Shown here: positions 1-64,000 of the stretch, in pieces
Layout of the letters: each line of letters begins with the position of its first letter
Numbering within the stretch: the first letter of the stretch is position 1
Assembly (NCBI RefSeq): GCF_002208135.1
Contig: NZ_CP021646.1
Coordinates: forward strand, 2,420,001 to 2,484,000
Length of the DNA: 64,000 nt
DNA from: Pseudoalteromonas piscicida
GTDB lineage: Bacteria; Pseudomonadota; Gammaproteobacteria; Enterobacterales; Alteromonadaceae
Reading direction: 5' to 3'
Made by a program: the position numbers and the translations under genes
The notes under the pieces: generated by a model
Seen by the model: only the letters and a program-made list of their open reading frames with translations
What the model was told of the DNA's origin: nothing
The model's database searches: none

Positions 1-763
1 GCTCTAATAAGAATTCACTGCGCTGGAAACCGTCAGGTAGGGTCTCACGTACTGTTTGCTCGATAACACGTGGACCCGCAAAACCTATAAGTGCTTTTGG
101 CTCTGCCACATTGATATCACCAAGCATCGCCAATGACGCAGAAACCCCACCCATAGTTGGGTCGGTCAATACTGAGATAAATGGCAAGCCTTTGTCACTC
201 ATTTTGGCCAATGCTGCACTTGTTTTTGCCATTTGCATCAATGACATCAGTGCTTCTTGCATACGTGCACCACCAGATGCTGAGAAACAAATTAACGGCA
301 TGTTATGTTCTAAACACTCGTTAACTGCATCAACAAATCGAGCACCTACAACCGAGGCCATTGAACCGCCCATGAAGGAGAATTCAAAAGCAACCGCAGC
401 AACAGGAATACCCTTTACGCGACCTTTCATTGCAACCAAAGCGTCTTTTTCACCGCTTGCCTTTTGCGCTTGAACGATACGATCCGAATATTTTTTAGAA
501 TCTTTAAACTTTAATACGTCTTGTGGCTCATGCTCTGTGCCAAGCTCTTGACGATCAGCATCATCTAAGAAACTTTCAAGGCGTTTACGTGCCGTGATGC
601 GCATGTGATGATCGCACTTAGGACATACGTTTAACGACTTTTCTAATTCCGCTTTGTATAGGATTGAATCACAATCTGTACACTTTGCCCAAACCCCCTC
701 TGGGATCTCTTTTTTACCAGAAGATTTAGTGGTTTTAGGTAAGATCTTTTCTAACCAACTCAT
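1..763 (-). CDS. accD: Acetyl-CoA carboxylase carboxyltransferase subunit beta (partial)
   Basis: Beta subunit of the carboxyltransferase that moves the carboxyl group from biotin to acetyl-CoA to make malonyl-CoA, the first committed step of fatty acid synthesis; cytoplasmic, partner of AccA. The minus-strand translation starts MSWLEKIL at 763 and has the N-terminal zinc ribbon with two Cys pairs (CTDCD and CPKCD, about residues 28-55), then the crotonase-like core with the GGARMQEA oxyanion region and the DPTMGG segment. The 3' end runs off the left edge, so about 254 codons are present and the C-terminus is missing. A G5 tract near position 694 is in frame here, unlike several G/C tracts elsewhere in the window. 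It lies downstream of truA, the usual gammaproteobacterial order. Its malonyl-CoA would also feed the aryl-polyene synthase further along. Confidence 0.96.
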
Positions 764-897
764 TTGCAACTCTCTATCGTGCTTTATTCTGTTCCGTCAG
801 CAAAGACAGACATCTTTTCCCAATTAAATCATGATTTAGCTATAGGTGATATAAAAAACTGGTCTTAAGAGTATAAGGTACTACATAAATATGACCG

Positions 898-1692
898 TTA
901 CACTAATTCCTCAGGCAAGAATAAAGGCCCTAGGGGCATCTTTTCTATTTGCCATTTTTCAGGATAATCCACATCAACTAAATACAGTCCGTTAGGCTTT
1001 GCCGTGGCACTGGCTAACGTGCGGTCTTTTGCAACTAAAAGCTCCGCCATCCACTCGGGGTCTTGCTTGCCGACACCAATATCAAGTAAACAGCCCGTAA
1101 TATTGCGCACCATATGATGTAAAAACGCGTTCGCCTTAATATCAATGACAATATATTTGCCAATGCGTTCCACCTCTAAGTGATGAATGTTACGGAACGG
1201 CGTATTAGACTGGCAATGTACCGCCCTGAAAGACGTGAAATCTTGCTCTCCTATCATCACAGGGCACGCAGCTTTCATTCTTTCAACATCAAGCTCATGG
1301 TGAAAATGCGTTACGCCACTGCGTAAAATGCCAGGTCTGTAGGTATGATTATAAATAACGTAACGGTATCGACGAGCCGTAGCAGAAAAGCGCGCATGGA
1401 ACTCTGGGTCAACTTCTTTAGCAAATCGTACCGCAATGTCATCAGGAAGCTGGGAGTTCATTCCCAATGTAAAGGCGCTCATGTCGCGAGCAGCATCAGT
1501 GTCAAAATGCACAAGTTGACCTGTTGCATGAACACCAGCATCAGTGCGCCCTGCGCAAGTTATCTCAACGGGATGATTACAGATATTCGATAGCGCTTTT
1601 TCTATTTCTTCTTGGACACTGCTAACATGATTTTGCCTCTGCCAACCACTATAATTTGCACCATTATATTCAATGCCTAACGCTACTCGCAT
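898..1692 (-). CDS. truA: tRNA pseudouridine(38-40) synthase TruA
   Basis: Converts uridines 38-40 in the tRNA anticodon arm to pseudouridine. The protein is 264 aa, the normal family length. The catalytic aspartate lies in the GRTDAGVHA motif near residue 50, and the N-terminus [18 protein letters not shown] is typical. The C-terminal part contains the [11 protein letters not shown] segment conserved in the family. It sits between fimV (upstream on this strand) and accD (downstream, 134 bp gap), an arrangement shared by many gammaproteobacteria. The 141-bp gap to the fimV stop contains a strong hairpin, so truA probably has its own promoter there. No anomalies seen. Confidence 0.97.
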
Positions 1693-1780
1693 ACTTTTCT
1701 ATCGCAACCCATAACAAAAACGACATTTTATGCGATTGGTGATGTGAATTAAAGCGCTTAAGCTAAGAAGTAGATTATGA

Positions 1781-1818
1781 CACCTACCAAACAAGGCTAT
1801 TACTCTGTTTGGTAGGTG
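1781..1818 (-). terminator. Perfect 13-bp hairpin after fimV
   Basis: CACCTACCAAACA (1781-1793) is exactly complementary to TGTTTGGTAGGTG (1806-1818), with a 12-nt loop. It begins 15 bp after the fimV stop codon and lies before truA. There is no long T-run on the minus strand after the stem, so it is a probable transcript end or 3'-stabilising structure, not a textbook intrinsic terminator. Confidence 0.6.
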
Positions 1819-1833
1819 GAATTGATGTGAGTG

Positions 1834-4800
1834 TTAAGACTCTGTGAGACTTGATTTAAGCGACTCCGCTTCAGCTTGGACCGAGTCTGGGCCGTTTTCA
1901 ATAACATCGTTGAGCGTTGATATAGCCGAATCATAATCTTGAATTTCGATATAAGCTTTCGCTAAATCTAATTTAGCAGCGAACCCTTCATCCTCTAAAT
2001 CAACATCCGTGGTATTTTCGCCCGCCAATAGTTCTTCAAAATCGCCAAGTCCAACGTCCATATTTGCACCAACGTAAGGTTCAACATCGCTATCAAGGTC
2101 GTCACTTTGCTCGAGCAGATCTTCAATTTCTAAGTAGTCTTCCGTGCCTTCGGCGTCCGTTGGTAGCGCTTGGGCTTCTCCTGCTACCAATTCGTCTTGC
2201 AATAAACTGTCGAAATCTACTTCAAAGTCATCAGCATTTCCGGCATCAAAGTCATTGGGATCGTCCAGTTCGCTAAGCAACGCATCGAAGTCTGCCTGAG
2301 TAAAGTCAGCCATAAACTCTTTTTCAATTTCGGCTTCGTTGACCTCGGGTAATTCAGACTCTGTTTGTGGCTCAGCAAGTAGAGTTTCCAAGTCATCTTC
2401 ATCGTTTAACTCTGGCAGAGCCTCTTCGACTTCAAGCGCTGGTTCAGACTCAAGCGTGTCGCCTTCAGCTTCTTCGAGTGGAACTTCGGGCTCGTCTTCA
2501 AGCAAAGTCTCTTCGTCAAAATCTGCATTTAATTCTGGCAGCTCGTCTTCGACTTCAAGTACCGGTTCAGACTTAAGCGTGTCGCCTTCAGCTTCTTCGA
2601 GTAGAACCTCTGGCTCGTCTTCAAGCAAGGTTTCTTCGTCAAAGTCTGCATTTAATTCTGGCAGCTCATCTTCGACTTCCAGCTCTGGCTCAAGCGTGTC
2701 GCCTTCAGCTTCTTCGAGTGGAACCTCTGCCTCGTCTTCAAGCAAGGTTTTTTCGTCAAAATCTGCATTTAATTCTGGCAGCTCGTCTTCGACTTCCAGC
2801 TCTGGCTCAAGCGTGTCACTTTCAGCTTCTTCGAGTGGAACTTCGGGCTCGTCTTCAAGCAAGGTTTCTTCGTCAAAGTCTGCATTTAATTCTGGCAGCT
2901 CGTCTTCGACTTCGAGTACCGACTCAGACTCAAGCGTGTCGCCTTCAGCTTCTTCGAGTGGAACTTCGGGCTCGTCTTCAAGCAAAGTCTCTTCGTCAAA
3001 ATCTGCATTTAATTCTGGCAGTTCGTCTTCGACTTCAAGTACCGATTCAGACTCAAGCGTGTCACTTTCAGCTTCTTCGAGTGGAACTTCGGGCTCGTCT
3101 TCAAGCAAGGTTTCTTCGTCAAAGTCTGCATTTAATTCTGGCAGCTCGTCTTCGACTTCGAGTACCGACTCAGACTCAAGCGTGTCACTTTCAGCTTCTT
3201 CGAGTGGAACTTCGGGCTCGTCTTCAAGCAAGGTTTCTTCGTCAAAGTCTGCATTTAATTCTGGCAGCTCGTCTTCGACTTCGAGTACCGACTCAGACTC
3301 AAGCGTGTCACTTTCAGCTTCTTCGAGTGGAACTTCTGGCTCGTCTTCAAGCAAAGTCTCTTCGTCAAAGTCTGCATTTAATTCTGGCAGCTCGTCTTCG
3401 ACTTCGAGTACCGGTTCAGACTCAAGCGTATCACTTTCGGCTGCTTCGAGTGGCGCTTCTGGCTCGTCTTCAAGCAAGGTATCTTCGTCAAAGTCTGCAT
3501 TTAATTCTGGCAGCTCGTCTTCGACTTCCAGCTCTGGCTCAAGCGTGTCGCCTTCAGCTTCTTCTAGTGGAACTTCTGGCTCATCTTCGACTTCCAGTTC
3601 AGGTTCAGACTCAAGCGTGTCGCCTTCAGCTTCTTCGAGTGGAACTTCTGGCTCGTCTTCAAGCAAGGTATCTTCGTCGACATCCGCACTAAATTCAGGC
3701 AAATCATCTTCATCAAAGCCAGAGATTTCATCGTCGAGAAGGTCGTCATCAAGTCCCCCTCGATATCAAATTGAGCGTCATTAGATAATGCTTCGGATAA
3801 TGCTTTTTCGGTTTCGCTTTGCGAGTCAGTAGTTTCAAGTACTTCGCTAAGCTCCAGCTCAGGGTAACTATCTAGCTCTGCACTTGGTTGTAGGTCATCT
3901 TCGTCAAACAACTCTTCTTCTGCCAGTAAATCCACTTCGTCATTAAGTGGATCGTCTCCCAGCTCAATTTCGATTTCCTCGTCAGAGAAGTCATCTTCAA
4001 GTTCAGAACCTAGCTCAAGCTGCTCTTCGGCTTGAAGCTCCTGCAGTAGCTCATCAACACTTTTTAAATTGGGGTCTTCAAATTCACTGTCTTCGTCGGC
4101 TTGAACATTGTCTTCACTAAAATCGGCTTCATTGGCTAAATCGGACTGTAACGTATCTTCCACCGGTTCTTCAGATGATTCCGGAATAGCGTCCTCTTCA
4201 TCCAACATACCCGACAAGTGCCCTGACTCTGCTAAAGGCTGTTCAGAGTCAAGTTCAGACTCGTCAAATTCTTCTCCAAGCTCTGGCAACCCATCTTCTG
4301 CCGTTTCGTCTAATAACGTATCAAGGTCGTCATCAGCAGGTTCACCGACTTCCTCTGCAAGCTCCGGCAACGTTTCTTCTGGCGTTTCGTCTAGTAATGC
4401 ATCGAGTTCGTCATCAACCAGATCATCGGACTCTTCTTCTAATTCCGGCAATGTCTCTTCTTGCGCTTCGTCTAATAAGGCATCTAGTTCGTCATCAACC
4501 AGATCACCGGACTCTTCTTCCAATTCCGGCAATGTCTCTTCTTGCGCTTCGTCTAATAAGGCATCGAGTTCGTCATCAACCAGATCATCGGAATCTTCTT
4601 CTAATTCCGGCAATGTATCTTCTTGCGCTTCGTCTAATAAAGCATCGAGTTCGTCATCAACCAATTCATCGGACTCTTCTTCCAATTCCGGCAATGTATC
4701 TTCTTGTTGCGATTCGTCTAATAAAGCATCGAGTTCGTCATCAACCAGTTCATCGGACTCTTCTTCCAATTCCGGCAATGTATCTTCTTGCGCTTCGTCT

Positions 4801-7336
4801 AATAAGGCATCGAGTTCGTCATCAACCAGATCATCGGACTCTTCTTCTAATTCCGGCAATGCATCTTCTTGTTGCGCTTCGTCTAATAAAGCATCGAGTT
4901 CGTCATCAACCAGATCATCGGACTCTTCTTCTAATTCCGGCAATGCATCTTCTTGTTGCGCTTCGTCTAATAAAGCATCGAGTTCGTCATCAACCAGATC
5001 ATCGGACTCTTCTTCTAATTCCGGCAATGTATCTTCTTGTTGCGATTCGTCTAATAAAGCATCGAGTTCGTCACCAACCTGATCATCGGACTCTTCTTCT
5101 AATTCCGGCAATGTATCTTCTTGCGCTTCGTCTAATAAAGCATCGAGTTCGTCATCAACTAGATCATCGGACTCTTCTTCCAATTCCGGCAATGTCTCTT
5201 GTTGCGATTCGTCTAATAAAGCATCGAGTTCGTCATCAACCAGTTCATCGGACTCTTCTTCCAATTCCGGCAATGTATCTTCTTGCGCTTGGTCTAATAA
5301 GGCATCGAGTTCGTCATCAACCAGATCATCGGACTCTTCTTCCAATTCCGGCAATGTATCTTCTTGCGCTTCGTCTAATAAAGCATCGAGTTCGTCATCA
5401 ACTAGATCATCGGACTCTTCTTCCAATTCCGGCAATGTCTCTTGTTGCGATTCGTCTAATAAAGCATCGAGTTCGTCATCAACCAGTTCATCGGACTCTT
5501 CTTCCAATTCCGGCAATGTATCTTCTTGCGCTTGGTCTAATAAGGCATCGAGTTCGTCATCAACCAGATCATCGGACTCTTCTTCCAATTCCGGCAATGT
5601 ATCTTCTTGCGCTTCGTCTAATAAAGCATCGAGTTCGTCATCAACCAGATCATCGGACTCTTCTTCTAATTCCGGCAATGCATCTTCTTGTTGCGCTTCG
5701 TCTAATAAGGCATCGATATCGTCACCAGCAAGCGTGCCTGGCTCTTCGTCAATTTCAGCTAGCGCATCGTCTTGCACTTCATTTAACAGGGCATCAATGT
5801 CATCGCCCGCAAGCTCATTGCTTGGTTCCTCAAAATCAGGTAGTGCATCATCGTCAGCATCCTGCGAGGCATCGAGTAGCGCATCGATATCATCAGTATC
5901 TACTAGACTCTCACTATCAAAGTTGCCACTGAATTCGGGGTCTTCATCTAAAGCACCGTCAAGAATTGAATCGATATCATCGTCGTTTGCAACAGCACCC
6001 GCTTGCTCATCAGCAAGTTCCTCACTCAAGGCAGCAAGGGCATCATCGCTAACATCAATTTCTTCATCTTGAGACTCGTTGAACAAATCATCTAGATCGC
6101 TGTCACTTAAAATATCTTGGCTATCATCAACATCAAGCGAAACCTCATCACCAGCCTCGTCGAAGTTCTGTTGCATAAAGTCTTCGTCGTGATCATCACC
6201 AAACGATATATCTTCATTTAGTAAGCTATCCAGTTCGTCTTGATCTAACGAATCACTCCCTTCATCGAAGTCATCATCAAGTGAGTCGAAGGTAATTTCA
6301 TCGTCTTCAGGTAAGATATCATCATCAAGCTGTACACTACTTCCCAAGGCATCTTCGTCGTCGCCCATTCCGATATCAAGTGGGTCTGGCTCAGGGTCAA
6401 ATGCAGTCGCCGCGGTTGCAGCTCCCGCTGCAGCCACGGAGGGTGTTTGCGGAAGAAAATCGTCGTCATCTGTAGACGCTTGAGATTGGCTTCTCCGGCG
6501 TAGGAACATAACTAATCCAGCAATTGCCAGTAGTGCTGGCAATGTGGCAAGTAACGCAATTCCAGCTGCCGAGCTAAAGAATGCGCTCAACTCGCTACTT
6601 TCTTGCGCTTTTGCCTGAGCCGCCTGCTGATCAATCAATTCATTTTGCAAGTCAATAACAGCCTTTAGCTGTTGCTGAATTTCACTGTCTTTGCCAAGCT
6701 GAGTACGAACCGTTTGAAGCTCGGTAGAAATAGCCCCAAGCTGTTGCTTTAATTTATTGTTTTCGGACAAGATTTCTTCAACATTGCGCACCGAGGATTT
6801 GAACTCTTTTTGCAAGTCCATCAGGCGCATGTCTTGTTCCATCTTCAAAGAACGCAGTTGATTAGTCAGGTCTTCTTTTGCTTCTTCTACATCGACTTTG
6901 CGAGCTTGTGTAACCTTTTTTTCAGCTTCGTCTATCGCATTTGGGTTCAATAACCCCTTACGCTTCATTTCCCAAAGTTTGTCATCTTGATCCGACTTTT
7001 GCTTTGCCAACTCTGGATTAACGCTACGAATTTCATTTATGGTAGGAATACGTAGGTACGCCCCATCCTGCATATGGTTGAGGTTTTTATCTAGGAATGA
7101 GTTAGGATTTTTATCGTAAAGCGCCTTCATCACTTGATAAATGGTGACCGAGTCATCTGGCCGCACTTTTTGTGCTATACGCCACAATGTATCCGTAGGT
7201 CTGATAGGCCCTATTGACCGACCTTGCGCCCCATAATCAACCCCTTTGGGCCTTTTAGCACCACCCCTTCTTGGGTATATACCGGTGTGGCAATCAGTGC
7301 GAATACAAAGATACTAAATAAGGCTAAACCGCGCAT
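1834..7336 (-). CDS. fimV: FimV/HubP-like polar LysM-TPR protein, interrupted by two apparent 1-base losses
   Basis: Inner-membrane, cell-pole organiser of the FimV/HubP family (peptidoglycan-binding LysM-like region outside; acidic tail with a C-terminal TPR-like domain inside). The start is taken as ATG at 7336, which gives a signal-like N-terminus (MRGLALFSIFVFALIATP) followed by the family pattern GPKG...GPIRPTDTLWRIAQ. This reading needs one extra base at the C4 tract 7241-7244. A coiled-coil segment, then a transmembrane segment (about 6500-6580) and a very long Asp/Glu-rich tail follow. A second break is at the C5 tract 3755-3759; with one base restored the frame runs EGGLDDDLLDDE into the downstream repeats. 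It ends in the conserved FimV C-terminal domain (FAAKLDLAKAYIEIQDYDSA). The span is 5503 nt; adding two bases gives 5505, exactly 1835 codons. As printed it reads as three pieces: a short N-terminal one, 3564-7187 and 1834-3702. Confidence 0.9.
2419..3690 (-). repeat. Acidic 39-41-residue coding repeats in FimV, about 9 copies
   Basis: Tandem units of 117 or 123 bp encode variants of ELPELNADFDEETLLEDE followed by EVPLEEAESDTLES and LEVED. About nine copies of NADFDE can be counted. Several central copies are nearly identical in DNA as well as protein, which implies recent copy-number change. Length differences come from a 2-residue change at LEPELE versus LESESVLE, which keeps the frame. Confidence 0.92.
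4390..5720 (-). repeat. Acidic 27-28-residue coding repeats in FimV, about 16 copies
   Basis: Tandem units of 81 or 84 bp encode TLPELEEESDDLVDD, then ELDALLDEAQED. About sixteen copies of DELDALLD are visible with only small variation (EAQ/QAQ/ESQQ). A three-unit block (EAQEDT, QAQEDT, ESQQET) is itself repeated 243 bp apart (compare 5158 onward with 5401 onward), giving a higher-order repeat. All length variation is a multiple of three. Confidence 0.93.
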
Positions 7337-7541
7337 GCCGATCCTTTACTCAAATGTTTAACACCCGTTAAACGACATTTTATTATTATGGCTTTGAAGC
7401 AAGCTCTATTCCAAATGCAAACTATAAACCAGATATGTTGGAATATCCATTGCAACATATTGAAAGTTAACATGGTTATAATGCTTTTTACTGATTTTGG
7501 AATAGCTGATATAGGTGAAGAATAGTCAAGTATTTGACTTA

Positions 7542-7571
7542 ACGGCAAACTTCTTGGCAGAAGTTTGCCGT
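7542..7571 (-). terminator. 12-bp perfect hairpin downstream of asd
   Basis: ACGGCAAACTTC (7542-7553) pairs perfectly with GAAGTTTGCCGT (7560-7571) across a 6-nt loop. It is 54 bp past the asd stop codon on the minus strand. The following bases (TAAGTCAAAT) are not a clear T-run, so it is a likely 3' end of the pdxB-asd transcript with moderate support. Confidence 0.6.
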
Positions 7572-7625
7572 CATAACGCAGAGTATTACGCAAAACTTTG
7601 CTTACTTTGCGATACCAATGAGTAT

Positions 7626-8642
7626 TTATAGGTAGCTTTCTATCAGAGCTTCTGCAATTTGAATGCTATTGGTTGCTGCTCCTTTTCTGGTGTTGTCTGA
7701 TACAACCCACAAGTTTAAGCCCAGCGGATGTGAAATATCTTGCCTTACACGACCAACGTAGACGGTGTCGTTACCACTGGCATCACTCACCGGTGTTGGG
7801 TAGTCGTTTTCGTCTTCGATTAGCTCAACACCCGGCGCATCAGCAAGTAACTGCTTAACGTGTTCAAGATCATAAGGCATGCGTGTTTCAAGGTGAATAG
7901 CCTCAGCATGACCAAAAAATACAGGGACGCGAACCGCTGTTGGGTTAACCAAAATGCTCGAATCGCCCAAGATTTTTTGCGTTTCCCACACCATCTTCAT
8001 TTCTTCTTTGGTGTAGCCATTTTCTTGGAACGTATCAATTTGAGGAATGACGTTAAAAGCGATTTGTTTGGTAAACACTTCGTTTTCCATCGATCTAGCA
8101 TTCATTAAGTTTGCAGTCTGCTTCGCTAACTCATCTACCGCTTCTTTACCTGCGCCAGATACTGCTTGATAAGTTGAGACATTAATTCTATCAATGCCAT
8201 AGGCATCATAAATTGGTTTAAGTGCCACTAGCATTTGGATTGTAGAGCAGTTAGGGTTAGCGATGATATTACGGTTTCTAAAATCTGCAAGACTGTCTTT
8301 ATTCACCTCAGGAACCACTAACGGAATATCAAAGTCGTATCTGAAATGAGAGGTATTGTCTATCACAATGCAGCCAGCTTCAGCGGCGATTGGTGCGTAC
8401 TTTTCCGACACGGAACCACCCGCTGAAAACAAACCGATATGGGCATTAGAGAAATCGAATTCTTCAACATCCAGGACTTCGATTTTTTCACCCTTAAAGT
8501 CAATTTCTTCACCTGCGCTTCGGCTACTCGCGAGTGGGTAAAGTGTGTCCACAGGAAACTTTCGTTCCGCGAGTAATTCGATAATTTGCTTGCCAACAAG
8601 ACCTGTTGCGCCAAGTACCGCAACATTATATTTTTGCGACAT
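7626..8642 (-). CDS. asd: Aspartate-semialdehyde dehydrogenase
   Basis: NADPH-dependent reduction of aspartyl phosphate to aspartate semialdehyde, the branch point to Lys/DAP, Met, Thr and Ile. At 338 aa it has the GATGLVG nucleotide-binding loop at residues 10-16, the catalytic Cys in NPNCSTIQ near residue 130, and a full C-terminal domain. The length and sequence style are those of the Asd2 / Usg-type branch (about 337-340 aa), but the catalytic Cys is kept, so it should be active and not a Usg-like paralogue. It starts 37 bp after the pdxB stop on the same strand, suggesting co-transcription. Confidence 0.95.
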   Translation of the reverse strand: MSQKYNVAVLGATGLVGKQIIELLAERKFPVDTLYPLASSRSAGEEIDFKGEKIEVLDVEEFDFSNAHIGLFSAGGSVSEKYAPIAAEAGCIVIDNTSHFRYDFDIPLVVPEVNKDSLADFRNRNIIANPNCSTIQMLVALKPIYDAYGIDRINVSTYQAVSGAGKEAVDELAKQTANLMNARSMENEVFTKQIAFNVIPQIDTFQENGYTKEEMKMVWETQKILGDSSILVNPTAVRVPVFFGHAEAIHLETRMPYDLEHVKQLLADAPGVELIEDENDYPTPVSDASGNDTVYVGRVRQDISHPLGLNLWVVSDNTRKGAATNSIQIAEALIESYL

Positions 8643-8679
8643 TATTTTTCCTCATTCTGTAATATACCAACCAAAGCAT

Positions 8680-9804
8680 TTAACTCTTGCGCTCAGAAAA
8701 GCCAAGTTGGTAAAGCTTTTCACTGATTGGTGAGTCATTATTGACTGCAATTGTACTAAATTCTCGACGCACGGGATATGCTTTACGCAAGGTATCAAAG
8801 CCCAATGTGTTTAGCTGTTTTCTCATGATGCCATCATCACGACGAATGTCATAAACAAGATGCGCTAAGTTGACTATATCCTGCTCGTTAGCTGTGCTTT
8901 GCAACTGGCAGCTAGTGACACTTGGTTTGGGGAGAAAATCACTAATCGTTTTGCTGGCTGGTAAATCGAATTCTCGGCATACGGCTTCGTATAACATTTG
9001 CGTGCCTCGCGCCTTACCCTCTAGCGAATGGCCGGCAATATGCACAGATGCAAAGCGAGTATACTGCAATAACGGCTGTAAAATATTCGGCTCATTTTCC
9101 CAAACATCTAAGATCAGCTCAAGCGCTTGCCCACCCTCTATCGCGTGTAAAAGCGCTTGATTATCGATAACATCACCACGGCTTGCATTGACTATCACCA
9201 TACCCGGCTTTAATGCCGCTATCCTCGATGCATCAAGTAGATGAACCGTTTTATGCGGGCCCTGCTTAACTAATGGAACGTGAAATGTCACGATATCCGC
9301 GCGAGCCAATGCTTCATCTAAGGCAATATGTGAATCTAATGTCCCCGCTTGCTGCCTAACGGGGTCACACAATAAAACAGTAAGACCAAGTCCTTTCAGC
9401 TTTGATGCTAAACACTCGCCAATATTACCAACACCAATGATGGCAATCGTTTTACTCTGAAGTGGTGTGGAGGTTTCCTGTGCGTATGCAAGTAGAGCGC
9501 TTATCACGTACTCGGCAACCGCTATCGCATTACAGCCCGGTGCGCTGCTAAACGAGATATTGGCATTGGCCAACAATGAGGTATCAATATGATCAATCCC
9601 TATTGTCGCAGTCCCCACAAACTTCAGTTTATCGGCTTGTGCTAACAGGGCCTCATTGACCTTAGTGACTGAGCGAGTCAACAGAATATCGACATTTTTT
9701 AGCTCGTCCGGTTGAAGGTTACGGCCATCAAACCGAGTTACCTCACCAATTTCGCAGAAGAATGACTCAACTAAGGGCATATTTTGATCGGCTAATATTC
9801 GCAT
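8680..9804 (-). CDS. pdxB: Erythronate-4-phosphate dehydrogenase
   Basis: Oxidises 4-phosphoerythronate in the DXP-dependent pathway of pyridoxal phosphate synthesis. The 374-aa protein has the D-2-hydroxyacid dehydrogenase fold: MRILADQNMPL start, NAD-binding GVGNIG near residue 125, and the catalytic trio as Arg in NASRGDV, Glu in DVWENEP, and His in HIAGHSLEG. The C-terminal PdxB-specific dimerisation region is present. pdxB-asd adjacency is common in gammaproteobacteria. Confidence 0.95.
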   Translation of the reverse strand: MRILADQNMPLVESFFCEIGEVTRFDGRNLQPDELKNVDILLTRSVTKVNEALLAQADKLKFVGTATIGIDHIDTSLLANANISFSSAPGCNAIAVAEYVISALLAYAQETSTPLQSKTIAIIGVGNIGECLASKLKGLGLTVLLCDPVRQQAGTLDSHIALDEALARADIVTFHVPLVKQGPHKTVHLLDASRIAALKPGMVIVNASRGDVIDNQALLHAIEGGQALELILDVWENEPNILQPLLQYTRFASVHIAGHSLEGKARGTQMLYEAVCREFDLPASKTISDFLPKPSVTSCQLQSTANEQDIVNLAHLVYDIRRDDGIMRKQLNTLGFDTLRKAYPVRREFSTIAVNNDSPISEKLYQLGFSERKS

Positions 9805-9834
9805 GCGGGTTTCCTGTCACCTATTGTCTCGAGT

Positions 9835-9861
9835 ACTCAGGCGATAACACATCGCCTGAGT
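9835..9861. terminator. 11-bp perfect hairpin between pdxB and the small membrane protein
   Basis: ACTCAGGCGAT (9835-9845) pairs with ATCGCCTGAGT (9851-9861) with a 5-nt loop. It lies downstream of the minus-strand gene at 9888-10208 and upstream of pdxB. There is no T-tract on the minus strand, so termination is inferred from position and stem strength only. Confidence 0.5.
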
Positions 9862-9887
9862 CGAGTTTAACATGGCAAGGTAGGCGA

Positions 9888-10208
9888 CTAATAATAAAAC
9901 CTTTTATTTTGTGTCACCGCTTTATTGCAACCAAAGGCTATTGCAAAAAACATCACACAGCATACAAAAACGACCGCCCCCTTTAGACTTAACCAGCCAC
10001 CTGAATCAAGTAAAGGACAAAACGTCATAGCCAACATATTAATACAGCACAGTAATAAGGCCCAACGAGTATAAGCACGGTAACCAAGCAATGCGGCAAA
10101 CAAACTGCTAAAAACATTAAAAATTACCGCTTCAGGAAAGAGGTGAAAGGCCGACAACATGGCGGCAAATGCCAAAATAGTGACTAGATAAAAAATACTC
10201 TGCTGCAT
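9888..10208 (-). CDS. Small integral membrane protein, unknown function
   Basis: I do not recognise this 106-aa protein. It starts MQQSIFYLVTILAFAAML and shows three to four hydrophobic stretches (about residues 4-22, 28-45, 48-66 and 72-92), so it is probably an inner-membrane protein. The short C-terminal tail is basic (NKAVTQNKRFYY). A plausible ribosome binding site (AAGGAG on the minus strand, just before the start) supports it as a real gene. It stands alone between pdxB and the fadE promoter region. Confidence 0.6.
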   Translation of the reverse strand: MQQSIFYLVTILAFAAMLSAFHLFPEAVIFNVFSSLFAALLGYRAYTRWALLLCCINMLAMTFCPLLDSGGWLSLKGAVVFVCCVMFFAIAFGCNKAVTQNKRFYY

Positions 10209-10756
10209 CTTGTTTCTCCTTAACGTGGACAGCTATATCGACCGCTACACTGGGTCGTGGCGGTAAATCCTAACTCACATAGCGACCAAAAAAATGGACT
10301 GCATTTGCTACTCCTTAGCAATTCTTAAAAGCACCATTTCGTGGCTATGCTTAACCCAATTGTAGAAACATTAACGTGTATTTCAATGCAAATCAGACAT
10401 GAAGTTTTGGCAATTATAATGCACAAATTAGACACTTCGCTTAAAGAAAATTCATGTGCATTTTCGCTACATTGCACTACGTTCATTACACTTAAGTATC
10501 CATAAATAATTAATGAGGTTGAAAATCCTCTTAGGTTGTAGATTGAGATTTAATCAAAGTAACTTGCAAACCCAGTTCGGATATTCGCAGTGGATTCAGC
10601 GTCGTTAACTTTCAAACTGGCCAAAGGTAAGCTTGCGTTGGTTAAAACACAGATTAAGTGCGATACGTAAATAATATGTCACAACAAGGCATCAACTAAT
10701 TCACCTAGAAGGGATGAAGACGCTTGAAATATCAGCATTAACCAGCTAGTCTAACT
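10209..10756. other. Intergenic region upstream of fadE
   Basis: About 550 bp with no convincing gene on either strand. It must hold the promoter of the small minus-strand membrane protein and that of fadE. It is AT-rich around 10360-10560. I see no tRNA, long repeat or strong hairpin. Confidence 0.5.
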
Positions 10757-10773
10757 GGGTGGTCAGACCTCTT
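10757..10773 (+). promoter_or_regulatory. Candidate FadR operator at fadE
   Basis: The sequence GGGTGGTCAGACCTCTT contains TGGTC-A-GACCT, matching the core of the FadR consensus (CTGGTCNGACNTGTT, from memory of the E. coli site). It ends just before the ribosome binding site of fadE (AAGGAAG at 10776-10782), a position where bound FadR would block transcription. This fits repression of beta-oxidation in the absence of long-chain acyl-CoA. No experiment is implied. Confidence 0.55.
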
Positions 10774-10788
10774 ATAAGGAAGAACAAC

Positions 10789-13242
10789 ATGACACTTATA
10801 TTTGTTCTCGCGTTGTTAGCCTTGCTCAGTGCAGCAAGCTATCATCGCGCAAGCTGGAATACCGCTATTGGTATTGCAGCAGTTACAATGCTAGTTGGCA
10901 CCTTTGCTGGTGCCTTTGGCATTATCTCTTGGTTAATTTTCTTAGCGGTAGTTATACCACTTTCAGTAACGAACTTGCGTCAGCAGTACATCGTGGCTCC
11001 AGCATTTAAAGCGTTCAAAAAAGTAACGCCGACCATGTCGGAAACCGAAAAGTCAGCGATTGATGCAGGTACTACTTGGTGGGAAGCCGATCTATTTTGT
11101 GGTAACCCAAACTGGGATAAGCTTCATCAGTTTCCAAAGCCGCGCCTAAGCGTTGAAGAACAGGCGTTTTTGGATGGTCCGGTGGAAGAAGTGTGTGCCA
11201 TGCTTAACGATTGGGAAGCAACTCACGAACTAACTGACTTACCGCAAGACGTATGGCAATACTTAAAAGACAACAAGTTTTTTGCGATGATCATCAAAAA
11301 ACAATACGGTGGTCTTGAGTTTTCAGCTTACGCGCAATCTTGTGTACTACAAAAGCTGACCAGTAAATCAACTTTACTATCGTCTATCGTAGGCGTACCT
11401 AACTCGTTGGGCCCGGGTGAACTACTTCAGCACTACGGTACTGACGAGCAAAAAGAACACTACTTACCTCGCCTAGCTGTGGGTGATGAAATCCCTTGTT
11501 TTGCACTAACATCACCAGAAGCGGGCTCTGATGCTTCATCTATTCCTGACTTTGGCGTTGTGTGTAAAGGTGAATGGGAAGGCGAAGAAGTATTAGGTAT
11601 TAGCCTAACGTGGAACAAACGTTATATTACTCTAGCTCCCGTTGCGACTGTACTTGGTCTGGCGTTTAAAATGCGCGACCCGGACGGCCTATTAGGTGAT
11701 AAAGAAGAGCTAGGTATTACTTGTGCGCTTATTCCTACAAACACGCCTGGCGTAAAAATTGGCCGCCGTCACTTTCCACTTAACGTGCCGTTCCAAAATG
11801 GTCCTACACAAGGTGAAAACGTGTTTGTACCACTCGATTTCATTATCGGTGGTGCAAAAATGGCAGGACAAGGTTGGCGCATGCTAGTTGAATGTTTGTC
11901 GGTTGGTCGTGTTATCACGCTACCCTCAAACTCTGCAGGCGGTATTAAATCTCTTGCGGTTGCAAGCGGTGCATACAGTCGCATTCGTCGCCAGTTCAAA
12001 CTTCCTATCGGTAAGATGGAAGGGATTGAAGAGGCACTAGCTAAACTAGGTGGCTACGCGTATAGCTCTGATGCTGCGGTGACTATGTCAACTGGCGCGG
12101 TAGATTTAGGTGAAAAGCCTTCGGTTGTTTCTGCCATTTTGAAGTATCACTTAACCGAGCAAATGCGTGCTTCGACCATCCATGCCATGGATATTCATGG
12201 TGGTAAAGGGATATGTCTTGGTCCAAACAACTATATTGGCCGTGGTTACCAAGGTGCTCCAATTGCAATTACGGTAGAAGGTGCAAACATCCTAACCCGT
12301 AACATGATCATCTACGGTCAAGGTGCTATTCGTTGCCATCCTTTTGTACTGGCTGAACTGGAAGCCTGCACTATCAAAGATAAACAAGAAGCACTTGATA
12401 GCTTTGACAAATCCTTGATGGGCCACATCGGTTTCACTATATCTAATTTAGTCAGAACTAAATGGTTAGCGCTAACCGGTGCACGTTTCACCAAAGTGCC
12501 ATTTAACGACGAAACTGCGGTTTATTATCGTAATGCCGCTCGTTACAGTGCATCATTGGCATTAATGTCTGATATTTGTATGGCTGTATTTGGTGGCTCA
12601 CTTAAGCGTAAAGAGCGTATTTCTGCACGTTTAGGCGACTTATTAAGCTACCTTTACTTGGTTTCTGCAACGCTTAAGCGCTATAACGATGAAGGTCGTC
12701 GTAAAGAAGACTTACCGTTTGTGCAGTGGTCTTGTCAGGAGCACCTGTACCTTTGTCAACGTGCCCTTGCTGACTTAATCAACAACATGCCTTCTGCTGC
12801 ATTACGTGGCCTGTTGAAAGTGGTACTGTTCCCATTTGGTCGTCCGGTTCGTAAACCAACCGACAAAATGGAGCACAAACTTGCTCAGTTACTTCAAGTA
12901 CCTAGCGAAACGCGTGACCGCCTTGCAACACACATCTACTTAAAAGATGAGCCACTGTGCTTGCTTGGTAAGCAAGAACAAACGCTAAAAGACATTCTTG
13001 CCGTAGAGCCGCTGTTTGAAAAGGTATGCCGTGGTACTGGTAAAAAGCTACCGTTTATGCAACTTGATAAAGTGGCAGCAATGGGGCTTGAAGCGGGTGT
13101 ACTGAGCGAAGACGAAGCAGCTAAATTGACTGCCGTTGAAGCGAAACGTCTTGCCGTTATCAACGTTGATGACTTTGACCCTGAAGAGTTACTTGCTGGT
13201 AAAGCAAGAACCAAGGAATCAAGTAAAGCAGACGCAGCATAA
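10789..13242 (+). CDS. fadE: Acyl-CoA dehydrogenase FadE
   Basis: FAD-dependent first oxidation step of fatty acid beta-oxidation (acyl-CoA to trans-2-enoyl-CoA). The start ATG at 10789 is chosen because AAGGAAG precedes it by 6 bp; this gives 817 aa, close to the long E. coli-type FadE (about 814 aa) and about twice the size of ordinary acyl-CoA dehydrogenases. Residues 1-60 form two hydrophobic segments, typical of this membrane-associated class. The core contains the flavin-binding stretch [13 protein letters not shown] and the C-terminal domain with the [11 protein letters not shown] segment. The tail of about 200 residues is the FadE-specific DUF1974 region. It is flanked by a FadR-like box and a strong terminator, so it is probably monocistronic. 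Confidence 0.95.
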
Positions 13243-13296
13243 CTATTTTTGTTTAGGTAGTGTGATCCATACTACCGTAGCAATTAGCGTGGATAT

Positions 13297-13324
13297 AAAG
13301 GTCAGAATTTTCTGACCTTTTTTC
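13297..13324 (+). terminator. Rho-independent terminator of fadE
   Basis: AAAGGTCAGAA pairs with TTCTGACCTTT around a 2-nt centre and is followed by further T residues (CCTTTTTTCTT). It is 55 bp past the fadE stop codon. Stem plus T-tract is a good intrinsic terminator; the leading A-run could also allow it to act for the converging minus-strand gene. Confidence 0.85.
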
Positions 13325-13362
13325 TTGGCAGATTAGAGCCGGGGAAACACAGCTCTAGTGAT

Positions 13363-15621
13363 TTAAAATAAATATCGCACCTTAAACGTCACTAAGTCTT
13401 GCACTGGTTGTTGCCATAAATCGGCGACACTCCCAAACCAGTCTCTGCGCCCGACCTGCGACTTTTCAAGTGTCGAAAAGTTTGCACCTCCTCGTTGATA
13501 CACTAAAAAAATATCTGAATATGCGCCCATGCGATAGCGCAGTTTTATCTGGCTTGCTAAACGCCTGTCGTCAAAACTGGTGTCACCATGAACTTCGCGA
13601 AGCTCGCCGTTGGTAATTTGATAAATCGTCTTACTTTGCGCTTCTAGTACCGTCCACTGTAACGAGCCACTGAGCTCAAGGTTGTCGGTGATCCGGCCAT
13701 TAAATTCAAACTTATTGGAAAACTCATCTCTGTCGTATTCACTCAAGCGGTTTTGCCCGTTCGCCATCAGCCAGCCATCACCGCTTCTAAAGAAATTACT
13801 CAACTTAAGGTTCCAGTTGTAATGTGGCATCCAAGTCAAATCCACGGCGTATTGCTGTGCTGAGCCTGATATTCCTTCTTGGTCAAGCTCTATACTCGCA
13901 GCCCAAGAGAAATCCCCCACATAAGGGCTTTGATAAAATACTCGAGACTCCACACGGCTTGGCATCTCAAACACCTCAGTGCCTCGCCCTAAGTTGTCTT
14001 GTTTACCGCTAGTGTAATAATCTAGCCCGAGATTGAGCTGGCCACCATTTGCCAACAAAAACTGCGCTAAATATGCTTGCCTGGCCGCTAAACCTGTTCC
14101 AGCATTGTTTTGTTCATGCCTCAGTGTGAGTGACTGTTTTAATCTGGTAAACCAGCTGTTTTTCGGGTGCATCGAGTATTCTCCATAAAGCTCTCTCACC
14201 TGCCAGTCATTGCGTTTCATATAGCCGAGATCACGATTATCAAATTCGTCATCCACAGCAAAGTAGCGAGCAGCGAACTTCGTCTGTAAAGAAAGTTGAT
14301 ACTCCGCGTCTAGCGATACACCTTGACCTGAAATCCGTTGCTTTTGTGTTTCTACCTCAGTTTGTAATAGCGCGCCTTTGAAAGACCAAGTATCACTACG
14401 ATACTGGCCATCAAGGGCATAACTCATGGCATCGCGCTCAAGAAAAGGTCGATCTGTCTTGGTCGCAAGCACACCCGCCTGCCAGTCCTCAGTACGATAA
14501 TTAGCTCTTGCTGCAAAAAACTGCTTGCCAATATCGTCCGAAAAGTCCGACTCAGACACAGCAAAGGTGCCAAATTGTATCGACTTTCCTTTATGTACAA
14601 AGCGCAGCGCCGCATCTATGGGGGTGATCGCACGAGCCCCGTCGTCGCTTGATGCCCCGATCCGACGAGTATGAATAAGCTTAGTGCTTTCAAGTGCAGC
14701 AACATCAAAAAGGCTGATATCTTGAGTAAAAAATGGACGTTTATCCGTGCGCAGCGTTTCTACGGCCGAATAATTCACATCAACATCATCGATATCCACC
14801 TGACCAAAGTCAGGATTCACGGCAAGGCTCACTTTCTGATGGTGAGAGGGCTTGTAGAACAAATCAAAACCAACATCGGACTGATGCTGACGCTCTGAAG
14901 GCGAAGTGCCTACAGGCGCAAACTGGGCCTGATGCGCAAAGTAAGGTACAAATGCCAATTGAGAATGCGCTGGGGTTTGTGCTGTGATCTTTGGCATGGT
15001 TAGGAAGAAGTCACTATTCGCGGTTGTATCCTCATGGTTTGCATAGATAAAATTACTTTTAAGCTCATACAACTGCACCGAAACCCCAATTTTTGCAAGC
15101 GCATGCTCTTCTCCTGGTTGAAACGACACAGTATGCCAAGGGATCAATAATTCCGTGGTCCAATACGTATCGTCTATATGATTGGCATAATGCCAATCCC
15201 CATCCCAGTCGTTGTCCACCTTTAAGCTTGGGGTCACAACGCCATCCTGCGAACCGCCACCTAATGTCACTGAAAATTGATATGCGCTACTACCATCGCC
15301 TGAAAAGTCCACAACCACACGGTTGAAATCGGCTTGCATAAAGCGGTCGTGAATATTGAACTGACGCTTGCGCTCAGCTTTATTCTGGAAGTTCTTAATT
15401 CCAATATAAACGCCGTCGGCGGTTGCAAAGGCTTTTGCCGTAATTTTGTCATTGGCAGACGCTAAGGTCACAGGCACGACCTGAACAAATTGTTCAAAGT
15501 GCGTGGCAGAACCCCACTGCGCTTCATTCAATTTACCATCAATCACAATAGGTTCCGCAAGTACAGCGCCTGCCATCATGGGATAACTTAAACCGAGCCA
15601 AAATTTATTGCTTTCATTCAT
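13363..15621 (-). CDS. DUF5916 / CBM9-like outer-membrane protein
   Basis: The protein is 752 aa. An N-terminal hydrophobic segment ending at VLA-EP looks like a signal peptide. It is followed by a family-9 carbohydrate-binding-like domain (IVIDGKLNEAQWGSATHFEQF, about residues 24-220) and a long C-terminal region rich in alternating hydrophobic/polar residues that ends in VRYLF. A terminal aromatic residue is typical of outer-membrane beta-barrels. This architecture matches the DUF5916 group, often of unclear role and sometimes near TonB or peptidase systems. It is divergent from a ToxR-like regulator, with repeated motifs in between, suggesting it is that regulator's target. Substrate unknown. 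Confidence 0.75.
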   Translation of the reverse strand: MNESNKFWLGLSYPMMAGAVLAEPIVIDGKLNEAQWGSATHFEQFVQVVPVTLASANDKITAKAFATADGVYIGIKNFQNKAERKRQFNIHDRFMQADFNRVVVDFSGDGSSAYQFSVTLGGGSQDGVVTPSLKVDNDWDGDWHYANHIDDTYWTTELLIPWHTVSFQPGEEHALAKIGVSVQLYELKSNFIYANHEDTTANSDFFLTMPKITAQTPAHSQLAFVPYFAHQAQFAPVGTSPSERQHQSDVGFDLFYKPSHHQKVSLAVNPDFGQVDIDDVDVNYSAVETLRTDKRPFFTQDISLFDVAALESTKLIHTRRIGASSDDGARAITPIDAALRFVHKGKSIQFGTFAVSESDFSDDIGKQFFAARANYRTEDWQAGVLATKTDRPFLERDAMSYALDGQYRSDTWSFKGALLQTEVETQKQRISGQGVSLDAEYQLSLQTKFAARYFAVDDEFDNRDLGYMKRNDWQVRELYGEYSMHPKNSWFTRLKQSLTLRHEQNNAGTGLAARQAYLAQFLLANGGQLNLGLDYYTSGKQDNLGRGTEVFEMPSRVESRVFYQSPYVGDFSWAASIELDQEGISGSAQQYAVDLTWMPHYNWNLKLSNFFRSGDGWLMANGQNRLSEYDRDEFSNKFEFNGRITDNLELSGSLQWTVLEAQSKTIYQITNGELREVHGDTSFDDRRLASQIKLRYRMGAYSDIFLVYQRGGANFSTLEKSQVGRRDWFGSVADLWQQPVQDLVTFKVRYLF

Positions 15622-15675
15622 ACATACTTTCCTCAGAGTTATGCCTGCTATTGCAACAAACTTTGCCGTAAAAAG

Positions 15676-15732
15676 TTCTTAACTTTTTCTGAAGAAAGCT
15701 GACTTAACCTTTATAAACATTGACTTAATCTT
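15676..15732. promoter_or_regulatory. Direct repeats between the barrel gene and the ToxR-like regulator
   Basis: GACTTAACCTT at 15701-15711 and GACTTAATCTT at 15722-15732 are exact apart from one base and are spaced 21 bp start to start (two helical turns). A weaker third copy, TTCTTAACTTT, lies at 15676-15686. Tandem same-face direct repeats are typical of OmpR/PhoB-type winged-helix proteins, and the adjacent gene encodes one. Assignment as its operator is inference. Confidence 0.5.
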
Positions 15733-15771
15733 AAGAAACGCTAACGTTATGGGAACAATTGGTTTTGATTA

Positions 15772-17778
15772 TTGAAATTGGTACTCAGCGTGCAGGCACA
15801 AAAAGTAGAGATGGTTTGTTTTGGACATTGGCAGTTTGATCTCCAGCAAGATTGCCTAACACATAGGCAAAGCCAAGAAACCGTAAAACTTGAGCCACAG
15901 ATGGCAAGGTTACTCGCGCTTTTTATTGAGCATCATAACGAAGTGCTAGAGAAATATTGGCTTACCGAGCAGCTGTGGCAGCATGCGATTGTCGAGCCCA
16001 ATAGCCTCTATCAGCTACTGACTAAACTGCGAAAAGTACTTGGGGATGACCCTAAAAGCCCGATTTACATCAAGACCATCCCAAAGCGGGGCTATCGCTT
16101 TATCGCGCCACTTAAAAGCCATGAAATAGCGCCTCGTCATACGGCAAAACCAGTAAAAGCAATCACCAAGTCCCGTATTTTCTCACTCAGTGCCGTCGCT
16201 ATGGCGGTTCTATGCTTTGGCGCAATCGCCTTTTTTAATCAAGCACCAACCGAAAAAACACCATCGCGCTATGAAACTTCGAGCCTCAGTCATGAGCTTG
16301 GCCTTGAATTTGACGTTGATGCCCACCAAAGCAAAGATCTCATCGCCTATGTAAAAGATTTTACCCAGCTTATTATTGCCAACAAACAAGGCTATCTATT
16401 AAATGAACACCGCTTTGATTCGCGGATCAGTTTTCCAAGTTGGAGTCCTGACTCAGACAAATTGGCTTTTTGGCAATATCAAGGTAGTGGCTGCCAACTT
16501 CATGTTATGACTGCCGCAGGGCAATTTTTTCATAGCTCGCAAATTCTTCCGTGCCAGGTTGGTACTAAACCTATTTGGAAAAATGATAAGGAACTTATCT
16601 TAACGTTCGGCCAATATAATGCCAAAGCAGCACACCTTTACCGGCTTGAGTCCCATCAAATGGTTAAGCTGCCACTTGCTTTGGCAGCCAACGAGCAGTT
16701 AAAAATGGCCCTTCGAGCATGGCAAGATAAAACCTATTATTTGGTTCAAGATAAACAAGGGTTAGCAAGACTACAAACGCTTGATGGTACGGTACATCTG
16801 AAGTGGTCAGCCCCTGTCACTTCGGTTGCGTTTGATGTTTATCATCAAGCCGTGATTGCGAGTCAATATGGCAGCCTATCACGACACTTTAGAGACGGTG
16901 ACAGTCAAGCCATCAAAGAAACGGAAATTGGCTTATACACGAGCTTCTCAAGCGATAATCGCGGCGATATATTCGCGGCATTGGAGAGTTTTCAAGTTAA
17001 TATAAAAGATAGAGACGATCTCCCCTTATTTTCAAGCTCAAGCATCGATTATTTACCACTGACCAACAGCTTGGGAGAAACGGCATTTATGTCGAGGCGC
17101 AGCGGCGTATGCGAGGTGTATCTATATCGCGATGATAAAATCAGTCAGCTTTCCTTTCATCAGGGGCATGAGTACGTTGGTTTTTTAGTATGGAGTCCAG
17201 AGCTGAGCTATTTGGCCTCAAACCGTGATAACGATTTAGTGGTATACGACCGAAAACGCCCACTCACCCAGTTCGATTCGCAGTTGACTCAGCCGGTCAA
17301 AAGCATGGGCTGGATAGATGAGCAAACACTATGGGCTTATGACGGTGAGACATTAAACCAATACAGCTTGTCTGGGGCGCTGATCAGCAGTCATGACAGT
17401 GCGCCGGATTTTGTCTTTTATCACCCTGCAAGACAAACTTGGTTTGTGCTGCAACAAAATTTACTGCTTGAGTACGAGACCCTCTTCGAAAGCGACTCTG
17501 AAGCGTTAAATAAATATGTGCTAAGTCAAAAACAAACCAATCAATTTAGGAACTTAAGAATTCGCGGCAATGACATTTATTGGCAATCCGCTTGGTCAAA
17601 AGAGGATTACATTTGGCAACTCACATTGATGCCTGAGCAAACCCCCACACTTAAAAAAGTCGGCCACCTGATTTGGCACTACGATATAGACGCGCTTGGG
17701 GATCTACTCATAGCAAAAATGGAAAGTGTAGAAGGCGATATCAAGAAACTGACTCGCCTACCAGAAACTGCTAACTAA
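15772..17778 (+). CDS. CadC/ToxR-like transmembrane transcriptional regulator
   Basis: One-component regulator: an OmpR/PhoB-type winged helix in the cytoplasm (about residues 15-115, with the segment ending IKTIPKRGYRFIAPL), a single membrane span (about residues 145-165, SLSAVAMAVLCFGAIAFF), and a periplasmic domain of about 500 aa. The periplasmic part has repeats such as FPSWSPDSDKLAFW and LVWSPELSYLAS, which resemble the TolB/PD40 beta-propeller. The longest reading starts at a TTG (15772); GTG at 15790 or ATG at 15811 are also possible and would lose only residues before the winged helix. It is divergent from the DUF5916-type gene, its likely target. The stimulus is unknown. Confidence 0.82.
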   Translation: MKLVLSVQAQKVEMVCFGHWQFDLQQDCLTHRQSQETVKLEPQMARLLALFIEHHNEVLEKYWLTEQLWQHAIVEPNSLYQLLTKLRKVLGDDPKSPIYIKTIPKRGYRFIAPLKSHEIAPRHTAKPVKAITKSRIFSLSAVAMAVLCFGAIAFFNQAPTEKTPSRYETSSLSHELGLEFDVDAHQSKDLIAYVKDFTQLIIANKQGYLLNEHRFDSRISFPSWSPDSDKLAFWQYQGSGCQLHVMTAAGQFFHSSQILPCQVGTKPIWKNDKELILTFGQYNAKAAHLYRLESHQMVKLPLALAANEQLKMALRAWQDKTYYLVQDKQGLARLQTLDGTVHLKWSAPVTSVAFDVYHQAVIASQYGSLSRHFRDGDSQAIKETEIGLYTSFSSDNRGDIFAALESFQVNIKDRDDLPLFSSSSIDYLPLTNSLGETAFMSRRSGVCEVYLYRDDKISQLSFHQGHEYVGFLVWSPELSYLASNRDNDLVVYDRKRPLTQFDSQLTQPVKSMGWIDEQTLWAYDGETLNQYSLSGALISSHDSAPDFVFYHPARQTWFVLQQNLLLEYETLFESDSEALNKYVLSQKQTNQFRNLRIRGNDIYWQSAWSKEDYIWQLTLMPEQTPTLKKVGHLIWHYDIDALGDLLIAKMESVEGDIKKLTRLPETAN

Positions 17779-17787
17779 CGATTATCA

Positions 17788-18861
17788 TTACAAAAGCACA
17801 TACCCGGTATAGCTCAGTACTAAGGTGCTGAGCCAAGTCATAGCTAAATGCTGTGGACTTTTTAATGCACTTAACACTAAAAGTGGCAGAAAGACATAGG
17901 GTAATAGACTCACTACACTCAGTCCTAATAACATATAGACAGGCACTGAAAAACAGACAGCAGCCGTCAGCACAATAATCCAGATGCTCTGCTTTGCTAA
18001 TTGCAGCTGATCTATACTCAACCAATATGCAGTGCGGTCGTAGACTTCAGGTTTGAGATCAATGGCAAGGCTCGACCACCATAATAGATTTAACGTCACC
18101 AGACCTGGAACGTAATTTGCCATCAGATCGGGGCGCTCTGCGCTTAAGATCGCGCCAAACCATAGCACCAACACACTCATCACAATGCGCCAAAGCAACA
18201 CAAAATAGTGGTTGTAAGCAAAGCTCAGCCAAAATGTCGTCAACCCTTTAACCATTACCGATAACGTCACTTTACGCGGTAGCAAAGCAGCACAGCCAAA
18301 CACTATTAGGTTTACAGCAATCAAATACCAAGTAATTTCGACAACAGCAAAACTGATAATGGCTGTTATCAATAATCCAATACTGGTCCCCAAAGGTCGA
18401 TAAATAAAACAAAGAGCAACGAAGAATTGCGTCACCGCAAAAAACAGTAAATGCCATGCTTGTGTGATTTTCTCAATTCCAATCGAATAGCAGAGAATTA
18501 GAGTCATCAATAATAAGGGGTGAACAACCAGTACGGACAATCCATCTGCCACTTTTTGATGGATGGCACGATGGAGGATTGTGTGGTGGTAACTTCTGTG
18601 CGCTTTGTCCAAAACCGCATCTCGAAACACAAATAAAATAAAGTTTTGCGCCGCAAGTAATCCCCATGCAATTTGTACCTGTGCAACGGGATTATCACTT
18701 TCTACAATTTTACCTATACCCATAAATAGTATCGCGATAAAACCTAACAGATAAACTTGAAACAAGGCAGCTATCATCAAGCCAAATTGCTGAAGTTGCT
18801 GCCCTATCGCTTGCAGCGATAAGGAAAGTGACGCTTTTCTGTAACGATAGTAATAGAGCAT
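17788..18861 (-). CDS. Polytopic membrane protein, likely ABC transporter permease
   Basis: The protein is 357 aa with about eight to ten hydrophobic segments spread over its length and no recognised catalytic motif. I do not recognise the family with certainty. It begins 1 bp after the stop of the upstream ABC ATPase gene on the same strand, and two genes packed this tightly normally form one transporter. The charged N-terminus (MLYYYRYRKASLSLSLQ) is probably cytoplasmic. It is convergent with the ToxR-like regulator gene, 9 bp from its stop. Substrate unknown. Confidence 0.65.
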   Translation of the reverse strand: MLYYYRYRKASLSLSLQAIGQQLQQFGLMIAALFQVYLLGFIAILFMGIGKIVESDNPVAQVQIAWGLLAAQNFILFVFRDAVLDKAHRSYHHTILHRAIHQKVADGLSVLVVHPLLLMTLILCYSIGIEKITQAWHLLFFAVTQFFVALCFIYRPLGTSIGLLITAIISFAVVEITWYLIAVNLIVFGCAALLPRKVTLSVMVKGLTTFWLSFAYNHYFVLLWRIVMSVLVLWFGAILSAERPDLMANYVPGLVTLNLLWWSSLAIDLKPEVYDRTAYWLSIDQLQLAKQSIWIIVLTAAVCFSVPVYMLLGLSVVSLLPYVFLPLLVLSALKSPQHLAMTWLSTLVLSYTGYVLL

Positions 18862-18862
18862 A

Positions 18863-19456
18863 CTAGCGACCCTGCTTAGGTGCTAAAGGAACAGAATGAA
18901 ATCCAACGTGTAAAAATGGTTCAGGCTCATGGCTTGTCATCAGCACCATGCCAGCATGGTTTTGCGCGAGTTCAACGATATACTCGCAGCCTGCTGCGTC
19001 CAAAGCCGCAGTAGGCTCATCAAGTAGCAAATAAGGGGTGTTACGCATCAAGGCATTAATAAGTTGGAGCTTCTTTTTATTACCAGAGGAGAGGTCCGCA
19101 TAGCGAGTCATTAAAAAGGCTTCAAACTGAAAGTCGTTGACAAGCTGAGTTGGAAAATCACATTGCCATGCAGAAGATGTGAGGTGTAGTAACTCTTTTG
19201 CACGCAAAAAAGCAGGAAATGGAATATTGTCTGACGCGAGCGCAACAAGTGTTTGACGCTTATAAACTTTTTGTCCCTGTAATAAAATGTCGCCATTGAA
19301 CGCATCATCAAGCCCCGCAATCATACTCAGTAAGGTGGTTTTCCCTACGCCATTCGGCGCCGCTAAACAAATTCTATTGTGGTCAAACTCTTGTGAGTAA
19401 TTGTCAAACAGCACTTCTTTGGAGAAGCTTTTACTTAGAGATTTTATCGTTATCAT
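18863..19456 (-). CDS. ABC transporter ATP-binding protein (short)
   Basis: Nucleotide-binding subunit of 197 aa with Walker A APNGVGKTT near residue 34, signature LSSGNKKK, Walker B YLLLDEPTAALD and switch His in MTSHEP. At under 200 aa it is at the short end for the family and resembles the CcmA / bacteriocin-type ATPases that pair with an integral membrane subunit. The adjacent permease-like gene (1-bp gap) is the obvious partner. No exporter or substrate can be named. Confidence 0.88.
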   Translation of the reverse strand: MITIKSLSKSFSKEVLFDNYSQEFDHNRICLAAPNGVGKTTLLSMIAGLDDAFNGDILLQGQKVYKRQTLVALASDNIPFPAFLRAKELLHLTSSAWQCDFPTQLVNDFQFEAFLMTRYADLSSGNKKKLQLINALMRNTPYLLLDEPTAALDAAGCEYIVELAQNHAGMVLMTSHEPEPFLHVGFHSVPLAPKQGR

Positions 19457-19736
19457 TTTGCTCTACACTATAAATCCAAATGAAGATTTATATTTATGTT
19501 TAAAAATGTAGTTGTCATAAAACTTAACCTATTACAAAAGCCAATATTAATCACCTAGTTAGAAAGTAAAATTTCGTTCATTCCGTACCTTATTTTGTAA
19601 CAACGTCTTACATGCTACATTTTTTAACATCTTATAAACATCATTAAGTAACCTTTCATTTTTCCATCCTATACTCTTGCTCCGGAATCGCTTGAATAAA
19701 GACCCATGTTCAAAATATTGATAAAGGAGATCAACT

Positions 19737-20396
19737 ATGAACTTTCGTATCCTAACTGCAGCCACCCTATCCCTGTTAGCCGTTGCATGTTCGTCTGAAG
19801 ATGTAGAGACTGCCAACTTTGGCTCTGACATCTATAAAAACCAATATAACTTGGTTAATGCAACCGATTATGAAATTGCGTTTCACCTTGCTAATACTGA
19901 GCTAGACGGTGATGAGCGAAATGTCGCTGATGATAAATATCGCGTCAAAGTACTCGCGTCAGGTTCAGAGCCTGTGCGCATAACACACGAACATAATACC
20001 AACCGTGAAATCAGTTTTTACGCTGAGTCAGTAAATAAGCTTGGCATGGTCGAGCAAGAAAAAATTAAGGTAAGTAATGATCGGGATTATCACTTTGTTG
20101 TGATGCAAGACAGCAACGATACCTTAGATATAAAAGTAGTTAGAAAGTCTAAAGATGATCATGATAATAAATTTACCGTGAGGATATTAGCTTCCAAAAC
20201 AATGACATTAAATATTAACGGTTCAGACGTTGAATTTGATAAAGGTGAGGTCAGTAGTTGGTATCAAGTGGATGACTGTAACCAAGATATTATGATGGAT
20301 GATGAAGTTATAAGTCTTTGCAATGCTTCACTAGACCGCTCGTACTTACTCGTCGTCGGTGAGACTGGCTTAATGAGCACCGTTTTAGAATACTAA
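19737..20396 (+). CDS. Putative lipoprotein, unknown function
   Basis: The 219-aa product starts MNFRILTAATLSLLAVAC; LAVAC is a good lipobox with Cys at residue 18, so a lipid-anchored protein is expected (Ser follows at +2, favouring the outer membrane). The mature part is acidic and probably beta-rich, with two Cys (residues 181 and 202) that could form a disulfide. The start is well supported by AAAGGAG a few bases before the ATG. I do not recognise a family. It precedes the alt cluster in the same direction but is separated by a hairpin and about 650 bp, so it is probably unrelated. Confidence 0.8.
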   Translation: MNFRILTAATLSLLAVACSSEDVETANFGSDIYKNQYNLVNATDYEIAFHLANTELDGDERNVADDKYRVKVLASGSEPVRITHEHNTNREISFYAESVNKLGMVEQEKIKVSNDRDYHFVVMQDSNDTLDIKVVRKSKDDHDNKFTVRILASKTMTLNINGSDVEFDKGEVSSWYQVDDCNQDIMMDDEVISLCNASLDRSYLLVVGETGLMSTVLEY

Positions 20397-20410
20397 TTAA
20401 TCACGATTTT

Positions 20411-20436
20411 GAGGCTGCCGACATTTCGGCAACCTC
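20411..20436 (+). terminator. Hairpin after the lipoprotein gene
   Basis: GAGGCTGCCGA (20411-20421) pairs with TCGGCAACCTC (20426-20436) with one mismatch and a short loop. It starts 15 bp past the stop codon. There is no T-run, so it is a probable but not classic terminator separating this gene from the alt cluster. Confidence 0.55.
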
Positions 20437-20751
20437 AACGGTTAGCCGTCTAGATTTACATTTATTCCGCAATTTTTATTCACAAAAAATTCAAATTTTT
20501 GCCTAAATAAGTCAATTCTATTCATTTTCAGATCCGACCAGATAAAATAGTGACATTTGTCACAATGTCAGTTTTATTAAACTTTCCAGCCCCAATGAAA
20601 ATAGAGTTTTAGCTTTAAAAATTAATTAATTCTTTATATCTCATAGAGATAAAAAACAGCCATTAACAACCCCCACACTGAAATAATTTTATAACATTTC
20701 AGTTATTTTAAAGTTAGACTTAATTAACATTAAAATATCAAATTTTTCGTG
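20437..20751. other. AT-rich region upstream of the alt promoter
   Basis: About 315 bp, strongly AT-rich, with no gene on either strand. It contains a small palindrome, CTGAAAT (20678-20684) facing ATTTCAG (20696-20702), about 50 bp upstream of the best -35 element; this could be an operator. No other structure seen. Confidence 0.45.
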
Positions 20752-20780
20752 TTGACACCCTGAAAACTCAGGCTTAACCT
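20752..20780 (+). promoter_or_regulatory. Candidate sigma-70 promoter of the alt cluster
   Basis: A perfect -35 hexamer TTGACA (20752-20757), a 17-bp spacer, then TAACCT (20775-20780; 3 of 6 match to the -10 consensus). It is the best such pair in the 650-bp gap and would leave a leader of about 260 nt before the altA start. The weak -10 suggests activator dependence. No regulator gene lies inside the cluster. Confidence 0.45.
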
Positions 20781-21047
20781 AGCCGCCGTTCTTAAAACAC
20801 AACAATCAAATAATCACATTTAATATTTTTTATTTACAAACAAAATAATCTTGTAACAAAGATAGCGACAATAGTATCGCGACAAAGCCGACCAAGTTAA
20901 CGGATTGGCACACACGGGACGTTGGTTAAGTAGTACTCGCCTCTAACAAGTATGATTGGGTTTTCTAAACAATTTCCCGTCATACAAAAATATAAGCATT
21001 GTGAAAATCACAATCGAATTCATTATTTTAGTCAGAGTAGGAAAGTC

Positions 21048-22667
21048 ATGAACCAGTACAACACAGAAAAGGAAGCAATTCAGGTCGAGAAAAAGCTCGG
21101 TAGTATTGTTTTCATCTCGCAAGATCAATCACTTTCTCTGGAGTCAGTGCAAGATTACGCAGCTCAGCCCATGTCCAAAGTAAAGTTAGACGAATTGGCA
21201 CTAAAGGCTAGAATCGAGAAAAACCGTCAATACCTAGACAATAAACTAGCAAATCAAGAAGATATATACGGCGTGACGACTGGTTTTGGTAATTCAGCAA
21301 GTAACCGTATTTCAACTTCTCTCTCTGAAGAATTACAACAAAACCTCATTGCTTATCATGGCTGTGGCGTTGGTGACTACCTTTCAGAGTCTGATTGTGC
21401 TGCAACTTTATTGATCCGCATGAACTGTAATGCCAAGGGCTTTTCAGGTGTTAGTTGGGAATTGCTGGCGCAAATGGAAACCTTCCTAAACAACCGCATT
21501 ATCCCTGCAATCCCTTCAATGGGTTCTGTGGGTGCCAGCGGCGACTTAACACCACTTTCTTATGTCGGTGCAGCGCTCGGTGGTAAGCGAAAGGTATACT
21601 ATCAAGGACAACTACGTGACACCGCCGAAGTATTAGAAGAGCTGAATATTGCGCCATACAAGCTTAAGCCAAAAGAAGGCCTAGCTATCATGAATGGTAC
21701 GTCGGTTATGTCTGCTATCGCCACGAATGCGCTAAAAGATATCCGTCGGGGCATTGATTTAAGCTGTAAACTGATTGCGCTTTATGTCGAGCTTATTGAA
21801 GGTCGTGCGTCACCATTCCACAAACGCGTACACGAACTTAAACCACACCGCGGTCAGCAGATCTGCGCAGAGAAAATTCTAGAACGCCTAACTAACGTTG
21901 ATCAGCGCTTAGGTCGTAGAAACCGTACCGATGACAATATTGAGTTTGGCAAGCAAGAAACATTCAGATTACAAGATAGCTACTCAATTCGCTGCTCTCC
22001 GCAAGTGTTAGGACCATTAATTGATGCTGAGATGTGGGCGTCACAGATCCTAACGACTGAGATCAACTCAGTGAACGATAACCCACTATTCGATGATGAG
22101 AATGACCTTATCCTCAATGCGGGCCACTTCTACGGCGGTCACGTTGCAGCGGTGTGCGACACCCTCAAGCCACTCGTTGCAAACATGGGAGCGTTACTAG
22201 AGCGTGAATTAGGTATTTTGGTTGACGACCGCCTTAACGGTGGTATTTCTAATAACTTAGTTGCGCGCGAAGACCTTGGCGACAAGGCTTGGGTACACCA
22301 CGGCTTCAAAGCAATGCAAATCACGTCATCTTCTCTTGTTGCTGAAGCACTAAAAAATGCAGGCCCGATGTCGGTATTTTCGCGCACAACAGAAGCACTA
22401 AACCAAGATATCGTCAGCATGGGGACTATCGCTGCACGTGACCTTCGTCGTATTACCGACCTTATCAAGCCAGTTATTGCTATTCAGGCAATGGCAATCC
22501 GCCAAGCATTTTATGTTGATGGGAAAGATGCAAAAGCGGAAAAACTCAACGTACTTTCTCGCGAGTTTTTCGACGAAATTTGCAGCAACTTCCAACCCGT
22601 CATTGAAGACAGGCCAATGGATGTCGAAATCAACAATATGGTTAACGCCCTATTTAATGAGCAGTAA
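21048..22667 (+). CDS. altA: Aromatic amino acid (tyrosine) ammonia-lyase, MIO type
   Basis: Non-oxidative deamination of an aromatic amino acid, here most likely L-Tyr to 4-coumarate, the starter of the aryl polyene. The start ATG at 21048 is preferred (GGAAAG just upstream; it fits the family N-terminus) over an in-frame ATG at 20952; this gives 539 aa. The MIO cofactor triad Ala-Ser-Gly is in SVGASGDLTPLSYVG, and the family segment GVTTGFGNSA is present. At the position that sets substrate choice, the sequence is NLIAYHGCGVG: Tyr-His where histidine lyases have Ser-His and the classic Rhodobacter tyrosine lyase has His-Leu. Tyrosine specificity is therefore inferred mainly from cluster context. 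It is separated from altB by a hairpin-containing gap of 137 bp. Confidence 0.88.
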   Translation: MNQYNTEKEAIQVEKKLGSIVFISQDQSLSLESVQDYAAQPMSKVKLDELALKARIEKNRQYLDNKLANQEDIYGVTTGFGNSASNRISTSLSEELQQNLIAYHGCGVGDYLSESDCAATLLIRMNCNAKGFSGVSWELLAQMETFLNNRIIPAIPSMGSVGASGDLTPLSYVGAALGGKRKVYYQGQLRDTAEVLEELNIAPYKLKPKEGLAIMNGTSVMSAIATNALKDIRRGIDLSCKLIALYVELIEGRASPFHKRVHELKPHRGQQICAEKILERLTNVDQRLGRRNRTDDNIEFGKQETFRLQDSYSIRCSPQVLGPLIDAEMWASQILTTEINSVNDNPLFDDENDLILNAGHFYGGHVAAVCDTLKPLVANMGALLERELGILVDDRLNGGISNNLVAREDLGDKAWVHHGFKAMQITSSSLVAEALKNAGPMSVFSRTTEALNQDIVSMGTIAARDLRRITDLIKPVIAIQAMAIRQAFYVDGKDAKAEKLNVLSREFFDEICSNFQPVIEDRPMDVEINNMVNALFNEQ

Positions 22668-22704
22668 CCCTCATTAGGTCATTTTTGAGATGACGCTATG
22701 GCTA

Positions 22705-22732
22705 TAGCTGACAGCTTCACAGTGGTCAGCTA
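22705..22732 (+). terminator. Hairpin between altA and altB
   Basis: TAGCTGAC (22705-22712) pairs perfectly with GTCAGCTA (22725-22732). It sits in the only sizeable gap of the early cluster and has no T-run after it. It may be a partial terminator or RNA-processing site that sets altA levels apart from the downstream genes; function is inferred. Confidence 0.4.
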
Positions 22733-22804
22733 GGGCTGATTGTTGCTCAAAAACCGCTAATGAGACGCAAACTACACACTATAGAAACTAAAAAGGATAT
22801 AAAA

Positions 22805-23098
22805 ATGAGTAGCTTAGAATCAATAACACAATTTATTAAACAAGACATCATTGTAGACAATTTAGAAGTGGTAGATAGCATCGATGAAATCGAAGACGAT
22901 GCTCAACTTATCGGTGATGGCCTTGACTTAGACAGCATCGAAGTGCTCGATCTTGTGGTATCTATCGAGAAAAAATACAACCTTAAGTTCAAAGATTACC
23001 CAGAACAAACCATTCAAGAAAAAATGAAAAATGTCAGTACCTTAGCTAGCTTTGTTCACGAACAAGTTGAAGCACAAACAACAGCTGAAGCTTGTTGA
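22805..23098 (+). CDS. altB: Acyl carrier protein
   Basis: A 97-aa acidic carrier protein. The start ATG at 22805 (MSSLES...) follows AAAAGGAT at a good distance; a longer in-frame reading from 22760 has no such support. The phosphopantetheine attachment Ser is in GLDLDSIEVLDL near residue 42, the usual LDS variant of the DSL motif. It presumably carries the growing aryl-polyene chain for AltD/G/H. It ends 34 bp before altC, whose own first 80 residues are a second carrier domain. Confidence 0.9.
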   Translation: MSSLESITQFIKQDIIVDNLEVVDSIDEIEDDAQLIGDGLDLDSIEVLDLVVSIEKKYNLKFKDYPEQTIQEKMKNVSTLASFVHEQVEAQTTAEAC

Positions 23099-23132
23099 TC
23101 TGACCGTAACCATTTTCGCTTGGAAGGACACC

Positions 23133-24627
23133 ATGCAAACATACAGTGCCATTCGTTCAACACTCATGCAACTGATTGAAGCTGAGTTAGAAGTAGATAA
23201 AGAACAACTAAACGTAGTAAGTGACGACGCCAATTTAATTGAGGCGCCACTGTTTCTCGATTCGGTCGACCTTATGCAGTTATCTGCTGCATGTAAAAAA
23301 GCGTTCCAATTAAAAGACTTGGGCGAATTGAGCACTGTAACTTTGGCGACACTGACACGCCAAATAGCGTTAAACTTAACGCAACAAAAACAAGTAACGC
23401 CCTTAGAGACATGGGCAGATCAAAGCACCTCTCTCAAAGAGGCCGATTTACTCGCACTGATACAGCGTAGTCTAGATTGTGAGATCCTCGGTCAGGTTCG
23501 CTTCATCAAAGACAGCACGCCCTGCGATATCATTGTGAGCACTATGGTGTTATTGGCGCACAATATCACTCCAGTATTGAGTGCAAATGCGGCTGCGAAC
23601 ACCGATGCGTTTAGCTGGCGAGAGCTCTCGCTTACCAAGCAAGAAGTAGAAATTCCGTTTCTTTCCATGACGGCATTTTTACAACACCATAGCGATAAGA
23701 CTATTGGCTTTGAAACATCAGGCAGCACTGGCAAGCCACAAACTTGGCATAAATCCATCGCCTCACTCCATGCAGAAGCTGTCACCTTTGCTGACACTTT
23801 CTCATTTAACGCCGTAGATTATTTTTGTGCTTGCGTTGATATCCGCCACATGTTCGGCTTTATTTGGGCATTTATGCTCCCTCTGCAGCTTGGCAAACCA
23901 GTGAGTTACGAACTTGGCTCTACACCGGACGTACAACCGATAAAAGACAAACAGGTCGGTGTGATCTTAACGCCAACTATGTTTGACTTTGTAGCTGACC
24001 AGCTAAATCAAAACCACTGCTACTTGATAAGCTCTGGTGCACCATTCAAAGGTGAGAAAGAGCAAAAGCTTGCTGACCTCATCTCTACTCTGTCACTTTC
24101 TATACAAGCTTTTGAGGTACTTGGAAGCACTGAAACCGGCGGTATTGGTTATCGTCCGTTAGGCAGCAACGAAACGCACTTTACTAAGTTTACTGCGGTC
24201 GACATTTATCAAAATGCCGAGCACAAAACCATGTTGAGATCGCCTTTTTTAGTGGCTAATTGTGAAGCGTTTGAGCTCAAAGATAAGCTGATTTTCAGCA
24301 ATGAAAACCAATTCACACACGGTGGGCGCGCAGACCAAATATTTAAATATGCAGGTAAACGCTACTCACTACAAAGTATAGAAAAAATCCTCCAAGAACG
24401 CTTTGTGGGACTTCGCCATCGCGTGTTTTTTATTGAGGACAATAACAATAATAAAGGGGCGAGCTGGTTGCCTTCGTCGAAGGACTATCTTGCCCCCTAC
24501 ACTTCAGGACATCAGAAGTTGGTTTAAAGATTTACCCACGCCGCAGGTTCATTTTTTGGCGCAATTTCCAGAAAACGAGCTCGGCAAAATCACCCTCTCG
24601 GCACTACAGGAATGCGTACATGAATAA
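23133..24627 (+). CDS. altC: ACP-AMP-ligase fusion, interrupted by two apparent 1-base losses
   Basis: Starts at ATG 23133 behind GGAAGGA. Residues 1-80 are a carrier domain (attachment Ser in LFLDSVDLMQL). The rest is an adenylate-forming ligase with the P-loop FETSGSTGKPQ near residue 192 and the ATP-site segment GSTETGGIGYR. It should adenylate the coumarate-type starter and load a carrier protein. The frame breaks twice near the end: at the G4 tract 24456-24459 and the C5 tract 24493-24497. Restoring one base at each gives ...KGGELVAFVEGLSCPP, then TLQDIRSWFKDL and the expected C-terminal NELGKITLSAL with the adenylation Lys. Span 1495 nt plus two equals 1497, exactly 499 codons. As printed the protein stops at 24527 and loses the Lys-bearing subdomain. 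The end overlaps altD by 8 bp. Confidence 0.85.
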
Positions 24628-26803
24628 TAAACAACAAACTTTCATTACTGGTTATGGTGTGCTCTGTGCTGCGGGCGAGAATCGCCAAGCACTGCTAACT
24701 AGCATCAAGGAAAACCGTACTGGTATTGACCGCATTAATCGTTTCGACACACAGGGACTAACACACAATGTTGGGGCGCTCGCCATCAACTACGAGAACT
24801 ACAGCACAGAAAGTTTTGAGATGGATTTGGCGAGTCAATACGCTATCCACGCCGTTTCAGAAGCACTTGAGCATGCAAACTTAGCCTTAACTCAGATGGA
24901 CAGTACCCGTGTGGCATTTATTCTCGGTAATGCAAATTGCGGTATGTTTTCATTGATGGAGAGCCTTAAAGGTCAACATCAGTTAGGATTTAAGTTTTAT
25001 CCACCGCATAAAATTGCAACCGATGTCAGTCGCCACTTTGGCATTCAGGGTCCCGTAATGACCTTCACCTCGGCCTGTACCGCAAGTAGCAGTGCCATTG
25101 CTTTTGCTAAGCAACTTATCGAAAACGACCAAGCAGATGTCGTCATTGCTGGCGGTGCAGATGCCCTAAGCGAGCTGGTTTACGGCGGCTTTCAGTCGGT
25201 ACAGTCCTTGAGCCCTGAACCTTGTGCTCCGTACAGCGAAAAAATGGGATTAAGTTTAGGTGAAGGCGCAGGCTTTTTAGTCTTTGAATCGCAAACACAT
25301 GCAAATAAGCGCAACGCAACGCTGCGATATCAATTACTCGCGACGGGGTCGAGCTTAGATGCTCACCACGCTACAGCGCCTAACCCCGAGGGCGATGGTG
25401 TACGCCGCGCTTTTACGCAGACATTGTCCTATGCGCCCGTTGCAGCAAGTGATATTGAATATATCAACAGCCACGGGACTGGTACGCCAGCAAATGATGG
25501 CGCAGAGCTAAAAGGGATCCAATCAGCCATTGGTGAACAGGCCATGCGCGACGTCTCGGTTTCAAGTAGTAAATCTTACTTTGGTCATACCCTTGGTGCC
25601 GCTGGTGCCGTAGAACTTATTTCAACTTTGGTCAGCCAGGATGAAGGACTTCTACCAGCAACACTGGGTGTCGACTCAATAAGATCTTGTTGCCAAGCGT
25701 ATCAATTAGTGACCAATCAGGCGAAACCTCAGGTTGTTGATGTTTTTGCGGTGACTAACTCAGCGTTTGGTGGTCACAACACCAGCATGCTACTCAGTAA
25801 ACACCAGAAAACGTCGATTAACACGGCGCCAAAACCGGTGTATCTACTTGCCGCCACCAGCCTGTCTGATACTGAAGTGTACAATGCTAGACAAAATAGC
25901 ACCGACCACTTTGCTGAATTTAACTTAAAACAGCAGTTCCCTGCACTTTTCCAGCGCCGTACACCGTGTGTTGCTCAATTTGCCTTGGGTGCCTGTCAAT
26001 TTACCTTACAAGACAGCGAGCTCGATCTTGCTCAATTACCACTAGCCGAATTCGCGGCCTACTATGCTAATCCCATTGGCTCGTTGGAAACCTTAGATAA
26101 AAACCTCGCATCATTTCAAGAGGGCATTGCAGAGCTAAAAAGTACACATTTCCCCAATACCGTCGTCAATGCCACATTAGGGCAACTCGCACTCGGGTTC
26201 GGTTTTAAGAACTCAGCCACTTGTGTCAGCGATTTGGGCAATGACTTTTTACATGCGCTTTGGAGCGCAACGCTTGATATGCGTGAGGGCCGCAGCCAAT
26301 ATGCGATGGTATGTAGCTCGCAAGACGATACTGCACTCTCGCAGCAAGTCTGGGCTGCGCATCAATTCCAAGCAAATATCGGTCATTTTTCCAGCGCTGC
26401 TATCTTAGCAACCAGCGAAGTGTTACCTGCAGGCTACCAACCTCTCGCAGAAATCATAGATTTTATTCAGATCAATGATGCGCAGCAGCATCAAGCGCTA
26501 GACAAATTACTAGCAAGCCATGCTAGAGAGCTGAGCCAAGTGGGTAATGTCGTGTTAAGCACTCATCACGATGCAGCGTTTGCCACCATTGCAGCAAGCT
26601 TGGACAGCCACTTACCACAAGCTCAACTTATCAAATATCAACCACAAGCCACGCCTCAACACAGCACAGAATTAGCAGTACGTGCGCTAATGTATGCACT
26701 CAACACCCCAGCTGGTGATACCGAGTTAGATCAAACCCTACTCCTAAGCGTTAATCTCGCGGGAAGTATGACGGGATGTATTTTACGAACAGTAAGGAAA
26801 TAA
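24620..26803 (+). CDS. altD: Fused ketosynthase / chain-length-factor-like protein
   Basis: The protein is 727 aa. Residues 1-400 are a complete FabF-type ketosynthase with the active Cys in TFTSACTASSS, first His in NSHGTGTPAND and Lys-His in SKSYFGHTLGAAG. Residues about 405-727 form a second, shorter thiolase-fold half. It aligns without gaps to the Cys region of the first half (FGFKNSATCVSDLG against FGIQGPVMTFTSAC) with Gly in place of the active Cys, and it lacks the His motifs. This is the pattern of a KS fused to a chain-length factor. In aryl polyene clusters the two are usually separate proteins. It should extend the aryl starter with malonyl units. It overlaps altC and is 1 bp from altE. 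Confidence 0.85.
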   Translation: MNNKQQTFITGYGVLCAAGENRQALLTSIKENRTGIDRINRFDTQGLTHNVGALAINYENYSTESFEMDLASQYAIHAVSEALEHANLALTQMDSTRVAFILGNANCGMFSLMESLKGQHQLGFKFYPPHKIATDVSRHFGIQGPVMTFTSACTASSSAIAFAKQLIENDQADVVIAGGADALSELVYGGFQSVQSLSPEPCAPYSEKMGLSLGEGAGFLVFESQTHANKRNATLRYQLLATGSSLDAHHATAPNPEGDGVRRAFTQTLSYAPVAASDIEYINSHGTGTPANDGAELKGIQSAIGEQAMRDVSVSSSKSYFGHTLGAAGAVELISTLVSQDEGLLPATLGVDSIRSCCQAYQLVTNQAKPQVVDVFAVTNSAFGGHNTSMLLSKHQKTSINTAPKPVYLLAATSLSDTEVYNARQNSTDHFAEFNLKQQFPALFQRRTPCVAQFALGACQFTLQDSELDLAQLPLAEFAAYYANPIGSLETLDKNLASFQEGIAELKSTHFPNTVVNATLGQLALGFGFKNSATCVSDLGNDFLHALWSATLDMREGRSQYAMVCSSQDDTALSQQVWAAHQFQANIGHFSSAAILATSEVLPAGYQPLAEIIDFIQINDAQQHQALDKLLASHARELSQVGNVVLSTHHDAAFATIAASLDSHLPQAQLIKYQPQATPQHSTELAVRALMYALNTPAGDTELDQTLLLSVNLAGSMTGCILRTVRK

Positions 26804-26804
26804 G

Positions 26805-27572
26805 ATGACGACCGTGATCGAAGTGAAGAACTTAAGGAAGGTCTACAAAAGAACACGAAAAGTTGCCGTCGATGACGTCTCTTTTAGCGTTAGCGAAGGC
26901 GAATGTTTTGGACTCCTTGGGCCCAATGGTGCCGGAAAAACCACGACGTTGGAAATACTGCAGGGCTTGCGTAGTGCAACGTCAGGTGAAGTGACGTTAT
27001 TCGGTCTTAATTGGAAGCAGCACGAAACTAAACTCCGCAGCCTTATGGGTGGCGTGATGCAACACAATAACCTTTACGAAAAACTCAAAGTAAAAGAGTG
27101 CGTTGAGCTATTTGCCAGCTTTTACCCAAGCTACACGCCAATTGATACGCTGCTTGAGCGCTTCAATTTAAGCGAGAAAAAAGACGCTTGGCTAAGTGAA
27201 CTCAGTGGCGGACAAAAGCAACGCGTATTTTTGGCGATGGCAGTGGTTGGCCAGCCCAAGTTGGTATTTTTAGATGAGCCAACTACGGGACTTGACCCCA
27301 CGAGTCGTCAGGAATTTTGGCACATCATTAAAGATCTCAAAGAAGCCGGTACCTGTGTGATGTTAACGACCCACTACATGGATGAGGCAGAGTTCTTATG
27401 CGACAACTTAGCCATCATTAATTCAGGTCAAATCATAGAGTCAGGCGCGCCAAGCGACATTATTAATCGCACCTTTGAGACTCCAGTGATTAAAGAACCC
27501 AGAAAAGCCACACTCAACGACGTATTTTTGAAACTCACAGGTTCCACGATGGAGAGGGAAAGTTATGCCTGA
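26805..27572 (+). CDS. altE: ABC-2 type transporter ATP-binding protein
   Basis: Nucleotide-binding subunit of 255 aa: Walker A GPNGAGKTTT near residue 38, signature LSGGQKQR, Walker B LVFLDEPTTGLD, switch His in LTTHYMDEAE. It is of the drug/antibiotic-export DrrA-like class and overlaps the permease gene by 8 bp. The pair sits inside the polyene synthase genes, so export of the finished lipopeptide, or self-protection, is the natural inference. Confidence 0.92.
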   Translation: MTTVIEVKNLRKVYKRTRKVAVDDVSFSVSEGECFGLLGPNGAGKTTTLEILQGLRSATSGEVTLFGLNWKQHETKLRSLMGGVMQHNNLYEKLKVKECVELFASFYPSYTPIDTLLERFNLSEKKDAWLSELSGGQKQRVFLAMAVVGQPKLVFLDEPTTGLDPTSRQEFWHIIKDLKEAGTCVMLTTHYMDEAEFLCDNLAIINSGQIIESGAPSDIINRTFETPVIKEPRKATLNDVFLKLTGSTMERESYA

Positions 27573-28680
27573 GTTAAGTCAAACTAAGTTATATCCATTT
27601 TGGCAATTAATGATGGTCAATATTCGACCTTTTTTCCGTGATAAAGCGGTATTGCTATGGACATTCGGTTTACCTATTTTCATCGCCCTATTGTTGATCC
27701 AAGCCTTCTCCGGTGGACCAAAAATGTCACCTATGAATGTGGTGGTGATGCATGGCGAGCAAATTGAACAGAAATGGCTAAAAGCGATGGAAGAAGATCC
27801 ACTCGTTACCGTTACCCGCCTCTCACAAACCGATTCAATTGTGCTGGAAGACAGTTTTGCTTCTGCTCAGCTGGCGGAAGTGATCAGCTCACCAGGCTCG
27901 GTGCTACGTAAGCTGCAAAATGAGGTGAGCCCTGAAGTCTACCTTGCCCCCAACGCTATGTTTTCTACTCATAACTCCGATGAGTCGTTAATGGCACGTA
28001 ACTATCTATTGCGTCTTAAAGCGCAAGCTAACGGCGAAGAGATGCGAAGCAATGTCATTAGCGTCAAAGGTTATCGCTACACTGACTGGTTGATCCCTGG
28101 GATCATCGTGTTACAAGTCCTTGGTTTAGCACTGGTGTCGATTGCCAACAGCTTAGTTTCGGACAGACAAAACGGCTTTTTCAAGCGTCTACGCCTTTCT
28201 CCTTTCAAACGCCGTGATTACATCATTGGGATCGTACTCGCACGCTTATTCTTATTGGTGTTTCAAATGCTGATCCTGTTCGTCGCATTTCACTTTTTAT
28301 TTGGTTATACGCTGCAAGGAAACGTGCTGGATATCATTGCGGTAATGGCACTTGGGTCATTTTGTATCTGTATGCTCGGCGTGTTAGTCGGCGCCCGCAG
28401 CCAACGAGTTGAAGTCTCATCAGGGATAGCCAACTTACTTTACTTTCCGTTGATGTTCTTGTCGGGCATCTATTTCGACACCGCGAACTTTCCCACTCTA
28501 CTGCGAGAAATAGTGTCGCTACTGCCAACCACTGCATTTTTGGATGCACTGCGCTTAGTCGCAAACCAAGGGGTTGAGCTGGCTGCGGTAAGTCGTCAAC
28601 TGATTATTTTAGGCGTCACCAGTGTGGTGTTCTTCCTCATCGTTTACTTCTGCTTTGATTGGGGAGATGAAAAATCATGA
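27565..28680 (+). CDS. altF: ABC-2 type transporter permease
   Basis: The 371-aa permease has one N-terminal span (LLWTFGLPIFIALLLIQAF), an extracytoplasmic loop of about 130 residues, then five spans in the C-terminal half, including the ABC-2 core with NGFFKRLRLSP and the LMFLSGIYFDTANFP segment. It overlaps altE by 8 bp and altG by 4 bp, so all three are translationally coupled. It works with AltE. Confidence 0.9.
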   Translation: MPELSQTKLYPFWQLMMVNIRPFFRDKAVLLWTFGLPIFIALLLIQAFSGGPKMSPMNVVVMHGEQIEQKWLKAMEEDPLVTVTRLSQTDSIVLEDSFASAQLAEVISSPGSVLRKLQNEVSPEVYLAPNAMFSTHNSDESLMARNYLLRLKAQANGEEMRSNVISVKGYRYTDWLIPGIIVLQVLGLALVSIANSLVSDRQNGFFKRLRLSPFKRRDYIIGIVLARLFLLVFQMLILFVAFHFLFGYTLQGNVLDIIAVMALGSFCICMLGVLVGARSQRVEVSSGIANLLYFPLMFLSGIYFDTANFPTLLREIVSLLPTTAFLDALRLVANQGVELAAVSRQLIILGVTSVVFFLIVYFCFDWGDEKS

Positions 28681-29075
28681 TCACTGATAACTTGCCACAT
28701 AAGGCACCATTTAAGTTTGCAGACAAGATAATCGAACACTCACCAGGAGAGATGATCGTTGGACTGAAGTTTGTCTCGCATAACGAGCCAGGCCTTCAAG
28801 GACATTTTCCGGATGAGCCTATTTTCCCGGGTGTGTTAATCATCGAAACCATGGCGCAGATCAGTGGCTTGTGCTGCAACAACACGCATAAAGGAGGCAT
28901 GCTGTCTTCCATAGAAAAAGCCAAATTTAGCCGCCCTGTTCGCCCCGGCGAAATCATTAAAGTAACGGCAAAATTAGAAACTGAATTTGGTGCTATGGCG
29001 CGCTTCAAAGCACAAGCACATGTTGAAGATGAGTTGGTTGCAAAAGCCGAACTCACGATTGTTTACACGGATTAA
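28677..29075 (+). CDS. altG: FabZ-like hotdog dehydratase
   Basis: A 132-aa 3-hydroxyacyl-ACP dehydratase. The catalytic His and Glu are in GHFPDEPIFPGVLIIETMAQ, the FabZ signature. It should remove water from each 3-hydroxyacyl intermediate to leave the conjugated trans double bonds of the polyene; no enoyl reductase is present in the cluster, which fits retention of the double bonds. It overlaps altF by 4 bp (ATGA). Confidence 0.92.
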   Translation: MITDNLPHKAPFKFADKIIEHSPGEMIVGLKFVSHNEPGLQGHFPDEPIFPGVLIIETMAQISGLCCNNTHKGGMLSSIEKAKFSRPVRPGEIIKVTAKLETEFGAMARFKAQAHVEDELVAKAELTIVYTD

Positions 29076-29086
29076 GGAACTTGGTT

Positions 29087-29818
29087 GTGTTTACTGGAAA
29101 GACAGTAGTAGTGACTGGCGTATCCAAAGGGATAGGCAAAGGCATCGCACTCGCCTTTTTGCAAGGTGGTGCTCGAGTATACGGTATTTGTCGCACACAA
29201 GCCCCCATCGTGGAGTTACACAAACCTGAGTATCAAGCTCGTTTCACTCAACAAAGCGGCAATATTACCGACAGCGAGTTCGTCAACTCTACTATTCGCC
29301 AAGCGATAAGCGACACGGGTCGGGTTGATGTCTTGGTGAATAATGCAGGGATCACGGATGATAGCTTGTTCTCTCAGATGTCGTACGACGCTTTTCATAA
29401 CGTGTTAGATATCAACTTCAAGGGTACATTGCTGTGTTGCCAAGCGGTATTGCCAGTCATGACTAAGCAAGGTGCAGGTAAGATTATCAATATGGTGTCG
29501 CAAAGCGGAATCAGTGGACGTGAGGGTCAAGCCAACTACGCGACCTCAAAAGGCGCAATTATTGGCCTCACTCGGACTATTGCACGGCAATATGGTCACT
29601 GTGGTATTTACTGTAACGCACTCGCTCCGACGTTTATTGCAACCGATATGATTGATGATATCCCCGCAAGCATTATCAACCCGGTGCTTAAACATACCGC
29701 ACTTGGTCGTGTTGGGAGCGTCAAAGAAATTGCTGATGCCACGCTATATCTCGCTTCTTGCGCCTCGAACTACCAAACCGGAAATGTGCTTCGTCTGGAT
29801 GGAGGGCTTGCGGTATGA
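29087..29818 (+). CDS. altH: 3-oxoacyl-ACP reductase (FabG-like)
   Basis: A short-chain dehydrogenase of 243 aa. GTG at 29087 is preferred as the start because AAGGA (29074-29078) lies 8 bp upstream; the TTG at 29081 would be too close. The cofactor loop GVSKGIGKG, the NNAG motif and the catalytic Ser-Tyr-Lys set (SQSG, then YATSK) are all present. It reduces the keto group after each extension. Its stop overlaps the altI start (ATGA). Confidence 0.92.
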   Translation: MFTGKTVVVTGVSKGIGKGIALAFLQGGARVYGICRTQAPIVELHKPEYQARFTQQSGNITDSEFVNSTIRQAISDTGRVDVLVNNAGITDDSLFSQMSYDAFHNVLDINFKGTLLCCQAVLPVMTKQGAGKIINMVSQSGISGREGQANYATSKGAIIGLTRTIARQYGHCGIYCNALAPTFIATDMIDDIPASIINPVLKHTALGRVGSVKEIADATLYLASCASNYQTGNVLRLDGGLAV

Positions 29819-30522
29819 ATGCTCAAGCGTTTATCTTACTTTATCCAACAAGTGAGTTTGATAGCCACTTCGTTACCCATTTGCTGTCGCAAAAACATCC
29901 GTTACTCCTTATCAATGCAAGTGCTGAGGTGCTCGCGCATAATCCTGAAGCAAGCCATATCCAACTTAGCGCTCCCCTCTCGGAGTTAAATACCAGTACA
30001 TTACTAGATTGGTTTGAAATCAATCATAATCAGCAAGAAGTGATGGTACTGCATTGTGCCAATCGCCTTGATGAAAGCAAACTACTCGAAGACATTGCCG
30101 TTGGCGAGCAAGTGATTGCACGTCTAGAAAGCGCATTTGCGGCACTCAGAGTCATCGCGGACAACCTCAGAGTGAGTGGTGGAAACCTCGTCTTTTTAAC
30201 CCAATCAGACACCTTAAACTACGAGTTAGAAGCTACCGCCAGTGTCTGTAATCACGCTCATAATGCATTAATGATGACGCTCGCGCGCGAGTATCAAGGT
30301 AGCAAGCTGGCAGTTAACAGTTTTGTGTTACCGCTACTGGCTACCGATAGCAAAGCTGCGAGAATCCAAAAGCGCAACTTAAAAGGGGGCGTACTGGGTG
30401 CACGACCTGCGGTATACAGCTATCAAGACTTGGTGGAATACCTAGTCAACTTTATGAAAACCAATACCATGCTCACCGGTCAATCCATCGCATTCACGCC
30501 GACGCTGGAGCTCAAGCTATGA
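29815..30522 (+). CDS. altI: Catalytically degenerate SDR / ketoreductase-like protein
   Basis: The start ATG at 29815 overlaps the altH stop; the product is 235 aa. The N-terminus (MNAQAFILLYPTSEFD) lacks the glycine-rich cofactor loop. In the region equivalent to the catalytic Tyr-Lys of AltH, an alignment anchored on TLAREY / TIARQY puts Ala and Asn where Tyr and Lys should be. The SQS-like TQSD and the C-terminal fold elements (LAVNSFVLPLLATDS) are still SDR-like. It is best read as a dead KR that may pair with AltH as a structural subunit, as inactive partners do in other aryl polyene systems. That role is inference. Confidence 0.75.
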   Translation: MNAQAFILLYPTSEFDSHFVTHLLSQKHPLLLINASAEVLAHNPEASHIQLSAPLSELNTSTLLDWFEINHNQQEVMVLHCANRLDESKLLEDIAVGEQVIARLESAFAALRVIADNLRVSGGNLVFLTQSDTLNYELEATASVCNHAHNALMMTLAREYQGSKLAVNSFVLPLLATDSKAARIQKRNLKGGVLGARPAVYSYQDLVEYLVNFMKTNTMLTGQSIAFTPTLELKL

Positions 30523-31274
30523 TGCAGGTTGACTTATACTGTTTCCATCACGCGGGTGGCTCTTCTTTGTTTTTTAGAGAATGGACAAAACATTTACCTG
30601 CGCATTGGCAACTCCACGGCATCGACTTACCGGGCCGTGGTACTAAAGCAGGCATGCAATCTTTACGGGACTGGGATGAGGCACTTAGTCACCTAAGTAG
30701 TAGCACGCAACTTCAGCCGCGAAGTGAGCGGCTGTGCGTGTTTTTTGGTCACAGTCTTGGCGGTATGGTGGCTTATAAGCTTGCCGATCACCTTGCTAAA
30801 CACGCACTGACAACGCCGGATTTACTCTGCTTATCTGGGTGCCGCGCGCCAAGTGTTCCCTCAGCCACCCAGTACTCAAGATTGACTGAATCGGACTTGC
30901 TCACGACTTTATATCATCTCGACATGCTGCCTAAACATCGTTTAACGAAGGACGTAGAAGCGGTTGTGGCCGCCATGTTTAAAGACGACTTTATGTTGGC
31001 CGAGCAACCAGTCAGCACTGACATTACGTTGACGATGCCGGTCGAACTGATCCTCGCCACAGAAGATCACTTGGTTACGCCTGAGTCACACCAAGCTTGG
31101 TCTGAGTACTGCGAGAACCATTTTCAGTACCATCATGTCGATGGTGGTCACATGTATTTACAGCAACGCCCAACGCTGGCGTGTGAGGTGATTGTCGCCG
31201 CGGTCGCGCGACACCTAGCACGCTTGCAGCAAACAAAATACCAAAAAGCAAACTGGCAAAAGCCGTTGTGTTAA
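30519..31274 (+). CDS. altJ: Type II thioesterase
   Basis: A 251-aa alpha/beta hydrolase of the external (editing) thioesterase class: N-terminal FHHAGGSS, nucleophile in GHSLGG near residue 81, acid in TEDHLVTP, and His in GGHMYL. Such enzymes clear misprimed carrier domains of PKS/NRPS lines; hand-over of the polyene chain is another possibility. It overlaps altI by 4 bp and comes directly before the NRPS genes. Confidence 0.9.
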   Translation: MMQVDLYCFHHAGGSSLFFREWTKHLPAHWQLHGIDLPGRGTKAGMQSLRDWDEALSHLSSSTQLQPRSERLCVFFGHSLGGMVAYKLADHLAKHALTTPDLLCLSGCRAPSVPSATQYSRLTESDLLTTLYHLDMLPKHRLTKDVEAVVAAMFKDDFMLAEQPVSTDITLTMPVELILATEDHLVTPESHQAWSEYCENHFQYHHVDGGHMYLQQRPTLACEVIVAAVARHLARLQQTKYQKANWQKPLC

Positions 31275-31297
31275 GGCGAAAAAACAAGGATCACACA

Positions 31298-34200
31298 ATG
31301 AACTCACTGTCCAATTCCGCCAATTTCAAGTCTCTGACAACGAGGCAACTTCACGTATGGCAAGCCCAACAGCTTGATTTGGCAAATCCAGTATATAACA
31401 TCGCTTGCGCGGTACAGTTTACCGGCGGGCTCACATCTGAGGCACTACAGCAAGCCTTGGTGTTGCTATTTGCAAGACACCCGGTGTTATCGAGTCGTAT
31501 TGATGAGACTCAAGGCGAACCACAACTCGAATTACTACCCAGTGCCCCCAAATTATTAGCCGTGCCCGATGAGCTTGCCGCTTTTAGTGACTCTATCACC
31601 GCCAAAACCTTAATTGAGCAAGCCATCGATATCACTAAAGAGACCTTTCAATTCTATGCTGGTAGCTCAGAAACTCGGTTGCTATTGACCATCAAAGGGC
31701 ATCACATCAACTGTGACCAGTGGGCATTGCAAGTATTAATGAGCGATTTACTCGCATGTGTAGAATCGGTGCTTGATAACTCTGAACTTGATCTCGCCCC
31801 CTAGATTATCAAGTGATGTTTGAAGAAAAGCCTGAGCGTGCAGAAACTTCACAGAAGAGCGAACTCTACCCTATTGATTTTTACCAGAGTAATACTGAGG
31901 CGCTAGCGCATCATTATGACGGCATCGCGTTTCGTGAAGAAAACCCAGAGGCACTAAAGCAAGTAAAACAGACGGCCTCTCAAGCTGGTGTCACGAGTTT
32001 TAGCGTCGTGCTTGCCAGCGTCTTTTTGACTTTATTTCATACCACTGGGCAAACCGATTTGACCATAGGGATCCCGATGGCTCGCCGCACCCGTAAAACA
32101 CGCGCGATCTTAGGTCATTACTCAGACGTTGAAACGGTTTCTATTTGCGATATTGAACAGTACACAGGCGCATCGCTTATCAGTGAAGTTAGTAACCAGC
32201 TCACTCAATTACTGCTTTCGGGAAATAGTAATAAAGACGCTGCAAAGCATATTAATGTCACCTGTAACTACTTAGCCAAGCTAAAAAGCAATGGCATTCG
32301 CCCAGGGATCACCCCGTTGATGATTGGTCGCCAAGGGTACGAACTTGCCTTGGGCACAGCGGGAGATACCATTATCAAAGGGGTATCCATTGAGCCCGGT
32401 GTTTCACAATTTGATATCGAATTTACGCATTTTGAAACCGAAGGGGGCCTTTGCCGTAAAGTGGTCGCCGCTAAGTCTGTCTTTTCTCGCGTGGCCATGA
32501 CACGGATCACCGATATTCAGGCGCGCTTTATTGAATTACTTACCCACTCTAGCGATCTTAATATCGCCGAACTGCCGGTACTGGATGAAGAAGAGCAGAA
32601 GCTTATCTTGGCGCGCAGCAATCAAGATAATGAAACCTTCTTTTCCGACACCACTTTAAATCACTGGTTTGAACAAGCGGCAAGTAAGCACCCAGATCAA
32701 ATCGCGCTTAAGACCCAAACACACTCTATCGATTATAAAACCCTTAACGCCAGAGCCAACGCCCTTGCCTTGCATTTACGGGAGCAATATCAGTCTCAGT
32801 ATCAACAAACCCTCACTGCCGATACGTTAATTGCGCTGTACATGCAGCCTTCTATCGAGATGCTGATTGCAATTCTTGCTGTCACTAAAGCGGGTGCGGC
32901 TTATGTGCCGCTGTCTCCCGACCATGCCAGCGAGCGAACAACCTTTATTCTCAGTGATACCAACCCAAGCCTGTTGATTGTCGACGAGCAAGAGTATGCC
33001 GCCGCACAAGACAAATGCCGTTTGGCGGAGGTGGCTTGCCCATTAGTTACGCCACTTAATGCCCAGCAACAAAGCGACACGGCCCCTGTCATCAGCCAAT
33101 CACCACAGGACTTGGTATACATTATTTATACCTCAGGTACGACAGGCCAACCAAAAGGCGTGATGCAAACTCATGAAAACGTCGCTCGATTGTTCACGGC
33201 GACGGAGCAAGATTATGGCTTTGACCACCACGATATCTGGGTGCTTTACCATGCCTATACTTTTGACTTTAGTGTATGGGAAATGTGGGGCGCCCTACTT
33301 TATGGCGGTAAACTCTGTATTCCTGACAGCAACCTGATCCGTGATTTTGAGGCCTTTGCAGACTACTGCTCAGAGAATCAAGTGACTGTGCTTAATCAGA
33401 CTCCTGCCGCATTCTATGAATTTAGCGCAGCGGCACTAAACGCAAAATTGAATTTTGACAAACTGAGGTATGTGATTTTCGGTGGTGACAAACTCAACCC
33501 CGAAATGCTCAACCCTTGGTGGAATTGTTATGGAGATGAGCAACCGCTGCTGGTCAATATGTACGGGATCACAGAAACCACGGTGCATGTCACCTATAAA
33601 GCACTCACGCAACAATCAAGTTCTAAAGCCTCTCATATCGGTAGACCCATATTAGATATGAAAGCGTACGTGCTAAATTCCAAATTGCAGTTGGTCGAAC
33701 CTGGAGCTTGCGGTGAGCTATATATTGGTGGTGCAGGTCTTGCTCGTGGTTATTTAAACCGCGAAGCGCTCAGTCAAGAACGCTTTATTAGCAGTCCATA
33801 TGCAAGCGAACAAGATATTCAACAAGGACGAGCCAGACTGTATAAAACCGGTGACTTGGCAAGACGCCTGCCGGATGGTGAGTTGGAATATATCGGCCGT
33901 AACGATAATCAGGTGAAGATCCGTGGCTACCGTATTGAACTGGGTGAAATCGAGAGCGTGATCAACCAATTGCCAGAAGTTGCTCAAGCGGTGGTTATCG
34001 ACCGTACCTTACAAAATGTTCCCTACCTAGCCGCTTATATCAAGTTTAAACCAGAACATCATGGCCAAACTGCCCAAGTTAAAGCCCAAGTAGGTCAAGC
34101 GCTGCCCAGTTATATGCAGCCAAAAACGTGGACTGAGCTTGCGGAAATACCTTTGACTGGCAATGGTAAATTAGACCGTAAAGCGTTACCAGAGCCTGAG

Positions 34201-35850
34201 CTGGTAAGCCAAAGCGAATATGTGGCGCCGCAAGACGAAACTGAAGCGCAACTGTGTGAAGCATTTAAAACTTTGCTTGGTGTTGAGCAAGTGAGTACCA
34301 AAGATGATTTCTTTGCTATCGGTGGCGATTCTATTCTCACGATTCAACTCGTTGCTTTGCTCAGAAAGCAAGGCATTGAACTACAAGTAAAAGATATCTT
34401 TGACTATCCAACTGCAGCGGCGTTGAGTCAACGCATTATTAGCGTACAAGCGACTCAACGAGAGATAATACAAGAGCAAGGCCTGCTGAGCGGACGTTTT
34501 GACCTTCTGCCAATTCAGCAATGGTTTTTCAATAAAGCACTAGCGGAGGAGAACCATTGGAATCAAGCATTTGCAATCAGGATCCCAAGCGGCTATAGCC
34601 AAACTCAATTACAAGAGGCGCTACACAGTTTAAGTGAGCAACATGATATGTTGCGCACAACCTTTATGGAATTTGAAGGCCATATTACGCAAGAATACAA
34701 CGATGTTAGTACGATGGCGCCACTCAACGTCCTTAACGGCAAGTCGCACGATGTACTAGCTGAGCTCAACGCGCGACAAAGCCAGTTCGATATTTGTACT
34801 GGCCCACTTTGGCAAGTTACGCATATCGAAGCATTTTGTGAAGACTATGACCTGCTTCACTTTGCGCTTCACCACTTAATCATCGATGCGGTTTCTTGGC
34901 GGATCATCGCGCAAGATCTGCAAACCCTTTTAGCCCAAGGAGAGTTACTGAGTAAACGTACCAGCTATCGTCAATGGGTAGAAATGATGCAGGCGTACCC
35001 AGCAGCACACCCGCAAGAAATGGCATTTTGGCAGCGTTTAGCAACCAACTTACCAAGCTATCCACCTTGCATGGCTGCAACACCGTCAACCGCTTGGTTA
35101 GAGTTAGACGCGCAAACCACGGCCCGCTTAATACGTGACGCGAATGCGGGCTTCAATACGCAAGGTGAAGAGTTGCTACTGGCTGCTTTGTGCCAAGCAT
35201 TGAGTAAAACGTTTAAGCAAACTCAACATGCCATCACGCTGGAAAGTCATGGTCGTGAAATGTGGCGTGATGATGTTGATATTAACCAAACTCTTGGCTG
35301 GTTCACTTGCTTGTACCCGCTACGCCTGACTCAACAAACGACACTAAGCGACACCATTATTGATGCCAAAGAAGCGCTCCGTCAGATCCCGAATAAAGGT
35401 CTTGGTTTTGGTAGCGCACAACTGCAAGACACCAGCTTAACGTTGCCAAATATCAGCTTTAACTACCTAGGCCAAATGGGCGGACAAAGCGATGCGCTTT
35501 GGCAAATAGACAACCAACTGCAAACCGAAACAAGTTCCGCACAAAACGGCTCGGATCTGATCCTCGATATCAATGCGCTGGTTCAGGGCGAGCAACTCAG
35601 GATCAAAGTGGATTCATTACTAGATGGCAATCTTACCGATGCCTTCGCTAATCACTTAACACAAGCGCTGCATGATGTATTGGATACGGCGCTTGAGGCG
35701 AAAAAGCGCGGTGGTGTAAGCACCCCTAGCGATTTTGGCGCGGGCTCGCTTTCTCAGGAGCAACTAGCTGCACTGCAATCCCAGTTAAGTGAAACACAAC
35801 TAGAACACACCACGACTCAGTCTGAAAAAACACAAGAATTAGAGATTTAA
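31298..35850 (+). CDS. altK: NRPS: starter C - A(Thr) - T - E, with one apparent 1-base loss
   Basis: The start is ATG 31298 behind AAGGA. The domains are an N-terminal condensation domain (HHINCDQW near residue 133), expected to join the polyene acyl chain to the first amino acid; an adenylation domain whose ten pocket residues read DFWNIGMVHK, the standard Thr code; a carrier domain (GGDSILTI near 1004); and an epimerase (HHLIIDAVSW near 1191). The frame breaks at the C5 tract 31797-31801, inside the C domain: as printed, translation stops at 31804. Restoring one C gives ...DLAPLDYQVMFEEKPE and an unbroken 1518-codon gene (4553 nt plus one). Without it the enzyme would be dead. The C-terminus ends in acidic KTQELEI, a likely docking tail for AltL. 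Confidence 0.88.
31797..31801 (+). other. C5 tract at the altK frame break
   Basis: Five C residues where six are needed to keep altK open (GCC-CCC-CTA-GAT-TAT). The stop TAG at 31802-31804 follows at once in the printed frame. It could be a consensus error or a real slip site. Confidence 0.8.
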
Positions 35851-35853
35851 ACC

Positions 35854-38800
35854 ATGTTGAATTTATGCCAATCACTTGCAAAGGATAACATTGCGCTTTG
35901 GGCCAACGGCGACAAACTTAAGGTTGTCCATGGTGAGCAAGGACTCAGCCAACAATGGGTTGACTACCTCAAAGCAAATAAAGCCGCATTATTAGATTAC
36001 CTTGTATCGCAGCAAGTTTTTTCCGAGCAAGACTTTGAACAGTTGCTTGCGGCTGAGCGTAAAAAAGCATCTGAGATCCGTGCCATCTTTGATGCTAACA
36101 GTATGCAAAAAGGTTTTGTTTATCATCACCTTGCCCAGCCAAATGATGATGCTTACCGAGTTCAGTTGGTCATCGATTACCATCAAGCACTCGATGTTGA
36201 TGCTTACCAACAGGCTTGGATCTTGGCATCAATGCGTTACCCTGCGCTGCGTACTGCATTTAACTGGGAAAATGAAATCATTCAAGTGATCAAAGGAGGG
36301 GCCGGATTTACCCCAAATCACTTCCGTTTTCACGACTTCAGTACGTTAGACCAAATTGAGCAACAAGCACGTATCGACAAGCTCATTCACGATGACCGTA
36401 ATACGCCTTTCGATCTAACTCAACCGGGATTAATGCGTTTTGCTATCGTCAAACGCGCCGACACACATTACACCCTAATTAAAGCAGAACACCACAGCAT
36501 CAGCGATGGCTGGAGCTTTCCGGTGATGCTGCAAACCGTGCATCAAAACTACGCTAAACTGACCAAAGGCGAGCCGGTCATTGTTGAAGAAGAAACGGCT
36601 TACCTACAAACACAAGCGCTATATCAGCAAAACCAAAAATCTAGCGATAGCTATTGGCAAACCCAAAAAGCACAATTTGGTGAGCCCAATGATATCAACC
36701 GCTTATTGAGTAAAAATATTGACCAGTCTGGCTCGTCACAGATCCGAAAAGCAGCGGCGAGCGAGTTAAAACTCTCCTCAGAGTGCCATCAACAGCTCAA
36801 AGCGTTTGCAAAACAACACGGACTAACGCTGAACGTCTTAATGCAATTTGCTTGGCATAAAGTGCTGCAATCTTACTGCGACGCCGAGCAAACCATAGTC
36901 GGCACCACTGTCTCTGGTCGTGAACTACCCATTGATGGGATTCACGCGAGTGTTGGTTTATATATCAATACCTTACCTCTTGCCCTTGATTGGCAAGAAA
37001 CGGCCAGTATTCGCACCCAACTTATAGCGCTGAAAGATAAAATTGCGGAACTTAACGGCAACAGCAGTGTTTCACTGTCGCAACTACAAGAGCCGAATAC
37101 TCGCCTGTTCAACAGTCTATTTGTATTTGAAAACTATCCGACACCAGCGGGACAAGATGTACTCGAATGGTCGTTCGATAAGATGATAGAGAAAGTAGAC
37201 TATCCACTCACCATCAGCATTGTTGAGCAACAAGATATCTTGCTACTTAAGTTGAGCTTCTGCGAAACCATGTTGGCACCAAGCAAAGCACAACGATTGC
37301 TCACCCAAATGACATTGGTGTTAGATGCCATTATTGCTGATGAGAACCAGCCGCATAGCCAAATTTCTTTGTTAAGTAATGATGAGCGAGCACCAATGGT
37401 TGAGGTAGATGAGCATGCAGATTATTTGCACTCTACTATCCATGAATTGGTTGCTCAGCAAGTACAAAAAACGCCAACTCGAATAGCGCTGGTTGAAGGC
37501 GAAATGCAGCTGACCTATCAAGAATTAGAACAAAGCGCGAATAATCTTGCCGCCTACATTAAAGATCATGTGGACGTTGGCAGCCATCGCTTTGTTGGGC
37601 TTTTCTGTGAACGCTCTATTGCAATGGTAATCGCAAAACTGGCTATCCTAAAAGCGGGTTGTGCTTATGTACCGCTTAATCCTGATTATCCAGATCAGCG
37701 CATAGAGTATATGCTCAACGACACGCAACTTGGTTTGATTTTAACACAAAGCGAGCTGCGCCCGCGTATCGAAACACTCGTTGTAAGTTGTGATGCAGAG
37801 CCGCAAATTACCTGCTTAGATAGCTTGTCTTTGTCTGATGCAGCGCCCGTACTATCAGGCGCACATGCGCAAACCGAAGCCTATGTGATCTATACATCCG
37901 GTACGACAGGTGAGCCAAAAGGCGTTGTCGTTCCACACCGTGGCGTTGTTTCTTTGGTACAAGATACTGATTTAATAAACACGTCAGAAAACGACGTGTT
38001 TATTCACCTATCTAATCCAAATTTTGACGCCGCAACGTTTGAAATTTGGACACCACTGATAAACGGCTGCAAATTGGTTGTAGCAAGTGCGCAACAAGGC
38101 GCGGATCCTGACAGCCTATCAAGGTTAATTAAACAACACGGTGTTAGTGTACTTTGGCTAACGCGCACACTGTTTGATTCGCTGTATTTACAACAACCTG
38201 ATATTTATGACAATGTCCGCTGCGTACTAACAGGCGGTGAGGCAATCACCCCAAGCATAGTTAAACGCATTCTCGCCAGAGATACGCGACCAGAGTTGGT
38301 GATAAACGCATATGGCCCAACTGAAAGCACGACATTTACCACTTTCTATCCATGTGCCAATATTGATGGCCCGGTGCCCATCGGCCAAGCCATTAATCAT
38401 CGCCAAGTATTATTGCTTGATAAACATCTTAATCCAGTGCCATACGGCGCGACAGGCGAGATATTTATAGCGGGTGCCGGACTTGCGTGTGGCTACCTTA
38501 ATAAACCAGAAATGAGTGCTGCGCGCTTTATCGATAACCCGTTTGCAAGCGCAAAGGCCAAACAACTCGGGCTAGATAAACTGTATAAAACGGGAGACTT
38601 AGGACGTTGGTCCGAGTCTGGCGTACTAGAGTTTTTAGGCCGTAACGATCACCAAGTGAAGATCCGCGGGTTTAGGATTGAGCTTGCTGAAATAGAAGCA
38701 CAGCTCAACGAATTGGCGCAAGTGAAAGTCGCCGCTGTGGTGGTATTCGAACAAGCGGGCAACAAGCAACTTGCTGCATACGTGGTACCAGAGCACGGCG

Positions 38801-41800
38801 AGTTAGACCTCAATGCAGTAAAACAGGAACTGGCTCAGGTTTTACCTAGCTATATGATCCCAAGCTACTTTGAAGTGATGTCGGCGTTACCGTTTAACAA
38901 CAATGGTAAGCTGGATCACAAGCAATTGCCCACTCCAACCGTGGTGGATGAAGACAACTATCAAGCACCGAGCAGCGAATTAGAAAAACAATTGTGTGGT
39001 ATTTGGCAGTCAGTATTGGGCCTAGAACAAGTGGGCGTTAACGATGACTTTTTCAAAGTCGGTGGCGATTCTATTGTCAGTATTCAACTTGTGTCTGCGC
39101 TGCGTAAAGCTGGCTTTAACCTTCAGGTTAAAGACATCATTGACGCCCCAAGCGTGGCAGCGCAGGCCTATTTAATTCAACATGTTAGCACTGACACCAT
39201 TGAGCTTATCACGGAGCAAGGTAGGTTAAGTGGCGAGTTTGCACTCCTGCCAATCCAACAGTGGTTTTTCGATTTAGGGCTACCAAATCCACACCATTGG
39301 AACCAAGCATTTACCCTTCACTTGCCTGAACACATTGAACACACGGGGCTAACTCAAGCTATTCAAGCGCTGAGCGAGCATCATGATATGCTACGCTGCC
39401 ACTTTGTTCAGACCAGCAACGGGGTAAAACAAGCGTACCAAGCGGTAATAGAGCTTGAAGTCCCATTACTTGATGCAACGGCTCTGAGTAAAGACGCGTT
39501 ATTTAACGAATTGACCAAACTGCAAAGCCAATTTGATTTATTCAATGGCCCCCTGTGGCAGGCAGCGTTGGTGAAAACGGCCGAGGGCAGTCAGGTATTC
39601 TTTGCCTTCCATCATGCCATTATTGATGTGGTATCGTGGCGGGTGTTAAGCCAAGACTTACAAACCCTATTAAGTGGTGAAGCACTAACAGACAAGCTTA
39701 CCAGCTATCGTCAGTGGGTGGATGCCATTGCCACCTACCCTGCGGCTCACCCTGAGCAAGCGTACTATTGGCAGCAGGTACAAAAAGGCTTTACTAGCCA
39801 ACCCACTTACTCAGCACAATCACAATACAGCATCACGTTTGAGCAAGAAACGACCGCTAAATTACTACGCGATGCCAATCTTGGTTTGAATACTGACATT
39901 AACGACTTGCTTTTGGCGGCACTCAATATTGCCCTACACAGCACTTTTGACAGTACCGTTAATCATATTCAACTTGAAGGTCATGGTCGTGAAAATATAG
40001 ATCCGCGCTTGGATGTGTCGCAAACCTTAGGCTGGTTTACCAGTATGTATCCTGTGCGCCTTGAACATCACGACGACGTTATTGCAACCATCGCAAACAC
40101 CAAAGAAATGCTGCGCCACATTCCGGACAAAGGCGTGGGCTATGGCGCTTTTGTGCAAGCAGACAAAGTCAGCGCAATTCGCCCTCAGGTGAGCTTTAAC
40201 TACCTAGGTCAATTGAATCAGCAACAACAGCAAAGCCGAGACTGGCAGCTGGATGATACTCAAGCAGGCTATGTGATGACTGAGGCAAACGCTCAGGCTG
40301 ACAATGCACTGCTACTCAACATCAATGGCGCAGTTCGCGGTGACAAGCTTCACTTTGATGTGGTTTCGAGGTTGAACCAATCACAGTCGCTGGCATTTGT
40401 TGAGCACTTTGAAATGGCGCTTCATCAGGTCATTAATGCAAGCTGTGAACTAGCCGCGCAAACACCACAGCAAACCCCAAGCGATTTGGGGTTAAGCGAC
40501 TTGTCTTACGGGCATTATCAAGCGCTGAGCAAACACTATAATATCGAAGCACTTTACCCTGCGAATAGCTTGCAACAAGGCTTTATCTATCATGCTGTTA
40601 ACTTCCCGACGGATGATGCCTACCGAGTGCAATTGGTGATGGATATTGAACAAGTGCTAGAGGTTGAACATTTTATTCATGCTTGGCGTTTAGCGTCGCT
40701 TCGCTTCCCTATTCTACGCACCGCTTTTGATTGGCAAGAGTGTCTACTGCAAGTGGTGTGTCGCGACGCCAGTATTGATGACAGCTACTTCACCATAGTA
40801 GATCTGTCATCCCTTGACGAGCACGGCCAACAGCAAGCCATCAGCAAAGCCCAAGCCGAAGATCGACAAATTCCGTTTGACCTAAGTCAACCGGGGCTTA
40901 TTCGCTTCACCTTATTTAAGCGCAATGAAAACCTCTACACACTTATCAAAACCGAGCACCATGCCATTAATGATGGCTGGAGTGGACCGTTAATGCTGCA
41001 AGCAGTCGCTGAGTATTATCGCCAGCTTTGTGCAGGGAAAACACCAGAGGTGCAAGCGCAGCAAACCTATTTAGAGGCGCAAGCTTATTACCTTAAAAAT
41101 GCCAAGCAAACTCAGACATACTGGCAGCAACAACAGGCCGAATTTAACACCGCAAACGATATTAACTTGTTGCTTGGTGGCCAGTATGACTTGTCACAAA
41201 GTCGAATTGTTGAGCAAGTACAATCGGTGCAGTTTAGCCTTCAAGGCGAGGCGTTTAGGTCGCTACAACATACTTGTCAACAAGCTGGCGTAACCCTCAA
41301 CGTTGCACTGCAATTTGCTTGGCACAAGTTACTGCAAACCTATTCTGGTGATAGCCAAACGATTGTTGGTAGCACAGTTTCCGGTCGTGAAATTCCAGTC
41401 GATGGGATTGAACAAGCGGTCGGTTTGTTCATCAACACCTTACCTTTAGTGGTGAATTGGCAAGCAGAAGCAAGCTGTAATGACATCCTCAAAGCCATTC
41501 AAAAAGGCGTAGCTGCACTCAATAGCCACAGCGACATGAGCTTGTCGAAGCTGCAGCGTGATGGTCAACGCTTGTTCCATACCCTCTTTGTATTTGAAAA
41601 CTACCCGACTCCAGAAAATACTGGCAGCTGGAAGTTCAGAGAATCAATAGAGAAAGGCGACTATCCGCTTTCTGTGGTGGCCCAAAGCGAGCAAGACCGC
41701 TTAGACTTTGTGATGCACTACAACGGGGAATGGTTAAGCACAGCGCGGGCAGAGTGGATCCTTGACCAAGTACAAGCTATTTTGGTTCAGCTTGGGGAGC

Positions 41801-43713
41801 GACTGGCACAAAGCCATCAAAGCATTAGTTTGGTCAATAACCAAATGCAGACAACGCTTAGCCAATGGCACAACAACACCGAGTCATTTGCCACCGACAA
41901 AGATCTGGCAAGCTTAGTAGAGCAGCACGCCGCTAACACCCCAGAGCTTACAGCCTTGTTAACCAGCAGCGGTGAAGCGCTGTCTTATGCCGAAGTGAAC
42001 GGTAAAGCCAATGCCCTTGCGAAGCAAATCCTTGCTCAGCACCCCAAAGCCCAAGCTGGCCTATTGCCTGCCGATACCCCTATCGCCCTCTACTTTTCTC
42101 GCAGTAGCGAGATGCTTATTGCTATTTTGGCCGTGCTAAAAGCCGGTGGCGCCTATGTGCCTGTTTCACCGGATTACCCAGAAGCTCGGGTTGAGTTTAT
42201 TTTAACTGACACCAACACCGACTTAGTGCTAACGCAGGAGCGCCACTTGCCATCACTTAAGCCTGTGCTTGGAAAAGCTTCAGTGCTCGGCGTGAAGGCG
42301 CTCGGCGTAAACACTCATGCACTTGCAGTGGAGTCAGAGAACCCAGTGCACCCAACAGCGTTGGCTAACTTGGCTTATATCATCTACACCTCAGGAACAA
42401 CCGGGCAACCAAAAGGCGTGATGCTCACTCAGCACAATGTGCTTTATTATCTTCACGCCATAACCTGCCAGTTAGGTGACAAGTATCGTAACATCGACTT
42501 TTCTTCTAACTACTGTTTTGACCTGTCGGTGACCACCACCTTATGCCCGCTCCTTGCTGGACAAACGGTATGTGTCTATGAAGGCGATATTCTTGATGCC
42601 GCCGCTTTTAGAGCTCACCTAAGTGCCGCGAATGTTGGCTTTGTAAAAACCACACCGAGCCTTGCCATGGCGCTCTTGCCTGGCAGCGATACTCACGTTG
42701 ATACCCTCATGCTCGGCGGTGAAGCGCTGACTGAGCAAGCCATTGCCGCATTAAGCGACCATGTGAACGCTATTTTCGATGAATATGGCCCAACGGAAGC
42801 CACGGTCGGCGCGATGCTAGCACAGGCCTACCCGCGTCTTCATCAAGGCATAGGTAAAGCCTACCCTAATGTTAATCTTCATGTGTTATCTGAGTCGCTC
42901 CAACCCATGCCCATTGGTGCGCCGGGTGAGTTATATATTTCAGGCCTTGGGGTTGCTCGCGGTTACTTAAACCGCCCTGAACTTAATGCTGAGCGCTTTA
43001 TTGATAATCCATTTAGTCACGACCCCGCCCATAGCAAGCTGTACAAAACCGGTGACCTTGCCCGTTTCCTAGACAGCGGCGACTTGGTGTATCTCGGTCG
43101 TAACGATGAGCAGGTGAAAATTCGTGGCTATCGTGTCGAATTAGGCGAGATTGCGGCAGCTATTATCGACCAGCAAGGCGTACAAAACGCGGTAGTGATT
43201 GATGTGCCTGCACCGCAAGGCAAAGCATTAGCCGCCTACCTTGTTGCAGAGCCCACTCTCGAACTCACTGAGTTAAAACTCGCCCTGAGTGCCGCTTTAC
43301 CTGAATACATGGTGCCCAGCCACTTTACCCTAATCGGGCATATTCCACTCACGGGTAACGGTAAGCTTGACCGCAAGGCACTCCCCACACCGGAGCTTCA
43401 AGCCGACAACCTCTATGTGGCACCGCGTAATGCCTTAGAGACTCAGCTTTGTGAGATTTGGCAGCAGGTACTTGGCCTTGAACAAGTGGGCATTGAGGAT
43501 AACTTCTTCAGTATTGGGGGGGACTCTATCTCGGCTATCCGGTTGATGAATGCTTGTAATAAAGCACTGGATTTAAACATCCCAATTTCAGCCCTGTTTG
43601 AGCATACCCATATTGCCGCAATCGTCGACAACTTAGAGACGTTGAGTGGGGATATCGAAATTAAAGCAGACTCCGGATCACAACAAGAACAAACTAATAG
43701 CATGAGGATTTAA
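35854..43713 (+). CDS. altL: NRPS: dock - C - A(Val) - T - E - C - A(Asn) - T
   Basis: The protein is 2619 aa. Residues 1-56 (MLNLCQSLAKDNIALWANGD) are a TubC-type N-terminal docking domain. Module 2 follows: C (EHHSISDGWS), A with pocket DAFWLGATFK (Val-like; standard DAFWIGGTFK), T (GGDSIVSI near 1067) and an epimerase starting LLPIQQWFF near 1129. Module 3 follows: C (EHHAINDGWS), A with pocket DLTKLGEVGK (exact Asn code) and T (GGDSISAI near 2552). No epimerase follows the second T, so the first Asn stays L. The C-terminus ends in NSMRI, a probable docking tail for AltM. It starts 3 bp after altK, with a near-identical GATTTAA-(A)CCATG junction at both NRPS boundaries. Confidence 0.93.
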   Translation: MLNLCQSLAKDNIALWANGDKLKVVHGEQGLSQQWVDYLKANKAALLDYLVSQQVFSEQDFEQLLAAERKKASEIRAIFDANSMQKGFVYHHLAQPNDDAYRVQLVIDYHQALDVDAYQQAWILASMRYPALRTAFNWENEIIQVIKGGAGFTPNHFRFHDFSTLDQIEQQARIDKLIHDDRNTPFDLTQPGLMRFAIVKRADTHYTLIKAEHHSISDGWSFPVMLQTVHQNYAKLTKGEPVIVEEETAYLQTQALYQQNQKSSDSYWQTQKAQFGEPNDINRLLSKNIDQSGSSQIRKAAASELKLSSECHQQLKAFAKQHGLTLNVLMQFAWHKVLQSYCDAEQTIVGTTVSGRELPIDGIHASVGLYINTLPLALDWQETASIRTQLIALKDKIAELNGNSSVSLSQLQEPNTRLFNSLFVFENYPTPAGQDVLEWSFDKMIEKVDYPLTISIVEQQDILLLKLSFCETMLAPSKAQRLLTQMTLVLDAIIADENQPHSQISLLSNDERAPMVEVDEHADYLHSTIHELVAQQVQKTPTRIALVEGEMQLTYQELEQSANNLAAYIKDHVDVGSHRFVGLFCERSIAMVIAKLAILKAGCAYVPLNPDYPDQRIEYMLNDTQLGLILTQSELRPRIETLVVSCDAEPQITCLDSLSLSDAAPVLSGAHAQTEAYVIYTSGTTGEPKGVVVPHRGVVSLVQDTDLINTSENDVFIHLSNPNFDAATFEIWTPLINGCKLVVASAQQGADPDSLSRLIKQHGVSVLWLTRTLFDSLYLQQPDIYDNVRCVLTGGEAITPSIVKRILARDTRPELVINAYGPTESTTFTTFYPCANIDGPVPIGQAINHRQVLLLDKHLNPVPYGATGEIFIAGAGLACGYLNKPEMSAARFIDNPFASAKAKQLGLDKLYKTGDLGRWSESGVLEFLGRNDHQVKIRGFRIELAEIEAQLNELAQVKVAAVVVFEQAGNKQLAAYVVPEHGELDLNAVKQELAQVLPSYMIPSYFEVMSALPFNNNGKLDHKQLPTPTVVDEDNYQAPSSELEKQLCGIWQSVLGLEQVGVNDDFFKVGGDSIVSIQLVSALRKAGFNLQVKDIIDAPSVAAQAYLIQHVSTDTIELITEQGRLSGEFALLPIQQWFFDLGLPNPHHWNQAFTLHLPEHIEHTGLTQAIQALSEHHDMLRCHFVQTSNGVKQAYQAVIELEVPLLDATALSKDALFNELTKLQSQFDLFNGPLWQAALVKTAEGSQVFFAFHHAIIDVVSWRVLSQDLQTLLSGEALTDKLTSYRQWVDAIATYPAAHPEQAYYWQQVQKGFTSQPTYSAQSQYSITFEQETTAKLLRDANLGLNTDINDLLLAALNIALHSTFDSTVNHIQLEGHGRENIDPRLDVSQTLGWFTSMYPVRLEHHDDVIATIANTKEMLRHIPDKGVGYGAFVQADKVSAIRPQVSFNYLGQLNQQQQQSRDWQLDDTQAGYVMTEANAQADNALLLNINGAVRGDKLHFDVVSRLNQSQSLAFVEHFEMALHQVINASCELAAQTPQQTPSDLGLSDLSYGHYQALSKHYNIEALYPANSLQQGFIYHAVNFPTDDAYRVQLVMDIEQVLEVEHFIHAWRLASLRFPILRTAFDWQECLLQVVCRDASIDDSYFTIVDLSSLDEHGQQQAISKAQAEDRQIPFDLSQPGLIRFTLFKRNENLYTLIKTEHHAINDGWSGPLMLQAVAEYYRQLCAGKTPEVQAQQTYLEAQAYYLKNAKQTQTYWQQQQAEFNTANDINLLLGGQYDLSQSRIVEQVQSVQFSLQGEAFRSLQHTCQQAGVTLNVALQFAWHKLLQTYSGDSQTIVGSTVSGREIPVDGIEQAVGLFINTLPLVVNWQAEASCNDILKAIQKGVAALNSHSDMSLSKLQRDGQRLFHTLFVFENYPTPENTGSWKFRESIEKGDYPLSVVAQSEQDRLDFVMHYNGEWLSTARAEWILDQVQAILVQLGERLAQSHQSISLVNNQMQTTLSQWHNNTESFATDKDLASLVEQHAANTPELTALLTSSGEALSYAEVNGKANALAKQILAQHPKAQAGLLPADTPIALYFSRSSEMLIAILAVLKAGGAYVPVSPDYPEARVEFILTDTNTDLVLTQERHLPSLKPVLGKASVLGVKALGVNTHALAVESENPVHPTALANLAYIIYTSGTTGQPKGVMLTQHNVLYYLHAITCQLGDKYRNIDFSSNYCFDLSVTTTLCPLLAGQTVCVYEGDILDAAAFRAHLSAANVGFVKTTPSLAMALLPGSDTHVDTLMLGGEALTEQAIAALSDHVNAIFDEYGPTEATVGAMLAQAYPRLHQGIGKAYPNVNLHVLSESLQPMPIGAPGELYISGLGVARGYLNRPELNAERFIDNPFSHDPAHSKLYKTGDLARFLDSGDLVYLGRNDEQVKIRGYRVELGEIAAAIIDQQGVQNAVVIDVPAPQGKALAAYLVAEPTLELTELKLALSAALPEYMVPSHFTLIGHIPLTGNGKLDRKALPTPELQADNLYVAPRNALETQLCEIWQQVLGLEQVGIEDNFFSIGGDSISAIRLMNACNKALDLNIPISALFEHTHIAAIVDNLETLSGDIEIKADSGSQQEQTNSMRI
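41867..43510 (+). repeat. Near-identical Asn A-domain duplication, copy 1 (in altL)
   Basis: From the start of the adenylation domain to the start of the carrier domain, this DNA is nearly the same as 45249-46881 in altM; long stretches (for example 42600-43240) show no or almost no differences. The only length change I see is 12 bp near 42290 (an extra four residues here). Similarity stops abruptly at the carrier domains. Confidence 0.88.
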
Positions 43714-43715
43714 CC

Positions 43716-46700
43716 ATGTTGTCATTGCTCGCTGAACTGAAAGATCACAATCTCTCAATCTGGTTGCAAGACGGCGGACTAGAGCTGTCATTTGGCGCGC
43801 AAGCGCCAGATGCTGCACTTGTTGCAAAGTTAAAGTCAAATAAAACGCAGCTAATGGATTACCTTGAAGCAAAAGCCATTTTTTCAAAGGATGCGTTTAA
43901 TACACTGCCAGAATTAAACCGCCATCCGCTTTCGTTTGCGCAAGAGCGTTTATTATTTATCGAACGGTTAGAAAATGGCACCAACGCTTATCATATTCCG
44001 TTTTTGGTTAAACTCTCTGAGCACACCGAGCTTACGCGATTAACACAAGCACTGAATATCGTGTTAGATAGGCACGAAGTGCTTCGCAGTGTCTATCGTC
44101 AAGACGATCAAGGCCACGACTATCAAGAAGTGTTGAACGCCAGTATTGAAATTGAACCGAGCGCGGTCGCTGACTTAGCAGCGCTTAATACGGCTGTTAA
44201 ACAAGCGATTAGTACACCATTTGACTTAGCCAATGAGCCTATGTTCAAGGTTTGCTGTTGGACAGTAGGCGCTGAACGTTACGTGCTATTCATGTGGCAC
44301 CATATTGCGTTTGACGGCTGGTCCACCGAAATCTTTATGCGTGAGCTACACCAAGCCTATTTTATGCTGGCTTCAGGCAAAACGCCTGAGCTACCAGCGC
44401 TTGAGTTACAGTACCAAGATTACGCAAAATGGCAGCGCGAGTACCTCAGCGGCGATACCTTAACTAAGCTTTTAGACCACTGGACTGATGCACTTGCAGG
44501 CGCTGAGCAGCTTGAATTACATTCGCCACTACCAAGACCAAATGAATATCAATATCACGGTGCCGACCACCGTATTCATTTGGGTCGGGAACGAAGCGAA
44601 GCCCTAAAGGCCATAGCCAAAACGCAACAAACTAGTCTTTATGTAGTACTGCTCAGCAGCTGGGCATTAACATTACAAGCAACCAGCGGTCAGTCAGATT
44701 TAGTCATCGGTACGCCGTCTGACAACCGTCATCTGAGCCAAACGCAAAACCTTATTGGCTTTTTGGTCAATAGCTTAGCCCTGCCAGTTCATATTGATAA
44801 CACACTGGACTTTAATGCCTTAATCCAACAAGTGCACCAGACCCTAAAAGCGGCAAAGGCGCACCAAGACCTGCCATTTGATAAATTGGTCGACGCCCTA
44901 AAATTACAACGGGATCCGTCTCGCCATCCGCTATTTCAGATGATGTTTGCGCTTGAGCAATTTAAAAATAATAGCGACAACAGCAGCCAACAGCTATTTA
45001 TGCCTGTGGATGAATCACAAGTAAAAGCGCTACATAAAGTGGCTAAGTTCGACATCAGTTTACTGCTACAAAATGGCGATGAAGAAGTATTTGGTGATAT
45101 TAACTACGCCACTGCGCTATTCCCAAGTGACTGGATCGCAACTCTTGCTGAGCGCTTTATTAATATTATCGATCAGGTGATCGGCAGAGCCGCACAGCCA
45201 CTTGCAAAAATAGCCCTACAAAATAGAACTGAGACTGACACACTCCGTGCTTGGCATGACAACGCGGAGTCGTTTGCCACCGATAAAGATTTGGCCAGCT
45301 TAGTGGAGCAACACGCCGCTAACACCCCTGAGCAGACGGCCATGTTAACCAGCAGCGGTGAGGCACTGTCTTATGCCGAAGTGAACGGTAAAGCCAATGC
45401 CCTTGCGAAACAAATCATTGCGCAGCACCCGAAAGCCCAAGCAGGCCTATTGCCTGCTGATACCCCTATCGCACTCTACTTTTCTCGCAGTAGCGAGATG
45501 CTTATTGCTATTTTGGCCGTGCTCAAAGCCGGTGGTGCCTATGTGCCTGTTTCACCGGATTATCCCGAAGCTCGGGTTGAATTTATTTTAACCGACACCA
45601 ACACCGACTTAGTGCTAACGCAGGAGAGCCACTTGCCGTCACTTAAGCCTGTGCTTGGAAAAGCCACAGCGCTCGGCGTAAACACCCGTGCGCTGGCGGT
45701 GGAGCACGAGAACCCAGTGCGCCCAACGGCGTTGGCTAACTTAGCTTATATCATCTACACCTCAGGGACAACCGGACAACCAAAAGGCGTGATGCTCACT
45801 CAGCACAATGTGCTTTACTACCTTCACGCCATAACCTGCCAGTTAGGTGACAAGTATCGTAATATCGACTTTTCTTCTAACTACTGTTTTGACCTGTCGG
45901 TGACGACCACCTTATGCCCGCTCCTTGCTGGACAAACGGTATGTGTCTATGAAGGCGATATTCTTGATGCCGCCGCTTTTAGAGCTCACCTAAGTGCCGC
46001 GAATGTTGGCTTTGTAAAAACCACACCGAGCCTTGCCATGGCGCTCTTGCCTGACAGCGATGCACAAGTCGATGCCCTCATGCTCGGCGGTGAAGCGCTG
46101 ACTGAGCAAGCCATTGCCGCATTAAGCGACCATGTGAACGCTATTTTCGATGAATATGGCCCAACGGAAGCCACGGTCGGCGCGATGCTAGCACAGGCCT
46201 ACCCGCGTCTTCATCAAGGCATAGGTAAAGCCTACCCTAATGTTAATCTTCATGTGTTATCTGAGTCGCTCCAGCCCATGCCCATTGGTGCGCCGGGTGA
46301 GTTATATATTTCAGGCCTTGGGGTTGCTCGCGGTTACTTAAACCGCCCTGAACTTAATGCTGAGCGCTTTATTGATAATCCATTTAGTCACGACCCCGCC
46401 CATAGCAAGCTGTACAAAACCGGTGACCTTGCCCGTTTCCTAGACAGCGGCGACTTGGTGTATCTCGGTCGTAACGATGAGCAGGTGAAAATTCGTGGCT
46501 ATCGTGTCGAATTAGGCGAGATTGCGGCAGCCATTATCGACCAGCAAGGCGTACAAAACGCGGTAGTGATTGATGTGCCTGCACCGCAAGGCAAAGCATT
46601 AGCCGCCTACCTTGTTGCAGAGCCCACTCTCGAACTCACTGAGTTAAAACTCGCACTGAGTGCCGCTTTACCTGAATACATGGTGCCCAGTCACTTTACC

Positions 46701-49700
46701 CTAATCGAGCATATTCCACTCACGGGCAACGGTAAACTTGACCGCAAGGCTCTACCCACGCCAGAGCTTCAAGCCGACAACCTCTATGTGGCACCGCGTA
46801 ATGACTTAGAGACCCAGCTTTGTGAGATCTGGCAACAGGTACTTGGCCTTGAGCAAGTGGGCATTGAAGATAACTTCTTCCAAATCGGCGGCGATTCCAT
46901 TGTCAGTATTCAGCTGGTTTCACGCTTAAGAGAAGCAGGATTAACGGTACAAGTTAAAGAGATATTTGCCGCCCCAACTCCCGCGCGGCTGGCAAAACTT
47001 ATCAATGCTAACGGCGACAAGAAGATTACTATAAAAGCGGAGCAAGGCCAGCTTGAAGGCGAGTTTGATTTACTTCCTATCCAACAGTGGTTCTTCGCAA
47101 ATCAGTTTGCTAACCCCGCACACTTTGCCCAAACTTTCGCTACTGTGATGCCAAGTACAATCAGTGATGAGCGATTAGTTGCGCTATTGTCCGAGCTTGC
47201 CGAGCAACATGATGTGCTTCGACTTGTTTTCAATCAAAAGACAGCGCACATTACCCAGCAGTATCAACAAAATAGCTCCATGGCGCCGTTAGTTAAGCTC
47301 GATGCAGATACACTCAGTGACGATGCGCTTACCAAGCAATTAACCGCCTTGCAGTCACAGTTTAATTTCAATGCTGGCCCATTATGGCAGGCGATCCGCG
47401 TCAAGCGCCAAAGCCAAGACATATTGGTACTGGCCTTCCACCACCTGATCATTGACTTTGTCTCTTGGCGGATCTTAATTGAAGATTTAAATAGCCTTTA
47501 TCAAGGCAAAGAATTGGCTGAAAAAACCTCAAGCTATCGTCAATGGGTTGAGACCTTAACCCAATATGCAAATGCCCAAGCGGCGCAAATCGATTACTGG
47601 CAGGAAGTACTTGATACTTGCCAAACACATTTAACAGCAAAGAACACACCGATAAATCAAGTGATTAAGCTCGACTCTGCATTTACACAAGCGCTGCTAT
47701 TTGATGCTAATCAGGGATATCATACCGAGCCTCGAGACCTTATTATCGCCGCACTTTCACTAACTCTGGCCCATATCACCGGCAGTAACGATCAGGTTAT
47801 TACACTTGAAGGGCACGGTCGTGAACACCTCGCTGAAGATATAGATCATTCACGCACCGTGGGCTGGTTTACGTCATTATATCCACTGGCACTCCATGCG
47901 GGTTCTAGTCTCGAAAGCGCTATCGTCAATGCCAAAGAGCAGCTGCGTAAATTGCCAAACAATGGCGTTGGTTTTGGTCAATTCTATTTTTCCAAACAAG
48001 TGACGGGGACTTTACCAACCGTTGCATTCAACTATTTAGGCCAAATCGGTGGCACAAAGACGCAGCAACCCAGTGGTGACTTCTACTTAACTGAAGCCAT
48101 TACAGGTCAACCAGTTGCAAGCGAAAATAACGGCCATTACGTTCTTGATATCAACGCGGCTATTATTCATGGTCAGCTTGTATTAAATTGCACCACAGCG
48201 TTGTCTGAAACCGAATTCGACCGATTCCAAAGCCAGTTCACAGCCAGTCTACAAGCAGTGCTCGACACGGCATTGCATACCAAATCACAAGGCGCCAAAC
48301 AAACGCCAAGCGACTATAACCTGACGGGCGTCAGCTTCACTCACTTAGATGCATTGCGTACACGCTATGACCTAGCCGCGGTTTATCCCGCAACAAACTT
48401 GCAGCAAGGCTTTATCTTCCACCAGCTCAATAGCCCAGAAGATACCGCGTATCGCGTGCAGTCACAGATGCAGTATTTCGATAAAATTGACACGATGCTT
48501 TACTGTCGTGCATGGCAATTAACCTCGCTGCAATATCCAGCGCTGCGCTGTGCCTTTGATGTTGAAGAAACCATGCTACAACTTATCGTTAATCACACCA
48601 GTGTTGATGAAGATAACTTTAGCGTGATTGATATGAGTCAATATTCGCAGGACGAGCAAGAGCAGCGCATCACGGCGCTCGCACACGAGACGCTCAACCA
48701 GCCATTTAATTTTGCAAGACCTGGGTTATTTACACTGCATTTGGTAAAACGCGATGAAGCGCATTATCACCTAATAAAAACTGAGCATCACAGCATTTGT
48801 GATGGCTGGAGTGGCCCGCTAGTTATGCAGTCCGTTCACCAAAACTATGCACAACTACTACAAGGTCGTGAGCCTGTTTTACAAGTCGATAACGCCTATT
48901 TAGACGCTCACGCTTACCTAAGAGATAATCAGGCCGCCACCAAAGCCTTTTGGCAATATCATGTCGCTGATTTATCACAGGCAAACGATCTTAACACCCT
49001 GTTTAGTCACTCTACAGATTTAGAAACGCGCCGTCATAATCATGATCCGCAGGCGCTACATTGTGCACTGTCCAGCGAGACGTTAGGTAAGTTGCAGCAA
49101 GTATGTCAGCAACATTCTGTCACCCTCAATGCAGCGGTCCAATTTGCCTGGCATAAACTAATTCAAATCTATACTCGCGACGAATTTACTTTAGTAGGTA
49201 CAACTATCGCAGGTCGTGACTTACCAATTGACGGCATAGAGCAAAGTGTTGGTGCTTACATCAATACGCTACCGCTTTATCTTGATTGGCCTACAGATGC
49301 TACCATCGCGCAGCAACTCGAGAAGATCCAAACGGCCATTTTGGACCTAAATAGCCATGCGAATGTGTCACTCGCGTCACTGCAACAAGGTGGTAATCGG
49401 CTATTCCAAAGCCTAGTCGTTTTCGAAAACTACCCTAGCCTTGAAAATGAACAAGCAGAGGCACAACAAGCTCGCTGGCAGTTTGACGCAGCACCAGAGC
49501 AAGTTGAATACCCACTTGCATTGATAGCAAAAGAGCAAGGAGAGCTGCAACTTGAGCTGATGTACGACGCCAGCTTGCTTTCGCCTGCACGTGCCGCACA
49601 ACTGCAATCTCAACTGCTACTTATCCTTGAGCAAATCGCTGACAATACTCTCTTACCGCATAACCACATTGAAATTGCCAATACAGTGGAAAAGGCCCGT

Positions 49701-52700
49701 ATTCTCAACGAGTGGAATAAAACCGAGCGCAAGTCATGTGGCTTTGAGAACTTCAACGACTTATTTAGTGAAAAAGTCGCCGTATCCCCTGATGCAACCG
49801 CGGTGGTTTGGCAAGACAAAGCACTAAGCTATCAAGCTCTCAACCGCCAGGCTTGCCAACTTGCCCAGCAATTATTGGTGATTAAGGCTGAGATTTACGG
49901 CAACGAGTATCAAGGTGATTTCCCAGTCTTATTGCTGCATGAAAAACAGTTGGATTCTATCGTTGCGATCCTCGCTATTCTTAAAGCAGGCGGTGGTTAT
50001 GTTCCTGTATCACCGGAGTTTCCTGACTCAAGGATTGAATATATTGCCAAGGACTGTGGTGCGAAAATCGTGGTCACCCAATCGGGATTAATGGATAGAG
50101 TTGAGAGTACAACACTTGCCTCACTGACACATGTACTCAGCGATACACCAATGGAGGAAACAAGCTCAGACCAAGCGGTATCGGTGAGCCCGTCTGATTT
50201 GGCTTATATTATCTATACCTCAGGCACCACAGGTAGCCCTAAAGGCGTAGAAATCAACCATGAGGCACTATTAAACTATGCCACGGACGACCACTTTATC
50301 GACCCCACACAACTGAGCAAAGTACTTAGCTTATCAAGTATTAGCTTCGACGCGTTTATTTTTGACTGCTTTGTCACACTCAGTAACGGCGCAGCGCTAC
50401 ACCTGATAGATAAACAGACTCAACTGGATCCAGAACGACTGATTGAGTACTGCCAAGCACAGCAGATTGATACGTGTTTTGTAACCACTGCGCTATTTAA
50501 TCGTTTAGCTAGTGAAGACTTCTTCTTACACGCCGGACTTAAACAGATTAATTTTGGTGGAGAGGCGGTCGACTTAGCTATGGTTGAGCGAGTTAAGCAT
50601 CAAGCGCCAGAGCTGATGCTGTACCACGCCTATGGCCCAACAGAGACCACCGTTTATGCGACTTGCTGCTTGCTCAATGATGTAAATCACGGCGCTCCAA
50701 TTGGCCGCGCCATTGCCAATAAAGCTGCTTACGTGTTGTCGCCTGCTGGCAAAATACTTCCACCGGGCGTGGCGGGAGAGCTTTATATTGGCGGCGCAGG
50801 TATGGCAAGACGCTATTTACACCGTCCAGATTTAACCGAACAAGCATTCTTAGTTAATCCATTCGCATCGGATAGGTATCTCAAAGGCGGTTGGAACAAA
50901 ATGTATAAAACGGGAGATTTGGTTAAATGGCGTGAAGATGGCTTATTAGAGTATGTGGGTCGTAATGATTTTCAGGTGAAAATTCGTGGTTACCGCATCG
51001 AACTTGGCGAGATTGAAACTGCGATTAAGCAACAACCGCAAATTCATACTGCTTTTGTAAAAGTAAACGAACAGGACGGTATCAAACGTATCGTGGCCTA
51101 TTTGGTCTTAGCAACTCCTGAGTCATTCGATGAAGTAAAGCTCAAGCAAACACTCTCACAAATGCTACCGAGTTATATGTTGCCAAGTGCCTACGTAACG
51201 TTAGACTCCCTACCCGTCACGGTAAATGGCAAGATTGATGCCCGAGCACTGCCACAGCCCGATTTTAGCCAGACTGAGGTTCACCATTCGCCAAACACAG
51301 AGCAGCAACGACACATCGCTAAAATCTGGTGCGCTGTATTGGGGATTAAGCAGGTTGGTTTGGAAGATAACTTCTTCCATATTGGTGGTGACTCAATTAT
51401 GAGCATTCAGCTCATGTCGGCTCTCAAACGTGCTGGCTATTCGCTGTCGACCAAAGACATATTTACGTATCCAACCCTAGTAGCGCTTTGTGCATTTTTG
51501 GCAAGTAATGAACAGGTAGAAATCGAGGCAGAGCAAGGTGAGCTCAGCGGAGAAATCCGCTTATTACCTATCCAGCAATGGTTCCTCAACTCCCATTACC
51601 GTCATAAAGCGCATTTTAATCAGTCGGTCATGCTCGCACTTCCGCACAATACTGCACTTGATACTTTAGAGAACGCACTTGCACAGCTGCATCAACAACA
51701 TGACATGTTGCGCGCTCAGTTTAGCAAAACCGAGACTTGGCAATCCCAATACCAAAGTATTGTAGCGTGTCCAACACCAAAGCTTATCCATTTGGACACC
51801 TCAGGGCTTGATGAGCAGCAAACCGGACTGATGCTAAGTGAAATACACGCCCGTTTTGAACTCGGCTCAGGTGCTTTGTGGCAACCGGTTTTACTCAGCG
51901 ATGATACGCCGCTAACTAGGCTTGTACTTATCGTTCATCACCTTGTTATTGATGGTGTTTCGTGGCGTATTTTGGTCGAAGACTTAAGCCGCTTGCTACA
52001 AGGCGACACCTTAAGCGACAAAACCAGCAGTTATCGCCAATGGTCAGACGTTGTGGCCCTGCATCCTTTTGAACAACAAATACCGTATTGGCAAAAAGTG
52101 TTAAGCACACAGCAAAACGTGCCTTACGGTAAATCACAACAGCGTCTTACGCATCAATTTGATACTCAGCTTACTGAGCAATTGCTACGCCTTGCTCCTG
52201 CTGGATTTAACACAGAAATCAATGACCTCCTAATGAGTGCGTTTACTCGGGCTTGGTGCAATACCTTTGCTACAAACTATTGCCACCTCACGTTAGAAGG
52301 CCACGGCCGAGAACATCTGAGTGACCATATTGATACCTCAAGAACACTAGGCTGGTTTACTAGCATGTTTCCGGTTGCCCTGAAAAATGACACGGATTTA
52401 TCGACGCTGATTATTCAAAGCAAAGAAACGCTTCGTGCCATTCCAGATAAAGGGTTGGGCTTCAGCGAATTGGTCAGACGTGGGGAATTTTCCTTCAATC
52501 AACTACCTAAAGTTAGCTTTAATTACTTGGGACAACTTGATAGCAACAATGATGCACAAGATCAGGACATACGAATGCTAAATGCACACTCAGGCGATGC
52601 CAGCAGCAAGGATAATCAGGACGAAATGGCACTCATTGTTAACGCCGAAGTGCGTCAAATGAAACTGCAAGTGAGCATTGCAAGTCAGTTAGATGAGACG

Positions 52701-53513
52701 CAAACCACCGCATTCATAGAGCAGTTCGATGCTGCCCTTCGAGCCGTCGTTTCACATTCAATTACAGCCGCAAATCCCCAAGGCATAAAAACCCTAAGCG
52801 ATATTGAGATCGGCGTATTGGTGAATGAAGCCGATGCTCCTATTGAATGGTTTTTCTTCCCTCCGGGTGGCGGTGGTGCTGAGAGTTACTTGCAATCCAT
52901 TGCTCCCAAGATTTCCGCGCCTTGTTATTGCTTCAATAACATCTATGCCGCACAGGAAAAACCAAAGGGTTCGCTCGCCTATGACTATTACCAGTTCCAA
53001 ACATTAGCGTTGCAGTATGCTATTCATCTTAAAAAGCTAAAGCCTAGTGGTCCTTATCGGATTTTTGGTTGGAGTTTTGGCGCAACGCTGGCACTTGAGG
53101 TTGCCAAACTGCTGCAAAATGAGGGGGACACAGTCGAACATCTGGTGTTCGTCGACCCTTGTTTTGACTATGCCGCGATGCATGATGAAGTTTTTGCTCT
53201 ACACCCTGAGTTCAGTCATCTTGAGCCCGATAGAATTAATTACAACTATCAAAATGATCCGACATTTTCTAGCACTGCAAAAGTGACGCTGTTTAGTGCT
53301 GGTTGTGCGGTTGAAGTGGCTCAGTCAGATAACCCAGAGTTGCAACTTTCTAGTCATATAATCAACCGCTACCTTGATAAGAATCAAAATCTTATAGAGG
53401 AAGTAATGCAACCCAATCAGGTTCAAGTGTTCACCATGAAAGGATCGCATAACAGCTGGGTAAAAACACCGAGTGACTTAATAAAAGTGTCAGAAATAAT
53501 GAACACTCTTTAA
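43716..53513 (+). CDS. altM: NRPS: dock - C - A(Asn) - T - E - C - A(Ile/Leu) - T - E - TE
   Basis: The protein is 3265 aa. It has a TubC-type docking domain (1-57). Module 4 is C (HHIAFDGWS near 194, L-to-L type), A with pocket DLTKLGEVGK (Asn), T (near 1054) and epimerase (HHLIIDFVSW near 1241). Module 5 is C (EHHSICDGWS near 1690), A with pocket about DAFFNGAVYK (closest to Ile/Leu codes), T (near 2554) and epimerase (HHLVIDGVSW near 2741, EGHGRE present). A C-terminal thioesterase (about 3040-3265) has the nucleophile in GWSFGA near 3117 and His in GSHNSW near 3243. The TE should release the chain as a lactone on the Thr hydroxyl. An epimerase directly before the terminal TE is notable. 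The start is 2 bp after altL behind AGGA. Confidence 0.93.
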   Translation: MLSLLAELKDHNLSIWLQDGGLELSFGAQAPDAALVAKLKSNKTQLMDYLEAKAIFSKDAFNTLPELNRHPLSFAQERLLFIERLENGTNAYHIPFLVKLSEHTELTRLTQALNIVLDRHEVLRSVYRQDDQGHDYQEVLNASIEIEPSAVADLAALNTAVKQAISTPFDLANEPMFKVCCWTVGAERYVLFMWHHIAFDGWSTEIFMRELHQAYFMLASGKTPELPALELQYQDYAKWQREYLSGDTLTKLLDHWTDALAGAEQLELHSPLPRPNEYQYHGADHRIHLGRERSEALKAIAKTQQTSLYVVLLSSWALTLQATSGQSDLVIGTPSDNRHLSQTQNLIGFLVNSLALPVHIDNTLDFNALIQQVHQTLKAAKAHQDLPFDKLVDALKLQRDPSRHPLFQMMFALEQFKNNSDNSSQQLFMPVDESQVKALHKVAKFDISLLLQNGDEEVFGDINYATALFPSDWIATLAERFINIIDQVIGRAAQPLAKIALQNRTETDTLRAWHDNAESFATDKDLASLVEQHAANTPEQTAMLTSSGEALSYAEVNGKANALAKQIIAQHPKAQAGLLPADTPIALYFSRSSEMLIAILAVLKAGGAYVPVSPDYPEARVEFILTDTNTDLVLTQESHLPSLKPVLGKATALGVNTRALAVEHENPVRPTALANLAYIIYTSGTTGQPKGVMLTQHNVLYYLHAITCQLGDKYRNIDFSSNYCFDLSVTTTLCPLLAGQTVCVYEGDILDAAAFRAHLSAANVGFVKTTPSLAMALLPDSDAQVDALMLGGEALTEQAIAALSDHVNAIFDEYGPTEATVGAMLAQAYPRLHQGIGKAYPNVNLHVLSESLQPMPIGAPGELYISGLGVARGYLNRPELNAERFIDNPFSHDPAHSKLYKTGDLARFLDSGDLVYLGRNDEQVKIRGYRVELGEIAAAIIDQQGVQNAVVIDVPAPQGKALAAYLVAEPTLELTELKLALSAALPEYMVPSHFTLIEHIPLTGNGKLDRKALPTPELQADNLYVAPRNDLETQLCEIWQQVLGLEQVGIEDNFFQIGGDSIVSIQLVSRLREAGLTVQVKEIFAAPTPARLAKLINANGDKKITIKAEQGQLEGEFDLLPIQQWFFANQFANPAHFAQTFATVMPSTISDERLVALLSELAEQHDVLRLVFNQKTAHITQQYQQNSSMAPLVKLDADTLSDDALTKQLTALQSQFNFNAGPLWQAIRVKRQSQDILVLAFHHLIIDFVSWRILIEDLNSLYQGKELAEKTSSYRQWVETLTQYANAQAAQIDYWQEVLDTCQTHLTAKNTPINQVIKLDSAFTQALLFDANQGYHTEPRDLIIAALSLTLAHITGSNDQVITLEGHGREHLAEDIDHSRTVGWFTSLYPLALHAGSSLESAIVNAKEQLRKLPNNGVGFGQFYFSKQVTGTLPTVAFNYLGQIGGTKTQQPSGDFYLTEAITGQPVASENNGHYVLDINAAIIHGQLVLNCTTALSETEFDRFQSQFTASLQAVLDTALHTKSQGAKQTPSDYNLTGVSFTHLDALRTRYDLAAVYPATNLQQGFIFHQLNSPEDTAYRVQSQMQYFDKIDTMLYCRAWQLTSLQYPALRCAFDVEETMLQLIVNHTSVDEDNFSVIDMSQYSQDEQEQRITALAHETLNQPFNFARPGLFTLHLVKRDEAHYHLIKTEHHSICDGWSGPLVMQSVHQNYAQLLQGREPVLQVDNAYLDAHAYLRDNQAATKAFWQYHVADLSQANDLNTLFSHSTDLETRRHNHDPQALHCALSSETLGKLQQVCQQHSVTLNAAVQFAWHKLIQIYTRDEFTLVGTTIAGRDLPIDGIEQSVGAYINTLPLYLDWPTDATIAQQLEKIQTAILDLNSHANVSLASLQQGGNRLFQSLVVFENYPSLENEQAEAQQARWQFDAAPEQVEYPLALIAKEQGELQLELMYDASLLSPARAAQLQSQLLLILEQIADNTLLPHNHIEIANTVEKARILNEWNKTERKSCGFENFNDLFSEKVAVSPDATAVVWQDKALSYQALNRQACQLAQQLLVIKAEIYGNEYQGDFPVLLLHEKQLDSIVAILAILKAGGGYVPVSPEFPDSRIEYIAKDCGAKIVVTQSGLMDRVESTTLASLTHVLSDTPMEETSSDQAVSVSPSDLAYIIYTSGTTGSPKGVEINHEALLNYATDDHFIDPTQLSKVLSLSSISFDAFIFDCFVTLSNGAALHLIDKQTQLDPERLIEYCQAQQIDTCFVTTALFNRLASEDFFLHAGLKQINFGGEAVDLAMVERVKHQAPELMLYHAYGPTETTVYATCCLLNDVNHGAPIGRAIANKAAYVLSPAGKILPPGVAGELYIGGAGMARRYLHRPDLTEQAFLVNPFASDRYLKGGWNKMYKTGDLVKWREDGLLEYVGRNDFQVKIRGYRIELGEIETAIKQQPQIHTAFVKVNEQDGIKRIVAYLVLATPESFDEVKLKQTLSQMLPSYMLPSAYVTLDSLPVTVNGKIDARALPQPDFSQTEVHHSPNTEQQRHIAKIWCAVLGIKQVGLEDNFFHIGGDSIMSIQLMSALKRAGYSLSTKDIFTYPTLVALCAFLASNEQVEIEAEQGELSGEIRLLPIQQWFLNSHYRHKAHFNQSVMLALPHNTALDTLENALAQLHQQHDMLRAQFSKTETWQSQYQSIVACPTPKLIHLDTSGLDEQQTGLMLSEIHARFELGSGALWQPVLLSDDTPLTRLVLIVHHLVIDGVSWRILVEDLSRLLQGDTLSDKTSSYRQWSDVVALHPFEQQIPYWQKVLSTQQNVPYGKSQQRLTHQFDTQLTEQLLRLAPAGFNTEINDLLMSAFTRAWCNTFATNYCHLTLEGHGREHLSDHIDTSRTLGWFTSMFPVALKNDTDLSTLIIQSKETLRAIPDKGLGFSELVRRGEFSFNQLPKVSFNYLGQLDSNNDAQDQDIRMLNAHSGDASSKDNQDEMALIVNAEVRQMKLQVSIASQLDETQTTAFIEQFDAALRAVVSHSITAANPQGIKTLSDIEIGVLVNEADAPIEWFFFPPGGGGAESYLQSIAPKISAPCYCFNNIYAAQEKPKGSLAYDYYQFQTLALQYAIHLKKLKPSGPYRIFGWSFGATLALEVAKLLQNEGDTVEHLVFVDPCFDYAAMHDEVFALHPEFSHLEPDRINYNYQNDPTFSSTAKVTLFSAGCAVEVAQSDNPELQLSSHIINRYLDKNQNLIEEVMQPNQVQVFTMKGSHNSWVKTPSDLIKVSEIMNTL
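45249..46881 (+). repeat. Near-identical Asn A-domain duplication, copy 2 (in altM)
   Basis: Partner of 41867-43510, in the same orientation and about 3.38 kb downstream. Both copies encode the same Asn pocket. The flanking C and T domains are clearly different, so this is a domain-level copy event or ongoing gene conversion, not a whole-module duplication. Confidence 0.88.
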
Positions 53514-53548
53514 CATTTTATTCGTTAATATAATGTTAAATTAGATTT

Positions 53549-53590
53549 CTAGAGTGAGGCATTAAAAGGGGTCTCCCTCCTTCACTCTAG
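53549..53590 (+). terminator. Hairpin between altM and altN
   Basis: CTAGAGTGA (53549-53557) pairs with TCACTCTAG (53582-53590), with a 24-nt loop that has its own G-run / C-run (GGGG, CCCTCC). No clear T-tract follows. It is in the 128-bp gap before the halogenase and may be an attenuator or processing site, letting altN be expressed at a different level. Confidence 0.45.
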
Positions 53591-53641
53591 AGTTAATTAA
53601 TTGCCACATTTTCTCACAATATATGATTAAGGAATTACAAA

Positions 53642-54880
53642 ATGGCTAAGGAAAATGTAGATGTACTAATTATCGGCGCTGGACCTGCAGGGACAATGAC
53701 TGCTGCAAAGCTAATTCAAGCAGGATTAACCGTGAAGATCGTTGAACGTAGCCACTTTCCACGCTATGTCATCGGTGAAAGTCTTCTACCACAAAGTATG
53801 CAGCATCTGGAAGATGCTGGATTTATGGATGCGTTAGTTGCACGCAATTACCAAAAGAAAATCGGTGCTAATTTTAAACAAGATGACTTCCAAGAGTTTT
53901 TCGATTTCTCTAAAAATTACACTGATGGATGGACATGGACATGGCAAGTACCAAGAGATGACTTTGACACTGTACTGGCTGAAGAAGTGCAAAAAATGGG
54001 TGCCCCTATCGAATTTGGCACTTCCGTAGTCGACGCCAACATGGATCTAGAAGAGCCTATCATTAAGGTTGTCAATGAGGCTGGTGACGAGCACGAAATA
54101 CAAGCTAAATTTGTTGTAGACTCAAGCGGTTATGGACGAGTATTGGCAAACCTGCTTGATTTAAATGAACCCTCTTCAGCACCGACTCGCGCAACTTTAT
54201 TTGCGCAATTTAAACCAGCTGATGGCATGGAGACTGGAGCTGAAAACAACAAAGTAACGATTCTGGTTCACGAAGAAGATGTATGGGTGTGGTTAATACC
54301 TTTCTCTGATGGTCGTGTTTCAGTTGGTTTTGTTGGTAACCCTGAGTATTTAGAAAGTGCAGAGGGTGATGCTAGAGCACGCTTTTTAACCTACCTTGCT
54401 CGCGATCAACATGCGTCAGCCATGCTAGAAGGAATGGCGCTGTGTATGGAACCAAAGGAGATCAAAGGATACTCCAAAGGTATTAAACAACTGTTCGGCA
54501 AAAACTTTGTGCTAACCGGTAACGCCAGTGAATTTATAGACCCTGTATTTTCAGCTGGAGTTATGTTTGCGATTGAGTCAGGCGCGCGCGCTGCTGATCT
54601 GATTGTCGCTCAGTTAAATGGCGAGGAAGCAGATTGGCAGCAAGAATATGAAGCGCATATGCTTAAGGGGATTGCGGTCATGCGTACCTATATCGAAGGC
54701 TGGTACGACGGTCGTTTGCGCCGCCTATTTTTCTCAAACAACAAGCCTGAAAAAATTAAGAGCCAAATCACTTCTGTGCTTGCGGGTTATGTATGGGATG
54801 AGACTAACCCATTTGTAAACCGCAGCGAGAAAACCCTGAACCTGCTATCTGAACTCCATAATAACCCTGAAATGGCGTGA
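53642..54880 (+). CDS. altN: FAD-dependent halogenase
   Basis: The 412-aa protein has an N-terminal FAD loop GAGPAGTMTA, the flavin-halogenase GESLLPQS segment, a lysine-rich stretch QKKIGANF where the catalytic Lys is expected, and an exact WxWxIP signature (WVWLIP near residue 219) that marks flavin halogenases off from monooxygenases. It is of the phenol/carrier-type branch (about 400 aa), shorter than tryptophan halogenases. In this setting it should brominate or chlorinate the ring of the 4-hydroxyphenyl polyene, free or carrier-bound. AAGGA sits upstream of the ATG. It is the last gene of the cluster. Confidence 0.9.
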   Translation: MAKENVDVLIIGAGPAGTMTAAKLIQAGLTVKIVERSHFPRYVIGESLLPQSMQHLEDAGFMDALVARNYQKKIGANFKQDDFQEFFDFSKNYTDGWTWTWQVPRDDFDTVLAEEVQKMGAPIEFGTSVVDANMDLEEPIIKVVNEAGDEHEIQAKFVVDSSGYGRVLANLLDLNEPSSAPTRATLFAQFKPADGMETGAENNKVTILVHEEDVWVWLIPFSDGRVSVGFVGNPEYLESAEGDARARFLTYLARDQHASAMLEGMALCMEPKEIKGYSKGIKQLFGKNFVLTGNASEFIDPVFSAGVMFAIESGARAADLIVAQLNGEEADWQQEYEAHMLKGIAVMRTYIEGWYDGRLRRLFFSNNKPEKIKSQITSVLAGYVWDETNPFVNRSEKTLNLLSELHNNPEMA

Positions 54881-55071
54881 TTTTAGCTTTTTAGACTGGC
54901 GTGGGAATCGCTTCTCATGCCACATAATATACTAACAAAGATGCGTTTCAGTAGTAGTGAGAGTAGTTGTGCGATGCCTATCGTTTCCCTAATTGTCGAT
55001 TAAACAAAGTGGGGAATTTTGCTGTAGGCCGACCATAGATGTGGCACTTGGCGCTTTAAAGGACTTAGACA

Positions 55072-56124
55072 ATGAAAACTAACTTTGTATACACTGCTGC
55101 ACTTTCAGCGTTATTAACAGGCGCTGCAATTGCAACTCCCGCACAGGCCGCAGAATATAAAACAATTCTAATTCATGGCTTTCAAGCGGACCAACTAAAC
55201 CGCCCTAACAGCACCAATGTCGAGCTTGAGGGTGAAGAATATTGGTCATCTTTTTGGGTAAACCATGCTGATGAACGTATTGATTGGCCTTCGTATGAAC
55301 GCTTGCAAGGTAAAATCGCAACCGATTATATTTGGCCAAAGCTAAAAGCATTTGCAGAAAATGGCACATGTAACCCTGGCTGTATCTTTGTTACCCACTC
55401 AACGGGTGATTTGGTCGCGCGCTATATCTTAGATAACCAAGCAACTTGGCTTGAAAATGCGGGCCTTCAACCACTCAATATCGTTGCAACTTTTGACCTT
55501 GCAGGTGCAGGTGGCGGTAGTGAGCTTGCAGACACTGCTATCAACGCGGCGACTTCTGGTGGTGTAGTAGGTGAACTGACTCGCCAAGCAGTTGAGGCAT
55601 GGCTTGGCAGCATGCCTGAAGAGTTTGGTATCATGTGGGACTTAAAAGTAAATAACGCACGACAAGTTGCTCAGTATCCAAGTGACAACGCACCTCGCCT
55701 GCGTTTCGTTGCTGATGCAAGCGACTACTACGGCCTTACGTCTGGTTTCTTACCAGGTAATGATGATGGCGTTGTGTCAACACACTCTTCTTGTGGTGCA
55801 TCGACAAAAGGTGACTTTGGTAGCTGTAGTACAAGCGTTGCTATCAACGGTCAGTTAGCCTCTCAAGGTGATGCAGTAACTAGCTTTATGCCATATCACT
55901 ACCCACTGCTGATGAGCGCTGAATACAGCCACGGTAACCTGCCTGATGCTGGATACCAAGGTAAAGTAACAGCGGCTCGTACTCAGTTTAACGCGGGTTA
56001 TAAAACGATTAGCTACAACACCTATGAAGAAACAACGGGTAGCTGGTTTTGGAAAAAGACTTACCGTTATGTTAGCGAGTCTAATTCGCAAAGTTTTTCA
56101 CAGTTAATACTAAACTCACTATAA
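55072..56124 (+). CDS. Secreted lipase / alpha-beta hydrolase
   Basis: The 350-aa protein has a clear signal peptide (MKTNFVYTAALSALLTGAAI, cut probably after AQA). The core opens with YKTILIHGFQAD (oxyanion His-Gly), the nucleophile is in VTHSTGD (a His-Ser-Thr-Gly variant of GxSxG), an acid candidate is in GNDDGVVS, and a His follows near the end (EYSHGN). Two Cys pairs (CNPGC, and C...C near 246-255) suggest disulfides, fitting secretion. It resembles extracellular lipases/esterases of marine gammaproteobacteria. It is monocistronic, with its own ribosome binding site (AAAGGA) and a following hairpin. A link to the alt lipopeptide is not evident. Confidence 0.8.
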   Translation: MKTNFVYTAALSALLTGAAIATPAQAAEYKTILIHGFQADQLNRPNSTNVELEGEEYWSSFWVNHADERIDWPSYERLQGKIATDYIWPKLKAFAENGTCNPGCIFVTHSTGDLVARYILDNQATWLENAGLQPLNIVATFDLAGAGGGSELADTAINAATSGGVVGELTRQAVEAWLGSMPEEFGIMWDLKVNNARQVAQYPSDNAPRLRFVADASDYYGLTSGFLPGNDDGVVSTHSSCGASTKGDFGSCSTSVAINGQLASQGDAVTSFMPYHYPLLMSAEYSHGNLPDAGYQGKVTAARTQFNAGYKTISYNTYEETTGSWFWKKTYRYVSESNSQSFSQLILNSL

Positions 56125-56155
56125 CTTAACGGTTATTTTGCTGATTTCTATATCC

Positions 56156-56180
56156 AAGGAACTGCGACAAGCAGTTCCTT
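56156..56180 (+). terminator. 10-bp perfect hairpin after the lipase gene
   Basis: AAGGAACTGC (56156-56165) pairs perfectly with GCAGTTCCTT (56171-56180) across a 5-nt loop, followed by ATTTAAAC. It is a strong stem with a weak T-tract, 31 bp after the lipase stop, and lies just before the next start. Confidence 0.7.
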
Positions 56181-56199
56181 ATTTAAACTGAGTACTGCT

Positions 56200-57270
56200 A
56201 TGAAAAAGTTTTTGTTGATTAGTGTCATTCTTATTGTGGTCTGTATCACTGCAGGATATTTTGCCTCGCAGCGCCAAGCTCTGCCCTCCCCTGAGTTAGC
56301 AGCAACCCCACAAGTCACTCCACCTATTTTGACACCAACAACAACGCCACCCATCACACCTAAAACGGTGATAGCACAAAAACAATCACTGATTGAATCG
56401 CTACCACTGGCACAAGCTGCGCAAACAGCTGCGGCACACTATGAGTATAGTATTTCTCTACCTCCTTATTCACAACCCCTTGGCAAAGGTGATTTTGACA
56501 GGCTCAATCCAAATCATTTTTATGCCGTCGAAATGCCAATTGAAGAAAACAACGAACAAGTGTCTTTGTCGCTGAATCAATATCGCTTTGTGCACCCCGC
56601 TACTATCGAGGTAAGTTTATCTGGTAGCCAGTTTTCGAATGCAACCGCAACGATACTTGACCCTACATCACAGCAAACCTTATCCACCACCCGCCTCAAA
56701 GAGTCTGATGGTATTTGGCTTGGTGCAGTCGATGGCGAGACAACATGGCCTCAAGAGCTGAATGTCGTCGTGCGTGCTAAGCCAAGCTCGGCTAAGGCTG
56801 TTGCATTAACGGCAAGTATCCGCTATTACCAACCCAGCGCCACACTGCTCGCCATTGCCAAACCTTACCCCGAGCAAGCGGACCTGATAATTCCATTGCA
56901 ACTTGAAGTAAAGCAAAGTGGTACTTATCGTATCCGTGCAAACCTATTTACTCCCGATGGCACACCGATCAGTCATTTGGTTGAAAAACAAAAACTAAGC
57001 GAAGGGAAACAGGTATTCAACTTAAAAGCACATCAGTCGGTGCTTGCCCCTTTTTCAGCAAAGTCCGGCCCATCCCAGTTTACGTTAAAGACATTTGTGA
57101 TTGAGAGAATGTCGCCAATGCCAGGGGAGCTTGCGCAGTTTGGTGATAGCAAAATAACTGAATACCACATCACTGACTTCTACTTTGACGCACTAGAGAA
57201 GCGCCCATATCAGCCCTCGGCTGCCGAGCGTCAACGCCTGGGTTACTTGCAAAAAATGGCGGGAAAGTAA
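56200..57270 (+). CDS. Membrane-anchored periplasmic protein, unknown function
   Basis: The 356-aa protein has an N-terminal signal anchor (LLISVILIVVCITAGYFA, residues 5-22), then a Pro/Thr-rich linker (residues about 30-65, LPSPELAATPQVTPP and TPTTTPPITP) and a soluble, probably beta-sandwich, domain. The layout of anchor, Pro-rich spacer and periplasmic domain recalls steric lipase chaperones (Lif/LipB), and it follows a lipase gene, but I see no clear chaperone motif (such as RxxFDY), so this stays a guess. The ATG at 56200 lies 20 bp after the lipase hairpin. Confidence 0.65.
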   Translation: MKKFLLISVILIVVCITAGYFASQRQALPSPELAATPQVTPPILTPTTTPPITPKTVIAQKQSLIESLPLAQAAQTAAAHYEYSISLPPYSQPLGKGDFDRLNPNHFYAVEMPIEENNEQVSLSLNQYRFVHPATIEVSLSGSQFSNATATILDPTSQQTLSTTRLKESDGIWLGAVDGETTWPQELNVVVRAKPSSAKAVALTASIRYYQPSATLLAIAKPYPEQADLIIPLQLEVKQSGTYRIRANLFTPDGTPISHLVEKQKLSEGKQVFNLKAHQSVLAPFSAKSGPSQFTLKTFVIERMSPMPGELAQFGDSKITEYHITDFYFDALEKRPYQPSAAERQRLGYLQKMAGK

Positions 57271-57295
57271 AGCAACTAAGCTTTGCTTTGGATAA

Positions 57296-57614
57296 TTAGG
57301 GCCTGTTGACCTTTGCTGTTTGACTTTTGTTCCCCTGAGTGTGTTTTGGTCGCGACGCTCGACTTGCCGCCTAGTAATCTAGGCAAAAGTTGAGCAACAA
57401 TGAACAAAGCGCACTCAGGTGAACCCAAAGGGCAGCGTTTGATTGGCATTTCTTCTGTGTTGCCCCACAAGGATGTGGGGTAAGGTGACTTTGCAGGAGC
57501 ACAAAGTCTTTATCGCCTAACTTACATAGAATAACTATGCTACGCAGGCTCTGCCTTGTATAAATACCAGTCAAACTGCTGCAAAAACAAACTTGAAAGA
57601 TCAACAGACCCTAA
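57296..57614. mobile_element. MITE-like element with 19-bp imperfect terminal inverted repeats
   Basis: Left end TTAGGGCCTGTTGACCTTT (57296-57314) and right end AAAGATCAACAGACCCTAA (57596-57614) are inverted repeats with 17 of 19 matches. The interior (319 bp in total) has a second pair of inverted segments (around 57329-57344 GTTCCCCTGAGTGTG and 57407-57422 GCGCACTCAGGTGAAC) and no real gene; short open frames inside are the kind often mis-annotated as hypothetical proteins. It fills the gap between two convergent genes. Non-autonomous transposition is inferred from structure. Confidence 0.65.
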
Positions 57615-57626
57615 CATAAATACAAG

Positions 57627-57649
57627 CGGTGACCCTTTTTAGGTCACCG
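57627..57649 (-). terminator. Hairpin after the MFS gene
   Basis: CGGTGACC (57627-57634) pairs perfectly with GGTCACCG (57642-57649) around a T-rich loop, 12 bp past the MFS stop on the minus strand. No T-run on that strand follows the stem; transcript-end function is inferred from position. Confidence 0.5.
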
Positions 57650-57660
57650 AGTTAGCTAAG

Positions 57661-58896
57661 CTATATCGCTTCAGCCGTCGTCTTGGGCTTCAGCTCAGCG
57701 ATGCGATAAAACCCAAGTGCGGTGATAGATACTAAGGTCATGATGATAAAAAGCATCATACCGGAGTAAAAATCTAAAATAAGCCCGCCTAAAATGGGCG
57801 CTAATGCATACCCTAATGAACATAAGCCAGCAGCACCAAAATAGCTAGCTTTCAGATTATCTGGTGCCAACCTGTCAATATAGACATTGATGTTAGTAAA
57901 CATAATTGCTTCGCTCAGACTCAGCACCATCATGGCTGCAATCCATCCCCAGATATTTTGCACATCATTCACAGCCATCATGACTTGTGAAATGATCAAT
58001 ATCACGCCACCCGCATAGAGCCTATTTTCAATACGCCAATTACGCATCAGATGTAGTAATGGAAACTGACAAACGATAATCACACTAGAATTAGCAATGA
58101 TTAAGCTAGAAATTAGCCAAGCCAGCTCGGGGACCTCTGCACGCGTCAAATACTGCACTAAGCTAGAGTCACATTGCGCATAAACCAAATACACTAAAGT
58201 GGTAGCGATTAGCACAATTAAAAAGACTTTATCTTTTCGTAAGATCCCCAGCCACTTTGCAAACTTCGGTACCGACTGAGCAGCAGATTGTAAAACGAAA
58301 GTCTGCGCTTCAGTCAGTTTAGGTCTAAAGTAAAGCAGCGCGAACAACAAACCAATATACGAAATGCCAGTATAAATAAAGCTGAACTGCTCACCATTAA
58401 GCCCCGCCCATAGACCGTACAATGGTCCTAAAGCCGCTCCCACATTCACGAGAAAATAGAGTAAATGCAGTGCAAGTTCTCTGTCTTTTGCCTCGGCAAG
58501 CTCTTCAGTAAGTAACGCTTTACTGGGCGCATCCCAAAGCGTCCTAGGTAGACAAGCTAAAAACACTGAAGTTGCAAACAGCCACAACGACTCAGCCACA
58601 GCCAACAGTGAAAAAGAAATCACACCAACAAACACTGCCGTGTAGAGCATTTTGGTGCGACCGAAGCGGTCAGCGAGATTCCCCGTATAAAACCCCAAAA
58701 ATACGGCGAAAGTCGCTGACACCGTCAGCAATAAACCGACCTCTATTGCACTCAGTCCATAATTTTCGTAAAGAATAACAGCCAAAAAAGGCCATACCAT
58801 GTAGTAACTAGCGCGAACGAAAAAGTTACCAACAAGCATTACCCAAACTAAAGGTGTAAAGCGCTTTAACCGCTCAATTGCAGAGCTATTCTCCAT
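57661..58896 (-). CDS. MFS transporter
   Basis: A 411-aa major facilitator protein with about twelve hydrophobic segments and the loop 2-3 signature GNLADRFGRTKM (residues about 73-84). N-terminal FTPLVWVMLVGNFFVRASYYMVWPF is typical of the drug/proton antiporter-like 12-TM group. Substrate cannot be told; multidrug or small-molecule efflux is likely. Stand-alone gene, ATG at 58896. Confidence 0.85.
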   Translation of the reverse strand: MENSSAIERLKRFTPLVWVMLVGNFFVRASYYMVWPFLAVILYENYGLSAIEVGLLLTVSATFAVFLGFYTGNLADRFGRTKMLYTAVFVGVISFSLLAVAESLWLFATSVFLACLPRTLWDAPSKALLTEELAEAKDRELALHLLYFLVNVGAALGPLYGLWAGLNGEQFSFIYTGISYIGLLFALLYFRPKLTEAQTFVLQSAAQSVPKFAKWLGILRKDKVFLIVLIATTLVYLVYAQCDSSLVQYLTRAEVPELAWLISSLIIANSSVIIVCQFPLLHLMRNWRIENRLYAGGVILIISQVMMAVNDVQNIWGWIAAMMVLSLSEAIMFTNINVYIDRLAPDNLKASYFGAAGLCSLGYALAPILGGLILDFYSGMMLFIIMTLVSITALGFYRIAELKPKTTAEAI

Positions 58897-59065
58897 TGAT
58901 GTTCCTTGATTATTATTGATTTACGCAGAACCCTAATTCCTAAACCTTAGTTTAGGTCAAGCGTTTAACTGCATTCTATTATCTTGGAAACTGGAACTCT
59001 ATAAAGAAAAAATTTCATCCTTGAAATCACAAAGGGAGATAAAACTAAATCAATGACATTAAGCG

Positions 59066-59581
59066 TTAAAACCGCTTAACGTAGAACACATTTAAAAAAT
59101 CAAGACCGGGGTTGTGGTCGCTCAAACCAGCATTAGAATAATGCAGATATCGGATCCCCACTTTAGTGCTGGGGTTCAAGTTAACACTAAGTCCAATTCG
59201 GTCTTCAAACTGATAGTGAACACCAATGTCTTTGCCCGCAAATCGGGTATCACTGACATAGGTCATGCCAATCCCAAACTCGAAATTTACCGGCTTTCCA
59301 GCAAACTCGGTCAGTGGAACACTAAGCACGGGTGACAATGCAATAGCAAACGTCGTGTCTGAGCGTTTTGGGTTGCCGTATTCCCAATAATTGGTGCTCA
59401 GCTCAAAATAAACATAGGCACCTTCTCCAATACCATAATCCGCTAAACTATAATGCAAGGGACGATACCCAAGCCGCAGTCCTTTTACATCTCCCTCTCC
59501 CATCACATAATCAACTGCAACTTCATTAGAATATGAGTGAGTAGACACAAACAACATAAGCAAGAATAAAAATGGGCGCAT
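59066..59581 (-). CDS. PagL-like lipid A 3-O-deacylase
   Basis: Outer-membrane enzyme of the PagL / acyloxyacyl hydrolase family that removes a 3-O acyl chain from lipid A. ATG at 59581 (AGGAG upstream) is preferred to the GTG two codons earlier, giving 171 aa with a signal peptide (MRPFLFLLMLFVSTHSYS). The catalytic His-Ser pair is in RYLHYSNAG, and the family segment HNPGLDFLNVFYVKRF ends the protein with the terminal Phe of an outer-membrane barrel. It is not clustered with other lipid A genes. Confidence 0.85.
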   Translation of the reverse strand: MRPFLFLLMLFVSTHSYSNEVAVDYVMGEGDVKGLRLGYRPLHYSLADYGIGEGAYVYFELSTNYWEYGNPKRSDTTFAIALSPVLSVPLTEFAGKPVNFEFGIGMTYVSDTRFAGKDIGVHYQFEDRIGLSVNLNPSTKVGIRYLHYSNAGLSDHNPGLDFLNVFYVKRF

Positions 59582-59761
59582 AACCACTCCTCTACAACGA
59601 GAGCAATTTTACGCCGTTATTTAATTCTTTAAAGACACCAAAAAACCATATAATAATTGCCGATAAAGCACCAATATAGAACTTTAACCGGTACATCAAT
59701 TTAACCAAAACCAATAACAAATTATGAGTTATACTGTTAAAAACGATCTTGAGAATGTGGT

Positions 59762-60508
59762 ATGCAGTATATAATTGGGAGCGTTATAGGGATATTTAGT
59801 GTATTCAGTGCCTCAGCGGCAGCACCAACAAAAGTAGATATCTATACCGAGCATTTTCCTCCGTACCAGATAGAGCAAAAGAACGGCACCATTACTGGGC
59901 TTGCTACTGATATTGTGCGCCTCATCATGTGGGAAGCAGAGCTCAGCTATCAAATTTATATGTTGCCTTGGACTCGCGCAAAAGCCTTCTCCAAAAAATC
60001 CCCTTATTCATTGCTCTACTCGATCGCCAGAACAGAGCAACGTGAAGAAGACCATGTCTGGATTGCGCCACTTTGTGAGCTAAAGGTCGCGTTTTATAAG
60101 CGTGCTGATATTGCCGATCAGCAGGTGTGGGAAATATGGAAAATCAAACAACATGTTGTCGCTGTTGCGGCCGATCAACTTTCCGAAAACTATTTAAAAG
60201 CACAGGGTTTTGTCGCTGATGAAAATATGCTTTCAGTAACCAGTTTGAGCCGTGCAGGTGAGCTACTTGAAAAAGGCAGAATTGACTTTATTTTTGGTGC
60301 CGAAAATTTTGTAGATAGAATGGCTGTTAGAATGGGCTTAGTCGAGCAATGGGACAAAGTGCTAGAAATCCCAGAATTAAGTAAAACCCTCTATTTAACC
60401 GCTAACCCCAGCGCCCCTCCAGAATATATAAATCGGCTCCGCGCCGCCGCTGAACGAGTACATCAGCAGCGTAATAAGGTTGATGTTGGCTGCTCAATTG
60501 AGGAGTAA
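59762..60508 (+). CDS. Periplasmic solute-binding family 3 protein
   Basis: The 248-aa product has a signal peptide (MQYIIGSVIGIFSVFSASAAA) followed by a type-3 solute-binding (amino-acid binding-like) domain: VDIYTEHFPPYQ, GLATDIVRLIM, LPWTRAKAF. No transport genes are adjacent, which is common for this group in marine gammaproteobacteria, where they may be sensory or orphan binding proteins. Ligand unknown. The ribosome binding site is weak. Confidence 0.8.
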   Translation: MQYIIGSVIGIFSVFSASAAAPTKVDIYTEHFPPYQIEQKNGTITGLATDIVRLIMWEAELSYQIYMLPWTRAKAFSKKSPYSLLYSIARTEQREEDHVWIAPLCELKVAFYKRADIADQQVWEIWKIKQHVVAVAADQLSENYLKAQGFVADENMLSVTSLSRAGELLEKGRIDFIFGAENFVDRMAVRMGLVEQWDKVLEIPELSKTLYLTANPSAPPEYINRLRAAAERVHQQRNKVDVGCSIEE

Positions 60509-60519
60509 TTCATCGTTTG

Positions 60520-60666
60520 CAACAAGGCGCACCGAACTTTTCATGGAGTGCCGCCCATATTTTACTCGTGATAGAAGCATTTGAGATGGACAAGTCCAAA
60601 GCGCCAATTAAAGAAGAAAGGACAATTTCGCAGCAAGTCACCTCAAATTATACCAATCCATCTTAA
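60520..60666 (+). pseudogene. Possible gene remnant abutting the insertion sequence
   Basis: Between the solute-binding gene and the IS, one frame reads HRLQQGAPNFSWSAAHILL and further residues, with no start codon of its own, and ends inside the IS edge. GAPNFSWSAA resembles the C-terminal end of (alpha/alpha)6-barrel glycosidases such as GH63-type enzymes. It may be the decayed 3' end of such a gene. The match is short and the call is tentative. Confidence 0.25.
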
Positions 60667-61761
60667 CTTTTTCCCACCTCTATCCAGTCACGTTGACACA
60701 TTTTAACCACTCGTTTTGTACATGATACAAAGTCATTCCAAGCCTCACTACAACTCTCAACAATATCTTCATAACCTTTGAAACAACGATTCGCTAAATG
60801 ATGCTGACGCAGCCAACTCCATACTTGCTCTATTGGGTTCAGCTCTGGTGAATAAGGAGGGAGTTTGATAATGGAGACATTATCAATATCAGTTACCAGT
60901 GATCCCTGATGCCATCCTGCACCGTCCATTAACACAACAGCATGCCGTCCAGGTGCTGTCTTCTCAGATATTTGTTGCAAATGCTGTTTCATGACACTCA
61001 TATTCACCCATGGTGTGATGAGTGCTTCAGTCTGTCCTGTTGAAGGGCACACAGCGCCAAATAGATAAGCATAATCAAACTGTTGTTGTTTGACTGCTCT
61101 AGGCCGGGTTCCCTTTTTTGCCCAAAGGCGTGTCGTGGTGTTTTGCTGACCAAATCTGGCCTCGTCTTGGAACCAGATATCCACGTCATTCAGGTTGATA
61201 AATAGCGGGATCGTTTTGATCAATTCCGTTTGCAGTTTTTTTAAAGTCCTGCTGAACTTGTTCGGACTGTTTCGGGTGGCGAGAGCGGCTGGTTATCCAG
61301 CTAAAGCCTAATTTTTCCAATAATTTATAAATCGCATTAGGGTGGTAAGAGACGTTAAATTCATCTTCAATGTATTGCTTTATACGATACCCTGTCAGCC
61401 TACCACCGTTGTCATTTTGACTGTATTTTTCAATATACTGGCACAGTTGTTTCTGCTGCGCATCGTTTAAATAACAACGTTTACCGATAGGTTTTTTAGC
61501 GTCAAGGCCAGTGAGCCCCTCGTTAAGGTAGCGCTTCACCCACTCATTTACCATTCTTCTGCTGACATGTAGCATGGCAGCAATTTGCGTTTTATTGTGG
61601 TTATCACGGTAGTGCGCGACCGCTAAATAACGGATCTTTTTACGCGCGTCTTTTTCTGATTTAGCGAACTTGAAAAGTTCGACAGAAGTATGAGTATTCA
61701 AAGTTTATTTGTCAGTTGAAAAATAAATACAATTAGATCACAAATCATTACTTAATGGTAT
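60650..61761. mobile_element. IS630-type insertion sequence
   Basis: About 1.1 kb around a single transposase. Short outer matches, ATACCA at 60650-60655 and TGGTAT at 61756-61761, are inverted and adjoin TA, the usual IS630 target; the rest of the ends match poorly, so the exact borders are uncertain. Confidence 0.6.
60663..61701 (-). CDS. IS630-family transposase, two frames joined at an A7 tract
   Basis: The first part (61701 down to about 61243) has a helix-turn-helix region (KTQIAAMLHVSRRMVNEWVK) and a linker winged-helix segment. The second part has the DDE catalytic domain: IWFQDEARFG, VLMDGAGWH and the glutamate in LPPYSPELNPIEQVW. On the minus strand the frames meet at an A7 run (T7 at 61236-61242); reading six A residues gives FKKLQTELIKTIP and a 345-residue protein of normal size. 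As printed there is a +1 offset. This may be a mutation, a sequencing slip, or programmed slippage, which is known in some IS630 elements. Confidence 0.85.
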
Positions 61762-61791
61762 TAACCGAAAATTTGCTAGCAATACAGTGCT

Positions 61792-61840
61792 GATCCGTCT
61801 ACATTTTTTAAACGACATAAAAACGAAAATTAGACGGATC
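61792..61840 (+). promoter_or_regulatory. 10-bp perfect inverted repeat just before the dehydrogenase start
   Basis: GATCCGTCTA (61792-61801) and TAGACGGATC (61831-61840) are perfect inverted repeats 29 bp apart. The right arm covers the only Shine-Dalgarno-like bases (GGAT) and ends 3 bp before the ATG at 61844. It may be a regulator site or an RNA stem that hides the start. Confidence 0.5.
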
Positions 61841-61843
61841 GCA

Positions 61844-63046
61844 ATGAGTTGGTTTTACCGTATTTATCATTTTGCCCTTAAGTGTATTGTTATTCTTATC
61901 GGGATCCCAAACCCTAAATTACATCAAGGAAAACCGGGGTTGCTAGACGCAATTAACGCGCTGGGATTAAAAAGTGGAGATAACGTCTTAGTCGTGACCG
62001 ACCAAGTGCTACTCAAACTCAACTTGCACCAGGTTGTGGAAGACACACTGCGTGAGTCAGAGTTAATCACGCATTATTACGCGGATGTTTTACCTAATCC
62101 AACTATAGCAAACGTCGAAGATGGCCTAGAGGTCTATCAACAACAACACTGTAAAGCAATTATCGCGCTTGGCGGTGGCTCAGTACTTGACACGGGCAAG
62201 TTGATCGGAGCGCGAGTCGTCAAGCCAAACAAACCGGTGACTAAGCTCAAAGGGCTATTTAAAGTCATAAAACGCCTACCACCGAACATCGCGATCCCAA
62301 CAACAGCTGGAACTGGCTCGGAGACTACCGTTGCTGCCGTCGTTAACGATCCCAGCAATCACGCCAAATATGCCGCGACTGATTTTTGTTTAGTGCCACA
62401 CCATGCCGTGTTGTTACCGGAATTAACCACAAGTATGCCCGCACATATCACCGCGACTACGGCAATTGATGCACTAACCCACGCCATTGAGGCACTACTG
62501 AGCATTAACTGTCTTAAGTTTAGCCGCGAACGTGCTCTTGAAGCCTGTAGAGCCATCTTTGAATATTTACCCAAAGCGCAACAAGACCCACAAAATCTAG
62601 AAGCAAGAGCGCAGCTACTACTCGCTTCCCATTACGCAGGACAAGCTTTTACCAGAACCTCTGTCGGCTACGTACATGCAATCTCACACCAATTGAGCGC
62701 TCAATATGGTACGCCGCACGGACTTGCCAATGCGGTGTTACTCATGCCCGTGCTAACCTGGTATGGCGACCGCATTAACCAACAACTTGCGCTAATTGCC
62801 AAATATTGTGGGTTAACCTCATTAGACTATCCAGTCGAGCGCCAAGCGGATGATCTTTTAGAACACATTAAGCGCTTACTGCTTGATTTACATATCCAAA
62901 CCACACTCAGCGAAGTAATACCAGATGATGCTGCATTACTTGCAGAACTCGCGTTAAAAGAAGCACATCCGGATTATCCGGTGCCCCATTTTATGGATCC
63001 CTGTGCCTGCCAGCGCATTATCAAAGGTATCGCTCCTACGCCTTAA
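61844..63046 (+). CDS. Iron-containing alcohol dehydrogenase
   Basis: Type III (Fe-dependent) NAD(P) alcohol dehydrogenase of 400 aa. The start ATG at 61844 is preferred over a longer reading from 61787 because the latter runs through the inverted repeat. Motifs: cofactor loop GGGSVLDTGK, PTTAGTGSE, first metal His in DALTHAIEAL, and HAISHQLSAQYGTPHGLANAV with further metal His residues. An extra hydrophobic N-terminus (FYRIYHFALKCIVILIG) is unusual for a cytoplasmic enzyme. Physiological alcohol unknown. Confidence 0.88.
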   Translation: MSWFYRIYHFALKCIVILIGIPNPKLHQGKPGLLDAINALGLKSGDNVLVVTDQVLLKLNLHQVVEDTLRESELITHYYADVLPNPTIANVEDGLEVYQQQHCKAIIALGGGSVLDTGKLIGARVVKPNKPVTKLKGLFKVIKRLPPNIAIPTTAGTGSETTVAAVVNDPSNHAKYAATDFCLVPHHAVLLPELTTSMPAHITATTAIDALTHAIEALLSINCLKFSRERALEACRAIFEYLPKAQQDPQNLEARAQLLLASHYAGQAFTRTSVGYVHAISHQLSAQYGTPHGLANAVLLMPVLTWYGDRINQQLALIAKYCGLTSLDYPVERQADDLLEHIKRLLLDLHIQTTLSEVIPDDAALLAELALKEAHPDYPVPHFMDPCACQRIIKGIAPTP

Positions 63047-63255
63047 TAAGCACTCCGTTTAGTGTTTGGAACCAAAGAAGTTTAAAATAAAGCTAAGTTT
63101 TTTCATGGCCTTACAATCAACTATTAAGTAAACGCACTAAAAACATAAAATCTATTAACGAACAGTTTAAAGCCAACAAACGCAAACAAAAACAATTCTC
63201 AATAACAATTTTTAATGCTAGTATGCGCGACTTTTGAAAAGCAAACTGGTGTATT

Positions 63256-63726
63256 TTGGAACGTTATTACTCAGAAGTATTAAGTTATATCGCTCGTTCA
63301 GTGGGGTGCAAAGATAAGGCTCAAAATATAGTCCAAGAAGCGTATACCCGAATACTAAGTTATAAAAACAGCAATCCAAAGCAGGATAACACGCAAGAGC
63401 GCGCACTATTTTTTAAAGCCGCGAAAAACATTGTGATTGATCAGTATCGCAAAAATCAGGGCATTGCGGAGCCCGACGACTTCGAATTAGTCGCGCCCAG
63501 ATTCTATGAACCAGAAGCAACGCTTGCGAACCAACAACAACTGGCATTACTTAATCGAAGTATCGACTCTTTACCTTTAAAAACCAAGCAAGCATTTGTG
63601 CTCTATAAATTTAAAAACTTAAACCAAACGCAAGTAGCTGAGCAAATGGGGATATCTGTCAGCATGGTCGAAAAACACTTAGCAACTGCCATGCTCGCTT
63701 GCCGTAACGCATTACAAAAACAATAA
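63256..63726 (+). CDS. ECF RNA polymerase sigma factor (FecI-like)
   Basis: The 156-aa extracytoplasmic-function sigma factor has region 2 (ARSVGCKDKAQNIVQEAYTRIL) and region 4 with the helix-turn-helix LNQTQVAEQMGISVSMVEKHL. The only usable start in frame is TTG at 63256; an in-frame stop lies 21 bp upstream. The next gene, 10 bp downstream, is a FecR-like regulator, so this is a FecI/FecR pair that normally controls a TonB-dependent receptor, probably to the right of the window. Confidence 0.9.
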   Translation: MERYYSEVLSYIARSVGCKDKAQNIVQEAYTRILSYKNSNPKQDNTQERALFFKAAKNIVIDQYRKNQGIAEPDDFELVAPRFYEPEATLANQQQLALLNRSIDSLPLKTKQAFVLYKFKNLNQTQVAEQMGISVSMVEKHLATAMLACRNALQKQ

Positions 63727-63736
63727 GAGAATCGCA

Positions 63737-64000
63737 ATGGACCGTCATAATGTATCAATACAGCAGCAAGTAAACCGCTGGTTGGAACTTGAAAAACAAG
63801 GGCTGACGAAAGCGCAGCAGCAAGAACTAAATCGTTGGCTTGGTGAGAGCCACACGCACCAAGCAGCCTATCAAGAAAGTAAACAGGTTGAGCAACTGTT
63901 ATCGCAATTTTCAGAGCAAGACATTGCACAATTAGAGAATCCAGTTACACACTCTAAGCTTAAATCAAAGACAACTCATCGGTACTTCGCCATTGCAGCA
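63737..64000 (+). CDS. FecR-like anti-sigma / transmembrane sensor (partial)
   Basis: Starts ATG at 63737, MDRHNVSIQQQVNRWLELEK, and runs off the right edge after 88 codons. The N-terminus matches the cytoplasmic anti-sigma domain of FecR proteins (WLELEKQGLTKAQQQELNRWL); a membrane span should follow just past the edge, as the last residues (HRYFAIAA) suggest. It pairs with the sigma factor upstream. Confidence 0.85.
   Translation, partial: MDRHNVSIQQQVNRWLELEKQGLTKAQQQELNRWLGESHTHQAAYQESKQVEQLLSQFSEQDIAQLENPVTHSKLKSKTTHRYFAIAA

Follow-up and report, generated by a model that had tools for sequence, protein, structure and literature searches.

Single-base losses at G/C runs in fimV, altC and altK of a Pseudoalteromonas piscicida genome are very probably errors of the assembly

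Five frame losses interrupt three genes, fimV, altC and altK, in the window (the whole stretch of DNA analysed, 64,000 nucleotides at C1:2420001-2484000 of a genome of 5,317,048 bases in two contigs, C1 and C2), and we regard them with great confidence as consensus errors of the assembly; all three genes are probably intact in the living bacterium. The frame losses in the window are the local view of a genome-wide defect and not biology. A genome-wide bias towards such losses was observed, together with its dependence on run length and on base, and its occurrence in an essential gene and in rRNA genes; two related assemblies compared with each other did not show it.

Frame losses in fimV, altC and altK

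The gene names were taken from an earlier note on this DNA, and the Pfam matches were consistent with them, AMP-binding for altC and condensation, AMP-binding and PP-binding for altK; a TPR_19 match just below the cut-off was found at the C-terminus of fimV. Relatives of one alt-cluster protein were encoded in six named Pseudoalteromonas records (P. flavipulchra, HM-SA03, S2755, P. piscicida 36Y_RITHPW, P. peptidolytica and P. aurantia). The comparison of the window with the relatives' DNA for frame losses covered the part up to about 43,284.

As read in the window, altC (23052-24527, plus strand) encodes 491 aa with its C-terminal end in the wrong frame, and altK (31268-35850, plus strand), an NRPS gene, is divided into two ORFs, one of 178 aa and the other of 1345 aa. 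The frame of altC is lost first at GGGG 24456-24459 and again at CCCCC 24493-24497, the latter run being interrupted in the relatives, and that of altK is lost at CCCCC 31797-31801; at all three places the window was one base shorter than 3/3 relatives (P. flavipulchra, HM-SA03 and S2755). When read from the same TTG, altC has 525 aa in P. flavipulchra and S2755, and by our count about 22 other residues stand for roughly the last 56 in the window. The claim that altC is broken was thus right as to the double loss of frame, but most of the length is kept and the change lies only near the C-terminus. The length of 1518 codons proposed for altK would imply a later start, as altK is a single ORF of 1527 aa from a GTG in P. 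flavipulchra and S2755, and the ORF coordinates of HM-SA03 also give 1527 codons. Over 20,952-38,672, no indel apart from the alt losses had a length not divisible by three in the comparisons with P. flavipulchra and HM-SA03; S2755 showed three further single-base indels, at 22788 and, as a pair that cancels out, at 24087/24090. Relatives carry altC and altK intact.

The fimV gene (1834-7336, minus strand, with the ATG at 7336 taken as its start) loses its frame twice and is left as two main ORFs, 3564-7187 and 1834-3702. The second loss lies in CCCCC 3755-3759, one base shorter than in HM-SA03, the only one of the relatives tried with sequence over this place, and the HM-SA03 frame is open across the counterpart. 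The first loss had been placed in CCCC 7241-7244. The run length there was unchanged in the five nearest genomes shown (HM-SA03, P. flavipulchra, S2755, P. peptidolytica and P. piscicida 36Y), and the relatives' alignment placed the loss beside GGG 7248-7250, where the G run is longer in 36Y and the remaining four have AGGG. In three more distant relatives the aligner set the gap beside the C run instead, and the exact place of the first loss therefore rests on the near relatives. The letters of all five tracts named in the earlier note were read again as given, and its G7 tract near 43515 was found at 43516-43522. The comparison with other Pseudoalteromonas alt and fimV sequences that it had proposed returned a window shorter by one base, so that both altC losses, the altK loss and the fimV loss at 3755-3759 stood, and one fimV tract was reassigned. 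A long array of near-identical acidic repeats was also seen by eye within fimV at 4397-5730; in the relatives' assemblies the fimV sequence breaks or holds Ns, the HM-SA03 copy being one with Ns.

Contingency loci usually work by frame changes at G/C runs, and this likeness is what speaks for phase variation or programmed frameshifting at the tracts, a reading whose probability we put close to nil. The runs in the window are 3 to 5 bases long, short of the long slip-prone mononucleotide tract on which phase variation depends. Programmed frameshifting would require the frame change to be kept in the relatives, but there altC and altK are single ORFs (P. flavipulchra and S2755) and fimV is open across the homologous places wherever these are covered. 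The same pattern was moreover found in unrelated genes (murD, PEP carboxylase, glgA and glgB). On the reading that we favour, consensus errors, the sequencing or consensus method calls G or C runs of at least four bases one base short, with a miscall probability that climbs with run length and with A/T runs hardly ever affected, and each miscall inside a gene breaks its frame.

Two probable mobile elements were also observed in the window. A dispersed repeat of about 317 bp at 57298-57623, with the inverted ends AGGGCCTGTTGA and TCAACAGACCCT, looks like a MITE; it was missing at the homologous P. flavipulchra site, where the flanks abut (G041:C21:78971), was present in 8 copies of 80-100% identity in the 1.18-Mb sample described below, some of them about 50 bp shorter, and had many more copies in three relatives. 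On the minus strand at 60663-61701, two overlapping ORFs with HTH domains and a DDE_3 domain make up a transposase in two pieces, which we take to be IS630-like; for most of 60,650-61,762 no match was listed at the homologous place in three relatives.

Frame changes across both replicons

A search of the whole genome for AMP-binding domains revealed several split domains on both replicons, and larger samples of C1 and C2 were therefore compared with the relatives. The split domains did not serve as a control, the relatives' matches being listed without weak, partial ones. A passage of PMC11858312 describes two chromosomes in P. piscicida strains. The sample of 1.18 Mb (464 kb of C1 including the window, another 400 kb of C1 and 320 kb of C2) was aligned with contigs of P. 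flavipulchra and HM-SA03, keeping alignments of more than 1500 bp and more than 88% identity and ORFs of at least 150 aa, and leaving out events within 90 bases of the start or 30 bases of the end of an ORF, indels near N and cancelling clusters within 60 bp.

When P. flavipulchra ORFs were followed through this genome, 50 net frame changes were obtained in 661,535 coding bases, and 49 of them were losses (47 of -1, one -2 and one -4, next to one +1). The ORFs of HM-SA03 gave 9 changes in 104,520 bases (8 of -1 and one +1), more or less overlapping the P. flavipulchra set, and another 111,973 bases of this genome yielded 8 of -1. The control, in which P. flavipulchra ORFs were followed through HM-SA03, gave 2 frame changes in 201,682 coding bases, against about 15 expected at the rate of this genome, and 2/201,351 in the reverse direction; this control was smaller than the test (201,682 against 661,535 bp). 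One control event, of 4 bases, coincided with the -4 in this genome; the place differs in both comparisons, and hence the change is probably in P. flavipulchra. The other was a single +1 in a poorly aligned stretch. The excess of frame losses is more than chance. The rate of 75.6 net frame changes per coding Mb predicts about 4 in 64 kb, against the five reported in the window, which contributes 3 of the 50 losses listed below, the fimV breaks lying outside the genome-wide list.

The control also bears on the view that the genome is mostly affected by artefact, yet one or more of the five breaks is a true mutation of the isolate. Relatives do differ by frameshifts, as the 2 in 201,682 coding bp testify; neither of the two, however, was a single-base loss at a G/C run, the control rate predicts only about 0.6 frameshifts of any kind per 64 kb (88% coding), and all five places in the window are at G or C runs. 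We consider such a mutation unlikely, with a small chance left to it. If one of the breaks were true and recent, a naturally alterochromide-negative or pilus-altered strain would be hidden amid the sequencing errors.

The position of the changes agreed with a consensus artefact. Altogether 52 distinct indels were collected (51 through P. flavipulchra and one more through HM-SA03), comprising 50 single-base losses, 29/50 on C1 and 21/50 on C2, a lone gain of one base and a 4-base change. Within 4 bases of 49/50 losses there was a G/C run of at least 3, as compared with 12.7% of random places; for runs of at least 4 the figures were 38/50 against 2.5%, and for runs of at least 5 they were 18/50 against 0.4%. 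On the other hand, A/T runs of at least 4 were near only 5/50 losses, against 17.8% of random places. The claim that the losses share one sign held for the five of the window; across the genome the sign was almost, though not entirely, uniform.

Run lengths were then tabulated for those runs that could be paired by two identical bases on each side. In coding sequence, G/C runs were one base short in 0/3963 cases for runs of 3, 7/656 for runs of 4, 15/93 for runs of 5, 6/14 for runs of 6 and 0/1 for runs of 7, with no gains, and only 3/6733 A/T runs of 4 to 8 had lost a base, so that the loss at G/C runs of at least 4 (28/764) stood far above that at A/T runs (Fisher p ~4e-25). In HM-SA03, set against P. 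flavipulchra, 0/286 coding G/C runs of at least 4 were short. The intergenic G/C runs were one base short in 0/471 (3), 0/93 (4), 3/16 (5) and 0/2 (6) cases; the runs of five (3/16) come near the coding rate (15/93), so there is no sign of selection, in numbers that are small. Intergenic A/T runs could be longer or shorter here, and the control showed the same in fewer cases. As only some of the runs lose a base, most should be correct, and the G5 and G7 tracts that stay in frame, raised earlier as a caution against an artefact, are not counter-evidence. Homopolymer under-calling, the cause that the earlier note had thought simplest, is supported, and the evidence for it now spans both replicons instead of five sites.

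Some observations fitted less smoothly. The lone single-base gain (C1:2396855, in a galU-like gene) makes an A run next to a C8 run one base longer, and one loss, at C1:2206227, has no adjoining G/C run. These two, the 0/93 intergenic runs of four and the smaller control weigh far less than the run-length dependence.

murD, rRNA copies and other broken genes

In all, 46 P. flavipulchra ORFs had an affected counterpart in this genome, and 40 of these ORFs were sent to NCBIfam (three ORFs crossing stretch borders, two alt ORFs and the 4-base case being left out), and 27 matched a family at an E of 1e-20 or better. Besides murD, the broken genes included PEP carboxylase, glgA and glgB. It was also seen that four one-base losses fall within 4.3 kb at C2:198687-202961, the counterpart of a 3995-aa P. 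flavipulchra ORF.

For murD the genome holds one match above the family cut-off, which stops short, and the remainder adjoins in another frame; each part has about 97% identity with its P. flavipulchra counterpart, and the base is missing from a C run at C1:3203867. Bacteria with peptidoglycan cannot do without murD, so a cell that grows would hardly carry this break. Similar losses were present among the rRNA genes, where the three full-length 23S copies were compared, the other six being partial and with masked bases. The copy at C1:417790 (417790-420671) was one base short at three G runs relative to its sister copy at C1:2637874, and a stretch beside another 23S copy, presumably 5S-like, had lost one C of four. 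Some single-base differences between rRNA copies lay away from G/C runs, and these may be natural.

An isolate that is a true mutator, for example deficient in mismatch repair and slipping at homopolymers, would likewise collect many one-base losses at runs across the genome. Such an isolate would not be expected to spare the far commoner A/T runs (3/6733 against 28/764), to show hardly any gains or to carry a break in murD, held to be essential, and we judge this explanation very improbable. A consensus artefact, by comparison, should give mostly single-base losses, at homopolymers and rising with run length, should be blind to gene function and should be absent from independently sequenced relatives. 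What was found was 50 losses with one gain and one 4-base change, a rise with run length in the coding G/C runs, losses in intergenic runs of five, in murD and in a 23S copy, and 0/286 between HM-SA03 and P. flavipulchra.

A warning should accordingly stand beside this genome, since pseudogene counts, NRPS predictions and claims of gene loss are unreliable at its G/C runs. Extrapolated from the sample with 88% coding assumed, about 76 net changes per coding Mb would correspond to some 350 falsely broken frames in 5.3 Mb.

Comparison with known sequencing artefacts

Inadequate polishing of a long-read consensus is the most likely source of the errors, and among long-read platforms the pattern points to a PacBio consensus as the likeliest. 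A passage of PMC4487206 describes how PacBio omits bases in GC homopolymers, and part of PMC4888979 reports that one PacBio consensus contained 561 homopolymer deletions of a single base. The likeness to these accounts lies in single-base omissions in homopolymers, GC homopolymers in the first paper; with the platform of this genome itself deduced, it extends to the type of loss and not to its rate by run length. For the Kastor long-read assembly, a section of PMC12007338 states that false deletions made up most indels, were most frequent after runs of four to five and fragmented genes. Gene-fragmenting false deletions at short runs are common to both cases, but in that section A/T runs had about twice the errors of G/C runs, whereas nearly all errors here were at G/C runs. 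The Kastor pattern, as given there, fits this genome less well than do the PacBio precedents.
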